From Halichondria panicea (lineage: Eukaryota > Porifera > Demospongiae > Suberitida > Halichondriidae), in assembly GCF_963675165.1 (NCBI RefSeq), contig NC_087385.1:268501-332500 (forward strand): a DNA stretch of 64,000 nucleotides, read 5' to 3'. Under the pieces are notes generated by a model. It made no database searches. It saw only the letters and a list, made by a program, of their open reading frames with translations, and was not told the origin of the DNA. This document shows, piece by piece, positions 1 through 64,000 of the stretch. Numbering within the stretch: position 1 is the first letter of the stretch; each line of letters starts with the position of its first letter. The position numbers and the translations under genes were made by a program.

Positions 1-884
1 ATTCATGTTTAGCCCTCGTGTTAAAAAGTAAGCCTAGATTAAAACCGCGGAGATACACGGATGGTACTTCCGTTTCCAATCTCTCTTCTACTCTATCTAT
101 GATCTAATGTATACTTTTCAAATGATGTGTTTCGATCCAAATTTAGATGGAGCGATAATTTGTCATTTTTCAGCTTTGGACGGCTATCCATGGTGTGGCC
201 AAATTGGCAAATAGTTTTTATCGCTCAAAATAATACTTTGATGATATCATTTTGATTTTCTGAAAGTTTGGAAGAAGCTCTTTCAGATGGTATGCTCAAT
301 TTTCAAATTTACAACGGTCATAATTTGGGTTAGGTAGAGCTCTTGATCTGGCCGCTTTAACACCACTAAACAGTACAGCGGTTTTCAGAGTTCTTGCATT
401 TCAATATCTAGAGCGGAAGTACCTGTCACATGACACATTTAATTTCTAGTATCATTCCAAACCAAGTTTTCTCCAATAGAATGGATATGCATTAATCTGG
501 GAGACAATGGATCTAGGAAGGAGGCTTTGCAAGCCTTTGCACCACAGCTAGCTAAACTTATCCTTGACATTGTAAGCAGTTCAAGAGCTACTATTAGACA
601 GTAACCGGTATTAGTCACACAGGACTAGATGTCTGGAGCTACGTAAGACTGATTCTACTGTCCATATGACTCTCATTAGCTTGCAGCAACACAAAATGAG
701 CGGGCAGGCCGGGGAAAGCCACTTCAAACAGTTGTTTAATACTGGGATGCTCCACTCCTATCTTCTCTGAATAACTAGTAACAAGTATAGTGTACTGTGT
801 AGTCGATACATTTTACATGTCAGATTAAAAACAATTGCCTGACTCAGCAATATTAATGTATTTACAAGAATATCACATGACAGG

Positions 885-1094
885 TACCGTATAGCGTGTA
901 ATTTTCGTGGGGCAAAATATTCGTGGTTTTTGTGGTTGGAGGTCTGACCACGAATATTTTACCCACGAATGAAGCGACCTTGCCTACCTTTACCTGCAGT
1001 GCAAGCAGCATCCACGAAAATATTACCCACGAATAGTCTCAATATTGCTTAACCACGAATATTTTGTCCCCCGAAAATTACCCGCTATACGGTA
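885..1094. mobile_element. Small inverted-repeat element (TACCGTATAGCG family MITE)
   Basis: The stretch begins TACCGTATAGCG and ends with the inverted CGCTATACGGTA. The arms continue inward as TAATTTTCG... and ...CGAAAATTA. It has no coding capacity. Related copies lie at 7815-8013, 16064-16239, 43238-43436, 53129-53327, 32409-32646 and 60580-60817. Structure fits a non-autonomous DNA transposon (MITE); superfamily was not determined. Confidence 0.7.
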
Positions 1095-1320
1095 CTTCCG
1101 CTCTAGACATTGAGATGCAAGAACTCTGAAAACCTCTGTATGTTATTTCTATTTTCACTTCATGTGTATGTATTTATAGTCTTGTGGTCATGTGCAATAC
1201 TAACAGTGGTTGTGTTGTGTGGGCAGTATTGTACGTAGGTACATGTACAGTTGCTAAAAGCTACGAAAACTCTGCCAATCTAATTACAACATACTGAAAG
1301 TAGTATCAATTGAGTTTACA

Positions 1321-1321
<1 letters not shown>

Positions 1322-1406
<85 letters not shown>

Positions 1407-1414
1407 ATGTACAG

Positions 1415-1490
<76 letters not shown>
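1322..1490. repeat. (GT)n microsatellite before DnaJ exon D, copy J0
   Basis: Two GT runs are separated by 'acatgtacagtact'. The same tract sits just 5' of the penultimate DnaJ exon in every unit and supplies part of its intron up to the TCCAG acceptor. Long open frames of repeating Cys-Val or His-Thr on both strands here are repeat artefacts. Confidence 0.95.
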
Positions 1491-1492
<2 letters not shown>

Positions 1493-1616
1493 AGGGTCTG
1501 GAGGGTGAGGGGATGCCAGTGTTTAGGAGGCCTCATGTCAAGGGTAACCTCTATGTTCAGTTCACCATCCAATTCCCTGACTCTGGTTTCCTGGAGGAGA
1601 GTCAACTATAAAGGTA

Positions 1617-2213
1617 TGCAGTCAATTCACGATCTTTTGTGGACAAATCTCGAATTTTTGAAGCTAATTCTCGATCTTTCTCTTGCAACTCTAGTTGGTG
1701 GTAACGTTGAGTGTCGTGCTCTCTCTGCTGTGCTGCTCGTAACTGTTGTTCCAGAGACCTGACCCGGTCTTGAGAGGAGTGGTCGCTGGTCTCACTGACT
1801 GATGAGGCACGAGCAGTTGCTTGTCTGATCCTCTTCTCACTCAGTCGCTGGGCGGAGCCTCTAGTGTCGTTGTGGGCCACATCCACGAGAGCCCACTTCC
1901 CAGCCGAGGGTCCAGCAACAGAAGCTGAGGGTCCAGTCAACTCTGTAGGGGGGATTAAGGAACAAATGTAACAGTATATGCATTCAGAGTCATTGACACA
2001 TGTATTGTGTGTACTTGTCTATCAGACAATAGTTGCCATGGCTACATGTACTAGTAGCTGCTCACCAAATCTCAGTATGGTGGTCTCAGCAATGACATCC
2101 ACCCCCACCTTCTGCAGGCCTCCAAACACGAGGACCTCAGTGAGTCCTGGTCCCAGACTGGTGGCAGTGATGGAGTGGTAGTAACGTGGTGTCATTGACT
2201 CAGGAGGTGTCAC
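1617..2213 (-). pseudogene. Kelch-kinase fragment K0 (Kelch blade 6 plus start of coiled coil)
   Basis: Two minus-strand exons match the complete Kelch-kinase genes of this window. Exon 4 (2066-2213) encodes the sixth Kelch blade (VTPPESMTPRYYHS ... VLVFGG). The start of exon 5 (1617-1942) encodes TGPSASVAGPSAGKW and a coiled coil rich in Gln/Glu/Arg. Homology stops near 1617, where the sequence switches to DnaJ intron; the kinase domain is absent. Upstream, homology stops near 2230. The blade-6 cassette after VFGG (LQKVGVDVIAE) is unlike that of any complete copy, so this is a separate family member and not a copy of K1. Confidence 0.8.
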
Positions 2214-2336
2214 CTGGAGGCACAAAAAATAATGAATAATAAAAAACTAAATTGAGCATTCCGTGTTGAGTGTACGGTAAGATGGCGAGAGAAAAGCCAA
2301 CATCCCCCAACTATACCTTTTGTATATTCTCTCAAA

Positions 2337-2408
2337 ACACACACACACACACATACCCACACACACACACACACCACACACACACACACACCACACACAC
2401 ACACACAG
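2337..2408. repeat. (AC)n microsatellite before DnaJ exon E, copy J0
   Basis: An AC tract ending in the CACACAG acceptor of exon E. It is the inverse of the GT tract before exon D, so the two flank exon D as inverted repeats in most units. Confidence 0.9.
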
Positions 2409-2601
2409 GAGTTGGAGTGTCTCTTGCCCACAGGACCTGGCCCCACTAGCACTGGACCCAGAGGCAGAGGAAGTGGATATGATAGAGAGTAAGGGGACGA
2501 GGGGAGTGGGGGGGGCACAAGGAGGTGGAGCCATATACGATAAAGATGAGGAGGATAAAGGAGTGGGCAGGGCACAGAGGGTGGGCTGCTCTCAACAGTG
2601 A

Positions 2602-2898
2602 CACTCTTAGGAACTCTATATTCATCGCTTTGATTGTATTTATGGACGGGTTTTGTGGTTACTGCTATTGTTCTAATTATGTGAATAACGTTTGCCCATA
2701 CCACTCATCATAATTATTGTGAACGGTAATATTGATTAGCATGAGACTGAGATAAAGTCAATAGTAATCATCATAATAGGAGAGTGCAAACACACACTAC
2801 AAAAGCCAAAGCTAAAAATAAAAATCATAAAGTAATTAAAAAATCAATATTCAATACAAAGACGGTACTAGATAGATAAGTGTTCACATTGTTCATAG
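2602..2898. other. Convergent 3' intergenic interval (DnaJ / Kelch-kinase)
   Basis: About 300 bp separate the DnaJ stop from the kinase stop. The block is strongly conserved in every unit ('tgacactcttaggaactcta' ... 'gtgttcacattgttcatag'). It contains an AATAAA-type hexamer in 'aaaaataaaaatc' that could serve the plus-strand transcript. No gene is seen. Equivalent intervals: 9112-9406, 17183-17479, 26827-27234, 35658-35955, 44993-45286, 54998-55405. Confidence 0.6.
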
Positions 2899-5800
2899 TT
2901 AAAAGGGTGCTATTTTGTTCAGTTCCACCATCACCTGTGCCATGCTGGGTCGATGGCTGGGCTCTCTCTCAATACAGCCGAGTATCAGCTCGTACACTGC
3001 AGGACGCTCTCTCTTGATTCTCTCAAACATCTCAGGGAAATTGTCTTGACTCGGAAATCGACTGGCAGTCACTTCAGCCAACACAATGCCGTAGCTGTAC
3101 ACGTCAATCTTGACAGTTTGTGGAGGAGGTCGTACAAGCGGTTGAGGGATGACTTCAGGAGGGGAGTAGATTATGGCCCCCTCTCCCATCGTATGAGCAT
3201 GCTGCAGGAAGTTGGCTGAGCCCAGGTCAGAGACCTTCCCCTTCCACTGGTGGTTGGGCATTCGCTGGAGGAGGACGTTGGGAGCACTCACATCACGGTG
3301 GATGATGGGATCGTAGCGCTGGTGCAGGTAGTCCAGAGCTAGGGCAATGTCCATGAAGATCGAGAGGCGGTTTCCTGGGTCCAGTTGATTCTCTTCGTAC
3401 GCTTGTCGAAGATTCATGTCCAGAAGCTCGGTGATGATGAGAGGAGGGGACTGGTCAAACACTGCCCCAATGAACTGCACCAGGTTGGGGTGTCGTACTT
3501 CAGCCAAGAGCCTCATTTCTCTCTGGAGTCTCTCCAGATTGCGAGGGTTGACAATGGCAGCAAAGAGTCGCTTGACGGCCACGCTCACTGTTCCCTCCAG
3601 CACCTCCCCCCATCCTCCAGTGCCAATCGTTCTCATCGTGATCACTCTGTTGGCCGGAATCCTCCACACCTCTGTGTTGTGTGCTGACAACTCTTTCGTC
3701 TTGCCTTCTAACTCCCTCTCTAAAGCTGTGATTCGAGCAGACAGGTCAGCTTCTCTTCTGTTGGCCTCAGCCAATTCTCGATCTTTCCCTTGTAAAAGTA
3801 ATTGTGTAGCTTGCTCTCTTTGCTCTGCCAGCTGTGCTCTTTCCTCCGCATCTCCATGACGACGGTTGGCCTCGGTCAATTCTCTAGCTTGTGTAGCTAA
3901 TTCTCGATCCTTCTCTTGCAACTGTAGTTGGTGGTGACGTTGAGTGTCGTGCTCTCTCTGCTCTGCTGCTCGTATCTGTTGTTCCAGAGCCCTCACCCGG
4001 TTTTGAGAGGAGTGGTCGCTGGTCTCACTGACTGATGAGGCACGAGCAGTTGCTTGTGTGATCCTCTTCTCTCTCAGTCGCTGGGCGGAGCCTCTAGTGT
4101 CGTTGTGGGCCACATCCACGAGAGCCCACTTCCCAGCCGAGGGTCCAGCAACAGACGCTGAGGGTCCAGTCAACTCTGTAGGGGGATTAAGGAACAAATG
4201 TAACAGTATATGCATTCAGAGTCATTGACACATGTATTGTGTGTACTTGTCTATCAGACAATAGTTGCCATGGCTACATGTACTAGTAGCTGCTCACCAA
4301 ATCTCAGTATGGTAGTCTCAGTAACAGTCATATAATCCTCCTGCTGGCCTCCAAACACGAGGACCTCAGTGAGTCCTGGTCCCAGACTGGTGGCAGTGAT
4401 GGAGTGGAAGCAACGTGGTGTCATTGACTCAGGAGGTGTCACCTGGAGGCACAAAAAATAATGCTCTGATAAATAAATGTTGAGTGTACAGTAGTACTGT
4501 GTATTCTGAACAGATCATCAGATAATCCATGTACTGTATGAAATAAATATAACATTACAACACGAGGAATCTCAAGGCTATGTGTTTTATATTACAGTGA
4601 CCCTTTACCAAATTATGCCTCGAGGCTACGCGACCGTGTACGGAAGGGACTGTAAGACTTTTATTACATGCTTGTAACCTTGACAACGTGATATAATACA
4701 GTAAAGGTGTGTGTACATAGCACAAGTATTTAACATCCTCCTAGACTTCAAAGTTATTTACTCTTGTAAATGAACGTCTCGTATCTCTTTATTACGTCCA
4801 TTTATTACACGTACACTAACAGTTTATAATAAGACAAGACTCACCTCTGTCCACTGGACAGTGTCTACATCCAGTATCCATGTGTCCCCCAGTACCTTGT
4901 TGCCATCATCCACTCCTCCGTACACCAGTAGTTGAGGGTGGTCCTGGCCATAGTTGAGACAACAGGCAGCATGGACTGCCCTCTCCACTGGCCATGGCTC
5001 TCCCTGTACTGGCTTCACCTTAGTGACCTCCTACACACAGTGAACACACAGTATTGTGCATTTCAATGTGGCAGTACTAATTCCAACTCACCATGGTCCT
5101 GAAGTCAAACAAGTAGACTTCATTGAGCCTACCACGACGACCAGATTGGATCCCTCCAAAGAGGACTGCCCTGTGCTGGGCCACCATGGTGAAGGTGAAG
5201 CCAGCACAGGGAGGAGGTCTCTCTCCTCTGAGCTCAGGGGACGACCAGACACCTGAAAGTGGGGGTGGGGCAATTTAGAGAATGGTACAATGTTACATCA
5301 TCCTTATAACATTGATTGATATGAAAGTGAACATGGTTTCCTATGTGAGTGAGGGTGGGACTCCGCCCACCAGTAGCTAGATACCCTATAAGTGTATGCA
5401 ATGAAAACATACAGTGTATGCAATGAAAACATACAGTGAATGTGCACGTTGAAAAAATTTACCATTTTGTGTGTCAAAGAAATGAAACTCGTTTGTGTAT
5501 CCACTGGTGAATGTTGATCCTGGTTGTGTGGTGCCCTCAATACCGAGTCCTCCAAAGCAGCACAGAGTTCTCTCATTCACACGGACAAGTCCACAGCCAG
5601 CTTTTTTCATAGGTTGACTACCAGAGGTTTGAACTTTGGTCCACTGGAGAGTGTCCAGATCAAGCTTGCTCATGTCATTGACGTAAGAAGACCCATCACT
5701 ACCACCAAAGGTGTACAGGCAACGACTTACACAAACAGAGCAACCAGCATACTCTCCAGGGGGTAGAGGTCCAGTGGTGGGCAAGAGGCTCCACAGCTCA

Positions 5801-5928
5801 GTGCTTGGATCATACACAGCAATGATGTTAGACCCCTTTCCTGGACCCCACCCCCTCCACATGTAATGGCGTCCGTCAACTGCAGAGAATTAGCCATAAC
5901 GAGGTGATGGTTCAACTGGAGCATCCAT
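2899..5928 (-). pseudogene. Kelch / coiled-coil / protein kinase gene K1 (nonsense codon near start)
   Basis: Five exons: 5463-5928, 5092-5252, 4845-5030, 4298-4442, 2899-4175, with GT-AG sites and phases 1/0/0/1 as in the intact copies. Exons 1-4 give six Kelch blades, exon 5 a coiled coil and a TKL-like kinase (GTGGWGEV loop, VAVK lysine, HRDVSAPN catalytic loop, DLG in place of DFG, DVYSYG). CAA is replaced by TAA at codon 13 (5890-5892), so the normal product cannot be made. The next in-frame Met is codon 23 (5862), so a slightly shortened protein is possible. The kinase C-lobe (RPPPQTVKIDVYSYG, FPSQDNFPEMF) differs from all other copies. Probably inactivated recently, since the rest of the frame is open. 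Confidence 0.8.
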
Positions 5929-5968
5929 TACCTGCACAGGAGTGATCATGAGACAGTGTTTATGCCAT

Positions 5969-5999
<31 letters not shown>

Positions 6000-6615
6000 A
6001 TTGGTTGAGCCTGGACTGAGATTATGCATGCTAGCTATAGGACCTAACCAGATCAACAACCATCACATGACTGACATGAACTCTGTATATCTATAGCAGC
6101 AATGAGACACAGCATTTCAACTTACAAGTCATGGACAGTAGAACACTCCCTCAGAGATATCAGAGAGCTGCTATTGTTGTTGGAGTTCTGTTGATCTTGC
6201 ATACCAGCCATGTGACCCACTATTGCAAAGGTTATGAGGAGCCCACTCCCAAAATGGCTGGAGGAGGTGTAGAGATCTGAAGGTTGTCTAGCGCTGCAGG
6301 AGTAGGTGAGTGTAACTAGGAATACTAGGAATATTGCACATACAGCTTATACCCATAGTCCTGTCAATGGGCAATATTATAGGTCTAGGTCTAGTCTAGT
6401 TGCAGAGCATGTCGTACAATGTGTAAAGATTGCTCATGACAGTGTGTGTATTTATCATTGTGTAGAGGAGATGTGTTTGTTGAGTGGGAGCATCCTCCGT
6501 CACCACCACTCTCCAGTATCCATGGAGATGACACTATCCTCTTTGAGCTCCTGAGAACTCAACAACATTCAACAGTTGACGACAATCGACGATGCAATTA
6601 CGTTAGAATCCAGCC
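5929..6615. other. Head-to-head 5' interval between K1 and DnaJ J1
   Basis: Contains a short CA microsatellite (about 5970-5996), then sequence conserved in all ordinary units. On the minus strand a GTAAGT donor (complement at about 6120-6125, after ...CCATGACTT) suggests a non-coding first exon of the Kelch-kinase gene spliced to the acceptor just before ATG GAT GCT. Its reading would hit TGA before the main start, so it would be 5' UTR. The plus side has a conserved block around 6460-6600 whose meaning was not recognised. No J-domain exon was found here. Confidence 0.45.
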
Positions 6616-7814
6616 ATGCATGACATGTGCACAGACTGTGGGGGGTCTGGTATCAAGGTGACCCACCGCCCACTCGGCCCCGGCATGATGCAGCAGATAC
6701 AGAGCGTGTGCACAGACTGTGGGGGGTCTGGTGATTACATAAGAGACAAGGACAAGTGCAAGAAATGCAAAGGAAAGCGTCTCGTGGAAATCAACCACAA
6801 ACAAGAGGTATGAGAATAATTAGAGCACTGCTGTTAGTGAGTCTATGCCAGCCACAATCACTTAGAGACTCTTTCCACTGGAATAATTAATATGGGCTAT
6901 AGTCAATTAAATTTGGTCCAAGGGATAAATCTAAACAGCCATAATTATTTAGTTCCGGTGACCCAATTTCAGTAACTTTGTGGTATCTTAGTTGGCCGGA
7001 GTCCATCCAACACTACTCTCATGGTTGGGTATCAGTACAGTAATTTTGTTCCACTACAAGAAATTTGCAGATTGCTGCGTTCAAGTGGGAAACCTTACAG
7101 TTCAACTTAGCTGACAAGGCGAGCTGGGTCACTCATAAAATGCAGAAACAGCTCCTGCTGGACATCAGGCCTTTTAAATGATCAATCCAAAATTTAGATG
7201 GGGCAATAATTTGTCATTTTTGGCCTTGGACTACTATGGGCTATTATCCATGGTGTGGTCAAATTGGCAAATACTTTTATCTTCACATCTGGCAGCAGCT
7301 GGATCACACCGACTACAGGAGAGTCGACTGTGACCTGTTTGTGGAGAAGAGCATCAGTTTAAAGGAGACCTTGTGTGGCTTCACTTGCACTCTGTACCCC
7401 CTGGACGGGAGGAACGTGGGTGTGTCCAGGTCACCAGGAGCAGTGCTGTCACCAGGTGAGTAGGTGGCTGGTAGGAGGAGGATTGTGTATAGGGCTGCCT
7501 TTGAGAGGAGTGTACATACAAGCTATTATAGTGTGTCCCAGCCTTACAAGCTGAGGGGACATGTGTTAGGGTTAGGTACCTTAGGACTGTTGATCTGGCA
7601 GCTTTAACAAGACTTAGGCTATTTATTATCAAGGGCGTATACACCCTTGTTATTATCCATGAGAACCAAAGCAACTGAATTGAAAGTGATAGCTAAGAGT
7701 ACCAGTGTGAAGGAGGGAGGTTCATTGAGGTGTACTGGCATGGCTGTCTTATATATAGTGACATCCTTCTTGTTCTTCAATACACTGTAGAGGTGGTGTG
7801 GCCAAATTGGCAAA

Positions 7815-8013
7815 TACCGTATAGCGGATATTTCGAGGGTATAAATGTTCGTGGTTTTCGCTGATCAAGCATCTACCGCGAACATTTATTCCCACGAATT
7901 TAATATCGCACGCATACACGCTGCAGAAAGACTGCTATTCTGAATTCCCGAAAACCTTTCTAACGGTCAATCCGCGAAAGTGTATACCCTCGAAATATAC
8001 CCGCTATACGGTA
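7815..8013. mobile_element. TACCGTATAGCG family MITE in J1 intron
   Basis: Terminal inverted repeats TACCGTATAGCGGATATTTC and the inverse, with the motif ATACCCTCGAAATATACCCG near the right end. Located between DnaJ exons C and D, at the same relative position as 16064-16239, 43238-43436 and 53129-53327, so it was present in an ancestral unit before duplication. Confidence 0.75.
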
Positions 8014-8322
8014 GTTTTATCACTCAAATATGAACTTTGATGATATCATGTTAGAGAAGAAGCTCTTTCAAATGCTTAATTCCCAAATTTGGAACGGGTC
8101 ATAATTAGGGTTAGGTATAGGACTTTTGATCTTGTTATTTCTATTTTCACTTCATATGTATGTCTTGTGGTCATGTGCAATACTAACAGTGGTTGTGTTG
8201 TGGTGGCAGTATTGTACGTAGTACATGTACAGTTGCTAAAAACTCCGAAAACTCTGTCAATCTAATTACAACATACTGAAAGTAGTATCAATTGAGTTTA
8301 CAATGTGTGTGTACATGTACAG

Positions 8323-8325
<3 letters not shown>

Positions 8326-8418
<93 letters not shown>

Positions 8419-8419
8419 T

Positions 8420-8516
<97 letters not shown>
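8326..8516. repeat. (GT)n microsatellite before DnaJ exon D, copy J1
   Basis: About 190 bp of GT with two GGTG interruptions near 8410-8422, ending at the TCCAG acceptor of exon D. Confidence 0.95.
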
Positions 8517-8518
<2 letters not shown>

Positions 8519-8823
8519 AGGGTCTGGAGGGTGAGGGGATGCCAGTGTTCAGGAGGCCTCATGTCAAGGGCAACCAGTTCACCATCCAATTCCCTGACTC
8601 TGGTTTCCTGGAGGAGAGTCAACTAAAGGTATGCAGTGGCTATAATCATGTGATATGTGTGTGCAGTGTAGGCAGCCTCTCAATACACAGGCCTCCACTG
8701 TATACATGCAATATCTTTATGCTGTACTACCTTGTCTTCTATAATTAAGGTGTCTTTGTGAAGTAGTTGGTATACTGATCCAATACACAGGCCCCCACTG
8801 TATAGCAATGTACTCTACCCCCC

Positions 8824-8864
8824 CCCACACACACACACACGCACACCACCCACACACATACACA

Positions 8865-8917
<53 letters not shown>
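8824..8917. repeat. (AC)n microsatellite before DnaJ exon E, copy J1
   Basis: AC-rich tract following a C run, ending at the acceptor of exon E. Confidence 0.9.
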
Positions 8918-8919
<2 letters not shown>

Positions 8920-9406
8920 AGTTGGAGTGTCTCCTGTCCACAGGACCTGGCCCCACCAGCACTGGACCCAGAGGCAGAGGAAATGGATATGATAGAGAGT
9001 GAGGGGACGAGGGGAGTGAGCGGGGCACAAGGGGGTGGAGCCATATACGATGAAGATGAGGAGGATGAAGGAGTGGGCGGGGCACAGAGGGTGGGCTGCT
9101 CTCAACAGTGACACTCTTAGGAACTCTATATTCACCGCTTTGATTGTATTTATGGACTGGTTTTGTGGTTACTGCTATTGTTCTAATTATGTGAATAACG
9201 TTTGCCCATACCACTCATCATAATTATTGTGAACGGTAATATTGATTAGCATGAGACTGAGATAAAGTCAATAGTAATCATCATAATAGGAGAGTGCAAA
9301 CACACACTACAAAAGCCAAAGCTATAAATAAAAATCATAAAGTAATTAAAATCAATATTCAATACAAAGACGGTGCTAGATAGACAAGTGTTCACATTGT
9401 TCATAG

Positions 9407-12400
9407 TTAAAAGGGTGCTATTTTGTTCAGTTCCACCATCACCTGTGCCATGCTGGGTCGATGGCTGGGCTCTCTCTTAGTGCAGTGGAGTATCAGCTCG
9501 TACACTGCAGGACGCTGCCTCTGTACTTGGAGAATCATGTCTCGATAATGTTCAGCACTTGGGAATCGACTAGCGGTCACCTCACAGAGGACAATGCCGT
9601 AGCTGTACACATCGATCTTGACAGACTGTCTCAGAGGTGGAGTGAGAGGATCAAAGGCTTGAGGGATGACTTCAGGAGGGGAGTAGATTATGGCCCCCTC
9701 TCCCATCGTATGAGCATGCTGCAGGAAGTTGGCTGAGCCCAGGTCAGAGACCTTCCCCTTCCACTGGTGGTTGGGCATTCGCTGAAGGAGGACGTTGGGA
9801 GCACTCACATCACGGTGGATGATGGGATCGTAGCGCTGGTGCAGGTAGTTCAGAGCTAGGGCAATGTCCATGAAGATCGAGAGACGATTTCCTGGGTCCA
9901 GTTGATTCCTCTCGTACGCTTGTCGGAGATTCATGTCCAAAAGCTCGGTGATGATGAGAGGAGGGGATCGATTGGCTTGGTTTGGCTTATCAAAAATAGC
10001 ACCAATGAATTGCACAAGGTTTGGGTGTCGCACTTCAGCCAATAGCTACATTTCTCTCTCCATTTTCTCGATGTAGATTGGGAGAGCAATTTCTTCGTGT
10101 AGTTGCTTGACAGCCACGCTCACGGTTCCCTCCAGCACCTCCCCTCACCCTCCTTTGCCAATCCTCCTGCCAATGATCACTCTGTTGGCCGGAATCCTCC
10201 ACACCTCTGTGTTGTGTGCTGCCAACTCTTTCGTCTTGCCTTCTAACTCTCTCTCTAGAGCTGTGATTCGAGCAGACAGGTCAGCTTCTCTTCTGTTGGC
10301 CTCAGCCAATTCACAATCTTTCACTTGTAAAAGTAATTGTGTAGCTTGCTCTCTTTGCTCTGCCAGCCGTGCTCTTTCCTCAGCATCTCCATGACGACGG
10401 TTGGCCTCGGTTAATTCTCTAGCTTGTGTAGCTAATTCTCGATCTTTCTCTTGCAACTGTAGTTGGTGGTGACGTTGAGTGTCGTGCTCTCTCTGCTCTG
10501 CTGCTCGTAACTGTTGTTCCAGAGCCCTCACCCGGTCTTGAGAGGAGTGGTCGCTGGTCTCACTGACTGATGAGGCACGAGCAGTTGCTTGTCTGATCCT
10601 CTTCTCACTCAGTCGCTGGGCGGAGCCTCTAGTGTCGTTGTGGGCCACATCCACGAGAGCCCACTTCCCAGCCGAGGGTCCAGCAACAGACGCTGAGGGT
10701 CCAGTCAACTCTGTAGGGGGGATTAAGGAACAAATGTAACAGTATATGCATTCAGAGTCATTGACACATGTATTGTGTGTACTTGTCTATCAGACAATAG
10801 TTGCCATGGCTAGTAGCTGCTCACCAAATCTCAGTATGGTGGTCTCAGCAACTATCTTATCATTCTCCAAATTGCCTCCAAACACGAGGACCTCAGTGAG
10901 TCCTGGTCCCAGACTGGTGGCAGTGATGGAGTGGAAGCAACGTGGTGTCATTGACTCAGGAGGTGTCACCTGGAGGCACAAAAAATAATGCTCTGATAAA
11001 TAAATGTTGAGTGTACAGTAGTACTGTGTATTCTGAACAGATCATCAGATAATCCATGTACTGTATGAAATAAATATAACATTACAACACAAGGAATCTC
11101 AAGGCTATGTGTTTTATATTACAGTGACCCTTTACTAAATTATACTTCGAGGCTACGCGACCGTGTACGGAAGGGACTGTATGACTTTTATTACACGCTT
11201 GTAACCTTGACAACGTGATGTAATACAGTAAAGGTGTGTGTACATAGCATAAGTATTTAACATCCTCCTAGACTTCAAAGTTATTTACTCTTGTAAATGA
11301 ACGTCTCGTATCTCTTTATTACGTCCATTTATTACACGTACACTAACAGTTCATAATAAGACAAGACTCACCTCTGTCCACTTGACAGTGTCTACATCCA
11401 GTATCCACAAGTCCCCCAGTATCTTGTTGCCATTATCCACTCCTCCGTACACCAGTAGTTGAGGGTGGTCCTGGCCATAGTTGAGACAACAGGCAGCATG
11501 GACTGACCTCTCCACTGGCCATGGCTCTCCCTGTACTGGCTTCACCTTAGTGACTTCCTACACACAGTGAACACACAGTATTGTGCATTTCAATGTGGCA
11601 GTACTAATTCCAACTCACCATGGTCCTGAAATTGAACAGGTAGACTTCATTGACCTCACCACGGCCAGATTGGTTCCCTCCAAAGAGGACTGCCTTGTGC
11701 TGGTCCACCATAGTGAAGGTGAAGGCACAACAGGGAGGAGGTCTCTCTCCTCTGAGCTCAGGGGACAACCAGACACCTGGAAGTGGGGGTGGGGCAATTT
11801 AGAGAATGGTACAATGTTACATCATCCTTATAACATTGATTGATATGAAAGTGAACATGGTTTCCTATGTGAGTGAGGGTGGGACTCCGCCCACCAGTAG
11901 CTAGATACCCTATAATTGTATGTAACGAAAACATACAGCGAATGTGCATCGACAAAAGTTACCATTTTGTGTGTCAAAGAAATGGAACTCGTTTGTCCTT
12001 CCACTTCCATCAGACCGTCCAGTCTTGGTGAATGTTGATCCTGGTTGTGTGGGGCCCTCAATACCTTCTCCTCCAAAGCAGCACAGAGTTCTCTCATTCA
12101 CACGGACAAGTCCACTGAAAGCTTTTTTCATAGGCTGACTACCAGAGGTTTGAACGTTGGTCCACTGGAGAGTGTCCAGATCAAGCTTGCTCATGTCATT
12201 GAAGTAAGAAGACTCATCACTACCACCAAAGGTGTACAGGCAACAACCTACACAAACAGAGCAACCACCTGCCTCTCCAGGGGGTAGAGGTCCAGTGGTG
12301 GGCAAGAAGCTCCACAGCTCAGTGCTTGGATCATACACAGCAATGATGTTAGACCCTAGTCCTGGACCAAGCCCCCTCCACGTACATGTAATGGTGTCCG

Positions 12401-12453
12401 TCAACTGCAGAGAATTGACCCATACGAGGTGATGGTTCAACTGGAGCATCCAT
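9407..12453 (-). pseudogene. Kelch / coiled-coil / protein kinase gene K2 (frameshift and two nonsense codons)
   Basis: Exons 11963-12453, 11619-11776, 11372-11557, 10825-10969, 9407-10710. Three lesions are visible. Exon 1 has four extra bases near 12381-12384 (CATTACATGTACGTGG against CATTACATGTGG), shifting the frame within blade 1. TGA replaces the Trp codon of the glycine-rich loop (10145-10147, GKGG*GEV). TAG replaces a Lys codon after the helix-C Glu (10046-10048). The kinase N-lobe is the second type (IGRRIGKGG, LHEEIALP, EPNQANRSPP-like insert), shared only with K3. Blade cassettes differ from all other copies. This is a clear pseudogene that still preserves splice sites. Confidence 0.88.
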
Positions 12454-13139
12454 TACCTGCACAGGAGTGATCAGGAGTGATCATGAGACAGTTTTTATGC
12501 CATCACACACACACACACACAATCATTGGTTGAGCCTGGACTGAGATTATGCATGCTAGCTATAGGACCTAACCAGATCAACAACCATCACATGACTGAC
12601 ATGAACTCTGTATATCTATAGCAGCAATGAGACACAGCATTTCAACTTACAAGTCATGGACAGTAGAACACTCCCTCAGAGATATCAGAGAGCTGCTATT
12701 GTTGTTGGAGTTCTGTTGATCTTGCATACCAGCCACGCCCCCACTATTGCAAAGGTTATGAGGAGCCCACTCCCAAAATGGCTGGAGGAGGTGTAGAGAT
12801 CTGAAGGTTGTCTAGCGCTGCAGGAGTAGGTGAGTGTAACTAGGAATACTAGGAATATTGCACATACAGCTTATACCCATAGGCCTGTCAATGGGCAATA
12901 TTATAGGTCTAGGTCTAGTCTAGTTGCAGAGCATGTCGTACAATGTGTAAAGATTGCTCATGACAGTGTGTGTATTTATCATTGTGTAGAGGAGATGTGT
13001 TTGTTGAGTGGGAGCATCCTCCGTCACCACCACTCTCCAGTATCCATGGAGATGACACTATCCTCTTTGAGCTCCTGAGAACTAAACAACATTCAACAGT
13101 TGACGACAATCGACGATGCAATTACGTTAGAATCCAGCC
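12454..13139. other. Head-to-head 5' interval between K2 and DnaJ J2
   Basis: Same layout as 5929-6615: short CA tract near 12505-12520, putative minus-strand 5' UTR exon donor near 12647-12652, then the conserved unassigned block. An extra copy of 'atcaggagtg' sits near 12470. No coding exon supported. Confidence 0.45.
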
Positions 13140-13151
13140 ATGCATGACATG

Positions 13152-13475
13152 TGCACAGACTGTGGGGGGTCTGGTATCAAGGTGACCCACCGTCCACTCG
13201 GCCCCGGCATGATACAGCAGATACAGAGCGTGTGCACAGACTGTGGGGGGTCTGGTATCAAGGTGATCCACCGTCCACTCGGCCCCGGCATGATGCAGCA
13301 GATACAGAGCGTGTGCACAGACTGTGGGGGATCTGGTATCAAGGTGACCCACCGCCCACTCGGCCCCGGCATGATGCAGCAGATACAGAGCGTGTGCACA
13401 GACTGTGGGGGGTCTGGTATCAAGGTGACCCACCGTCCACTCGGCCCCGGCATAATGCAGCAGATACAGAGCGTG
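13152..13475 (+). repeat. 81-bp tandem repeat of DnaJ zinc-finger segment, four copies
   Basis: Four head-to-tail 81-bp units, each encoding 27 residues that start with CTDCGGSG and end QQIQSV. Differences between units are single bases (for example M/I, T/I). The same unit occurs once in J1, J3 and J6 and twice in J5 (39680-39841), so copy number varies along the array. Confidence 0.95.
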
Positions 13476-13747
13476 TGCACAGACTGTGGGGGTCTGGTGA
13501 TTACATAAGAGACAAGTGCAAGAAATGCAAAGGAAAGCGTCTCGTGGAAATCAACCACAAACAAGAGGTATGAGAATAATTAGAGCACTGCTGTTATAGT
13601 GAGTCTATGCCAGCCACAATCACTTAGAGACACTTTCCAGTAATATGGGCTATAATTCATGGACAGTCATGAAATGTGGTCCCAAGTGCCAATTTTGAAA
13701 GGCCCAATTAATTTATTTCTGGTTATACCTACTTTCAGTGAGGTACG

Positions 13748-14998
13748 TTCAACCATAGATTGAACAGTAAGAGGGATTGGAAACGACCATGCAGGCCGCA
13801 CTGTGTAAACCGGTGAAACACTCCGCGTTATGATATTGCGCTCGCTTAGTTTTACCGTACTCCAGTTGTATTTCAACTGTTTCTAGCTCTCCTATCCACT
13901 AGCAATCACTCAGGGGCTGGGAGGTACTCTAGAGAAGTAAGTTTACACCACTGACTAAGTCCTTTGTCTTTTACTCCGTTTTTAATTTTTGTTGAGTTTA
14001 GCTTACTCCATGTCAACTTTTCTCTTTCCCTGCTGTGAAGCGGAAACTTGACTTGGTTATTATGTATCTAAGTGCTATATAGAATGGCTTCATGCTATGC
14101 ATGGATATAAGCTGTACCTTAAATAATAACAGTTGATAAATGTTTGCAGTATAGTCCTTCAAAACTGCTTTAGTATACTTTTAGACACACCACGGGCCTT
14201 GACTTCCCACAACTTCATAGTAGTAAGGGCTATTCCTTCTTGTATAGCATTTACTATGCCTCGGTGCGCATGCGCAAGCGAGGGATACGGTAGTGTGTTT
14301 GTGTGTCTGTCTGTGTAGACTGCTACAGCTGCTCAAGGATCAATGAAGTGCAAGTAAGAGTTTCTATAGGCTTCTAGTCATGTTTTCAATTTGTGAATTT
14401 TGCAAAATAATGCTTCGTTCTAGAGTTATGCCTAGTTTTGCTTACTTGGAATGCCATTGCAGCCTTTTCAGAAGAGCACGTAGCCAAACTTGTTTACCGA
14501 GTGTTACTACTCTACTTAGTAGTTAGCTCTGCACTAGAACGCTAGCTATTGGTATAGCTGCAAGAGTGAGAAGAGAGCTGCAAGGCTCTGCTGATGGCAG
14601 CCATTAATTCAGGCTTGAACTTTCGACAATCATGGTTGATAATTACCCACTCTTGCAACAAATTTATTACGCAAAAATGTTCATCATGTGTATATAAATT
14701 AGCTATTAATAGCTTTATGTTATATAGCTTTGGCATCTCCACCGAGGCATCAGCACCTGCGGTGCTTTCATTTGTTTAGTGATAGTGGCTGAGTTGCTTA
14801 GTCGACCTTTTAGAACTAGATTTTCTTTACTTTTTAGAATAATCCTGATCAATTTCACCATTTCTATGTACAACACGTTGTATGGCAGTCAAGACAGGAT
14901 TAATCCTTTGTAGTTTTAGCCACGCCCTATAACACGGAGTGTTTCACGCAAACATTTTCGTTTCCAATCCCTCCTACTGTTCTATCTATGGTTCAACC
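13748..14998. mobile_element. Inverted-repeat DNA element, long form (1.25 kb)
   Basis: The left end reads TTCAACCATAGATTGAACAG and the right end is its near inverse (CTGTTCTATCTATGGTTCAA). Inside both ends lie 'agggattggaaacga' and the inverse 'tcgtttccaatccct', then 'gaaacactccg'. Contains a further insertion at about 14257-14745 bounded by GCCTCGGTG and CACCGAGGC, absent from the shorter copies. No transposase frame is seen. The matching copy in unit 6 is 50804-52048. Confidence 0.65.
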
Positions 14999-16063
14999 CA
15001 TTTTCGACCAATACCATGATTAAACCAAAGATGGTACTAGTCACGTGATGTTAGCCTATAATTATAATATGTTTCCTACGTGTTACATTATTATTTAACC
15101 TCTGAACTCGTGTGAACTAAACACTTTATGTCTTGTCTCTTCAGAACACTGCTGGTGACGACCATAGTGACAAGGTAAGTACAACTACTCACAAATGTGT
15201 GGTAATCTACTCTCTAGACTGCAAGCACTGTAGAATGGCAGCTCTATCCACACATTGTAAGACGTGTGTACCCTGTAATGTTATCATCACCTAATCTCAG
15301 CATTACTAAACTGTTGCGATCATATTCAATTAAACGTGAGGGGGGTTGTAGTTGAACATCTTTTAACAGCCATTACTTTCCTACCGTTAATCCAATGTCA
15401 AACATTGTATGATTTTCTGAAAGCTTAGAAAGAGGCCTTTCAAATGATCAATCCAAAATTTAGATAGGGCAATAATGTGTCATTTTTTGGCCTTGGACCA
15501 TGGGCAAAAAATTGGCAAATTGGATCCATGGTGTGGTCAAATTGGCAAATACCTTTATCTTCACATCTTGCAGCAGCTGGATCACACCAACTACAGGAGA
15601 GTCGACTGTGACCTGTTTGTGGAGAAGAACATCAGTTTAAGGGAGGCTTTGTGTGGCTTCACTTGCACTCTGTACCCCCTGGACGGGAGGAACGTGGGTG
15701 TGTCCAGGTCACCAGGAGCAGTGCTGTCACCAGGTGAGTAAGTGGCTGGTAAGAGGAGGATTGTGTATAGGGCTGCCTTTGAGAGGAGTGTACATACAAG
15801 CTATTATAGTGTGTCCCAGCCTTACAAGCTGAGGGGACATGTGTTAGGGTTAGGTACCTTAGGACTGTTGATCTGGCAGCTTTAACAAGACAGCCATTAC
15901 TTCTGCTATTTAATTAATTAACCAAAGCAACTGAATTGAAAGTGATAGCTAAGAGTACCAGTGTGAAGGAGGGAGGTTCATTGATAGCATGGCTATCTTA
16001 TATATAGTGACATCCTTCTTGTTCTTCAATAGACTGTAGAGGAGGTGTGGCCAAATTGGCAAA

Positions 16064-16239
16064 TACCGTAGCGGATATTTCAAGGGTATATCAAGCATTT
16101 ACCGCGAACATTTATTCCCACGAATTTAATATCGCACCCATACACGCTGCAGAAAGACTGCTATTCTGAATTCCCGAAAACCTTTCTAACGGTCAATCCG
16201 CGAAAGTGTATACCCTCGAAATATACCCGCTATACGGTA
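16064..16239. mobile_element. TACCGTATAGCG family MITE in J2 intron (internally shortened)
   Basis: Same family and position as 7815-8013, with about 20 bp missing near the left arm (TACCG-TAGCGGATATTTCAAGG, then directly to the centre). Confidence 0.7.
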
Positions 16240-16559
16240 GTTTTATCACTCAAATATGAACTTTGATGATATCATTTTAGAGAAGAAGCTCTTTCAGATG
16301 CTTAATTCCCAAATTTGGAACAAGTCATAATTAGGGTTAGGTATAGGACTTTTGATCTTGTTATTTCTATTTTCACTTCATGTGTATGTATTTATAGTCT
16401 TGTGGTCATGTGCAATACTAACAGTGGTTGTGTTGTGTGGGCAGTATTGTACGTAGGTACATGTACAGTTGCTAAAAAGCTACGAAAACTCTGCCAATCT
16501 AATTACAACATACTGAAAGTAGTATCAATTGAGTTTACAATGTGTGTGTACATGTACAG

Positions 16560-16563
<4 letters not shown>

Positions 16564-16628
<65 letters not shown>
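16564..16628. repeat. (GT)n microsatellite before DnaJ exon D, copy J2
   Basis: A short GT run (about 65 bp) compared with about 840 bp in J5; ends at the TCCAG acceptor. The matching AC run before exon E is 16950-16988. Confidence 0.95.
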
Positions 16629-16629
<1 letters not shown>

Positions 16630-16948
16630 AGGGTCTGGAGGGTGAGGGGATGCCAGTGTTCAGGAGGCCTCATGTCAAGGGCAACCTCTATGTTCAGTTC
16701 ACCATCCAATTCCCTGACTCTGGTTTCCTGGAGGAGAGTCAACTAAAAGTATGCAGTGGCTATAATCATGTGATATGTGTGTGCAGTGTAGGCAGCCTCT
16801 CAATACACAGGCCTCCACTGTATACATGCAATATCTTTATGCTGTACCACCTTGTCTTCTATAATTAAGGTGTCTTTGTGAAGTAGTTGGTATACTGATC
16901 CAATACACAGGCCCCCACTGTATAGCAATGTACTCTACCCCCCCCCCC

Positions 16949-16990
<42 letters not shown>

Positions 16991-17479
16991 AGTTGAAGTG
17001 TTTCCTGCCCACAGGACCTGGCCCCACCAGCACTGGACCCAGAGGCAGAGGAAGTGGATATGATAGAGAGTGAGGGGACGAGGAGAGTGGGCGAGGCACA
17101 AGGTGGTGGAGCCATATACGATGAAGATAAGGAGGATGAAGGAGTGGACAGGGCACAGAGGGTGGGCTGCTCTCAACAGTGACACTCTTAGGAACTCTAT
17201 ATATTCACCGGTTTGATTGTATTTATGGACTGGTTTTGTGGTTACTGCTATTGTTCTAATTATGTGAATAACGTTTTCCCATACCACTCGTCATAATTAT
17301 TGTGAACGGTAATATTGATTAGCATGAGACTGAGATAAAGTCAATAGTAATCATCATAATAGGAGAGTGCAAACACACACTACAAAAGCCAAAGCTAAAA
17401 ATAAAAATCATAAAGTAATTAAAATCAATATTCAATACAAAGAAGCTGCTAGATAGATAAGTGTTCTCATTGTTCATAG

Positions 17480-20400
17480 TTAAAAGGGTGCTATTTTGTT
17501 CAGTTCCACCATCACCTGTGCCATGCTGGGTCGATGGCTGGGCTCTCTCTTAGTGCAGTGGAGTATCAGCTCGTACACTGCAGGATGCTGCCTCTGTACT
17601 TGGAGAATCATGTCTCGATAATGTTCAGCACTTGGGAATCGACTAGCGGTCACCTCACAGAGGACAATACCGTAGCTGTACACATCGATCTTGACAGACT
17701 GTCTTGGAGGTGGAGTGAGAGGATCAAAGGCTTGAGGGATGACTTCAGGAGGGGAGTAAATTATGGCCCCCTCTCCCATCGTATGAGCATGCTGCAGGAA
17801 GTTGGCTGAGCCCAGGTCAGAGACCTTCCCCTTCCACTGGTGGTTGGGCATTCGCTGGAGGAGGACGTTGGGAGCACTCACATCACGGTGGATGATGGGA
17901 TCGTAGCGCTGGTGCAGGTAGTTCAGAGCTAGGGCAATGTCCATGAAGATGGAGAGACGATTTCCTGGGTTCAGTTGATTCCTCTCGTACGCTTGTCGGA
18001 GATTCATGTCCAGAAGCTCGGTGATGATGAGAGGAGGGGATCGATTGGCTTGGTTTGGCTCATCAAAAATAGCACCAATGAATTGCACAAGGTTTGGGTG
18101 TCGCACTTCAGCCAATAGCTTCATTTCTCTCTCCATTTTCTCGATGTAGATTGGGAGAGCAATTTCTTCGTGTAGTCGCTTGACGGCCACGCTCACTGTT
18201 CCCTCCAGCACCTCCCCCCACCCTCCTTTGCCAATCCTCCTGCCAATGATCACTCTGTTGGCCGGAATCCTCCACACCTCTGTGTTGTGTGCTGCCAACT
18301 CTTTCGTCTTGCCTTCTAACTCCCTCTCTAGAGCTGTGATTCGAGCAGACAGGTCAGCTTCTCTTCTGTTGGCCTCAGCCAATTCTCGATCTTTCACTTG
18401 TAAAAGTAATTGTGTAGCTTGCTCTCTTTGCTCTGCCAGCTGTGCTCTTTCCTCCGCATCTCCATGACGACGGTTGGCCTCCGTTAATTCTCTAGCTTGT
18501 GCAGTTATTTCTCGATCTTTCTCTTGCAACTGTAGTTGGTGGTGACGTTGAGTGTCGTGCTCTCTCTGCTCTGCTGCTCGTAACTGTTGTTCCAAAGCCC
18601 TCACCCGGTCTTGAGAGGAGTGGTCGCTGGTCTCACTGACTGATGAGGCACGAGCAGTTGCTTGTCTGATTCTCTTCTCACTCAGTCGCTGGGCGGAGCC
18701 TCTAGTGTCGTTGTGGGCCACATCCACGAGAGCCCACTTCCCAGCCGAGGGTCCAGCAACAGACGCTGAGGGTCCAGTCAACTCTGTAGGGGGGATTAAG
18801 GAACAAATGTAACAGTATATGCATTCAGAGTCATTGACACATGTATTGTGTGTACTTGTCTATCAGACAATAGTTGTCATGGCTACATGTACTAGTAGCT
18901 GCTCACCAAATCTCAGTATGGTGGTTTCGGCAATGGCATCTCCCACCTCCCGCTGGCCTCCAAACACGAGGACCTCAGTGAGTCCTGGTCCCAGACTGGT
19001 GGCAGTGATGGAGTGGTAGTAACGTGGTGTCATTGACTCAGGAGGTGTCACCTGGAGGCACAAAAAATAATTCTGTGATAAATAAAATTAATGTTGAGTG
19101 TACAGTAGTACTGTGTATTCTGAACAGATCATCAGATAATCCATGAAATAAATAAAACATTACACGAGGAATCTCAAGGCTATGTGTTTTATATTACAGT
19201 GACCCTTTACCAAATTATGCCTCGAGGCTACGCGACCGTGTACGGAAGGGACTGTACGACTTTTATTACACGCTTGTAACCTTGACAACGTGATATAATA
19301 CAGTAAAGGTGTGTGTACATAGCACAAGTATTTAACATCCTCCTAGAATTCAAAGTTCAAAGTTATTTACTCTTGTAAATGAACGTCTCGTATCTCTTTA
19401 TTACGTCCATTTATTACACGTACACTAACAGTTCATAATAAGACAAGACTCACCTCTGCCCACTTGACAGTGTCTACATCCAGCATCCACATGTCCCCCA
19501 GTGTCTTGCTGCCATCATCCGCTCCTCCGTACACCAGTAGTTGAGGGTGGTCCTGGCCATAGTTGAGACAACAGGCAGCATGTAGTGACCTCTTCACTGG
19601 CCGTGGCTCTCCCTGTACTGGCTTCACCTTAGTGACCTCCTACACACAGTGAACACACAGTATTGTGCATTTCAATGTGGCATGCAGTACTAATTCCAAC
19701 TCACCATGGTCCTAAAATTAAACAAGTAGACGTCATTGAGCCTACCACGGCCAAGTTTGAACCCACCAAAGAGGACTGCCCTGTGCTGGTCCACCATGGT
19801 GAAGGTGAAGGCAGCACAGGGAGGAGGTCTCTCTCCTCTGAGCTCAGGGGACGACCAGACACCTGGAAGTGGGGGTGGGGCAATTAGAGAATGGTACAAT
19901 GTTACATCATCCTTATAACATTGATTGATATGAAAGTGAACATGGTTTCCTATGTGAGTGAGGGTGGGACTCCGCCCACCAGTAGCTAGATACCCTATAA
20001 GTGTATGCAATGAAAACATACAGCGAATGTGCACGTTGAAAAAAATTTACCATTTTGTGTGTCAAAAAAATGAAACTCGTTTGTCTTGGTGAATGTTGAT
20101 CCTAGTTGTGTGATGCCCTCAATACTTTCTCCTCCAAAGCAGCACAGAGTTCTCTCATTCACACGGACAAGTCCACTGAAAGCCTTTTTCTTAGGCTGAC
20201 TACCAGAGGTTTGAACTTTGGTCCACTGGAGAGTGTCCAGATCAAGCTTGCTCATGTCATTGACGTAAGAAGACCCATCATGACCACCAAAGGTGTACAG
20301 GCAACGACCTACACAAACAGAGCAACCACCCTGCTCTCCAGGGGGTAGAGGTCCAGTGGTGGGCAAGAGGCTCCACAGCTCAGTGCTTGGATCATACACA

Positions 20401-20510
20401 GCAATGATGTTAGACCCTCGTCTTGGACCATACCCCTTCCACATGTAATGACGTCCGTCAACTGCAGAGAATTGACCATAACGAGGTGATGGTTCAACTG
20501 GAGCATCCAT
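17480..20510 (-). CDS. Kelch propeller / coiled-coil / TKL-like protein kinase K3 (intact, 750 aa)
   Basis: Five exons: 20051-20510, 19705-19862, 19454-19639, 18907-19051, 17480-18783. All have GT-AG sites and consistent phases (1, 0, 0, 1), giving 750 codons plus stop. The start is ATG GAT GCT (20510); an in-frame ATG at 20531 lies before a plausible acceptor and is less likely. Residues 1-316 form six Kelch blades, each with a Gly-Gly and a later Trp. About 371-483 is a Glu/Gln/Arg coiled coil. About 488-750 is the kinase: GKGGWGE 501-507, Lys518, Glu536, HRD Asp617, Asn622, DLG Asp639, SPPE 660-663. All catalytic residues are present, with DLG for DFG. No signal peptide or membrane segment, so cytosolic. 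Predicted Ser/Thr or Tyr kinase of TKL type, ligand unknown. N-lobe is the second subtype, shared with K2. Confidence 0.88.
18926..18955 (-). other. Hypervariable blade-6 cassette (K3 example)
   Basis: This stretch of exon 4 encodes QREVGDAIAE between VLVFGG and TTILRF. The equivalents are LQKVGVDVIAE (K0), QQEDYMTVTE (K1), NLENDKIVAE (K2), RRKGGFAIAE (K4 and K7), ISENNEIVAE (K5) and RSVIVPYAK (K6). The flanking 40 or so codons are almost identical in all copies. Equivalent positions: about 4318-4346, 10848-10873, 28874-28900, 37388-37414, 46716-46741, 57045-57071. Confidence 0.85.
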
Positions 20511-22277
20511 TACCTGCACAGGGGTGATCATGAGACAGTGTTTATGCCATCACACACACACACACACAATCATTGGTTGAGCCTGGACTGAGATTATGCA
20601 TGCTAGCTATAGGACCTAACCAGATCAACAACCATCACATGACTGACATGAACTCTGTATGTCTATAGCAGCAATGAGACACAGCATTTCAACTTACAAG
20701 TCATGGACAGTAGAACACTCCCTCAGAGATATCAGAGAGTAGCCTCGATCCCAGGCCGAGTTTTCTCTTTTATAACGGTTAGGCAAACAACTGGGCCTGG
20801 TACTAGTTGTCTGCGCATGCGTCAGTCGTTGGTCAGATTCTGACAAATGGATATTCTCGTTCACTTTCGTGACATTTATATTTGTGTACTATCGTGTACT
20901 AGAAGTCAGTTCCCGTTTTATCATTATTGGAATCGATTGGAATGGCTCTTATAGCTTAGTTGAAGCTTCTCTCTTCTCTGAAGCTTATTCTGAAGACTGA
21001 ACAACAAGGGAAGAGGTATAAAGCTTTGTCAAGCTTGTTATTAAGGTCAGATATTTTTGTGTGGGCCCTATGGCTATGCTATCAAGTGTTGTTCATGTTT
21101 GGCAAGATCTACCGGTACGTAGGTAGACTATATATAGTTTCATCATTAATATGGTGGATCAAGTAAAGAGTGTGAGCTAGAGAACTTGGTGCTGCCATCA
21201 TCAGCTCGTCGACAATGACACTATAACCGAGAAATTTAATATGTATAGATCTACACATAATTATTTAAAATGTCTACTTCTCTGTACAGGATCTAGGAGC
21301 AATGGCTAATATCCAGCTATCCCAACAGTGCTCCTCTTGGCTATACTAACGGACGAGACTGGACAGTTTGAGGTAAGGGTTTAACCGTCTTTGGTTTCTT
21401 TTAATATTGTCCTATACTCACAGGACTGGAGTATGACCTGCTCATTCGAGCGTTGCTGGGTAGCTCAGAGACATCAAGAGAATCTACGTTTTCTCAAGCA
21501 AAATTTAACTGAGTTACGAGTTGGGGCCTAGAATCACAGAAGTCCAGCAGCCTGCTAAATCTTTTTGAAATGTAATTTGAAGGCATTCAATCATCCTGAA
21601 GTTGCCCTGGGTCACTGTAATTCAACTCCCCAGGCCTTTGTGAAGCAGCTCCCTATGTGCATCTTTTGTGTACTCACTCTGTGCATTTTGTGTGTACAAA
21701 TTTCGATTATTGATTTATTAAATATTTTTGCCGACCACAAATATACAATGAAAATTTGACGCATGCGCAGACAACTAGTACCAGGCCCAGTTGTTTGCCT
21801 AGCCGTTATAAAAGCGAAAACTCGGCCTGGGATCGAGGCTAATCAGAGAGGCTATTGTTGTTGGAGTTCTGCTGATCTTGCATACCAGCCACGCCCCCAC
21901 TATTGCAAAGGTTATGAGGAGCCCACTCCCAAAATGGCTGGAGGAGGTGTAGAGATCTGAAGGTTGTCTAGCGCTGCAGGAGTATACTAGGAATATTGCA
22001 CATACAGCTTATACCCATAGGCCTGTCAATGGGCAATATTATAGGTCTAGGTCTAGTCTAGTTGCAGAGCATGTCGTACAATGTGTAAAGATTGCTCATG
22101 ACAGTGTGTGTATTTATCATTGTGTAGAGGAGATGTGTTTGTTGAGTGGGAGCATCCTCCGTCACCATCACTCTCCAGTATCCATGGAGATGACACTATC
22201 CTCTTTGAGCTCCTGAGAACTAAACAACATTCAACAGTTGACGACAATCGACGATGCAAATACGTTAGAATCCAGCC
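20511..22277. other. Head-to-head interval between K3 and DnaJ J3, with transposon
   Basis: The usual conserved interval (CA tract near 20550, putative 5' UTR donor near 20693-20698). It is interrupted at 20740-21841 by a long-TIR element inside the putative K3 5' UTR exon, which could affect K3 expression. Confidence 0.5.
20740..21841. mobile_element. MULE-like inverted-repeat element with 9-bp target duplication
   Basis: The ends TAGCCTCGATCCCAGGCCGA and its inverse continue as inverted repeats of about 86 bp with roughly two mismatches. Perfect 9-bp direct repeats ATCAGAGAG flank it (20731-20739 and 21842-21850), and the empty site is present in the other units. A 9-bp duplication with long TIRs is typical of Mutator-like elements. 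The 1.1 kb interior has no recognisable transposase, so it is non-autonomous. Confidence 0.85.
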
Positions 22278-22684
22278 ATGCATGACATGTGCACAGACTG
22301 TGGGGGGTCTGGTATCAAGGTGACCCATCGCCCACTCGGCCCCGGCATGATGCAGCAGATACAGAGCGTGTGCACAGACTGTGGGGGGTCTTGTGAGATT
22401 ACATAAGAGACAAGAACAAGTGCAAGAAATGCAAAGGAAAGTGTCTCGTGGAAATCAACCACAAACAAGAGGTATGAGAATAATTAGAGCACTGCTGTTA
22501 GTGAGTCTATGCCAGCCACAATCACTTAGAGACACTTTCCACTGGAATAATTAATATGGGCTATAATTCATGGTCGGTCATGAAATGTGGTCCCAAGTGC
22601 CAATTTTTGAAAGGCCCAATTAATTTATTTCTGGTTACCTACTTTCAGTGACTTTGTGGTATCCTTACTCTTTCAGTTGGTATG

Positions 22685-23746
22685 TTCAACCATTGATAGT
22701 AGAGGGAGAGTGATTGGAAACTCCTGCGATTACAGTAAACAACCGCATTGCACTTGCTCCGTAAATTATCGTACAACACTACACTCACAATAAATAACAA
22801 GTGGCAGTCAAAGCAGTTAGAGCAGCTATTAGCAGCTATTCTGGAGGACGAGGAGTTCCTATAGTCTTCCTATTGGACACTCCAAGGTTGAAAGATGGAA
22901 AGAAACTGAGGAGAAGATGAAGACGATATAGATATATATATATATAGATATATATATAGATACTATAGTTTAGCTGTGTTTATGTGCAATGTGTTTATAC
23001 AATGTTTTAATCATCAATATTCAGTTCATACTTCACATCATGGTCATAAATGATATGACCAACAGATATATAAACTGAAAATAAATCTATCTAGAGTCTT
23101 GGGTGAGATCAAGAAGGGGTTTTCTGTCTTCGTTCTTACTTAATCTTCGAGGTCGAAACTTCGCGGCATCTACACATGTACAAAAAGGAAGTTGAGATGG
23201 TGGAAAGTAGTTGAAGCCATGCACATATGAACCCTAGGTAATGAGTACCACTAACAATTAAATGCACATATTCATCCAACACCATGAAATAATTACACAA
23301 AATATGCGCATAAATCGTAAAAAAAAGATACATTAGGTAAATTTCCTCCATCAATAACCAATAACACAACCTAATACATTGTTCAAGCCATTCAGATGAA
23401 TGAGTAGGCCTAGAATTAGCTTAACTTGGTCTGAGGAAAGATTCATAAGCCTGGAAAATTACACAAAGTGATTTTTTTAACAATAAAAGTAAAAACAATT
23501 TTTGTCTATTAATTTATTCCTTACTTTTACTGCATCTTCATCACCAGTAAGTATCACTTCCTACTTGCTACGACTTAGATATGGCTACTGTGTCGACTAA
23601 GCAGAGTTTCACTAAGAAGTGTACTGTTCACTTTCTTTGTTTATCAACAATATTGGCAGTACACATGGTTCAGCGGAAGTGACGTTTTTACTAGCAATCA
23701 TGTAAGCGTTTCCAATCCCTCTCCCTCTACTATCAATGGTTCAACC
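22685..23746. mobile_element. Inverted-repeat element, second subtype (about 1.06 kb)
   Basis: Left end TTCAACCATTGATAGTAGAG and right end CTCTACTATCAATGGTTCAA are inverse, with 'agggagagtgattggaaac' against 'gtttccaatccctctccct' inside. It abuts the next element, sharing 'ggttcaacca'. A short open stretch near 22801-22920 (SGGRGVPIVFLLDTPRLK) has no assigned function and is broken by TGA in the unit-5 copy (40153-41176). AT-rich TA repeats lie near 22930-22965. Confidence 0.6.
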
Positions 23747-24508
23747 ATAGATTGAACAGTAGGAGGGATTGGAAACGACCATGCAGGCCCCTCTGTGTAA
23801 ACCGATGAAACACTCCGCGTTATGATTTTGCGCTCGCTTATAGTTTTTACCGTGCTCTAGTTGTATATTTTAACTATTTCTAGCTCTCCTATATCCACTA
23901 GCGATCACTCAGGGGCTGCATGGGAGATACTCTAGAGAAGTAAATTTACACCACTGACTAAGTAAATTGTCTTTTACTCCGTTTTTGAGTTTAGCCCATG
24001 TCAACTTTTCTCTTTCCCTGCTGTGAAGATGAAACAGCAAAGGACATTGCTTAACTTGGTTATTATGTATCTCAGTGCTATATAGAATGGCTTCATGCTA
24101 TGGATAAGCTGTACTGTTCATAAACGTTTGCGGTATATAGTCTTTCAAACTGCTTTAGTATACTTTTAGACACACCACGGGCCTTGACCTCCCACGACTT
24201 CATAGTAAGAGCTATTCCTTCTTGTATAGCATTTATTTGTTTAGTGATAGTGGCTGAGTTGCTAGTCGACATTTAGAGCTAGATTCTCTTTAGATTTTAG
24301 AATAATCGTGATCATTAAAAAAGTGATCAATTTCACCATTTCTATGTACAGCACATTGTATGGCATTGTATGGCAGCAAGACAGGTAATGAGCATGCTGA
24401 CTATAAATATAATCCTTTGTAGTTTTAGCCACACCCTATAACGCGGAGTGTTTCACGCAAACATTTTCGTTTCCAATCCCTCCTACTGTTCTATCTATGG
24501 TTCAACCA
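23739..24508. mobile_element. Inverted-repeat DNA element, short form (about 0.77 kb)
   Basis: Same ends as 13748-14998 (TTCAACCATAGATTGAACAG and inverse) but lacking the inner 0.49 kb insertion. Matched by 41169-41912 in unit 5. Confidence 0.6.
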
Positions 24509-25705
24509 TTTTCGACCAATACCATGATAATAAACAAAAAATGGTACTAGTCACGTGATGTTAGCCTATAATTATAATATGTTTCCTACGTGTTACATTA
24601 TTATTTAACCTCTGAACTCGTGTGAACTAAACACTTTATGTCTTGTCTCTTCAGAACACTGCTGGTGACGACCATAGTGACAAGGTAAGTACAACTACTC
24701 ACAAATGTGTGGTAATCTACTCTCTAGACTGCAAGCACTGTAGAATGGCAGCTCTATCCACACATTGTAAGACCTGTGTACCCTGTAATGTTATCATCAC
24801 CTAATCTCAGCATTACTAAACTGTTTTGCCATCATATTCAATTAAACGTGAGGGGGGTTGTAGTTGAACATCTTTTAACAGACATAACTTTCTTATCGTT
24901 AATTCAATGTCAAAAATATTATGATTTCCTGAAACCTTAGAAAAAGGTCTTTTAAATGATCAATCCAGCATTTGGACTCGGTAATAATTTGTCATTTTTT
25001 GGCCTTGGACTATGGGCTATTATCCATGGTGTGGTCAAATTGGCAAATACTTTTACCGACTACAGGAGAGTCGACTGTGACCTGTTTGTGGAGAAGAGCA
25101 TCAGTTTAAAGGATACCTTGTGTGGCTTCACTTGCACTTTGTACCCCCTGGACGAGAGGAGCGTGGGTGGGTCCAAGTCACCAGGAGCAGTGCTGTCACC
25201 AGGTGAGTAGGTGGCCGGTAGGAGGAGGATTGTGTATAGGGCTGCCTTTGAGAGGAGTGTACATACAAGCTATTATAGTGTGTCCCAGCCTTACAAGCTG
25301 AGGGGACATGTGTTAGGGTTAGGTACCTTAGGACTGTTCATCTGGCAGCTTTAACAACTCTTAATATTCCACTGTTATTACTATATACCATATATAGCCC
25401 AAAGTGTTAATTTTTGGGTTAGCAATTTTCGCTGTTTTTTGTGTGTTAGCAATCCTACACGAAAATTAGGTCCACGAAATACTTAGCTAACGGAAGACAT
25501 AACGTCATTTACCAAATATAGCATTTATCCAACGAAGAGCCATTCCACGCAATTTTAAGTACCTCGAACATTTCGCCCTACATTGAATATGATACATACA
25601 TGTAGTCTTGTGATACTAACAGTGGTAGTGCTGTGTGGGCAGTATTGTATATACCTAAGAATACTATTGGGTAAAAATAAGTACCCACCACTAATCAAGT
25701 GGTAC

Positions 25706-25884
<179 letters not shown>

Positions 25885-26190
25885 CCAGGGTCTGGAGGGT
25901 GAGGGGATGCCAGTGTTCAGGAGGCCTCATGTCAAGGGCAACCTCTATGTTCAGTTCACCATCCAATTCCCTGACTCTGGTTTCCTGGAGGAGAGTCAAC
26001 TAAAGGTATGCAGTGGCTATAATCATGTGATATGTGTGTGCAGTGTAGGCAGCCTCTCAATACACAGGCCTCCACTGTATACATGCAATATCTTTATGCT
26101 GTACCACCTTGTCTTCTATAATTAAGGTGTCTTTGTGAAGTAGTTGGTATACTGATCCAATACACAGGCCCCCACTGTATACCAAAGTAC

Positions 26191-26566
26191 TAGTCTGGGG
26201 GCCAGACCTCTTTCTCAGAGGGGGGAGGGGGAAGAGAGAAAGAGGTCTGGAGACTCTTGCAGCACTTCCGTGTGCTCTTGGAATGTCAATAGGGAGGAGA
26301 CTGTGATATTGGAGGTTATAAAGAAGGATTAGATGTAACAATACTCTCATTTCGTTGGCTGTATCTAAATTCCATTGGCTGTAATCCAAATTCCACAAAG
26401 GCAATACTCACATTTCATTGGATTAAAAATCACATGACATAGGATATGCATTTCATTGGGTCTGGCCACATTCCGCTAGAGCACACGGAAATGCTGCAAG
26501 AGTTTCCAGACCTAATCCTAGCTCTCTTGATTTTGCCCCCGAGCTATTAGGTCTGGCCCCAGACTA
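26191..26566. mobile_element. Inverted-repeat element TAGTCTGGGG...CCAGACTA (376 bp)
   Basis: Ends TAGTCTGGGGGCCAGACCT and AGGTCTGGCCCCAGACTA are inverse, and further inverse pairs lie inside ('gcagcacttccgtgtgctct' against 'agagcacacggaaatgctgc'). The flanks ACCAAAGTAC and ACCAATATAC look like a degenerate 9-10 bp target duplication. It lies in the intron before exon E. The breakpoint of the large duplication (26314) falls inside it, so only its right two-thirds recur at 54485-54737. Confidence 0.75.
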
Positions 26567-27234
26567 ACCAATATACTCTACCCCCCCCACACACACCCAC
26601 ACACACACACCCACACCACACACACACACACAGGAGTTGGAGTGTCTCCTGCCCACAGGACGTGGCCCCACCAGTACTGGACCCAGAGGCAGAGGAAGTG
26701 GATATGATAGAGAGTGAGGGGACGAGGGGAGTGAGCGAGACACAAGGGGGTGGAGCCATATAGAATGAAGATGTGGAGGATGAAGGAGTGGGCGGGGCAC
26801 AGAGGGTGGGCTGCTCTCAACAGTGACACTCTTAGGAACTCTATATTCACCGCTTTGATTGTATTTATGGACTGGTTTTGTGGTTACTGCTATTGTTCTA
26901 ATTATGTGAATAACATTTCCCCATACCACTCATCATAATTATTGTGAACGGTAATATTGATTAGCATGAGACTGAGATAAAGTCAATAGTAATCATCATA
27001 ATAGGAGAGTGCAAACACACACTACAAAAGCCAAAGCTAAAAATAAAATTCTAGTAATTAAAAATCAAAATCAAGAAGCTAGCTACTGGATAATTATAAG
27101 TGTTCACATTGTTCAAACAATTAGTGTGTGTATAACACAGAGTCCCACAATGGGTATTAATTATCAACTACAACCTAAACTAAAAAGGAAGCTATACTAT
27201 AGATAAGTGTTCACCGTATATACATTGTTCATAG

Positions 27235-30200
27235 TTAAAAGGGTGCTATTTTGTTCAGTTCCACCATCACCTGTGCCATGCTGGGTCGATGGCTGGGCTC
27301 TCTCTTAGTGCAGTGGAGTATCAGCTCGTACACTGCAGGATGCTGCCTCTGTACTTGGAGAATCATGTCTCGATAATGTTCAGCACTTGGGAATCGACTA
27401 GCGGTCACCTCACAGAGGACAATACCGTAGCTGTACACATCGATCTTGACAGACTGTCTCAGAGGTGGAGTGAGAGGATCAAAGGCTTGAGGGATGACTT
27501 CAGGAGGGGAGTAGATTATGGCCCCCTCTCCCATTGTATGAGCATGCTGCAGGAAGTTGGCTGAGCCCAGGTCAGAGACCTTCCCCTTCCACTGGTGGTT
27601 GGGCATTCGCTGGAGGAGGACGTTGGGAGCACTCACATCACGGTGGATGATGGGATCGTAGCGCTGGTGCAGGTAGTTCAGAGCGAGGGCAATGTCCATG
27701 AAGATCGAGAGGCGGTTTCCTGGGTCCAGTTGATTCTCTTCGTACGCTTGTCGGAGATTCATGTCCAGAAGCTCGGTGATGATGAGAGGAGGGGACTGGT
27801 CAAACACTGCCCCAATGAACTGCACCAGGTTGGGGTGTCGTACTTCAGCCAAGAGCCTCATTTCTCTCTGGAGTCTCTCCAGATTGCGTGGGTTGACAAT
27901 GGCAGCAAAGAGTCGCTTGACGGCCACCGTCACTGTTCCCTCCAGCACCTCCCCCCATCCTCCAGTGCCAATCGTTCTCATCGTGATCACTCTGTTGGCC
28001 GGAATCCTCCACACCTCTGTGTTGTGTGCAGCCAACTCTTTTGTCTTGCCTTCTAACTCCCTCTCTAGAGCTGTGATTCGAGCAGACAGGTCAGCTTCTC
28101 TACTGTTGGCCTCAGTCATTTCACGATCTTTTGTAGCCAAATCTCTAGCTTGTGTAGCTAATTCAAGGTCTTTAATAGCCAATTCACGATCCTTCTCTTG
28201 TAAAAGTAATTGCATAGCCTGGTCTGCATCTTGATAACGACGGTTGGCCTCAGACAATTCACGGTTTTTGGTGACTAATTCTCTAGCTTGTGTAGCCAAT
28301 TCACGATCCTTTTCTTGCAACTGTAGTCGGAGTTGATACTCTCTCTTCTCACTCAGTCGCTGGGTGGAGCCTCTAGTGTCGTTGTGGGCCACATCCACGA
28401 GAGCCCACTTCCCAGCCGAGGGTCCAGCAACAGACGCTGAGGGTCCAGTCAACTCTGTAGGGGGGATTAAGGAACAAATGTAACAGTATATGCATTCAGA
28501 GTCATTGACACATGTATTGTGTGTACTTGTCTATCAGACAATAGTTGCCATGGCTACATGCTGTAATGTACTCTGTACTATGGACTATTGGTGTCATAAT
28601 TGGACGACTCTTTGGATCATTGGTTCCAGACTGTTCTTATTTATTCAGATTGTTCTCAATAGACTTAGTAGTTGTTTCTTGTTCTTTTATTTGTTCTATA
28701 GATCATTCTAGATACTTAGGTTGGTATATAAGCAGGTGTGTTTTTGTTATACAGTGTGTTGTAAATGTTGAAGGTCATTCTATTGCGATTACGTTCCGAA
28801 TACAAGGCATACCGCTCGGCTTTGTTACACATGTACTAGTAGCTGCTCACCAAATCTCAGTATGGTGGTCTCAGCAATGGCAAATCCCCCCTTCCGACGG
28901 CCTCCAAACACAAGGACCTCAGTGAGTCCTGGTCCCAGACTGGTGGCAGTGATGGAGTAGAAGTAACGTGGTGTCATTGACTCAGGAGGTGTCACCTGGA
29001 GGCACAAAAAATAATGCTCTGATAAATAAATGTTGAGTGTACAGTAGTACTGTGTATTCTGAACAGATCATCAGATAATCCATGTACTGTATGAAATAAA
29101 TATAACATTACAACACGAGGAATCTCAAGGCTATGTGTTTTATATTACAGTGACCCTTTACCAAATTATGCCTCGAGGCTACGTGACCGTGTACGGAAGG
29201 GACTGTATGACTTTTATTACACGCTTGTAACCTTGACAACGTGATATAATACAGTAAAGGTGTGTGTACATAGCACAAGTATTTAACATCCTCCTAGACT
29301 TCAAAGTTATTTACTCTTGTAAATGAACGTCTCGTATCTCTTTACTACGTCCATTTATTACACGTACACTAACAGTTCATAATAAGACAAGACTCACCTC
29401 TGCCCACTTGACAGTGTCTACATCCAGTATCCACATTACCCCCGGTGTCTTGTAGCCATTATCCACTCCTCCGTACACCAGTAGTTGAGGGTGGTCCTGG
29501 CCATAGTTGAGACAACAGGCAGCATGGGCTAACCTCCCCACTGGCCATGGCTCTCCCTGTACTGGCTTCACCTTAGTGACCTCCTATACACAGTGAACAC
29601 ACAGTATTGTGCATTTCAATGTGGCAGTACTAATTCCAACTCACCATGGTCCTGAAGTCAAACATGTAGACTTCATTGACCACACCACGGTCAGGTTGCC
29701 ACCCTCCAAAGAGGACTGCCCTGTGCTGGTCCACCATGGTGAAGGTGAAGGAACTACAGAGAGGAGGTCTCTCTCCTCTGAGCTCAGGGGACGACCAGAC
29801 ACCTGAAAGTGGGGGTGGGGCAATTTAAGAATGGTACAATGTTACATCATCCTTATAACATTGATTGATATGAAAGTGAACATGGTTTCCTATGTGAGTG
29901 AGGGTGGGACTCCGCCCACCAGTAGCTAGATACCCTATAAGTGTATGCAACGAAAACATACAGCAAATGTGCACGTTGACAAAAGTTACCATTTTGTGTG
30001 TCAAAGAAATGGAACTCGTTTGTCTGTCCACTTCCATCAGACCGTCCAATCTTGGTGAATGTTGATCCTGGTTGTGTGGTGCCCTCAATACCTTCTCCTC
30101 CAAAGCAGCACAGAGTTCTCTCATTCACACGGACAAGTCCACAGTAAGCCTTTTTCATAGGCTGACTACCAGAGGTTTGAACGTTGATCCACTGGAGAGT

Positions 30201-30503
30201 GTCCAGATCAAGCTTGCTCATGTCATTGAAGTAAGAAGACCCATCACGACCACCAAAGGTGTACAGGCAACGACCTACACAAACAAAGCAACCACTACAC
30301 TCTCCAGGGGGTAGAGGTCCAGTGGTGGGCAAGAGGCTCCACAGCTCAGTGCTTGGATCATACACAGCAATGATGTTAGACCCCTTTCCTGGACAATACC
30401 CCCTCCACATGTAATGGCGTCCGTCAACTGCAGAGAATTGACCGCAACGAGGTGATGGTTCAACTGGTGGACGACCAAGAATGGAGCGAACAGCTTTCAA
30501 CAT
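27235..30503 (-). CDS. Kelch / coiled-coil / TKL-like kinase K4 (intact, alternative N-terminus, 740 aa)
   Basis: Exons 29990-30503, 29645-29802, 29398-29583, 28851-28995, 27235-28454; phases as in K3, 740 codons plus stop. The N-terminus differs from the usual MDAPVEPSPR: here ATG at 30503 gives MLKAVRSILGRPPVEPSPR, because unrelated sequence begins a few codons into exon 1. An AG acceptor (CTGCAG|ACA) precedes it. A possible upstream exon at about 30648-30713 ends VFHE at a GTGAGT donor in matching phase, so the gene may have gained a new promoter and exon. The coiled coil is different and shorter (SEKREYQLRLQLQEKDRELA...). Kinase is the GTGGWGEV, VNPRNLERLQ subtype. Intron 4 carries a solo LTR. 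Catalytic residues (VAVK, HRD, DLG) are kept. Confidence 0.85.
28562..28829. mobile_element. Solo LTR in K4 intron 4
   Basis: A 268-bp insertion absent from the other Kelch-kinase copies. It begins TGTAATGTAC and ends TTTGTTACA (TG...CA with inverse TGTAA/TTACA). The flanks are CATGC and CATGT; the empty site reads CATGT, so a 5-bp target duplication with one change. Contains a TATA-box-like TATATAAG. Fits a solo LTR of an LTR retrotransposon. No internal polymerase remains. Recurs at 56733-57000. Confidence 0.75.
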
Positions 30504-30713
30504 TGTCTGCAGGAGTAAGGACAGTGAGCAATATACATACACACATTGGCTATCTAGACACTGATATACAGATCACATGTATCATACACACTTCTCTTAT
30601 GTACACACTTCTCTAGCTAGTATCTCTGAACTCACCTCATGGAAGACACTTCCTGTAATGTCAGCAGCCCCACCCACTTTCACAAACTTCACATAACAAA
30701 AATTTATTGGATA

Positions 30714-32314
30714 TCATTTGCATTCATATTCTAGTGTAAGTGTAGTTCCCATGGTGATGACAGTGTGTATAAGGTCCTGTAGCTTATCAGACATGCCCAG
30801 TACTGCACCCTCACAATACAGACACAGCTTCTGTAGAGGAGCCACTCAAACAGTTAGTGTATTAGTGGTCTCACTTACTTGAGCATGTGCTTTGTGATTG
30901 TCGTTCTTTAGTTTGAATCTCTGAGCAATATAATCGACCGTCCGTCCAACACACCACTCCTATTCATTGTGTGTATTAGGTTCATGTACTTTGTTATGAC
31001 ATGTAATATAATAATCGTATAATACAGTGGAACTTAACAACCATCCTGCAGAAAGACCAACAGCAGATATAAATAAAAGGTCAAGTACCCAGTACAAAAC
31101 AACCCCTCAACAAAGGACACCTCTGTATAATGGCCAATATCTTATCCCCCAATGTTACAAGGTTCCACTGTATGGTATGGTATGCATTATACACTCCAGT
31201 GCATAAAGTGTTTCCCTGGGCGGTCACCTTGGAGACAAACATGGAGGTGTTAGGGAGTCCACTAGTCCTTGGCAGCTCCACTTCAAAATACACTCTGTCC
31301 ACCTACAAAAGGGAGCACAATTCTCCAGTGAATACTGAGCATAATGCAGTAGTGAATAAGCAGCCACTTAACAGGACGATGGTCCAAGCTCTAGCTAACC
31401 TCCCCAGCAACCACTCCACTGCATACCTGTGGTATGGAGTCCAGACCAACTGCTCTCATTTTTAACTTCATCAAAGCAACTTTTCCACTCGTGTGTTTGG
31501 ATGAACTGCCACCTTTCACCCCACCTGGCCAGTCAAAGAGTGCACACACATTGTTCAATAGTACACAGAATGTAGACATCCTATGAAGCGTGTACAAGTA
31601 GACTCAACAGTTAAAGTAGCTGAGATTAAGAGTGGTAGGGAACTAGAATAAAGAATGGAGTACTAAATTGCTCATTATTACAGGCTCAGTGTTGAGTACA
31701 CCACACTGTTTGCATGCTCACTTGTTCCAGTTGCTTTGGCAGGTTGTCCCAGTGGCCTCCCCCTCACGGTCCTAGTAGAGTGTTGCTCGGCTACTATCAG
31801 TGCAGGGCAGCTGTGGTCCTCCTGGTGTCTGTGCTGGATGCAATACGACTGCTCACAAGACTCACACAGCACACTAGTCACATGACGCTTCTTGCACGAG
31901 GGGAGGGAACAGTGGAAGAGAAACTATGGACACACGTTCAGTGCATGCCGGGGAGGGAGATGTATAATTACATTATTATGAGTTTGTCATCTAATTGTGT
32001 AAATGATTACCTCTTGTTTCTCAGGCAATGTGGATATAATATTTGTGTCGATGTGCTCACAGTTGTGAGAGGAGGGGACTCGATGATATTTACTGTGGCA
32101 AAACCAACAAATATGTAAATCGTAAAATGGTAGCTAGATCTCTACTTACCAAACTGTTTGATGACAGAGGTCGCACACAAATGGAAGGAAATCTGAAAAT
32201 GAGTAGTTTAATCAAAAAAACATTATTAATTTGCATACCTAATCTGTTGCATTAAGGGAAAAAACAGTGTTCCCCAACATCACTTCCATTCTCAGTCTCT
32301 TGGTGTGACGTCAT
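30714..32314 (-). pseudogene. ZFAND1: ZFAND1-like AN1 zinc-finger gene, copy A (one in-frame stop)
   Basis: Eight exons with consistent phases: 32239-32314, 32150-32192, 32011-32092, 31722-31923, 31427-31524, 31228-31302, 30879-30956, 30714-30830; 257 codons, close to vertebrate ZFAND1. The first AN1 finger is FLPFVCDLC...CKYHR...SHNC, the second CESCEQSYCIQHR...DHSC. The C-terminal ubiquitin-like region has VALMKLKMRAVG, DRVYFEVELP, RTVDYIAQRFKLKNDNHKA and ends LTLEYECK. ZFAND1 is known to bring p97 and the proteasome to stress granules. Codon 21, between EHCFFP and CNRLDF, is TAA (32252-32254), exactly where the finger needs an ordinary residue. Everything else is open, so this is a recent nonsense allele, a base error, or an unrecognised splice or recoding event. 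Confidence 0.85.
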
Positions 32315-32382
32315 AAACGTCATCAGCCGCATATTTTTAATAGGCAATCTTCGCTCCACCCACACAATTTGTGAGTCATGAT

Positions 32383-32676
32383 TAGCCTCGATTCAAGGCC
32401 GATTAAAATACCGTATAGCGCGAAATTTTCGAGGGGCTTAATTTTCGCGGATTTCGTGGGTTAGAATTCTACACGAAAATTAAGTCCACAAAAAGTGTTC
32501 TTTAATTAGAATTACCTGCTATCATGCAAAGATTTAAAGGCGTGGCTTCCGGTAAGCAGCTATTCCGCGAACATTGTGCAACGAAATGGTTTTTAGAGGC
32601 CAATCCACGAAATATAAGTGCCTCGAAAATTTCGCGCTATACGGTACGTATTTTAATCGGCCTTGAATCGAGGCTA
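32383..32676. mobile_element. MULE-like MITE with 9-bp target duplication, composite with TACCGTATAGCG element
   Basis: Outer ends TAGCCTCGATTCAAGGCCGA and inverse belong to the same family as 20740-21841. Perfect 9-bp direct repeats AGTCATGAT flank it (32374-32382 and 32677-32685). Inside, 32409-32646 begins TACCGTATAGCGCGAAAT and ends with its inverse, a TACCGTATAGCG-family element nested in, or fused with, the outer one. Lies about 70 bp upstream of the ZFAND1 start. Recurs at 60554-60847. Confidence 0.85.
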
Positions 32677-33200
32677 AGTCATGATAAGCTAATGAAGAAA
32701 CCTTTGATCTCTGCAAAGCAGTTCATGAATTTTGTGCCTCAAGAGTTGTCTACCCAAATAGGGCTGTCTGGTCAAGCTAGCTCTGAGACTATCTGCCTGT
32801 TTAGGTAACAATAATAAACTATTAACAGTTATAACAAGTGTACAACCAGCTAGCTACGTGTGTTCACCTACTGTGCAGAATTGTGTGTTGTGCATGAGAG
32901 CCTTGTATCTAGATACTATAGCCTCAACTATACAGTTACTATAGAGCTGCACACACGACATGAATCAAGAGTCTATTGCTATTAAGTACAGATAACTAGG
33001 TCTCCCAAAGATGATGAATTGTTGAGACGGTGTGTGTTGTGGTTAAATTCCAAGGCAAGTGTTAGTCCTAGATTGTACACAGCTAGTCTTGATAGCTCCA
33101 CTGCACAATATAGCCGTACTGTTGTGTGTCCTATATATAAACTGCATTAACGTATATACCGTTGTCTCTATTACAGGCCTAGTGGCTGACGTATACAGAT

Positions 33201-34270
33201 ATGAAGCTATCAGAGATATTGCAAGCATTTCATGGCCTCGAGGCGTGCGATCGTGTGGACCTCATCTGTCGAATGCTACGTCACTGTCTGGCATTTGAAT
33301 CTCGATTCCTCGGTACCGTATTATTAGACGCCTCTAAAGAGCATTACAAATCGCAAGTGAATAAAATTGAGATACATGCCAACAGAGTGAGCTACTACAA
33401 GCCCTTCCAAGAGTCAGGCCTCTCTCACCAAGTATGTCTCAAACTGTGCAGTTCTCTGTCTGTTGTGCATTCGGATAATCGACCTGTGGCTGAGGTCGTA
33501 TTCCAACTACTCAACGATAAGAAAGTGCTGACGTTTTTTGAGGATTGCAATGAGCTCAAAGTAAGAATGGACACTGTCAGTGTTTATAGATTCAATAACT
33601 CCATTTGCATGAGGTGTTCATATTCATTATTAGCTAGTGTGGTGGGTATTGCTTCTATAGTCGATCTGGATACATTAAACAAGAGGTTAAACAAGAGGGC
33701 GGCCATTATTTGCGAGTACTAATTTTTGCGATTTTACTCTCATTCGCAGAAATAGCAGAAATTAATACACGCGAAAATATGTCACCTTAAGGTAATAGAA
33801 TAGCCATGCAGAGTGGTGACCTGGATTAGGGTGTGTTGATGTGCCTGCAAGGATCTGCGGGTATTTCAATGTTGTACCAACAATCACATACTCACTAACT
33901 GTATGCCTGAGCACGTCATGACCAGCTAAAGCAATACACAGCTATACAAGTGTGTGTCCAGGTGCATGTACACTGCTCCTAATGGATGGCACATTGTCTG
34001 CACTCCAGTTATCAACTTGACTCACTTGTCAGTTGACTAGACTAATAGTTAACAGTATTCTCAGTCCAATGCTTATAATACTATATTTATTCGCCCTGTG
34101 TCTAGGTGCTGAAGGATTTGCGACTCCTCTACGTGATGGCTGTGAATCACCCTGCTCTCTCATTCAACCAGCGTCAGCTACTCATGTACACATACCTGCA
34201 ACGAATGGACCTGCTCTTTATAGAGAAGTCAAAGTACTCCTTCTCTGGAAGCTTCTCAGGATCTATGGAG
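33201..34270 (+). CDS. ZCCHC2/ZCCHC14-like N-terminal exons, copy A (partial gene)
   Basis: Two plus-strand exons fit together in phase 0. The first is 33201-33560 (120 codons from ATG, ends NELK at GTAAGA). The second is 34106-34270 (55 codons, starts VLKDLRLLYV after TCTAG, ends SGSME at GTAGGG). Features resembling the N-terminal helical domain of ZCCHC2/ZCCHC14 and, more distantly, Smaug include RVDLICRMLRHC, ESRFLGTVL, EIHANRV, a Leu-rich helix and MAVNHPALSFNQRQLL. No SAM or CCHC domain or stop follows in this block, so the gene is cut short by the rearrangement or continues in unseen exons. Assignment is from remembered family pattern and is moderate. Confidence 0.5.
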
Positions 34271-34697
34271 GTAGGGAATAATATGGTTGTGAGTATATGA
34301 GTCCACCTCTCTCTAGAGTGTTCCCATGTCCATCTTGATTCCTCTATAATGCCTCACTGTAGCCACTCATTAGTGCTAGTATGTCTGTGAGTATTGTAGA
34401 GAGCTTTATCACATGTGTAGCATCAATACAGCTGCTCTGTGTCATATCTTACCTCCCTCATAATTCCTGTCATTCATTGGATGGATATTGATGAGCCTCT
34501 CGTTATGGGGACCAACCCTCGAGATGGTTTTATTCAATCGCCATGTACTGGCTCTACCGTTAGTTTTGCAATGGCCTGAAATCTGATAAATAATTCTGTA
34601 TAATTATAGTATATCATTATTAGGGAGATCGAATGTGTTGTATTGTATTGTGAGGTGGTGTGACTTGTGTTGTTATTTGTTGCCTCCCTCCCTCCAG

Positions 34698-35303
34698 TGG
34701 CCCAGTTCATGCACGTGCTGAGACAGAGGATCCAGCTGGGGGCCACTGAGTCCATCTACCTCATGGTCAATGGCCTCACTCCCACCACCAGGTACACACA
34801 TGCCAGGGGAATGCTATCTAGTGATCACACTAGTTGTGTAATGCATTGAAGCTTGTGTATACAATGTAGTTATTGGACACTTTATTAAAGGTTGTGTAAT
34901 GAAGGCCTATATAGATGTAGCCATTCTTGCAGCTTTGTTTACTAGGCTAGTAAAGCTTGAGACTATATTGAACCCTGTCAACATGTAAGAGGTCGTGTAC
35001 AGCATCATTGTAGGCACTGTCTCAAGTACCTATGGTAGAATATACACTGCACTCCGTTCACTGTGGTACTGCATGTATACACACAACTTAGCCATTATTA
35101 AATGTCCCCTAATGACTGTGTACTTTGACCCCCTGCATGTGTTCCCACTAATGACTGTGTACTTTGACCCCCTGCATGTGTCCACACTAATGACTGTCCT
35201 CCTCCCTCCCTCCAGCTCGAGCATGTCTGTGATCTACCAGGAGCACAAGGATGAGGACGGGTTCGCGTACATGGCCTACAGTGGAGAGAACAGTATGGGC
35301 TGA
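34698..35303 (+). pseudogene. LC3/ATG8-like gene, last two exons only, copy A
   Basis: Exon 34698-34791 (begins mid-codon after CCTCCAG; AQFMHVLRQRIQLGATESIY, LMVNGL) joins exon 35216-35303 in phase to give [28 protein letters not shown]-stop. These match the C-terminal half of the ATG8/LC3/GABARAP ubiquitin fold (Ile-Arg-x-Arg helix, VNG, Y-x-x-x-KDEDGF-Y, terminal Gly). The protein would end on the Gly used for lipid conjugation, so ATG4 trimming would not be needed. The N-terminal helices and first strands were not found upstream, and the phase does not fit the ZCCHC-like exon, so this is a 5'-truncated gene. A 3' splice fusion to an unknown exon is the alternative. Confidence 0.75.
35106..35190. 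repeat. Tandem repeat in LC3-like intron
   Basis: About 45-bp unit 'ctaatgactgtgtactttga' + 'ccccctgcatgtg' present twice, followed by a third partial start 'actaatgactgtc', immediately before the pyrimidine-rich acceptor of the last LC3-like exon. Confidence 0.75.
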
Positions 35304-35366
35304 ACTCTAGAGACACTATGAACACTGTATAGCAATGTACTCTACCCCCCCCCCCCCCCCCCCCAC

Positions 35367-35431
35367 TAGCCTCGTTCCCAAGAGTCGACCTAGCGTTCAA
35401 TTGGAGACGGATCGGCCTGGGATCGAGGCTA
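35367..35431. mobile_element. 65-bp miniature of the TAGCCTCG element
   Basis: Begins TAGCCTCGTTCCCA and ends TGGGATCGAGGCTA, the ends of the MULE-like family, with only about 35 bp between. Sits in a poly-C run just 5' of the AC tract and DnaJ exon E. No clear target duplication because both flanks are C runs. Recurs at 63538-63602. Confidence 0.65.
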
Positions 35432-35465
35432 CCCCCCACACACACACACACACGCGCACACACAG

Positions 35466-35657
35466 GAGTTGAAGTGTTTCCTGCCCACAGGACCTGACCC
35501 ACCAGCACTGGACCCAGAGGCAGAGGAAGTGGATATGATAGAGAGTGAGGGGACGAGGGTAGTGGGCGGGGCACAAGGGGGTGGAGCCATATACGATGAA
35601 GATGAGGAGGATGAAGGAGTGGGCAGGGCACAGAGGGTGGGCTGCTCTCAACAGTGA
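35466..35657 (+). pseudogene. DNAJA2-like fragment J4 (exon E only)
   Basis: Only the last exon remains (192 nt, in frame): ELKCFLPTGPDPPALDPEAE, then EVDMIESEGTR, an Asp/Glu-rich stretch and VGCSQQ-stop. It lacks the extra base seen in J0-J3 and so keeps the presumed ancestral frame. The other DnaJ exons of this unit are replaced by the ZFAND1 / ZCCHC-like / LC3-like block. Confidence 0.8.
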
Positions 35658-35955
35658 CACTCTTAGGAACTCTATATATTCACCGCTTTGATTGTATTTA
35701 TGGACTGGTTTTGTGGTTACTGCTATTGTTCTAATTATGTGAATAACGTTTGCCCATACCACTCATCATAATTATTGTGAACGGTAATATTGATTAGCAT
35801 GAGACTGAGATAAAGTCAATAGTAATCATCATAATAGGAGAGTGCAAACACACACTACAAAAGCCAAAGCTATAAAAATATTATAAAGTAATTAAAAAAT
35901 CAATAATTAAGAAAAAGACATGTACTAGATAGATAAGTGTTCACATTGTTCATAG

Positions 35956-38900
35956 TTAAAAGGGTGCTATTTTGTTCAGTTCCACCATCACCTGTGCCAT
36001 GCTGGGTCGATGGCTGGGCTCTCTCTTAGTGCAGTGGAGTATCAGCTCGTACACTGCAGGATGCTGCCTCTGTACTTGGAGAATCATGTCTCGATAATGT
36101 TCAGCACTTGGGAATCTACTAGCGGTCACCTCACAGAGGACAATGCCGTAGCTGTACACATCGATCTTGACAGACTGTCTCAGAGGTGGAGTGAGAGGAT
36201 CAAAGGCTTGAGGGATGACTTCAGGAGGGGAGTAGATTATGGCCCCCTCTCCCATCGTATGAGCATGCTGCAGGAAGTTGGCTGAGCCGAGGTCAGAGAC
36301 CTTCCCCTTCCACTGGTGGTTGGGCATTCGCTGGAGGAGGACGTTGGGAGCACTCACATCACGGTGGATGATGGGATCGTAGCGCTGGTGCAGGTAGTTC
36401 AGAGCGAGGGCAATGTCCATGAAGATCGAAAGGCGGTTTCCTGGGTCCAGTTGATTCCTCTCGTACGCTTGTCGGAGATTCATGTCCAGAAGCTCGGTGA
36501 TGATGAGAGGAGGGGACTGGTCAAACACTGCCCCAATGAACTGCACCAGGTTGGGGTGTCGTACTTCAGCCAAGAGCCTCATTTCTCTCTGGAGTCTCTC
36601 TAGATTGCGTGGGTTGACAATGGCAGCAAAGAGTCGCTTGACGGCCACCGTCACTGTTCCCTCCAGCACCTCCCCCCATCCTCCAGTGCCAATCGTTCTC
36701 ATCGTGATCACTCTGTTAGCCGGAATCCTCCACACCTCTGTGTTGTGTGCTGCCAACTCTTTCGTCTTGCCTTCTAACTCCCTCTCTAGAGCTGTGATTC
36801 GAGCAGACAGGTCAGCTTCTCTTCTGTTGGCCTCAGCCAATTCTCGACCTTTCACTTGTAAAAGTAATTGTGTAGCTTGCTCTCTTTGCTCTGCCAGCTG
36901 TGCTCTTTCCTCCGCATCTCCATGACGACAATTGGCCTCGGTCAATTCTCTAGCTTGTGTAGCTAATTCTCGATCTTTCTCTTGCAACTGTAGTTGGTGG
37001 TGACGTTGAGTGTCGTGCTCTCTCTGCTCTGCTGCTCGTAGCTGTTGTTCCAGAGCCCTCACCCGGTCTCGAGAGGAGTGGTCGCTGGTCTCACTGACTG
37101 ATGAGGCACGAGCAGTTGCTTGTCTGATCCTCTTCTCACTCAATCGCTGGGCGGAGCCTCTAGTGTCGTTGTGGACCACATCCACGAGAGTCCACTTCCC
37201 AGCCAAGGGTCCAGCAACAGACGCTGAGGGTCCAGTCAACTCTGTAGGGGGGATTAAGGAACAAATGTAACAGTATATGCATTCAGAGTCATTGACACAT
37301 GTATTGTGTGTACTTGTCTATCAGACAATAGTTGCCATGGCTACATGTACTAGTAGCTGCTCACCAAATCTCAGTATGGTGGTCTCAGCAACTATCTCAT
37401 TATTCTCTGAAATGCCTCCAAACACGAGGACCTCAGTGAGTCCTGGTCCCAGACTGGTGGCAGTGATGGAGTGGTAGGAACGTGGTGTCATTGACTCAGG
37501 AGGTGTCACCTGGAGGCACAAAAAATAATGCTCTGATAAATAAATGTTGAGTGTACAGTAGTACTGTGTATTCTGAACAGATCATCAGATAATCCATGTA
37601 CTGTATGAAATAAATATAACATTACAACACGAGGAATCTCAAGGCTATGTGTTTTATATTACAGTGACCCTTTACCAAATTATGCCTCGAGGCTACGCGA
37701 CCGTGTATGGAAGGGACTGTATGACTTTTATTACACGCTTGTAACCTTGACAACGTGACATAATACAGTAAAGGTGTGTGTACATAGCACAAGTATTTAA
37801 CATCCTCCTAGACTTCAAAGTTATTTACTCTTGTAAATGAACGTCTCGTATCTCTTTATTACGTCCATTTATTACACGTACACTAACAGTTCATAATAAG
37901 ACAAGACTCACCTCTGTCCACTTGACAGCGTCAACATTAAGTGTCCACATGTCCCCCAGTGTCTCTTTGCCTTTATCCAGTCCTCCGTACACCAGTAGTT
38001 GAGGGTGGTCCTGGCCATAGTTGAGACAACAGGCAGCATGGCATGCCCTCTCCACTGGCCATGGCTCTCCCTGTACTGGCTTCACCTTAGTGACCTCCTA
38101 CACACAGTGAACACACAGTATTGTGCATTTCAATGTGGCAGTACTAATTCCAACTCACCATGGTATTGAAATTAAACAGGTAGACTTCATTGAGCCTACC
38201 ACGACGACCAGATTGGATCCCTCCAAAGAGGACTGCCCTGTGCTGGTCCACCATGGTGAAGGTGAAGTGGGAACAGGGAGGAGGTCTCTCTCCTCTGAGC
38301 TCAGGGGACGACCAGACACCTGGAAGTGGGGGTGGGGCAATTTAGAGAATGGTACAATGTTACATCATCCTTATAACATTGATTGATATGAAAGTGAACA
38401 TGGTTTCCTATGTGAGTGAGGGTGGGACTCCGCCCACCAGTAGCTAGATACCCTATAAGTGTATGTAATGAAAACATACAGCGAATGTGCACGTTGACAA
38501 AAGTTACCATTTTGTGTGTCAAAGAAATGGAACTCGTTTGTCCGTCCACTTCCATCAGACCGTCCAGTCTTGGTGAATGCTGATCCTGGTTGTGTGGTGC
38601 CCTCAATACCGTATCCTCCAAAGCAGCACAGAGTTCTCTCATTCACACGAACAAGTCCACAGAAAGCCTTTTTCATAGGCTGACTACCAGAGGTTTGAAC
38701 TTTGGTCCACTGGAGAGTGTCCAGATCAAGCTTGCTCATGTCATTAAAATAAGAAGACCGGTCCTTACCACCAAAGGTGTACAGGCAACGACCTACACAA
38801 ACAGAACAACCACCATACTTTCCAGGGGGTAGAGGTCCAGTGGTGGGCAAGAGGCTCCACAGCTCAGTGCTTGGATCATACACAGCAATGATGTTAGACC

Positions 38901-38997
38901 CCTTCAGTCCTGGACCAGCCCCTCTCCACCTGTAATGGTGTCCGTCAACTGCAGAGAATTGACCAAAACGAGGTGATGGTTCAACTGGAGCATCCAT
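35956..38997 (-). CDS. Kelch propeller / coiled-coil / TKL-like kinase K5 (intact, 755 aa)
   Basis: Exons 38508-38997, 38159-38319, 37912-38097, 37365-37509, 35956-37241; phases 1/0/0/1 and 755 codons plus stop. Start at MDAPVEPSPRFG (38997). Six Kelch blades in exons 1-4 (about residues 1-327), a long coiled coil, then the kinase with GTGGWGEV, VAVKRL, HRDVSAPNVLL, SDLGSAN, YSPPEV and DVYSYG. N-lobe of the VNPRNLERLQ subtype. Loops are its own: RYG-GC in blade 2 entry, KDRSSYFND after blade 2 Gly-Gly, ISENNEIVAE in blade 6. Exons 2 and 3 are closest to K1 and K6. Likely a functional cytosolic kinase, target unknown. Confidence 0.88.
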
Positions 38998-39667
38998 TAC
39001 CTGCACAGGAGTGATCATGAGACAGTGTTTATGCCATCACACACACACACAATCATTGGTTGAGCCTGGACTAAGATTATGCATGCTAGCTATAGGACCT
39101 AACCAGATCAACAACCATCACATGACTGACATGAACTCTGTATATCTATAGCAGCAATGAGACACAGCATTTCAACTTACAAGTCATGGACAGTAGAACA
39201 CTCCCTCAGAGATATCAGAGAGCTGCTATTGTTGTTGGAGTTCTGTTGATCTTGCATAACAGCCACGCCCCCACTATTGCAAAGGTTATGAGGAGCCCAC
39301 TCCCAAATTGCAAAATGGGTGGAGGAGGTGTAGAGATCTGAAGGTTGTCTAGCGCTGCAGCGCAGGAGTACTAGGAATATTGCACATACAGCTTATACCC
39401 ATAGGCCTGTCAATGGGCAATATTATAGGTCTAGGTCTAGTCTAGTTGCAGAGCATGTCCTACAATGTGTAAAGATTGCTCATGACAGTGTGTGTATTTA
39501 TCATTGTGTAGAGGAGATGTGTTTGTTGAGTGGGAGCATCCTCCGTCACCACCACTCTCCAGTATCCATGGAGATGACACTATCCTCTTTGAGCTCCTGA
39601 GAACTAAATAACATTCAACAGTTGACGACATCGACAATCGACGATGCAATTACGTTAGAATCCAGCC
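38998..39667. other. Head-to-head 5' interval between K5 and DnaJ J5
   Basis: Same conserved layout (CA tract near 39038, putative K5 5' UTR donor near 39176-39181, conserved unassigned block near 39480-39640). Small local duplications ('caaattgcaaaatggg', 'gctgcagcgcagg') are private to this copy. Confidence 0.45.
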
Positions 39668-39679
39668 ATGGATGACATG

Positions 39680-39841
39680 TGCACAGACTGTGGGGGGTCT
39701 GGTATCAAGGTGACCCACCGCCCACTCAGCCCTGTCATGATGCAGCAGATACAGAGCGTGTGCACAGACTGTGGGGGGTCTGGTATCAAGGTGACCCACC
39801 GTCCACTCGGCCCCGGCATGATGCAGCAGATACATAGCGTG
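39680..39841 (+). repeat. 81-bp zinc-finger tandem repeat, two copies (J5)
   Basis: Two copies of the 27-residue CTDCGGSG...QSV unit, in frame with the rest of the exon. First copy has HRPLSPVMM, second HRPLGPGMM. Confidence 0.9.
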
Positions 39842-40152
39842 TGCACAGACTGTGGGGGGTCTGATGATTACATAAGAGACAAGGACAAGTGCAAGAAATG
39901 TAAAGGAAAGTGTCTCGTGGAAATCAACCACAAACAAGCGGTATGAGAATAATTAGAGCACTGCTGTTAGTGAGTCTATGCCAGCCACAATCACTTAGAG
40001 ACACTTTCCACTGGAATAATTAATATGGGCTATAATTTATGGACAGTCATGAAATGTGGTCCCAAGTGCCAATTTTTGATAAGCCCAATTAATTTATTTC
40101 TGGTTACCTACTTTCAGTGACTTTGTGGTATCCTTACTCTTTCAGTTGGTAC

Positions 40153-41912
40153 GTTCAACCATTGATAGTAGAGGGAGAGTGATTGGAAACTCCTGCGATT
40201 ACAGTAAACAACCGCATTGCGCTTGCTCCGTAAATTATCGTACAACACTACACTCACAATAAATAACAAGTGGCGGTCAAAGCAGTTAGAGCAGCTATTA
40301 GCAGCTATTCTGGAGGATGAGGAGTTCCTATAGTCTTCCTATTGGACACTCCAAGGTTGAAAGATGGAAAGAAACTGAGGAGAAGATGAAGGACGATATA
40401 GATACTATAGTTTAGCTGTGTTTATGTGCAATGTGTTTATACAATGTTTTAATCATCAATATTCAGTTCATACTTCACATACATGTAAATCATCGTCATA
40501 AATGATATGACCAACAGATATATAAACTGAAAATTAATCTATCTAGTGTCTTGGGTGAGATCAAAAAGGGGTTTTCTGTCTTCGTTCTTACTTAATCTTC
40601 GAGGTCGAAACTTCACGGCATCTACACATGTACAAAAAGGAAGTTGAGATGGTGGAAAGTAGTTGAAGCCATGCACAATATGAACCCTAGGTAATGATTA
40701 CCACTAACAATTAAATGCACATATTCATCCAACACCATGAAATAATTACACAAAATGTGCGCATAAATCGTAACAAAAGATACATTAGGTAAATTTCCTC
40801 CATCAATAACCAATAACACAACCTAATACATTGTTCAAGCCATTCAGATGAATGAGTAGGCCTAGAATTAGCTTAACTTGGTCTGAGGAAAGATTCATGA
40901 AAGCCTGAAAAATTACACAAAGTGATTTTTTAACAACAGTAGTAAATTTTTTTTGTCTATTAATTTATTCCTTACTTTTACTGCATCTTCATCACCAGTA
41001 AGTATCACTTCCTACTTGCTACGACTCTGTGTCGACTAAGCATAAGAAGTGTACTGTTCACTTTCTTTGTTTATCAACAATATTGGCAGTACACATGGTT
41101 CAGCGGAAGTGACGTTTTTACTAGCAATCATGTAAGCATTTCCAATCCCTCTCCCTCTACTATCAATGGTTCAACCATAGATTGAACAGTAGGAGGGATT
41201 GGAAACGACCATGCAGGCCCCTCTGTGTAAACCGGTGAAACACTCCGCGTTATGATTTTGCGCTCGCTTAGTTTTTACTGTACTCTAGTTGTATATTTCA
41301 ACTGTTTCTAGCTCTCCTATCCACTAGCGATCACTCAGAGGCTGGGAGGTACTCTAGAGAAGTAAATTTACACCACTGACTAAGTAAATTGTCTTTTACT
41401 CCGTTTTTGAGTTTAGCCCATGTCAACTTTTCTCTTTCCCTCCTGTGAAGATGAAACAGCAAAGACATTGCTTGACTTGGTTATTATGTATCTCAGTGCT
41501 ATATAGCATGGTTTCATGCTATGGATAAGCTGTACTGTTTATAAACATTTGCGGTATATAGTCTTGCTTTAGTGTACTTTTAGACACACCACGGGCCTTG
41601 ACCTCTCACGACTTCATAGTAATAAGGGCTATTCCTTCTTGTATAGCATTTATTTGTTTAGTGATAGTGGCTGAGTTGCTTAGTCGACATTTAGAGCTAC
41701 ATTCTCTTTAATTTTTAGAATAATCGTGATCATTAAAAGTGATCAATTTCACCATTTCTATGTACAGCACATTGTATGGCAGCAAGACAGGTAATGAGCA
41801 TGCTGACTATATATATAATCCTTTGTAGTTTTAGCCACGCCCTATAACGCGGAGTGTTTCACGCAAACATGTTCCTTTCCAATCCTTCCTACTGTTCTAT
41901 CTATGGTTCAAC
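40153..41912. mobile_element. Pair of abutting inverted-repeat elements in J5 intron
   Basis: 40153-41176 is the TTCAACCATTGATAGTAGAG subtype and 41169-41912 the TTCAACCATAGATTGAACAG subtype. They are arranged exactly as in unit 3 (22685-24508), so both were in place before units 3 and 5 separated. No transposase. Confidence 0.6.
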
Positions 41913-43237
41913 CATTTTTTCACCTATTTTCGATAACCAAAGATGGTACTAGTCACGTGATGTTAGCCTATAATTATAATATGTTTCCTACGTGTTACAT
42001 TATTATTTAACCTCTGAACTCTAAACACTTTATGTCTTGTCTCTTCAGAACACTGCTGGTGACGACCAAAGTGACAAGGTAAGTACAACTACTCACAAAT
42101 GTGTGGTAATCTACTCTCTAGACTGCAAGCACTGTAGAATGGCAGCTCTATCCACACATTGTAAGACCTGTGTACCCTGTAATGTTATCATCACCTAATC
42201 TCAGCATTACTAAATTGTTGCGATCATATTCAATTAAACGTGAGGGGGGTTGTAGTTGAACATCTTTTAACAGCCATAACTTTCCTACCGTTGATCCAAT
42301 GTCAAAAATTATAATTTTCTGAAAGCTTAGAAAGAGACCTTTCAAATGATGTGTTTCAATCCAAAATTTAGATGGGGCCATAATTTGTCATTTTTCGGCT
42401 AATAATATCCATGGTGTGGCCAAATTGGCAAATAGTTTTATCACTCAAATATAAACTTAGATGATATCATTTTAAAGATATCTTTCTATATAAGATCAGA
42501 ATATCAGGAAATCGTTGAAATTTGACTATTGTAACACAAGTTATGGCCACTCAAAGATGCGCACTACAAAGACACATTAAATACTGTTGCTACCATTAAT
42601 GTTCATGTCTGACCAGGTTCCAGTGAGTATGGGAATGAGACACGAGAGCAAAAGATTCCGAGGCATGGCTGATGAGATGCCAGATAGAGAACCTGGGGAC
42701 ATGAACGTCGTCTTGCAGCAGCTGGATCACACCGACTACAGGAGAGTCGACTGTGACCTGTTTGTGGAGAAGAGCATCAGTTTAAGGGAGGCCTTGTGTG
42801 GCTTCACTTGCACTCTGTACCCCCTGGACGGGAGGAACATGGGTGTGTCCAGGTCACCAGGAGCAGTGCTGTCACCAGGTGAGTAGGTGGCTGGTAGGAG
42901 GAGGATTGTGTATAGGGCTGCCTTTGAGAGGAGTGTACATACAAGCTATTATAGTGTGTCCCAGCCTTACAAGCTGAGGGGACATGTGTTAGGGTTAGGT
43001 ACCTTAGGACTGTTGATCTGGCAGCTTTAACAAGACTTAGGCTATTTATTATCAAGGGCGTATACACCCTTGTTATTATCCATGAGAACCAAAGCAACTG
43101 AATTGAAAGTGATAGCTAAGAGTACCAGTGTGAAGGAGAGAGGTTCATTGAGGTGTACTGGCATGGCTGTCTTATATATAGTGACATCCTTCTTGTTCTT
43201 CAATACACTGTAGAGGTGGTGTGGCCAAATTGGCAAA

Positions 43238-43436
43238 TACCGTGTAGCGGATATTTCGAGGGTATAAATGTTTGTGGTTTTTGCTGATCAAGCATCTACC
43301 GCGAACATTTATTCCCACGAATTTAATATCGCACACATACACGCTGCAGAAAGACTGCTATTCTGAATTCCTGAAAACCTTTCTAACAGTCAATCCGCAA
43401 AAGTGTATACCCTCGAAATATACCCGCTATACGGTA
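43238..43436. mobile_element. TACCGTATAGCG family MITE in J5 intron
   Basis: Inverted ends TACCGTGTAGCGGATATTTC and CGCTATACGGTA; same position as the unit 1, 2 and 6 copies. Confidence 0.7.
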
Positions 43437-43765
43437 GTTTTATCACTCAAATATGAAATTTGATGATATCATTTTAGAGAAGAAGCTCTTTCAGATGCTT
43501 AATTCCCAAATTTGGAACGGGTCATAATTAGGGTTAGGTATAGGACTTTTGATCTTTATTTCCTCACTTCATGTGTATGTATTTATAGTCTTGTGGTCAT
43601 GTGCAATACTAACAGTGGTTGTGTTGTGTGGGCAGTATTGTACGTAGGTACATGTACAGTTGCTAAAAAGCTACGAAAACTCTGCCAATCTAATTACAAC
43701 ATACTGAAAGTAGTATCAATTGAGTTTACAATGTGTGTGTACATGTACAGTACAGTACAGTACAG

Positions 43766-44610
<845 letters not shown>

Positions 44611-44689
44611 TCATGTGATATGTGTGTGCAGTGTAGGCAGCCTCTCAATACACAGGCCTCCACTGTATAGCAATGTACTTTACCCCCCC

Positions 44690-44724
44690 CCCACACACAC
44701 CCACACACACACACACACACACGT

Positions 44725-44774
<50 letters not shown>

Positions 44775-44800
44775 ACACACACACCCCCACACACACACAG
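44690..44800. repeat. (AC)n tract before DnaJ exon E, copy J5
   Basis: AC-rich, with interruptions, about 80 bp from the end of the giant GT tract and inverse to it, so the pair could form a very large hairpin. Confidence 0.9.
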
Positions 44801-45286
44801 GTGTTGGAGTGTCTCCTGCCCACAGGACCTGACCCACCAGCACTGGACCCAGAGGCAGAGGAAGTGGATATGATAGAGAGTGAGGGGACGAGGGGAGTGG
44901 GCGGGGCACAAAGGGGTGGAGCCATATACGATGAAGATGAGGAGGATGAAGGAGTGGGCGGGGCACAGAGGGTGGGCTGCTCTCAACAGTGACACTCTTA
45001 GGAACTCTATATTCACCGCTTTGATTGTATTTATAGACTGGTTTTGTGGTTATTGCTATTGTTCTAAATATGTGAATAACGTTTGCCCATACCACTCATC
45101 ATAATTATTGTGAACGGTAATATTGATTAGCATGAGACTGAGATAAAGTCAATAGTAATCATCATAATAGGAGAGTGCAAACACACACTACAAAAGCCAA
45201 TGCTAAAATAAAAATCATAAAGTTATTAAAATCAATATTCAATACAAAGACGCTGCTAGATAGATAAGTGTTCACATTGTTCATAG

Positions 45287-48200
45287 TTAAAAGGGTGCTA
45301 TTTTGTTCAGTTCCACCATCACCTGTGCCATGCTGGGTCGATGGCTGGGCTCTCTCCTAGTGCAGTGGAGTATCAGCTCGTACACTGCAGGACGCTGCCT
45401 CTGTACTTGGAGAATCATGTCTCGATAATGTTCAGCACTTGGGAATCGACTAGCGGTCACCTCACAGAGGACAATACCGTAGCTGTACACATCGATCTTG
45501 ACAGACTGTCTCAGAGGTGGAGTGAGAGGATCAAAGGCTTGAGGGATAACTTCAGGAGGGGAGTAGATTATGGCCCCCTCTCCCATCGTATGAGCATGCT
45601 GCAGGAAGTTGGCTGAGCCCAGGTCAGAGACCTTCCCCTTCCACTGGTGGTTGGGCATTCGCTGGAGGAAGACGTTGGGAGCACTCACATCACGGTGGAT
45701 GATGGGATCGTAGCGCTGGTGCAGGTAGTCCAGAGCGAGGGCAATGTCCTTGAAGATCGAGAGGCGGTTTCTTGGGTCCAGTTGATTCCTCTCGTACGCT
45801 TGTCGGAGATTCATATCCAAAAGCTCGGTGATGATGAGAGGAGGGGACTGGTCAAACACTGCCCCAATGAACTGCACCAGGTTGGGGTGTCGTACTTCAG
45901 CCAAGAACCTCATTTCTCTCTGAAGTCTCTCTAGATTGCGTGGGTTGACAATGGCAGCAAAGAGTCGCTTGACGGCCACCGTCACTGTTCCCTCCAGTAC
46001 CTCCCCCCATCCTCCAGTGCCAATCGTTCTCATCGTGATCACTCTGTTGGCCGGAATCCTCCACACCTCTGTGTTGTGTGCTGACAACTCTTTCGTCTTG
46101 CCTTCTAACTCTCTCTCTAGAGCTGTGATTCGAGCAGACAGGTCAGCTTCTCTTCTGTTGGCCTCAGCCAATTCTCGATCTTTCACTTGTAAAAGTAATT
46201 GTGTAGCTTGCTCTCTTTGCTCTGCCAGCTGTGCTCTTTCCTCCGCATCTCCATGACAACGGTTGGCCTCGGTCAATTCTCTAGCTTGTGTAGCTAATTC
46301 TCGATCTTTCTCTTGCAACTGTAGTTGGTGGTGACGTTGAGTGTCGTGCTCTCTCTGCTCTGCTGCTCGTAGCTGTTGTTCCAGAGCCCTCACCCGGTCT
46401 TGAGAGGAGTGGTCGCTGGTCTCACTGACTGATGAGGCACGAGCAGTTGCTTGTCTGATCCTCTTCTCTCTCAGTCGCTGGGCGGAGCCTCTAGTGTCGT
46501 TGTGGGCCACATCCACGAGAGCCCACTTCCCAGCCGAGGGTCCAGCAACAGACGCTGAGGGTCCAGTCAACTCTGTAGGGGGGATTAAGGAACAAATGTA
46601 ACAGTATATGCATTCAGAGTCATTGACACATGTATTGTGTGTACTTGTCTATCAGACAATAGTTGCCATGGCTACATGTACTAGTAGCTGCTCACCAAAT
46701 CTCAGTATGGTGGTCTTTGCATAGGGTACAATGACAGAACGGCCTCCAAACACGAGGACCTCAGTGAGTCCTGGTCCCAGACTGGTGGCAGTGATGGAGT
46801 GGAGGCAACGTGGTGTCATTGACTCAGGAGGTGTCACCTGGAGGCATAAAATAATGCTCTGATAAATAAATGTTGAGTGTACAGTAGTACTGTGTATTCT
46901 GAACAGATCATCAGATAATCCATGTACTGTATGAAATAAATATAACATTACAACACGAGGAATCTCAAGGATCTGTGTTTTATATTACAGTGACCCTTTA
47001 CCAAATTATGCCTCGAGGCTACGCGAACGTGTACGGAAGGGACTGTATGACTTTTATTACACGCTTGTAACCTTGACAACGTGATATAATACAGTGAAGG
47101 TGTATGTACATAGCACAAGTATTTAACATCCTCCTAGACTTCAAAGTTATTTACTCTTGTAAATGAACGTCTCGTATCTCTTTATTACGTCCATTTATTA
47201 CACGTACACTAACAGTTCATAATAAGACAAGACTCACCTCTGTCCACTGGACAGTGTCTACATCCGACTAGAAAAACATTTGCAATGTGAAAAATTGCTA
47301 GGATTGGCCAGGGGAACCACAAAAAAGCGTGGGAACAAGAAATCAGACGAGAGCATAACTCCAATCCGTTACAACGTCAATCACATGTATACTGGTAGTT
47401 TTCCCATGTTTTCCCAGCCAATATGCCACGCAATTTTTACTGGTGGAGTGATGACCAATCCCTATATATATTTATTATACATCCATTTTAGAATGTGGGG
47501 CACATAATCATGATGATTTGTGATGAATTGATGTTCCTAATACATGCAGTGTAGAGCACAGGTACACACAGTCCATCCATGCGTAGTAACATGCACGGAC
47601 CGTACTGGTGACTGCATGGAATGATGTGGTGGATGGAAGCTGATAGGTGGATCTGGAACACAGTCTATTATTTAATATACTATGTATTGTACATGTTCAT
47701 GACGTTGTAACGGATTGGAGATATGCTCTCGTCTGATTTCTTGTTCCCACGCTTTTTTGTGGTTCCCCTGGCCAATCCTAGCAATTTTTCACATTGCAAA
47801 TGTTTTTCTAGTCGGATTCCCTTTCTTTTTCAGTACAGTTTACGTATCATGACATGCATAAGTGGAACGTCAAGAGGCAGTACAAGAAGAGAAGACAGGA
47901 CTAATCAGATATCTTCTCGAATATCTCTGGACTAATAATTATAGTATAATGAGTAATAATTTATTGCTTGATAATTATGTTGAATTTGCGAATCATTATT
48001 AAATGACAGCCATTTTAAGAGCATGATATCTAGCCAGTGCATATAGCATGCCTGTCAGAGAAAGGGAGCTAGAGCTGAACAGTGTGAAGAAAAGGAGCAC
48101 CTCAGGCTCTGGAAAAGCACTGCTGCACTGATTTTAGGCGCACGGTTTATTAGCCACGCCTATCTATTATTATTGGCCACAACGCAATTGCTGAGTCATT

Positions 48201-48371
48201 AAAGATGGCGGAATTGTCTAGGTGAGAGAAATAGAGACTGAGAGGTCATCTGCCTCGTGGAAGCAATCGCAAATCTGAAGAAGCGCTTTGTAATCCAGGT
48301 TGTAGTCGTTTGGAAACCCTGTGCAGAATGTCCTGGAGATGGCTGTACTTGGAGTAAATGCTGGGCAAGAA

Positions 48372-48412
<41 letters not shown>

Positions 48413-49733
48413 GTCAGTCAGACAAAGAGCGGTGAAACGTCGAAATAGTGCAATTTTTAAAATGAAAATATTCATTCATTAAAATGTTTATGGATTATGA
48501 AATGAGAGATACAAAGAGAGAAAAGGCTAAATAAACTATCTGTTCAGCCAGTTTCTTGATGTGGCCTTTCCCTGCAGAGATAGAACAGTTTGAACATGAG
48601 TCAAAATAATTGAAATATTGCTAAACACGGGCAAACCCACTGCCAATCCTATGTAAAACCTACTGGTTTTACTAATTAAGTGTCCACATGTCCCCCAGAG
48701 CCGTGACGTCATTATCCTGCCCTCCGTACACCAGTAGTTGAGGGTGGTCCTGGCCATAGTTGAGACAACAGGCAGCATGGACTGACCTCTCCACTGGCCA
48801 TGGCTCTCCCTGTACTGGCTTCACCTTAGTGACCTCCTACACACAGTGAACACACAGTATTGTGCATTTCAATGTGGCAGTACTAATTACAACTCACCAT
48901 GGTCCTGAAGTCAAACAAGTACACTTCATTGACTCTACCACTGCCAGATTGGTTCCCTCCAAAGAGGACTGCCCTGTGCTGGTCCACCATGGTGAAGGTG
49001 AAGTGGGAACAGGGAGGAGGTCTCTCTCCTCTGAGCTCAGGGGACGACCAGACACCTGGAAGTGGGGGTGGGGCAATTTACAGAATAGTACAATGTTACA
49101 TCATCCTTATAACATTGATTGATATGAAAGTGAACATGGTTTCCTATGTGAGTGAGGGTGGGACTCCGCCCATCAGTAGCTAGATACCCTATAAGTGTAT
49201 GCAATGAAAACATACAGCGAATGTGCACGTTGACAAAAGTTACCATTTTGTGTGTCAAAGAAATGGAATTCGTTTGTACATCCTGCACTTCCATCAGACA
49301 ATCTAGTCTTGGTGAATGTTGATCCTGGTTGTGTGGTGCCCTCAATACCGTGTCCTCCAAAGCAGCACAGAGTTCTCTCATTCACACGGACAAGTCCACA
49401 GAAAGCCTTTTTCATAGGCTGACTACCAGAGGTTTGAACTTTGGTCCACTGGAGAGTGTCCAGATCAAGCTTGCTCATGTCATTGACGTAAGAAGACCCA
49501 TCATGACCACCAAAGGTGTACAGACAACGACCTACACAAACAGAGCAACCACCCCCCTCTCCAGGGGGTAGAGGTCCAGTGGTGGGCAAGAGGCTCCACA
49601 GCTCAGTGCTTGGATCATACACAGCAATGATGTTAGACCCCAGTCCTGGATCAACCCCCCTCCACAGATAATGGCGTCCGTCAACTGCAGAGAATTGGCC
49701 ATAACGAGGTGATGGTTCAACTGGAGCATCCAT
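45287..49733 (-). pseudogene. Kelch / coiled-coil / kinase gene K6 (exon 3 interrupted by insertion)
   Basis: Exons 49244-49733, 48898-49055, 48675-48836 plus 47238-47265 (exon 3 in two pieces), 46696-46837 and 45287-46572. A 1409-bp insertion (47266-48674) splits exon 3 after GDMWTLN and introduces a stop at once (AATTAG). All other exons are open and in phase, and the kinase has VAVK, HRD, DLG and SPPE. Blade 6 cassette is RSVIVPYAK, one residue shorter than most. Kinase variants include NVFLQR for NVLLQR and SIFKDIA for SIFMDIA. Recently inactivated, unless the insertion is removed as an intron, for which no good splice pair was seen. Confidence 0.82.
47266..47813. mobile_element. Inverted-repeat element in K6 exon 3, 113-bp arms
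   Basis: Arms 47266-47378 and 47701-47813 are inverse (GACTAGAAAAACATTTGCAA ... and its complement at the right end). The inner 320 bp is non-coding. No unambiguous target duplication. Adjacent 47814-48674 is also foreign to the gene: no gene recognised; it contains an (ACTT)n run (about 48370-48412) and 'gtgaaacgtcgaaatagtg' near 48431. It may be one composite insertion or two events. Confidence 0.75.
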
Positions 49734-50403
49734 TACCTGCACAGGAGTGATCATGAGACAGTGTTTATGCCATCACACACACACACAATCATTGGTTGAG
49801 CCTGGACTGAGATTATGCTAGCTATATAGGACCTAACCAGATCAACAACCATCACATGACTGACATGAACTCTGTATATCTATAGCAGCAATGAGACACA
49901 GCATTTCAACTTACAAGTCATGGACAGTAGAACACTCCCTCAGAGATATCAGAGAGCTGCTATTGTTGTTGGAGTTCTGTTGATCTTGCATACCAGCCAC
50001 GCCCCCACTATTGCAAAGGTTATGAGGAGCCCACTCCCAAAATGGCTGGAGGAGGTGTAGAGATCTGAAGGTTGTCTAGCGCTGCAGGAGTAGGTGAGTG
50101 TAACTAGGAATACTAGGAATATTGCACATACAGCTTATACCCATAGGCCTGTCAATGGGCAATATTATAGGTCTAGGTCTAGTCTAGTTGCAGAGCATGT
50201 CCTACAATGTGTAAAGATTGCTCATGACAGTGTGTGTATTTATCATTGTGTAGAGGAGATGTGTTTGTTGAGTGGGAGCATCCTCCGTCACCACCACTCT
50301 CCAGTATCCATGGAGATGACACTATCCTCTTTGAGCTCCTGAGAACTAAACAACATTCAACAGTTGACGACAATCGACGATGCAATTACGTTAGAATCCA
50401 GCC
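49734..50403. other. Head-to-head 5' interval between K6 and DnaJ J6
   Basis: Conserved layout as in the other ordinary units (short CA run near 49776, putative minus-strand 5' UTR donor near 49912-49917, conserved unassigned block near 50230-50380). No coding exon supported. Confidence 0.45.
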
Positions 50404-50803
50404 ATGCATGACATGTGCACAGACTGTGGGGGGTCTGGTATCAAGGTGACCCACCGCCCACTTGGCCCCGGCATGATGCAGCAGATACAGAGCGTGTGCA
50501 CAGACTGTGGGGGGTCTGGTGATTACATAAGAGACAAGGACAAGTGCAAGAAATGCAAATGCAAAGGAAAGTGTCTCGTGGAAATCAACCACAAACAAGA
50601 GGTATGAGAATAATTAGAGCACTGCCAGCCACAATCACTTAGAGACACTCTCCACTGGAATAATTAATATGAGCTATAATTCATGGTCATTAATTTGTTG
50701 AAATGTGGTCCCAAGTGCCAATTTTTGAAAGGCCCAATTAATTTATTTCTGGTTACCTACTTTCAGTGACTTTGTGGTATCCTGAAAGCTTAAAGATGGT
50801 ACG

Positions 50804-52048
50804 TTCAACCATAGATTGAACAGTAGGAGGGATTGGAAACGACCATGCAGGCTGCACTGTGTAAACCGGTGAAACACTCCGCGTTATGATATTGCGCTCG
50901 CTTAGTTTTACCGTACTCCGGTTGTATTTCACTGTTTCTAGCTCTCCTATCCACTAGCGATCACTCAGGGGCTGGGAGGTACTCTAGAGAAGTAAGTTTA
51001 CACCACTGACTAAGTCCGTTGTCTTTTACTCCGTTTTTAATTTTTGTTGAGTTTAGCTTACTCCATGTCAACTTTTCTCTTTCCTTGCTGTGAAGCCGAA
51101 ACTTGACTTGGTTATTATGTATCTAAGTGCTATATAGAATGGCTTCATGCTATGGATAAGCTGTACTGTTCATAAACGTTTGCGGTATATAGTCTTTCAA
51201 ACTGCTTTAGTATACTTTTAGACACACCACGGGCCTTGACTTCCCACGACTTCATAGTAGTAAGGGCTATTCCTTCTTGTATAGCATTTACTATGCCTCG
51301 GTGCGCATGCGCAAGCGAGGGATACGGTATAGTGTGTTTGTGTGTCTGTCTGTGTAGACTGCTACAGCTGCTCAAGGATCAATGAAGTGCAAGTAAGAGT
51401 TTCTATAGGCTTCTAGTCATGTTTTCAATTTGTGAATTTTGCAAAATAATGCTTCGTTCTAGAGTTATGCCTAGTTTTGCTTACTTGGAATGCCATTGCA
51501 GCCTTTTCAGAAGAGCACGTAGCCAAACTTGTTTACCGAGTGTTGCTACTCTACTTAGTAGTTAGCTCTGCACTAGAACGCTAGCTATTGGTAGCTGCAA
51601 GAGTGAGAAGAGAGCTGCAAGGCTCTGCTGATGGCAGCCATTAATTTAGACTTGAACTTTTGACATCAATCGTTTTTAACAACAATCATGGTCAATCATT
51701 ACCCACTCTTGCAGCAAATTTATTACGCAAAAATGTTCATCATGACTGTGTATAAATAAGCTATTAGTAGCTTTATGTTATGTAGCTTTGGCATCTCCAC
51801 CGAGGCATCAGCACCCGTGGTGCTTTAGTGATAGTGGCTGAGTTGCTTAGTCGACCTTTTAGAGCTAGATTTTCTTTACTTTTTAGAATAATCGTGATCA
51901 ATTTCACCATTTCTATGTACAGCACGTTGTATGGCAGTCAAGACAGGATTAATTTTTTGTAGTCTTAGCCACGCCCTATAACACGGAGTGTTTCACGCAA
52001 ACATTTTCGTTTCCAATCCCTCCTACTGTTCTATCTATGGTTCAACCC
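50804..52048. mobile_element. Inverted-repeat DNA element, long form (unit 6)
   Basis: Same ends and same inner GCCTCGGTG...CACCGAGGC insertion as 13748-14998, so units 2 and 6 descend from a common version. Small private indels near 51660-51690. Confidence 0.65.
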
Positions 52049-53128
52049 ATTTTCGACTAATACCGTGATTAAACCAAAGATGGTACTAGTCACGTGATGT
52101 TAGCCTATAATTATAATATGTTTCCTACGTGTTACATTATTATTTAACCTCTGAACTCGTGTGAACTAAACACTTTATGTCTTGTCTCTTCAGAACAGTG
52201 CTGGTGACGACCATAGTGACAAGGTAAGTACAACTACTCACAAATGTGTGGTAATCTACTCTCTAGACTGCAAGCACTGTAGAATGGCAGCTCTATCCAC
52301 ACATTGTAAGACCTGTGTACCCTGTAATGTTATCATCACCTAATCTCAGCATTACTAAATTGTTTTGCCATCATATTCAATTAAACGTGAGGGGGGTTGT
52401 AGTTGAACATCTTTTAACAGCCATTACTTTCCTACCGTTGATCCAATGTCAAAATTTTATGATTTTCTGAAAGCTTAGAAAGAGACCTTTTAAATGATCA
52501 ATCCAGCATTTGGATAGGGCCATAATGTCATTTTTCGGCCTTGGACTATGGGCTATTATCCATGGTGTGGTCAAATTGGCAAATACTTTTATCTTCACAT
52601 CTTGCAGCAGCTGGATCACACCGACTACAGGAGAGTCGACTGTGACCTGTTCGTAGAAGAGCATCAGTTTAAGGGAGGCCTTGTCTGGCTTCACTTGCAC
52701 TCTGTACCCCCTGGACGGGAGGAACGTGAGTGTGTCCAGGTCACCAGGAGCAGTGTTGTCACCAGGTGAGTAGGTGGCTGGTAGGAGGAGGATTGTGTAT
52801 AGGGCTGCCTTTGAGAGGAGTGTACATACAAGCTATTATAGTGTGTCCCAGCCTTACAAGCTGAGGGGACATGTGTTAGGGTTAGGTACCTTAGGACTGT
52901 TCATCTGGCAGCTTTAACAAGACTTAGGCTATTTATTATCAAGGGCGTATACACCCTTGTTATTATCCATGAGAACCAAAGCAAATAACTGAATTGAAAG
53001 TGATAGCTAAGAGTACCAGTGTGAAGGAGGGAGGTTCATTGAGGTGTACTGGCATGGCTGTCTTATATATAGTGACATCCTTCTTGTTCTTCAATAGACT
53101 GTAGAGGAGGTGTGGCCAAATTGGCAAA

Positions 53129-53327
53129 TACCATATAGCGGATATTTCGAGGGTATAAATGTTCGTGGTTTTCGCTGATTAAGCATCTACCGCGAACATT
53201 TATACCCACGAATTTAATATCGCACGCATACAAGCTGCAGAAAGACTGCTATTCTGAATTCCCGAAAATCTTTTTAACGGTCAATCCGCGAAAGTGTATA
53301 CCCTCGAAATATACCCGCTATACGGTA
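53129..53327. mobile_element. TACCGTATAGCG family MITE in J6 intron
   Basis: Ends TACCATATAGCGGATATTTC and CGCTATACGGTA; position conserved with units 1, 2 and 5. Confidence 0.7.
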
Positions 53328-53545
53328 GTTTTATCACTCAAATATGAACTTTTACGATATCATTAGAGAAGAAGCTCTTTCAGATGCTTAATTCCCGAAT
53401 TTGGAACGGGTCATAATTAGGGTTAGGTATAGGACTTTTGATCTTGTTATTTCTATTTTCACTTCATGTGTATGTATTTATAGTCTTGTGGTCATGTGCA
53501 ATACTAACAGTGGTTGTGTTGTGTGGGCAGTATTGTACGTAGGTA

Positions 53546-54485
<940 letters not shown>

Positions 54486-55405
54486 GTTATAAAGAAGGAT
54501 TAGATGTAACAATACTCTCATTTCGTTGGCTGTATCTAAATTCCATTGGCTGTAATCCAAATTCCACAAAGGCAATACTCACATTTCATTGGATTAAAAA
54601 TCACATGACATAGGATATGCATTTCATTGGGTCTGGCCACATTCCGCTAGAGCACACGGAAATGCTGCAAGAGTTTCCAGACCTAATCCTAGCTCTCTTG
54701 ATTTTGCCCCCGAGCTATTAGGTCTGGCCCCAGACTAACCAATATACTCTACCCCCCCCACACACACCCACACACACACACCCACACCACACACACACAC
54801 ACAGGAGTTGGAGTGTCTCCTGCCCACAGGACGTGGCCCCACCAGTACTGGACCCAGAGGCAGAGGAAGTGGATATGATAGAGAGTGAGGGGACGAGGGG
54901 AGTGAGCGAGACACAAGGGGGTGGAGCCATATAGAATGAAGATGTGGAGGATGAAGGAGTGGGCGGGGCACAGAGGGTGGGCTGCTCTCAACAGTGACAC
55001 TCTTAGGAACTCTATATTCACCGCTTTGATTGTATTTATGGACTGGTTTTGTGGTTACTGCTATTGTTCTAATTATGTGAATAACATTTCCCCATACCAC
55101 TCATCATAATTATTGTGAACGGTAATATTGATTAGCATGAGACTGAGATAAAGTCAATAGTAATCATCATAATAGGAGAGTGCAAACACACACTACAAAA
55201 GCCAAAGCTAAAAATAAAATTCTAGTAATTAAAAATCAAAATCAAGAAGCTAGCTACTGGATAATTATAAGTGTTCACATTGTTCAAACAATTAGTGTGT
55301 GTATAACACAGAGTCCCACAATGGGTATTAATTATCAACTACAACCTAAACTAAAAAGGAAGCTATACTATAGATAAGTGTTCACCGTATATACATTGTT
55401 CATAG

Positions 55406-58400
55406 TTAAAAGGGTGCTATTTTGTTCAGTTCCACCATCACCTGTGCCATGCTGGGTCGATGGCTGGGCTCTCTCTTAGTGCAGTGGAGTATCAGCTCGT
55501 ACACTGCAGGATGCTGCCTCTGTACTTGGAGAATCATGTCTCGATAATGTTCAGCACTTGGGAATCGACTAGCGGTCACCTCACAGAGGACAATACCGTA
55601 GCTGTACACATCGATCTTGACAGACTGTCTCAGAGGTGGAGTGAGAGGATCAAAGGCTTGAGGGATGACTTCAGGAGGGGAGTAGATTATGGCCCCCTCT
55701 CCCATTGTATGAGCATGCTGCAGGAAGTTGGCTGAGCCCAGGTCAGAGACCTTCCCCTTCCACTGGTGGTTGGGCATTCGCTGGAGGAGGACGTTGGGAG
55801 CACTCACATCACGGTGGATGATGGGATCGTAGCGCTGGTGCAGGTAGTTCAGAGCGAGGGCAATGTCCATGAAGATCGAGAGGCGGTTTCCTGGGTCCAG
55901 TTGATTCTCTTCGTACGCTTGTCGGAGATTCATGTCCAGAAGCTCGGTGATGATGAGAGGAGGGGACTGGTCAAACACTGCCCCAATGAACTGCACCAGG
56001 TTGGGGTGTCGTACTTCAGCCAAGAGCCTCATTTCTCTCTGGAGTCTCTCCAGATTGCGTGGGTTGACAATGGCAGCAAAGAGTCGCTTGACGGCCACCG
56101 TCACTGTTCCCTCCAGCACCTCCCCCCATCCTCCAGTGCCAATCGTTCTCATCGTGATCACTCTGTTGGCCGGAATCCTCCACACCTCTGTGTTGTGTGC
56201 AGCCAACTCTTTTGTCTTGCCTTCTAACTCCCTCTCTAGAGCTGTGATTCGAGCAGACAGGTCAGCTTCTCTACTGTTGGCCTCAGTCATTTCACGATCT
56301 TTTGTAGCCAAATCTCTAGCTTGTGTAGCTAATTCAAGGTCTTTAATAGCCAATTCACGATCCTTCTCTTGTAAAAGTAATTGCATAGCCTGGTCTGCAT
56401 CTTGATAACGACGGTTGGCCTCAGACAATTCACGGTTTTTGGTGACTAATTCTCTAGCTTGTGTAGCCAATTCACGATCCTTTTCTTGCAACTGTAGTCG
56501 GAGTTGATACTCTCTCTTCTCACTCAGTCGCTGGGTGGAGCCTCTAGTGTCGTTGTGGGCCACATCCACGAGAGCCCACTTCCCAGCCGAGGGTCCAGCA
56601 ACAGACGCTGAGGGTCCAGTCAACTCTGTAGGGGGGATTAAGGAACAAATGTAACAGTATATGCATTCAGAGTCATTGACACATGTATTGTGTGTACTTG
56701 TCTATCAGACAATAGTTGCCATGGCTACATGCTGTAATGTACTCTGTACTATGGACTATTGGTGTCATAATTGGACGACTCTTTGGATCATTGGTTCCAG
56801 ACTGTTCTTATTTATTCAGATTGTTCTCAATAGACTTAGTAGTTGTTTCTTGTTCTTTTATTTGTTCTATAGATCATTCTAGATACTTAGGTTGGTATAT
56901 AAGCAGGTGTGTTTTTGTTATACAGTGTGTTGTAAATGTTGAAGGTCATTCTATTGCGATTACGTTCCGAATACAAGGCATACCGCTCGGCTTTGTTACA
57001 CATGTACTAGTAGCTGCTCACCAAATCTCAGTATGGTGGTCTCAGCAATGGCAAATCCCCCCTTCCGACGGCCTCCAAACACAAGGACCTCAGTGAGTCC
57101 TGGTCCCAGACTGGTGGCAGTGATGGAGTAGAAGTAACGTGGTGTCATTGACTCAGGAGGTGTCACCTGGAGGCACAAAAAATAATGCTCTGATAAATAA
57201 ATGTTGAGTGTACAGTAGTACTGTGTATTCTGAACAGATCATCAGATAATCCATGTACTGTATGAAATAAATATAACATTACAACACGAGGAATCTCAAG
57301 GCTATGTGTTTTATATTACAGTGACCCTTTACCAAATTATGCCTCGAGGCTACGTGACCGTGTACGGAAGGGACTGTATGACTTTTATTACACGCTTGTA
57401 ACCTTGACAACGTGATATAATACAGTAAAGGTGTGTGTACATAGCACAAGTATTTAACATCCTCCTAGACTTCAAAGTTATTTACTCTTGTAAATGAACG
57501 TCTCGTATCTCTTTACTACGTCCATTTATTACACGTACACTAACAGTTCATAATAAGACAAGACTCACCTCTGCCCACTTGACAGTGTCTACATCCAGTA
57601 TCCACATTACCCCCGGTGTCTTGTAGCCATTATCCACTCCTCCGTACACCAGTAGTTGAGGGTGGTCCTGGCCATAGTTGAGACAACAGGCAGCATGGGC
57701 TAACCTCCCCACTGGCCATGGCTCTCCCTGTACTGGCTTCACCTTAGTGACCTCCTATACACAGTGAACACACAGTATTGTGCATTTCAATGTGGCAGTA
57801 CTAATTCCAACTCACCATGGTCCTGAAGTCAAACATGTAGACTTCATTGACCACACCACGGTCAGGTTGCCACCCTCCAAAGAGGACTGCCCTGTGCTGG
57901 TCCACCATGGTGAAGGTGAAGGAACTACAGAGAGGAGGTCTCTCTCCTCTGAGCTCAGGGGACGACCAGACACCTGAAAGTGGGGGTGGGGCAATTTAAG
58001 AATGGTACAATGTTACATCATCCTTATAACATTGATTGATATGAAAGTGAACATGGTTTCCTATGTGAGTGAGGGTGGGACTCCGCCCACCAGTAGCTAG
58101 ATACCCTATAAGTGTATGCAACGAAAACATACAGCAAATGTGCACGTTGACAAAAGTTACCATTTTGTGTGTCAAAGAAATGGAACTCGTTTGTCTGTCC
58201 ACTTCCATCAGACCGTCCAATCTTGGTGAATGTTGATCCTGGTTGTGTGGTGCCCTCAATACCTTCTCCTCCAAAGCAGCACAGAGTTCTCTCATTCACA
58301 CGGACAAGTCCACAGTAAGCCTTTTTCATAGGCTGACTACCAGAGGTTTGAACGTTGATCCACTGGAGAGTGTCCAGATCAAGCTTGCTCATGTCATTGA

Positions 58401-58674
58401 AGTAAGAAGACCCATCACGACCACCAAAGGTGTACAGGCAACGACCTACACAAACAAAGCAACCACTACACTCTCCAGGGGGTAGAGGTCCAGTGGTGGG
58501 CAAGAGGCTCCACAGCTCAGTGCTTGGATCATACACAGCAATGATGTTAGACCCCTTTCCTGGACAATACCCCCTCCACATGTAATGGCGTCCGTCAACT
58601 GCAGAGAATTGACCGCAACGAGGTGATGGTTCAACTGGTGGACGACCAAGAATGGAGCGAACAGCTTTCAACAT
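55406..58674 (-). CDS. Kelch / coiled-coil / TKL-like kinase K7 (same as K4)
   Basis: Exons 58161-58674, 57816-57973, 57569-57754, 57022-57166, 55406-56625; protein identical to K4 (740 aa, MLKAVRSILGRPPVEPSPR start, short coiled coil, GTGGWGEV kinase). The solo LTR in intron 4 is at 56733-57000. Either a second functional locus or the same locus assembled twice. Confidence 0.85.
56733..57000. mobile_element. Solo LTR in K7 intron 4
   Basis: Same 268-bp TG...CA insertion, with CATGC/CATGT flanks, as at 28562-28829. Confidence 0.75.
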
Positions 58675-58884
58675 TGTCTGCAGGAGTAAGGACAGTGAGC
58701 AATATACATACACACATTGGCTATCTAGACACTGATATACAGATCACATGTATCATACACACTTCTCTTATGTACACACTTCTCTAGCTAGTATCTCTGA
58801 ACTCACCTCATGGAAGACACTTCCTGTAATGTCAGCAGCCCCACCCACTTTCACAAACTTCACATAACAAAAATTTATTGGATA

Positions 58885-60485
58885 TCATTTGCATTCATAT
58901 TCTAGTGTAAGTGTAGTTCCCATGGTGATGACAGTGTGTATAAGGTCCTGTAGCTTATCAGACATGCCCAGTACTGCACCCTCACAATACAGACACAGCT
59001 TCTGTAGAGGAGCCACTCAAACAGTTAGTGTATTAGTGGTCTCACTTACTTGAGCATGTGCTTTGTGATTGTCGTTCTTTAGTTTGAATCTCTGAGCAAT
59101 ATAATCGACCGTCCGTCCAACACACCACTCCTATTCATTGTGTGTATTAGGTTCATGTACTTTGTTATGACATGTAATATAATAATCGTATAATACAGTG
59201 GAACTTAACAACCATCCTGCAGAAAGACCAACAGCAGATATAAATAAAAGGTCAAGTACCCAGTACAAAACAACCCCTCAACAAAGGACACCTCTGTATA
59301 ATGGCCAATATCTTATCCCCCAATGTTACAAGGTTCCACTGTATGGTATGGTATGCATTATACACTCCAGTGCATAAAGTGTTTCCCTGGGCGGTCACCT
59401 TGGAGACAAACATGGAGGTGTTAGGGAGTCCACTAGTCCTTGGCAGCTCCACTTCAAAATACACTCTGTCCACCTACAAAAGGGAGCACAATTCTCCAGT
59501 GAATACTGAGCATAATGCAGTAGTGAATAAGCAGCCACTTAACAGGACGATGGTCCAAGCTCTAGCTAACCTCCCCAGCAACCACTCCACTGCATACCTG
59601 TGGTATGGAGTCCAGACCAACTGCTCTCATTTTTAACTTCATCAAAGCAACTTTTCCACTCGTGTGTTTGGATGAACTGCCACCTTTCACCCCACCTGGC
59701 CAGTCAAAGAGTGCACACACATTGTTCAATAGTACACAGAATGTAGACATCCTATGAAGCGTGTACAAGTAGACTCAACAGTTAAAGTAGCTGAGATTAA
59801 GAGTGGTAGGGAACTAGAATAAAGAATGGAGTACTAAATTGCTCATTATTACAGGCTCAGTGTTGAGTACACCACACTGTTTGCATGCTCACTTGTTCCA
59901 GTTGCTTTGGCAGGTTGTCCCAGTGGCCTCCCCCTCACGGTCCTAGTAGAGTGTTGCTCGGCTACTATCAGTGCAGGGCAGCTGTGGTCCTCCTGGTGTC
60001 TGTGCTGGATGCAATACGACTGCTCACAAGACTCACACAGCACACTAGTCACATGACGCTTCTTGCACGAGGGGAGGGAACAGTGGAAGAGAAACTATGG
60101 ACACACGTTCAGTGCATGCCGGGGAGGGAGATGTATAATTACATTATTATGAGTTTGTCATCTAATTGTGTAAATGATTACCTCTTGTTTCTCAGGCAAT
60201 GTGGATATAATATTTGTGTCGATGTGCTCACAGTTGTGAGAGGAGGGGACTCGATGATATTTACTGTGGCAAAACCAACAAATATGTAAATCGTAAAATG
60301 GTAGCTAGATCTCTACTTACCAAACTGTTTGATGACAGAGGTCGCACACAAATGGAAGGAAATCTGAAAATGAGTAGTTTAATCAAAAAAACATTATTAA
60401 TTTGCATACCTAATCTGTTGCATTAAGGGAAAAAACAGTGTTCCCCAACATCACTTCCATTCTCAGTCTCTTGGTGTGACGTCAT
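58885..60485 (-). pseudogene. ZFAND1: ZFAND1-like gene, copy B (same in-frame stop)
   Basis: Eight exons at +28171 from copy A, including the TAA at codon 21 (60423-60425). Because both copies carry the stop, it predates the duplication if that is real. Both AN1 fingers and the C-terminal domain are otherwise complete. Confidence 0.83.
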
Positions 60486-60553
60486 AAACGTCATCAGCCG
60501 CATATTTTTAATAGGCAATCTTCGCTCCACCCACACAATTTGTGAGTCATGAT

Positions 60554-60847
60554 TAGCCTCGATTCAAGGCCGATTAAAATACCGTATAGCGCGAAATTTT
60601 CGAGGGGCTTAATTTTCGCGGATTTCGTGGGTTAGAATTCTACACGAAAATTAAGTCCACAAAAAGTGTTCTTTAATTAGAATTACCTGCTATCATGCAA
60701 AGATTTAAAGGCGTGGCTTCCGGTAAGCAGCTATTCCGCGAACATTGTGCAACGAAATGGTTTTTAGAGGCCAATCCACGAAATATAAGTGCCTCGAAAA
60801 TTTCGCGCTATACGGTACGTATTTTAATCGGCCTTGAATCGAGGCTA
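60554..60847. mobile_element. MULE-like MITE, copy B
   Basis: Same composite element as 32383-32676, with AGTCATGAT target duplication; inner TACCGTATAGCG element at 60580-60817. Confidence 0.8.
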
Positions 60848-61371
60848 AGTCATGATAAGCTAATGAAGAAACCTTTGATCTCTGCAAAGCAGTTCATGAA
60901 TTTTGTGCCTCAAGAGTCGTCTACCCAAATAGGGCTGTCTGGTCAAGCTAGCTCTGAGACTATCTGCCTGTTTAGGTAACAATAATAAACTATTAACAGT
61001 TATAACAAGTGTACAACCAGCTAGCTACGTGTGTTCACCTACTGTGCAGAATTGTGTGTTGTGCATGAGAGCCTTGTATCTAGATACTATAGCCTCAACT
61101 ATACAGTTACTATAGAGCTGCACACACGACATGAATCAAGAGTCTATTGCTATTAAGTACAGATAACTAGGTCTCCCAAAGATGATGAATTGTTGAGACG
61201 GTGTGTGTTGTGGTTAAATTCCAAGGCAAGTGTTAGTCCTAGATTGTACACAGCTAGTCTTGATAGCTCCACTGCACAATATAGCCGTACTGTTGTGTGT
61301 CCTATATATAAACTGCATTAACGTATATACCGTTGTCTCTATTACAGGCCTAGTGGCTGACGTATACAGAT

Positions 61372-62441
61372 ATGAAGCTATCAGAGATATTGCAAGCATT
61401 TCATGGCCTCGAGGCGTGCGATCGTGTGGACCTCATCTGTCGAATGCTACGTCACTGTCTGGCATTTGAATCTCGATTCCTCGGTACCGTATTATTAGAC
61501 GCCTCTAAAGAGCATTACAAATCGCAAGTGAATAAAATTGAGATACATGCCAACAGAGTGAGCTACTACAAGCCCTTCCAAGAGTCAGGCCTCTCTCACC
61601 AAGTATGTCTCAAACTGTGCAGTTCTCTGTCTGTTGTGCATTCGGATAATCGACCTGTGGCTGAGGTCGTATTCCAACTACTCAACGATAAGAAAGTGCT
61701 GACGTTTTTTGAGGATTGCAATGAGCTCAAAGTAAGAATGGACACTGTCAGTGTTTATAGATTCAATAACTCCATTTGCATGAGGTGTTCATATTCATTA
61801 TTAGCTAGTGTGGTGGGTATTGCTTCTATAGTCGATCTGGATACATTAAACAAGAGGTTAAACAAGAGGGCGGCCATTATTTGCGAGTACTAATTTTTGC
61901 GATTTTACTCTCATTCGCAGAAATAGCAGAAATTAATACACGCGAAAATATGTCACCTTAAGGTAATAGAATAGCCATGCAGAGTGGTGACCTGGATTAG
62001 GGTGTGTTGATGTGCCTGCAAGGATCTGCGGGTATTTCAATGTTGTACCAACAATCACATACTCACTAACTGTATGCCTGAGCACGTCATGACCAGCTAA
62101 AGCAATACACAGCTATACAAGTGTGTGTCCAGGTGCATGTACACTGCTCCTAATGGATGGCACATTGTCTGCACTCCAGTTATCAACTTGACTCACTTGT
62201 CAGTTGACTAGACTAATAGTTAACAGTATTCTCAGTCCAATGCTTATAATACTATATTTATTCGCCCTGTGTCTAGGTGCTGAAGGATTTGCGACTCCTC
62301 TACGTGATGGCTGTGAATCACCCTGCTCTCTCATTCAACCAGCGTCAGCTACTCATGTACACATACCTGCAACGAATGGACCTGCTCTTTATAGAGAAGT
62401 CAAAGTACTCCTTCTCTGGAAGCTTCTCAGGATCTATGGAG
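61372..62441 (+). CDS. ZCCHC2/ZCCHC14-like N-terminal exons, copy B (partial gene)
   Basis: Exons 61372-61731 and 62277-62441, same sequence as 33201-34270; again no downstream exon with the domains that normally follow is recognised before the LC3-like exons. Confidence 0.5.
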
Positions 62442-62868
62442 GTAGGGAATAATATGGTTGTGAGTATATGAGTCCACCTCTCTCTAGAGTGTTCCCATGT
62501 CCATCTTGATTCCTCTATAATGCCTCACTGTAGCCACTCATTAGTGCTAGTATGTCTGTGAGTATTGTAGAGAGCTTTATCACATGTGTAGCATCAATAC
62601 AGCTGCTCTGTGTCATATCTTACCTCCCTCATAATTCCTGTCATTCATTGGATGGATATTGATGAGCCTCTCGTTATGGGGACCAACCCTCGAGATGGTT
62701 TTATTCAATCGCCATGTACTGGCTCTACCGTTAGTTTTGCAATGGCCTGAAATCTGATAAATAATTCTGTATAATTATAGTATATCATTATTAGGGAGAT
62801 CGAATGTGTTGTATTGTATTGTGAGGTGGTGTGACTTGTGTTGTTATTTGTTGCCTCCCTCCCTCCAG

Positions 62869-63474
62869 TGGCCCAGTTCATGCACGTGCTGAGACAGAGG
62901 ATCCAGCTGGGGGCCACTGAGTCCATCTACCTCATGGTCAATGGCCTCACTCCCACCACCAGGTACACACATGCCAGGGGAATGCTATCTAGTGATCACA
63001 CTAGTTGTGTAATGCATTGAAGCTTGTGTATACAATGTAGTTATTGGACACTTTATTAAAGGTTGTGTAATGAAGGCCTATATAGATGTAGCCATTCTTG
63101 CAGCTTTGTTTACTAGGCTAGTAAAGCTTGAGACTATATTGAACCCTGTCAACATGTAAGAGGTCGTGTACAGCATCATTGTAGGCACTGTCTCAAGTAC
63201 CTATGGTAGAATATACACTGCACTCCGTTCACTGTGGTACTGCATGTATACACACAACTTAGCCATTATTAAATGTCCCCTAATGACTGTGTACTTTGAC
63301 CCCCTGCATGTGTTCCCACTAATGACTGTGTACTTTGACCCCCTGCATGTGTCCACACTAATGACTGTCCTCCTCCCTCCCTCCAGCTCGAGCATGTCTG
63401 TGATCTACCAGGAGCACAAGGATGAGGACGGGTTCGCGTACATGGCCTACAGTGGAGAGAACAGTATGGGCTGA
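62869..63474 (+). pseudogene. LC3/ATG8-like last two exons, copy B
   Basis: Exons 62869-62962 and 63387-63474, identical to copy A and ending SGENSMG-stop. N-terminal half absent here too. Confidence 0.75.
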
Positions 63475-63537
63475 ACTCTAGAGACACTATGAACACTGTA
63501 TAGCAATGTACTCTACCCCCCCCCCCCCCCCCCCCAC

Positions 63538-63602
63538 TAGCCTCGTTCCCAAGAGTCGACCTAGCGTTCAATTGGAGACGGATCGGCCTGGGATCGAGGC
63601 TA
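63538..63602. mobile_element. 65-bp miniature TAGCCTCG element, copy B
   Basis: As 35367-35431. Confidence 0.6.
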
Positions 63603-63636
63603 CCCCCCACACACACACACACACGCGCACACACAG

Positions 63637-63828
63637 GAGTTGAAGTGTTTCCTGCCCACAGGACCTGACCCACCAGCACTGGACCCAGAGGCAGAGGAAG
63701 TGGATATGATAGAGAGTGAGGGGACGAGGGTAGTGGGCGGGGCACAAGGGGGTGGAGCCATATACGATGAAGATGAGGAGGATGAAGGAGTGGGCAGGGC
63801 ACAGAGGGTGGGCTGCTCTCAACAGTGA
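63637..63828 (+). pseudogene. DNAJA2-like fragment J7 (exon E only)
   Basis: 192-nt in-frame last exon ending VGCSQQ, as J4. The Kelch-kinase that should follow on the minus strand lies beyond the window. Confidence 0.8.
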
Positions 63829-64000
63829 CACTCTTAGGAACTCTATATATTCACCGCTTTGATTGTATTTATGGACTGGTTTTGTGGTTACTGCTATTGT
63901 TCTAATTATGTGAATAACGTTTGCCCATACCACTCATCATAATTATTGTGAACGGTAATATTGATTAGCATGAGACTGAGATAAAGTCAATAGTAATCAT

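Follow-up and report, generated by a model that had tools for sequence, protein, structure and literature searches.

Diversifying selection on the predicted top face of Kelch propellers in a multigene family of putative sensor kinases from the sponge Halichondria panicea

The window, a stretch of 64,000 nucleotides of Halichondria panicea contig NC_087385.1, carries seven Kelch-kinase genes (K1 to K7), all on the minus strand, on which every feature given below lies. In their architecture, a Kelch propeller is followed by a long, coiled-coil-like helical stretch and then by a kinase of TKL type. K5 (35956..38997), an intact gene used here as reference, was delineated from its reading frame and GT-AG introns as five coding exons (38997-38508, 38319-38159, 38097-37912, 37509-37365 and 37241-35956) encoding 755 amino acids, with the propeller at residues ~1-327, then the helical stretch, and the kinase at ~507-748; the NCBI model P0001 is of equal length and 98% identical. 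K3 (17480..20510) and K4 (27235..30467) each have five complete exons in which no stop or frameshift was found; the start codon of K4 is provisional, and its initial residues are unlike those of K5. K7 (55406..58638) is a copy of K4 within a 9,516-base repeat, positions 54485-64000 being equal to 26314-35829 except for a single mismatch at 32747, outside the gene. K1 (2899..5928) is damaged by one stop codon in exon 1, its other exons being stop-free, and K2 (9407..12453) by two stops in exon 5 together with a frameshift in exon 1. K6 (45287..49733) is putatively damaged as well, with exon 3 split by an insertion of 1,412 bases (47264-48675). K3, K4 and K5 are therefore the three distinct genes of the window that show no visible damage. 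A fragment at 1641..2213 is limited to exon 4 plus the opening 100 residues of exon 5, and an Rfam scan of the window gave no match at gathering score. The residues quoted for K1-K7 in a first-pass annotation agree with the translations, that of K2 blade 1 being visible only across the frameshift. The annotation overlooked that three of the seven genes are damaged and two near-identical; damage at this level is as expected in any birth-and-death family.

In Pfam searches, P0001 matched the Kelch family PF24681 (KLHDC2/KLHL20/DRC7) with 159.3 bits (cut-off 50) and PK_Tyr_Ser-Thr with 111.8 bits (cut-off 23.1), and the results for P0001 and P0017 contained Kelch-type propeller and kinase families only, with no NACHT or WD40 domain. 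The helical stretch and the kinase make up the C-terminal half. The predicted kinase of K5 carries the motifs GTGGWGEV, VAVK (526), HRDVSAPN (620) and SDLG (643), of which we take the last three to supply the catalytic Lys, the HRD Asp and the DFG-type Asp, respectively. Plant CTR1, TAK1, MLK and RAF, TKL kinases with regulatory domains other than those found here, were among the best PDB matches of the kinase part. Hydropathy analysis of K5 on a simple scale revealed no transmembrane segment, the top 19-residue value (1.27) falling within the kinase, which is consistent with the cytosolic location suggested earlier.

Genome-wide, propeller exons were located at 73 places, 68 on the contig of the window and 5 on other contigs. 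This count was derived from 80 search matches by merging four fragment pairs and removing three weak matches (28-34%); many of the places, of which there are at least 73, are arranged in tandem. Fifty of the 73 were retrieved, and 11 were excluded before counting for a stop, a frameshift or a missing or cut-off exon. The 39 intact propellers include two exact duplicates (L009/L010 and L031/L032, identical in their propeller exons and possibly an assembly artefact), so that 37 distinct intact propellers were analysed. The family is probably large and still expanding. Among 62 proteins from other contigs, taken from 120 listed, 18 match a copy on the window's contig in their loops and may come from the same animal; two (P0129 and P0132) differ from such a copy in framework and not in loops.

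Variation among the 37 propellers is concentrated in two loops, one at blade entry (DA) and one after the Gly-Gly (BC), as had been proposed from the seven genes of the window. A site model that we wrote along the lines of FUBAR, with a fixed kappa of 2.6 (neither HyPhy nor PAML), identified 39 of 326 codons as positively selected (P(beta>alpha)>0.9) with per-exon trees and 43 with one tree, and allowing omega>1 raised 2 lnL by 800 and 1,468, respectively; because within-exon recombination lies outside the model and many tree nodes are weak, these site-wise rates may be inflated. The positions named in the first-pass annotation were transcribed by us as 33 codons in K5 numbering. Over all 37 genes, 24 of these 33 are positively selected versus 14 of the 292 others (Fisher P 2e-19). 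In the 34 genes outside the window, which played no part in choosing the positions, dN/dS was 2.04 at the listed loop positions (gene-bootstrap range 1.77-2.42) and 0.59 in the framework (0.54-0.65), as the proposal of loops above 1 and a constrained remainder had predicted. A tree-free bound gave 6.3 amino-acid states beyond the first per selected codon versus 0.59 base states per four-fold site. In a distant set of exon-1 proteins (16 of the 17 found), mean entropy was 1.61 at selected and 0.47 at other sites, with residues 78 and 129 outside the 15 most variable.

The selected codons of K5 recur from blade to blade. Blade 1 contributes a variable BC loop absent from the earlier list (codon 27, selected, at 38917..38919, and codon 30, which varies too); blade 2, codon 61 at entry (38815..38817) and codon 78, the first after Gly-Gly, in the BC loop (38764..38766); and blade 3, codons 111-112 at entry (38662..38667) and a long BC loop, also beyond the earlier list, that includes residue 129 and the region 144-152 (38542..38568; selected: 144, 146, 147, 150 and 152). 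They continue in the BC loop of blade 4 (codons 197-203, 38201..38221; selected: 197, 199, 201, 202 and 203), the entry and BC loops of blade 5 (234-235, 38044..38049, both selected; and 256-262, 37963..37983, with 256, 257, 258, 260 and 262 selected), and those of blade 6 (289-290, 37477..37482, both selected; and 311-315, 37402..37416, with 311, 312, 314 and 315 selected), the last of which differs in length among copies.

Loops were assigned to faces from the strands of a full-length AlphaFold2 model (mean pLDDT 59, pTM 0.48), which was used for the propeller only, kinase-part residues 489-691 being below 50. By eye, strands A-C are present in six blades and strand D in five; most blocks of blades 2-6 have pLDDT 70-94, and blade 1 is of low confidence (~49-65). 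On this model, 34 of 154 residues in predicted top-face (DA/BC) loops are selected versus 0 of 42 in bottom-face (AB/CD) loops with per-exon trees; with one tree, a single predicted bottom-face residue (274) is selected, or 1 of 42. Four selected sites (129, 150, 152 and 268) fall on model-drawn strands. The earlier expectation that variable sites would cluster on one face is thus borne out at the level of predicted strands. Taken together, the top face of the propeller is under strong diversifying selection, and the rest of the propeller is constrained.

KLHDC2, with which the comparison was made, is the closest solved Kelch protein both by sequence (E 8e-30) and by fold, where the best row had E 2.9e-25 and most Kelch-only chains gave a target TM of 0.79-0.83. 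Eight residues of its ligand pocket are named in two papers, in one of which Arg189 comes from docking only. Seven of the eight align with selected sites (P 1.9e-6), or six of seven (P 1.6e-5) when Arg189 is omitted. Residues 112, 150, 152, 197, 234 and 235 of K5 correspond to Lys147, Arg189, Trp191, Arg236, Ser269 and Trp270, respectively; Arg241 aligns with a non-selected site (P 0.63). The carboxylate pair Arg236 and Ser269 is not kept across the 37 copies, with Arg at residue 197 in 5 and Ser at residue 234 in 23. KLHDC2, which serves a CUL2 ligase as its Kelch substrate receptor, is thus the closest solved fold with matching pocket sites, but it recognizes C-terminal di-glycine, for which the sponge propellers mostly lack the Arg236 match, and they are joined to a kinase in the C-terminal part.

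Silent sites were compared at four-fold degenerate positions. Pairwise silent differences were 0.069 inside the 48 codons selected or listed earlier, 0.064 one codon away (0.064-0.071 at one or two codons) and 0.050 in the background at least nine codons away, whereas residues at the 48 codons differed in 0.62 of comparisons. At the top sites, codon positions 1 and 2 are near saturation and position 3 is not; in hypervariable codons the third position is conserved, with an entropy of 0.80 versus 1.71 expected. A counting method gave a silent rate 2.5 times higher in loops than in framework (range 1.98-3.20). The four-fold test suggests that codons changed more than once account for most of this, and a small silent excess persists in it (0.069 versus 0.050).

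The description of the kinase as constant holds within the main type and fails for the family as a whole. In 25 copies of the main type (of 30 loci, two with stops and three duplicates having been left out), omega was 0.33, with 85 of 265 codons under purifying and one under positive selection, and the selection test was slightly off flat (2 dlnL 14.5). Across the genome, similar propellers are coupled to kinases of three types, which diverge starting inside the long helical stretch and had been overlooked: type A follows 42 of the 73 propeller places, type B 4 and type C 20, and because the search scored best candidates only, 'no kinase' at the other 7 means none among those entries. For the pairing, 71 kinase entries were drawn from 144 rows, with two fragment pairs merged and with the rows at 42-60%, as well as most of the weak ones, omitted. 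Kinase type showed little association with propeller ancestry, requiring 10 changes on a weakly supported propeller tree versus a mean of 12.5 (minimum 8) after shuffling.

Changes that fall largely on a single binding face, at a rate for which selection for change is the best explanation, look like those of a repertoire of recognition proteins. We consider it probable (roughly 60%) that the family is a germline repertoire of sensor kinases that act in the cytosol, under diversifying selection for recognition by one face. Five other accounts of the data were weighed.

It is unlikely that the propellers instead subfunctionalised, each fitting its kinase to a different internal substrate in signalling or development. 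Kelch propellers such as KLHDC2 do act as substrate receptors of cellular ligases, but the residue sets at the 48 codons differ in all 37 propellers, the 12 pairs closest in framework differ at 4 to 27 loop residues, and some other-contig proteins show 6-12 loop changes against 1-3 in framework when compared with the nearest copy on the window's contig.

Old loop variants might have been retained with little new selection, gene conversion homogenising the remainder. Tandem arrays make concerted evolution plausible, the correlation between distances in different exons is only 0.28-0.62, and similar pairs can have very different loops: L026 and L030 differ by 2.7% in framework and 0.9% in introns, yet at 27 of 47 loop residues. 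Old variants should, however, bear silent changes, and the conserved third positions and near-background four-fold sites within two codons argue against them. Whole-exon shuffling was set aside on one strict criterion, none of 666 pairs combining an exon below 0.7% with one above 6%. Some conversion is likely; as a full account, retention of old variants is improbable.

That a template-driven, codon-precise mutator aimed at the loops generates the diversity, with selection merely filtering it, appears very unlikely. The saturation of codon positions 1 and 2 would fit such a device, as would L025 and L027, which are 0.2% apart in framework and introns and differ in 4 of 6 bases at residues 197-198. 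Selection on amino acids accounts for the codon-position pattern, however, and the exact duplicates share identical propeller exons, with the caveat on assembly given above. Simple hypermutation of the loops was set aside because silent differences in selected codons and next to them are close to background.

An assembly artefact, in which unresolved haplotypes inflate copy number and diversity, is likewise given very little weight. A block of ~28 kb is seemingly present twice, almost exactly, but only 2 of 39 intact propellers are exact duplicates, 5 of the 73 places lie on other contigs, and the 18 loop matches noted above come from other-contig proteins, possibly of the same animal. This alternative concerns copy number more than the loop pattern. 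Finally, free drift of the loops under relaxed constraint, for which one could cite the several broken copies and the tolerance to change often seen in propeller loops, is scarcely credible and was set aside by the silent-site comparison, since drift cannot exceed the silent rate, a loop dN/dS above 1 argues against it except under strong constraint on silent sites, and the loops of the other face are almost free of selected residues.

The preferred reading, a repertoire of sensor kinases, suggests a mode of action. Each propeller would bind a different protein or peptide through its DA and BC loops, much as KLHDC2 does; binding would bring the proteins together via the coiled coil, and the signal would then be relayed by the TKL-type kinase. 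If the ligands differ among individuals or microbes, which is less certain, the repertoire would be one of germline-encoded non-self recognition, in immunity or allorecognition. These two kinds of loop also hold the ligand contacts of KEAP1 and other BTB-Kelch proteins, which are ligase adaptors and carry BTB and BACK domains.

A further parallel may be the HET-D/HET-E (hnwd) NLRs of the fungus Podospora anserina. PMC1805685 reports positive selection in their WD40 propellers at residue pairs in the d-a loop and b-c turn, one pair per loop, all on the propeller top. The two systems share a beta-propeller recognition domain, top-face d-a/b-c selection and inactivated members. They differ in propeller type (WD40 versus Kelch), in effector (NACHT and HET domains in the fungus, a TKL kinase in the animal) and in their units of change: HET-D/HET-E swap near-identical repeat units within and between genes, whereas the six sponge blades are unlike one another and whole genes multiply. 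By this analogy, an immune or self/non-self role is plausible, and the sponge proteins may work as the fungal propellers do, with another propeller and a kinase effector. We suggest more tentatively that an allorecognition or immune repertoire converged on the fungal design, its loops being freely combined with several kinase effectors. The coupling could arise by recombination in the repetitive coiled coil, and perhaps by splicing into a neighbour's kinase exon (NCBI isoform X2).

Among sponge proteins, P0078 of Geodia barretti (734 amino acids, annotated as LRR receptor kinase SERK2) also combines a kinase with Kelch repeats, but in reverse order, kinase first, and it matches only a third of the query, at 28% identity. 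Literature searches turned up no account of a sponge Kelch-kinase family among the titles and passages covered. A passage of PMC6208332 reports, for two other sponges, one Kelch-motif gene apiece, with expression lower after microbial patterns, and gives no link to the present family.

The family is a source of Kelch scaffolds diversified by nature on a frame that is nearly constant. The molecular means by which sponges distinguish self from non-self, and friend from foe, have long been an open question. The Kelch-kinase family offers a concrete and testable candidate: its putative receptors number in the dozens, their defined face comprises about 40 residues, and a kinase would provide the read-out. 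Confirmation would make it an animal counterpart of the fungal propeller receptors and would mean that propeller-kinase fusions can be a diversified receptor class, like NLRs or receptor kinases.

K5, the reference copy of the Kelch-kinase genes, lies on the minus strand (window 38997-35956); its five coding exons are separated by GT-AG introns, and the gene model matches NCBI Halichondria panicea proteins at up to 98% identity across all 755 residues. Exons 1-4 encode a Kelch propeller, while exon 5 encodes the kinase and a long helical stretch (approximately residues 354-497 in an AlphaFold2 model), called a putative coiled coil from its sequence. Both domains are homologous to known families: P0001, an NCBI protein, scores 159 bits against Pfam Kelch_KLHDC2_KLHL20_DRC7 and 112 bits against PK_Tyr_Ser-Thr, and among solved structures the propeller is nearest in sequence to KLHDC2 and the kinase to CTR1. 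KLHDC2 chains also rank first in Foldseek.

The window corresponds to bases 268501-332500 of contig C9 (7,054,234 bases) in a 131-Mb genome and contains six further copies: K3 and K4 are without visible damage, K7 is a copy of K4, and K1, K2 and K6 are damaged. Exon 3 of K6 carries a 1,412-base insertion (window 47264-48675), a possible mobile element, as an inverted copy (97%) of its first 126 bases is present at insertion bases 427-554. Window segments 26314-35829 and 54485-64000 form a near-exact repeat, with a single mismatch in 9,516 bases, that apparently belongs to a block of ~28 kb repeated on C9, either a real recent duplication or an unresolved haplotype. Each repeat copy includes one plus-strand ORF (window 33183-33722 and 61354-61893) matching a Vts1-like RNA-binding domain (PF25479, 44 bits). 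Almost unbroken GT repeat occupies ~860 bases at window 43769-44628, and the stretches between other copies contain shorter GT tracts.

An exon-1 search of the genome gave 80 matches, which represent 73 places after fragments were merged and three weak matches discarded; 68 are on C9 (0.04-4.2 Mb) and the other five on contigs C4, C5, C8 and C16. Of the 50 places whose sequence was retrieved, 39 retained splice sites and an open reading frame in all four propeller exons, and 37 of these were distinct. A kinase cluster with 44-72% identity to the K5 kinase was found at G000:C9:532748-620978, with no Kelch exon-1 match nearby, and dozens of other kinase matches at G000:C3:0.86-2.46 Mb form a second large kinase cluster in the genome, on one contig.

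Residue sets at the propeller loops differ in all 37 copies. The most variable K5 positions include 11, 27, 61, 78, 112, 129, 146, 180, 197, 235, 260, 289, 290, 311 and 314; in each blade the variable spots are the one or two residues preceding strand A and those that follow Gly-Gly. When strands were assigned from the AlphaFold2 model (pLDDT ~49-65 in blade 1, mostly 70-94 per block in blades 2-6), nearly all top variable positions fell in the DA loops (blade entry) or BC loops (after Gly-Gly), both on the top face. The first-pass annotation had singled out positions in these loops as diversified, here transcribed as 33 codons. In a non-circular test of this claim, restricted to the 34 genes from outside the window and with those codons fixed, dN/dS was 2.04 at the loop codons (gene bootstrap 1.77-2.42) vs. 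0.59 in the framework (0.54-0.65), bearing the claim out.

Selection was mapped by codon with a grid-based site model that allows free silent and amino-acid rates (criterion P(beta>alpha)>0.9). Positive selection was detected at 43 of 326 codons with one tree and at 39 with a separate tree for each exon, and mixtures permitting omega above 1 raised 2 lnL by 1,468 and 800, respectively. Among all 37 genes, the previously proposed loop positions were selected in 24 of 33 cases vs. 14 of 292 others. With per-exon trees, selected residues made up 34/154 of the DA/BC loops (residues 4-14 being counted as DA loop), 0/42 of the AB/CD loops on the bottom face and 4/126 of the strands; the corresponding numbers with one tree were 37, 1 and 4. 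On the predicted structure, this distribution agrees with the earlier suggestion that variable sites occupy one propeller face.

Residues of a known binding pocket mostly align with selected sites. In the available excerpt of a crystal structure report, KLHDC2 residues Arg236, Arg241, Ser269, Tyr163, Trp191, Trp270 and Lys147 contact a compound, and Arg236, Arg241 and Ser269 also recognize the degron end (PMC11377542); Arg189 is a pocket residue predicted by docking in an excerpt of a second report (PMC12169847). Mapped by sequence alignment, with a chain-numbering offset of one inferred from residue identities, 7 of the 8 pocket residues named in these excerpts align with selected sites (background 38/308, P 1.9e-6), or 6 of 7 if Arg189 is left out (P 1.6e-5). 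Three of the four strand-located selected sites (129, 150 and 152) align with pocket residues.

By a counting method, the silent rate of the loops was 2.5 times that of the framework (range 1.98-3.20), a possible sign of hypermutation. Around the 48 codons that were selected or listed in the first-pass annotation, pairs with the same bases at codon positions one and two differed at the four-fold site in 0.069 of cases inside these codons, 0.064 one codon away and 0.050 at least 9 codons away. The silent excess at four-fold sites in loop codons is small, and the counting-method value probably reflects codons with multiple changes. In 38 hypervariable codons, third-position entropy averaged 0.80 vs. 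1.71 expected from the encoded amino acids. Given near-background four-fold sites and low third-position entropy, we conclude that loop diversity is young and that the force behind it acts at the amino-acid level. A tree-free bound points in the same direction: each selected codon averages 6.3 amino-acid states in addition to the first, vs. 0.59 base states for each four-fold site. Similar pairs of genomic copies illustrate the tempo: L026 and L030 are 0.9% apart in introns and 2.7% apart in framework, yet 27/47 loop residues are unlike; for L017 and L024 the values are 1.3%, 2.1% and 17/43. In copies L025 and L027, which are 0.2% apart, 4 of 6 adjacent bases differ at residues 197-198 in a blade-4 loop (alignment columns 215-216), a difference that looks like short-tract exchange or multi-base mutation.

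Loops identical to those of a C9 copy were found in 18 of 62 exon-1 proteins from other contigs; 16 of the 18 are also equal in the compared framework, while P0129 differs by 2 residues and P0132 by 1. P0093, P0100, P0103, P0145, P0147 and P0154 have 1-3 framework changes and 6-12 loop changes relative to the nearest C9 copy, which hints at possible diversity within the species. A distant set of 16 exon-1 proteins, 49-55% identical to K5, appears to come from another sponge. Its mean entropy was 1.61 at 16 sites selected in H. panicea vs. 0.47 at 140 others (Mann-Whitney P 2e-6), and variability in the two sets was correlated (rank correlation 0.42 across 156 positions). Selected sites account for 8 of the 15 most variable positions of the distant set, from which residues 78 and 129 are absent. 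In the Geodia barretti protein P0078, annotated as LRR receptor kinase SERK2, the kinase comes first and Kelch last.

The type A kinase domain is constrained. In 25 distinct copies, it had an omega of 0.33, with 85/265 codons under purifying selection and one positive at 0.92, which also provides the site model with a control from the same arrays. Type A kinases (82-100% identical to the K5 kinase) lie behind 42 of the 73 propellers, type B (72-76%) behind 4 and type C (only 35-41%) behind 20; the remaining 7 have no kinase among the entries used. Different kinases occur behind similar propellers, as the sister propellers L017 (type A) and L024 (type C) differ by 2% in framework (bootstrap 100). 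Exon 5 identity between P0001 (type A) and P0015 (type C) is ~0.9 over the first 80 columns, ~0.75 over the next 80 and <0.3 beyond, and in this one protein pair the drop below 0.3 begins still within the helical stretch. These sequences suggest that kinases are swapped by recombination in the repetitive helical stretch. P0002, NCBI predicted isoform X2 of LOC135340740, joins the propeller of the 353.9 kb copy to a kinase whose sequence is identical to the next copy's; that next copy is the twin of damaged K6, and the join may be either real splicing or a prediction artefact.

A similar arrangement has been described in Podospora anserina HET-D/HET-E, where, in the excerpt available, the WD40 repeats have four positively selected codons; the d-a loop and the b-c turn hold two each, and all four lie at the propeller top (PMC1805685). 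Selection on the sponge propellers has the same topology as described there; unlike the fungal WD40 proteins, they are Kelch propellers of an animal with a kinase effector. Because Pfam lists neither a NACHT nor a WD40 family for the sponge Kelch-kinase proteins, the resemblance is best regarded as a likeness of design, as opposed to membership. Known Kelch receptors hold peptides with these same DA and BC loops, coiled coils assemble molecules, and TKL kinases such as RAF are active when clustered. A Kelch-kinase would be a cytosolic sensor with its ligand on the top face of the propeller; the ligand would cause clustering, and clustering would in turn give the kinase signal. We infer that these proteins bind ligands and are activated in such a manner, and that they may have a non-self function in the sponge.
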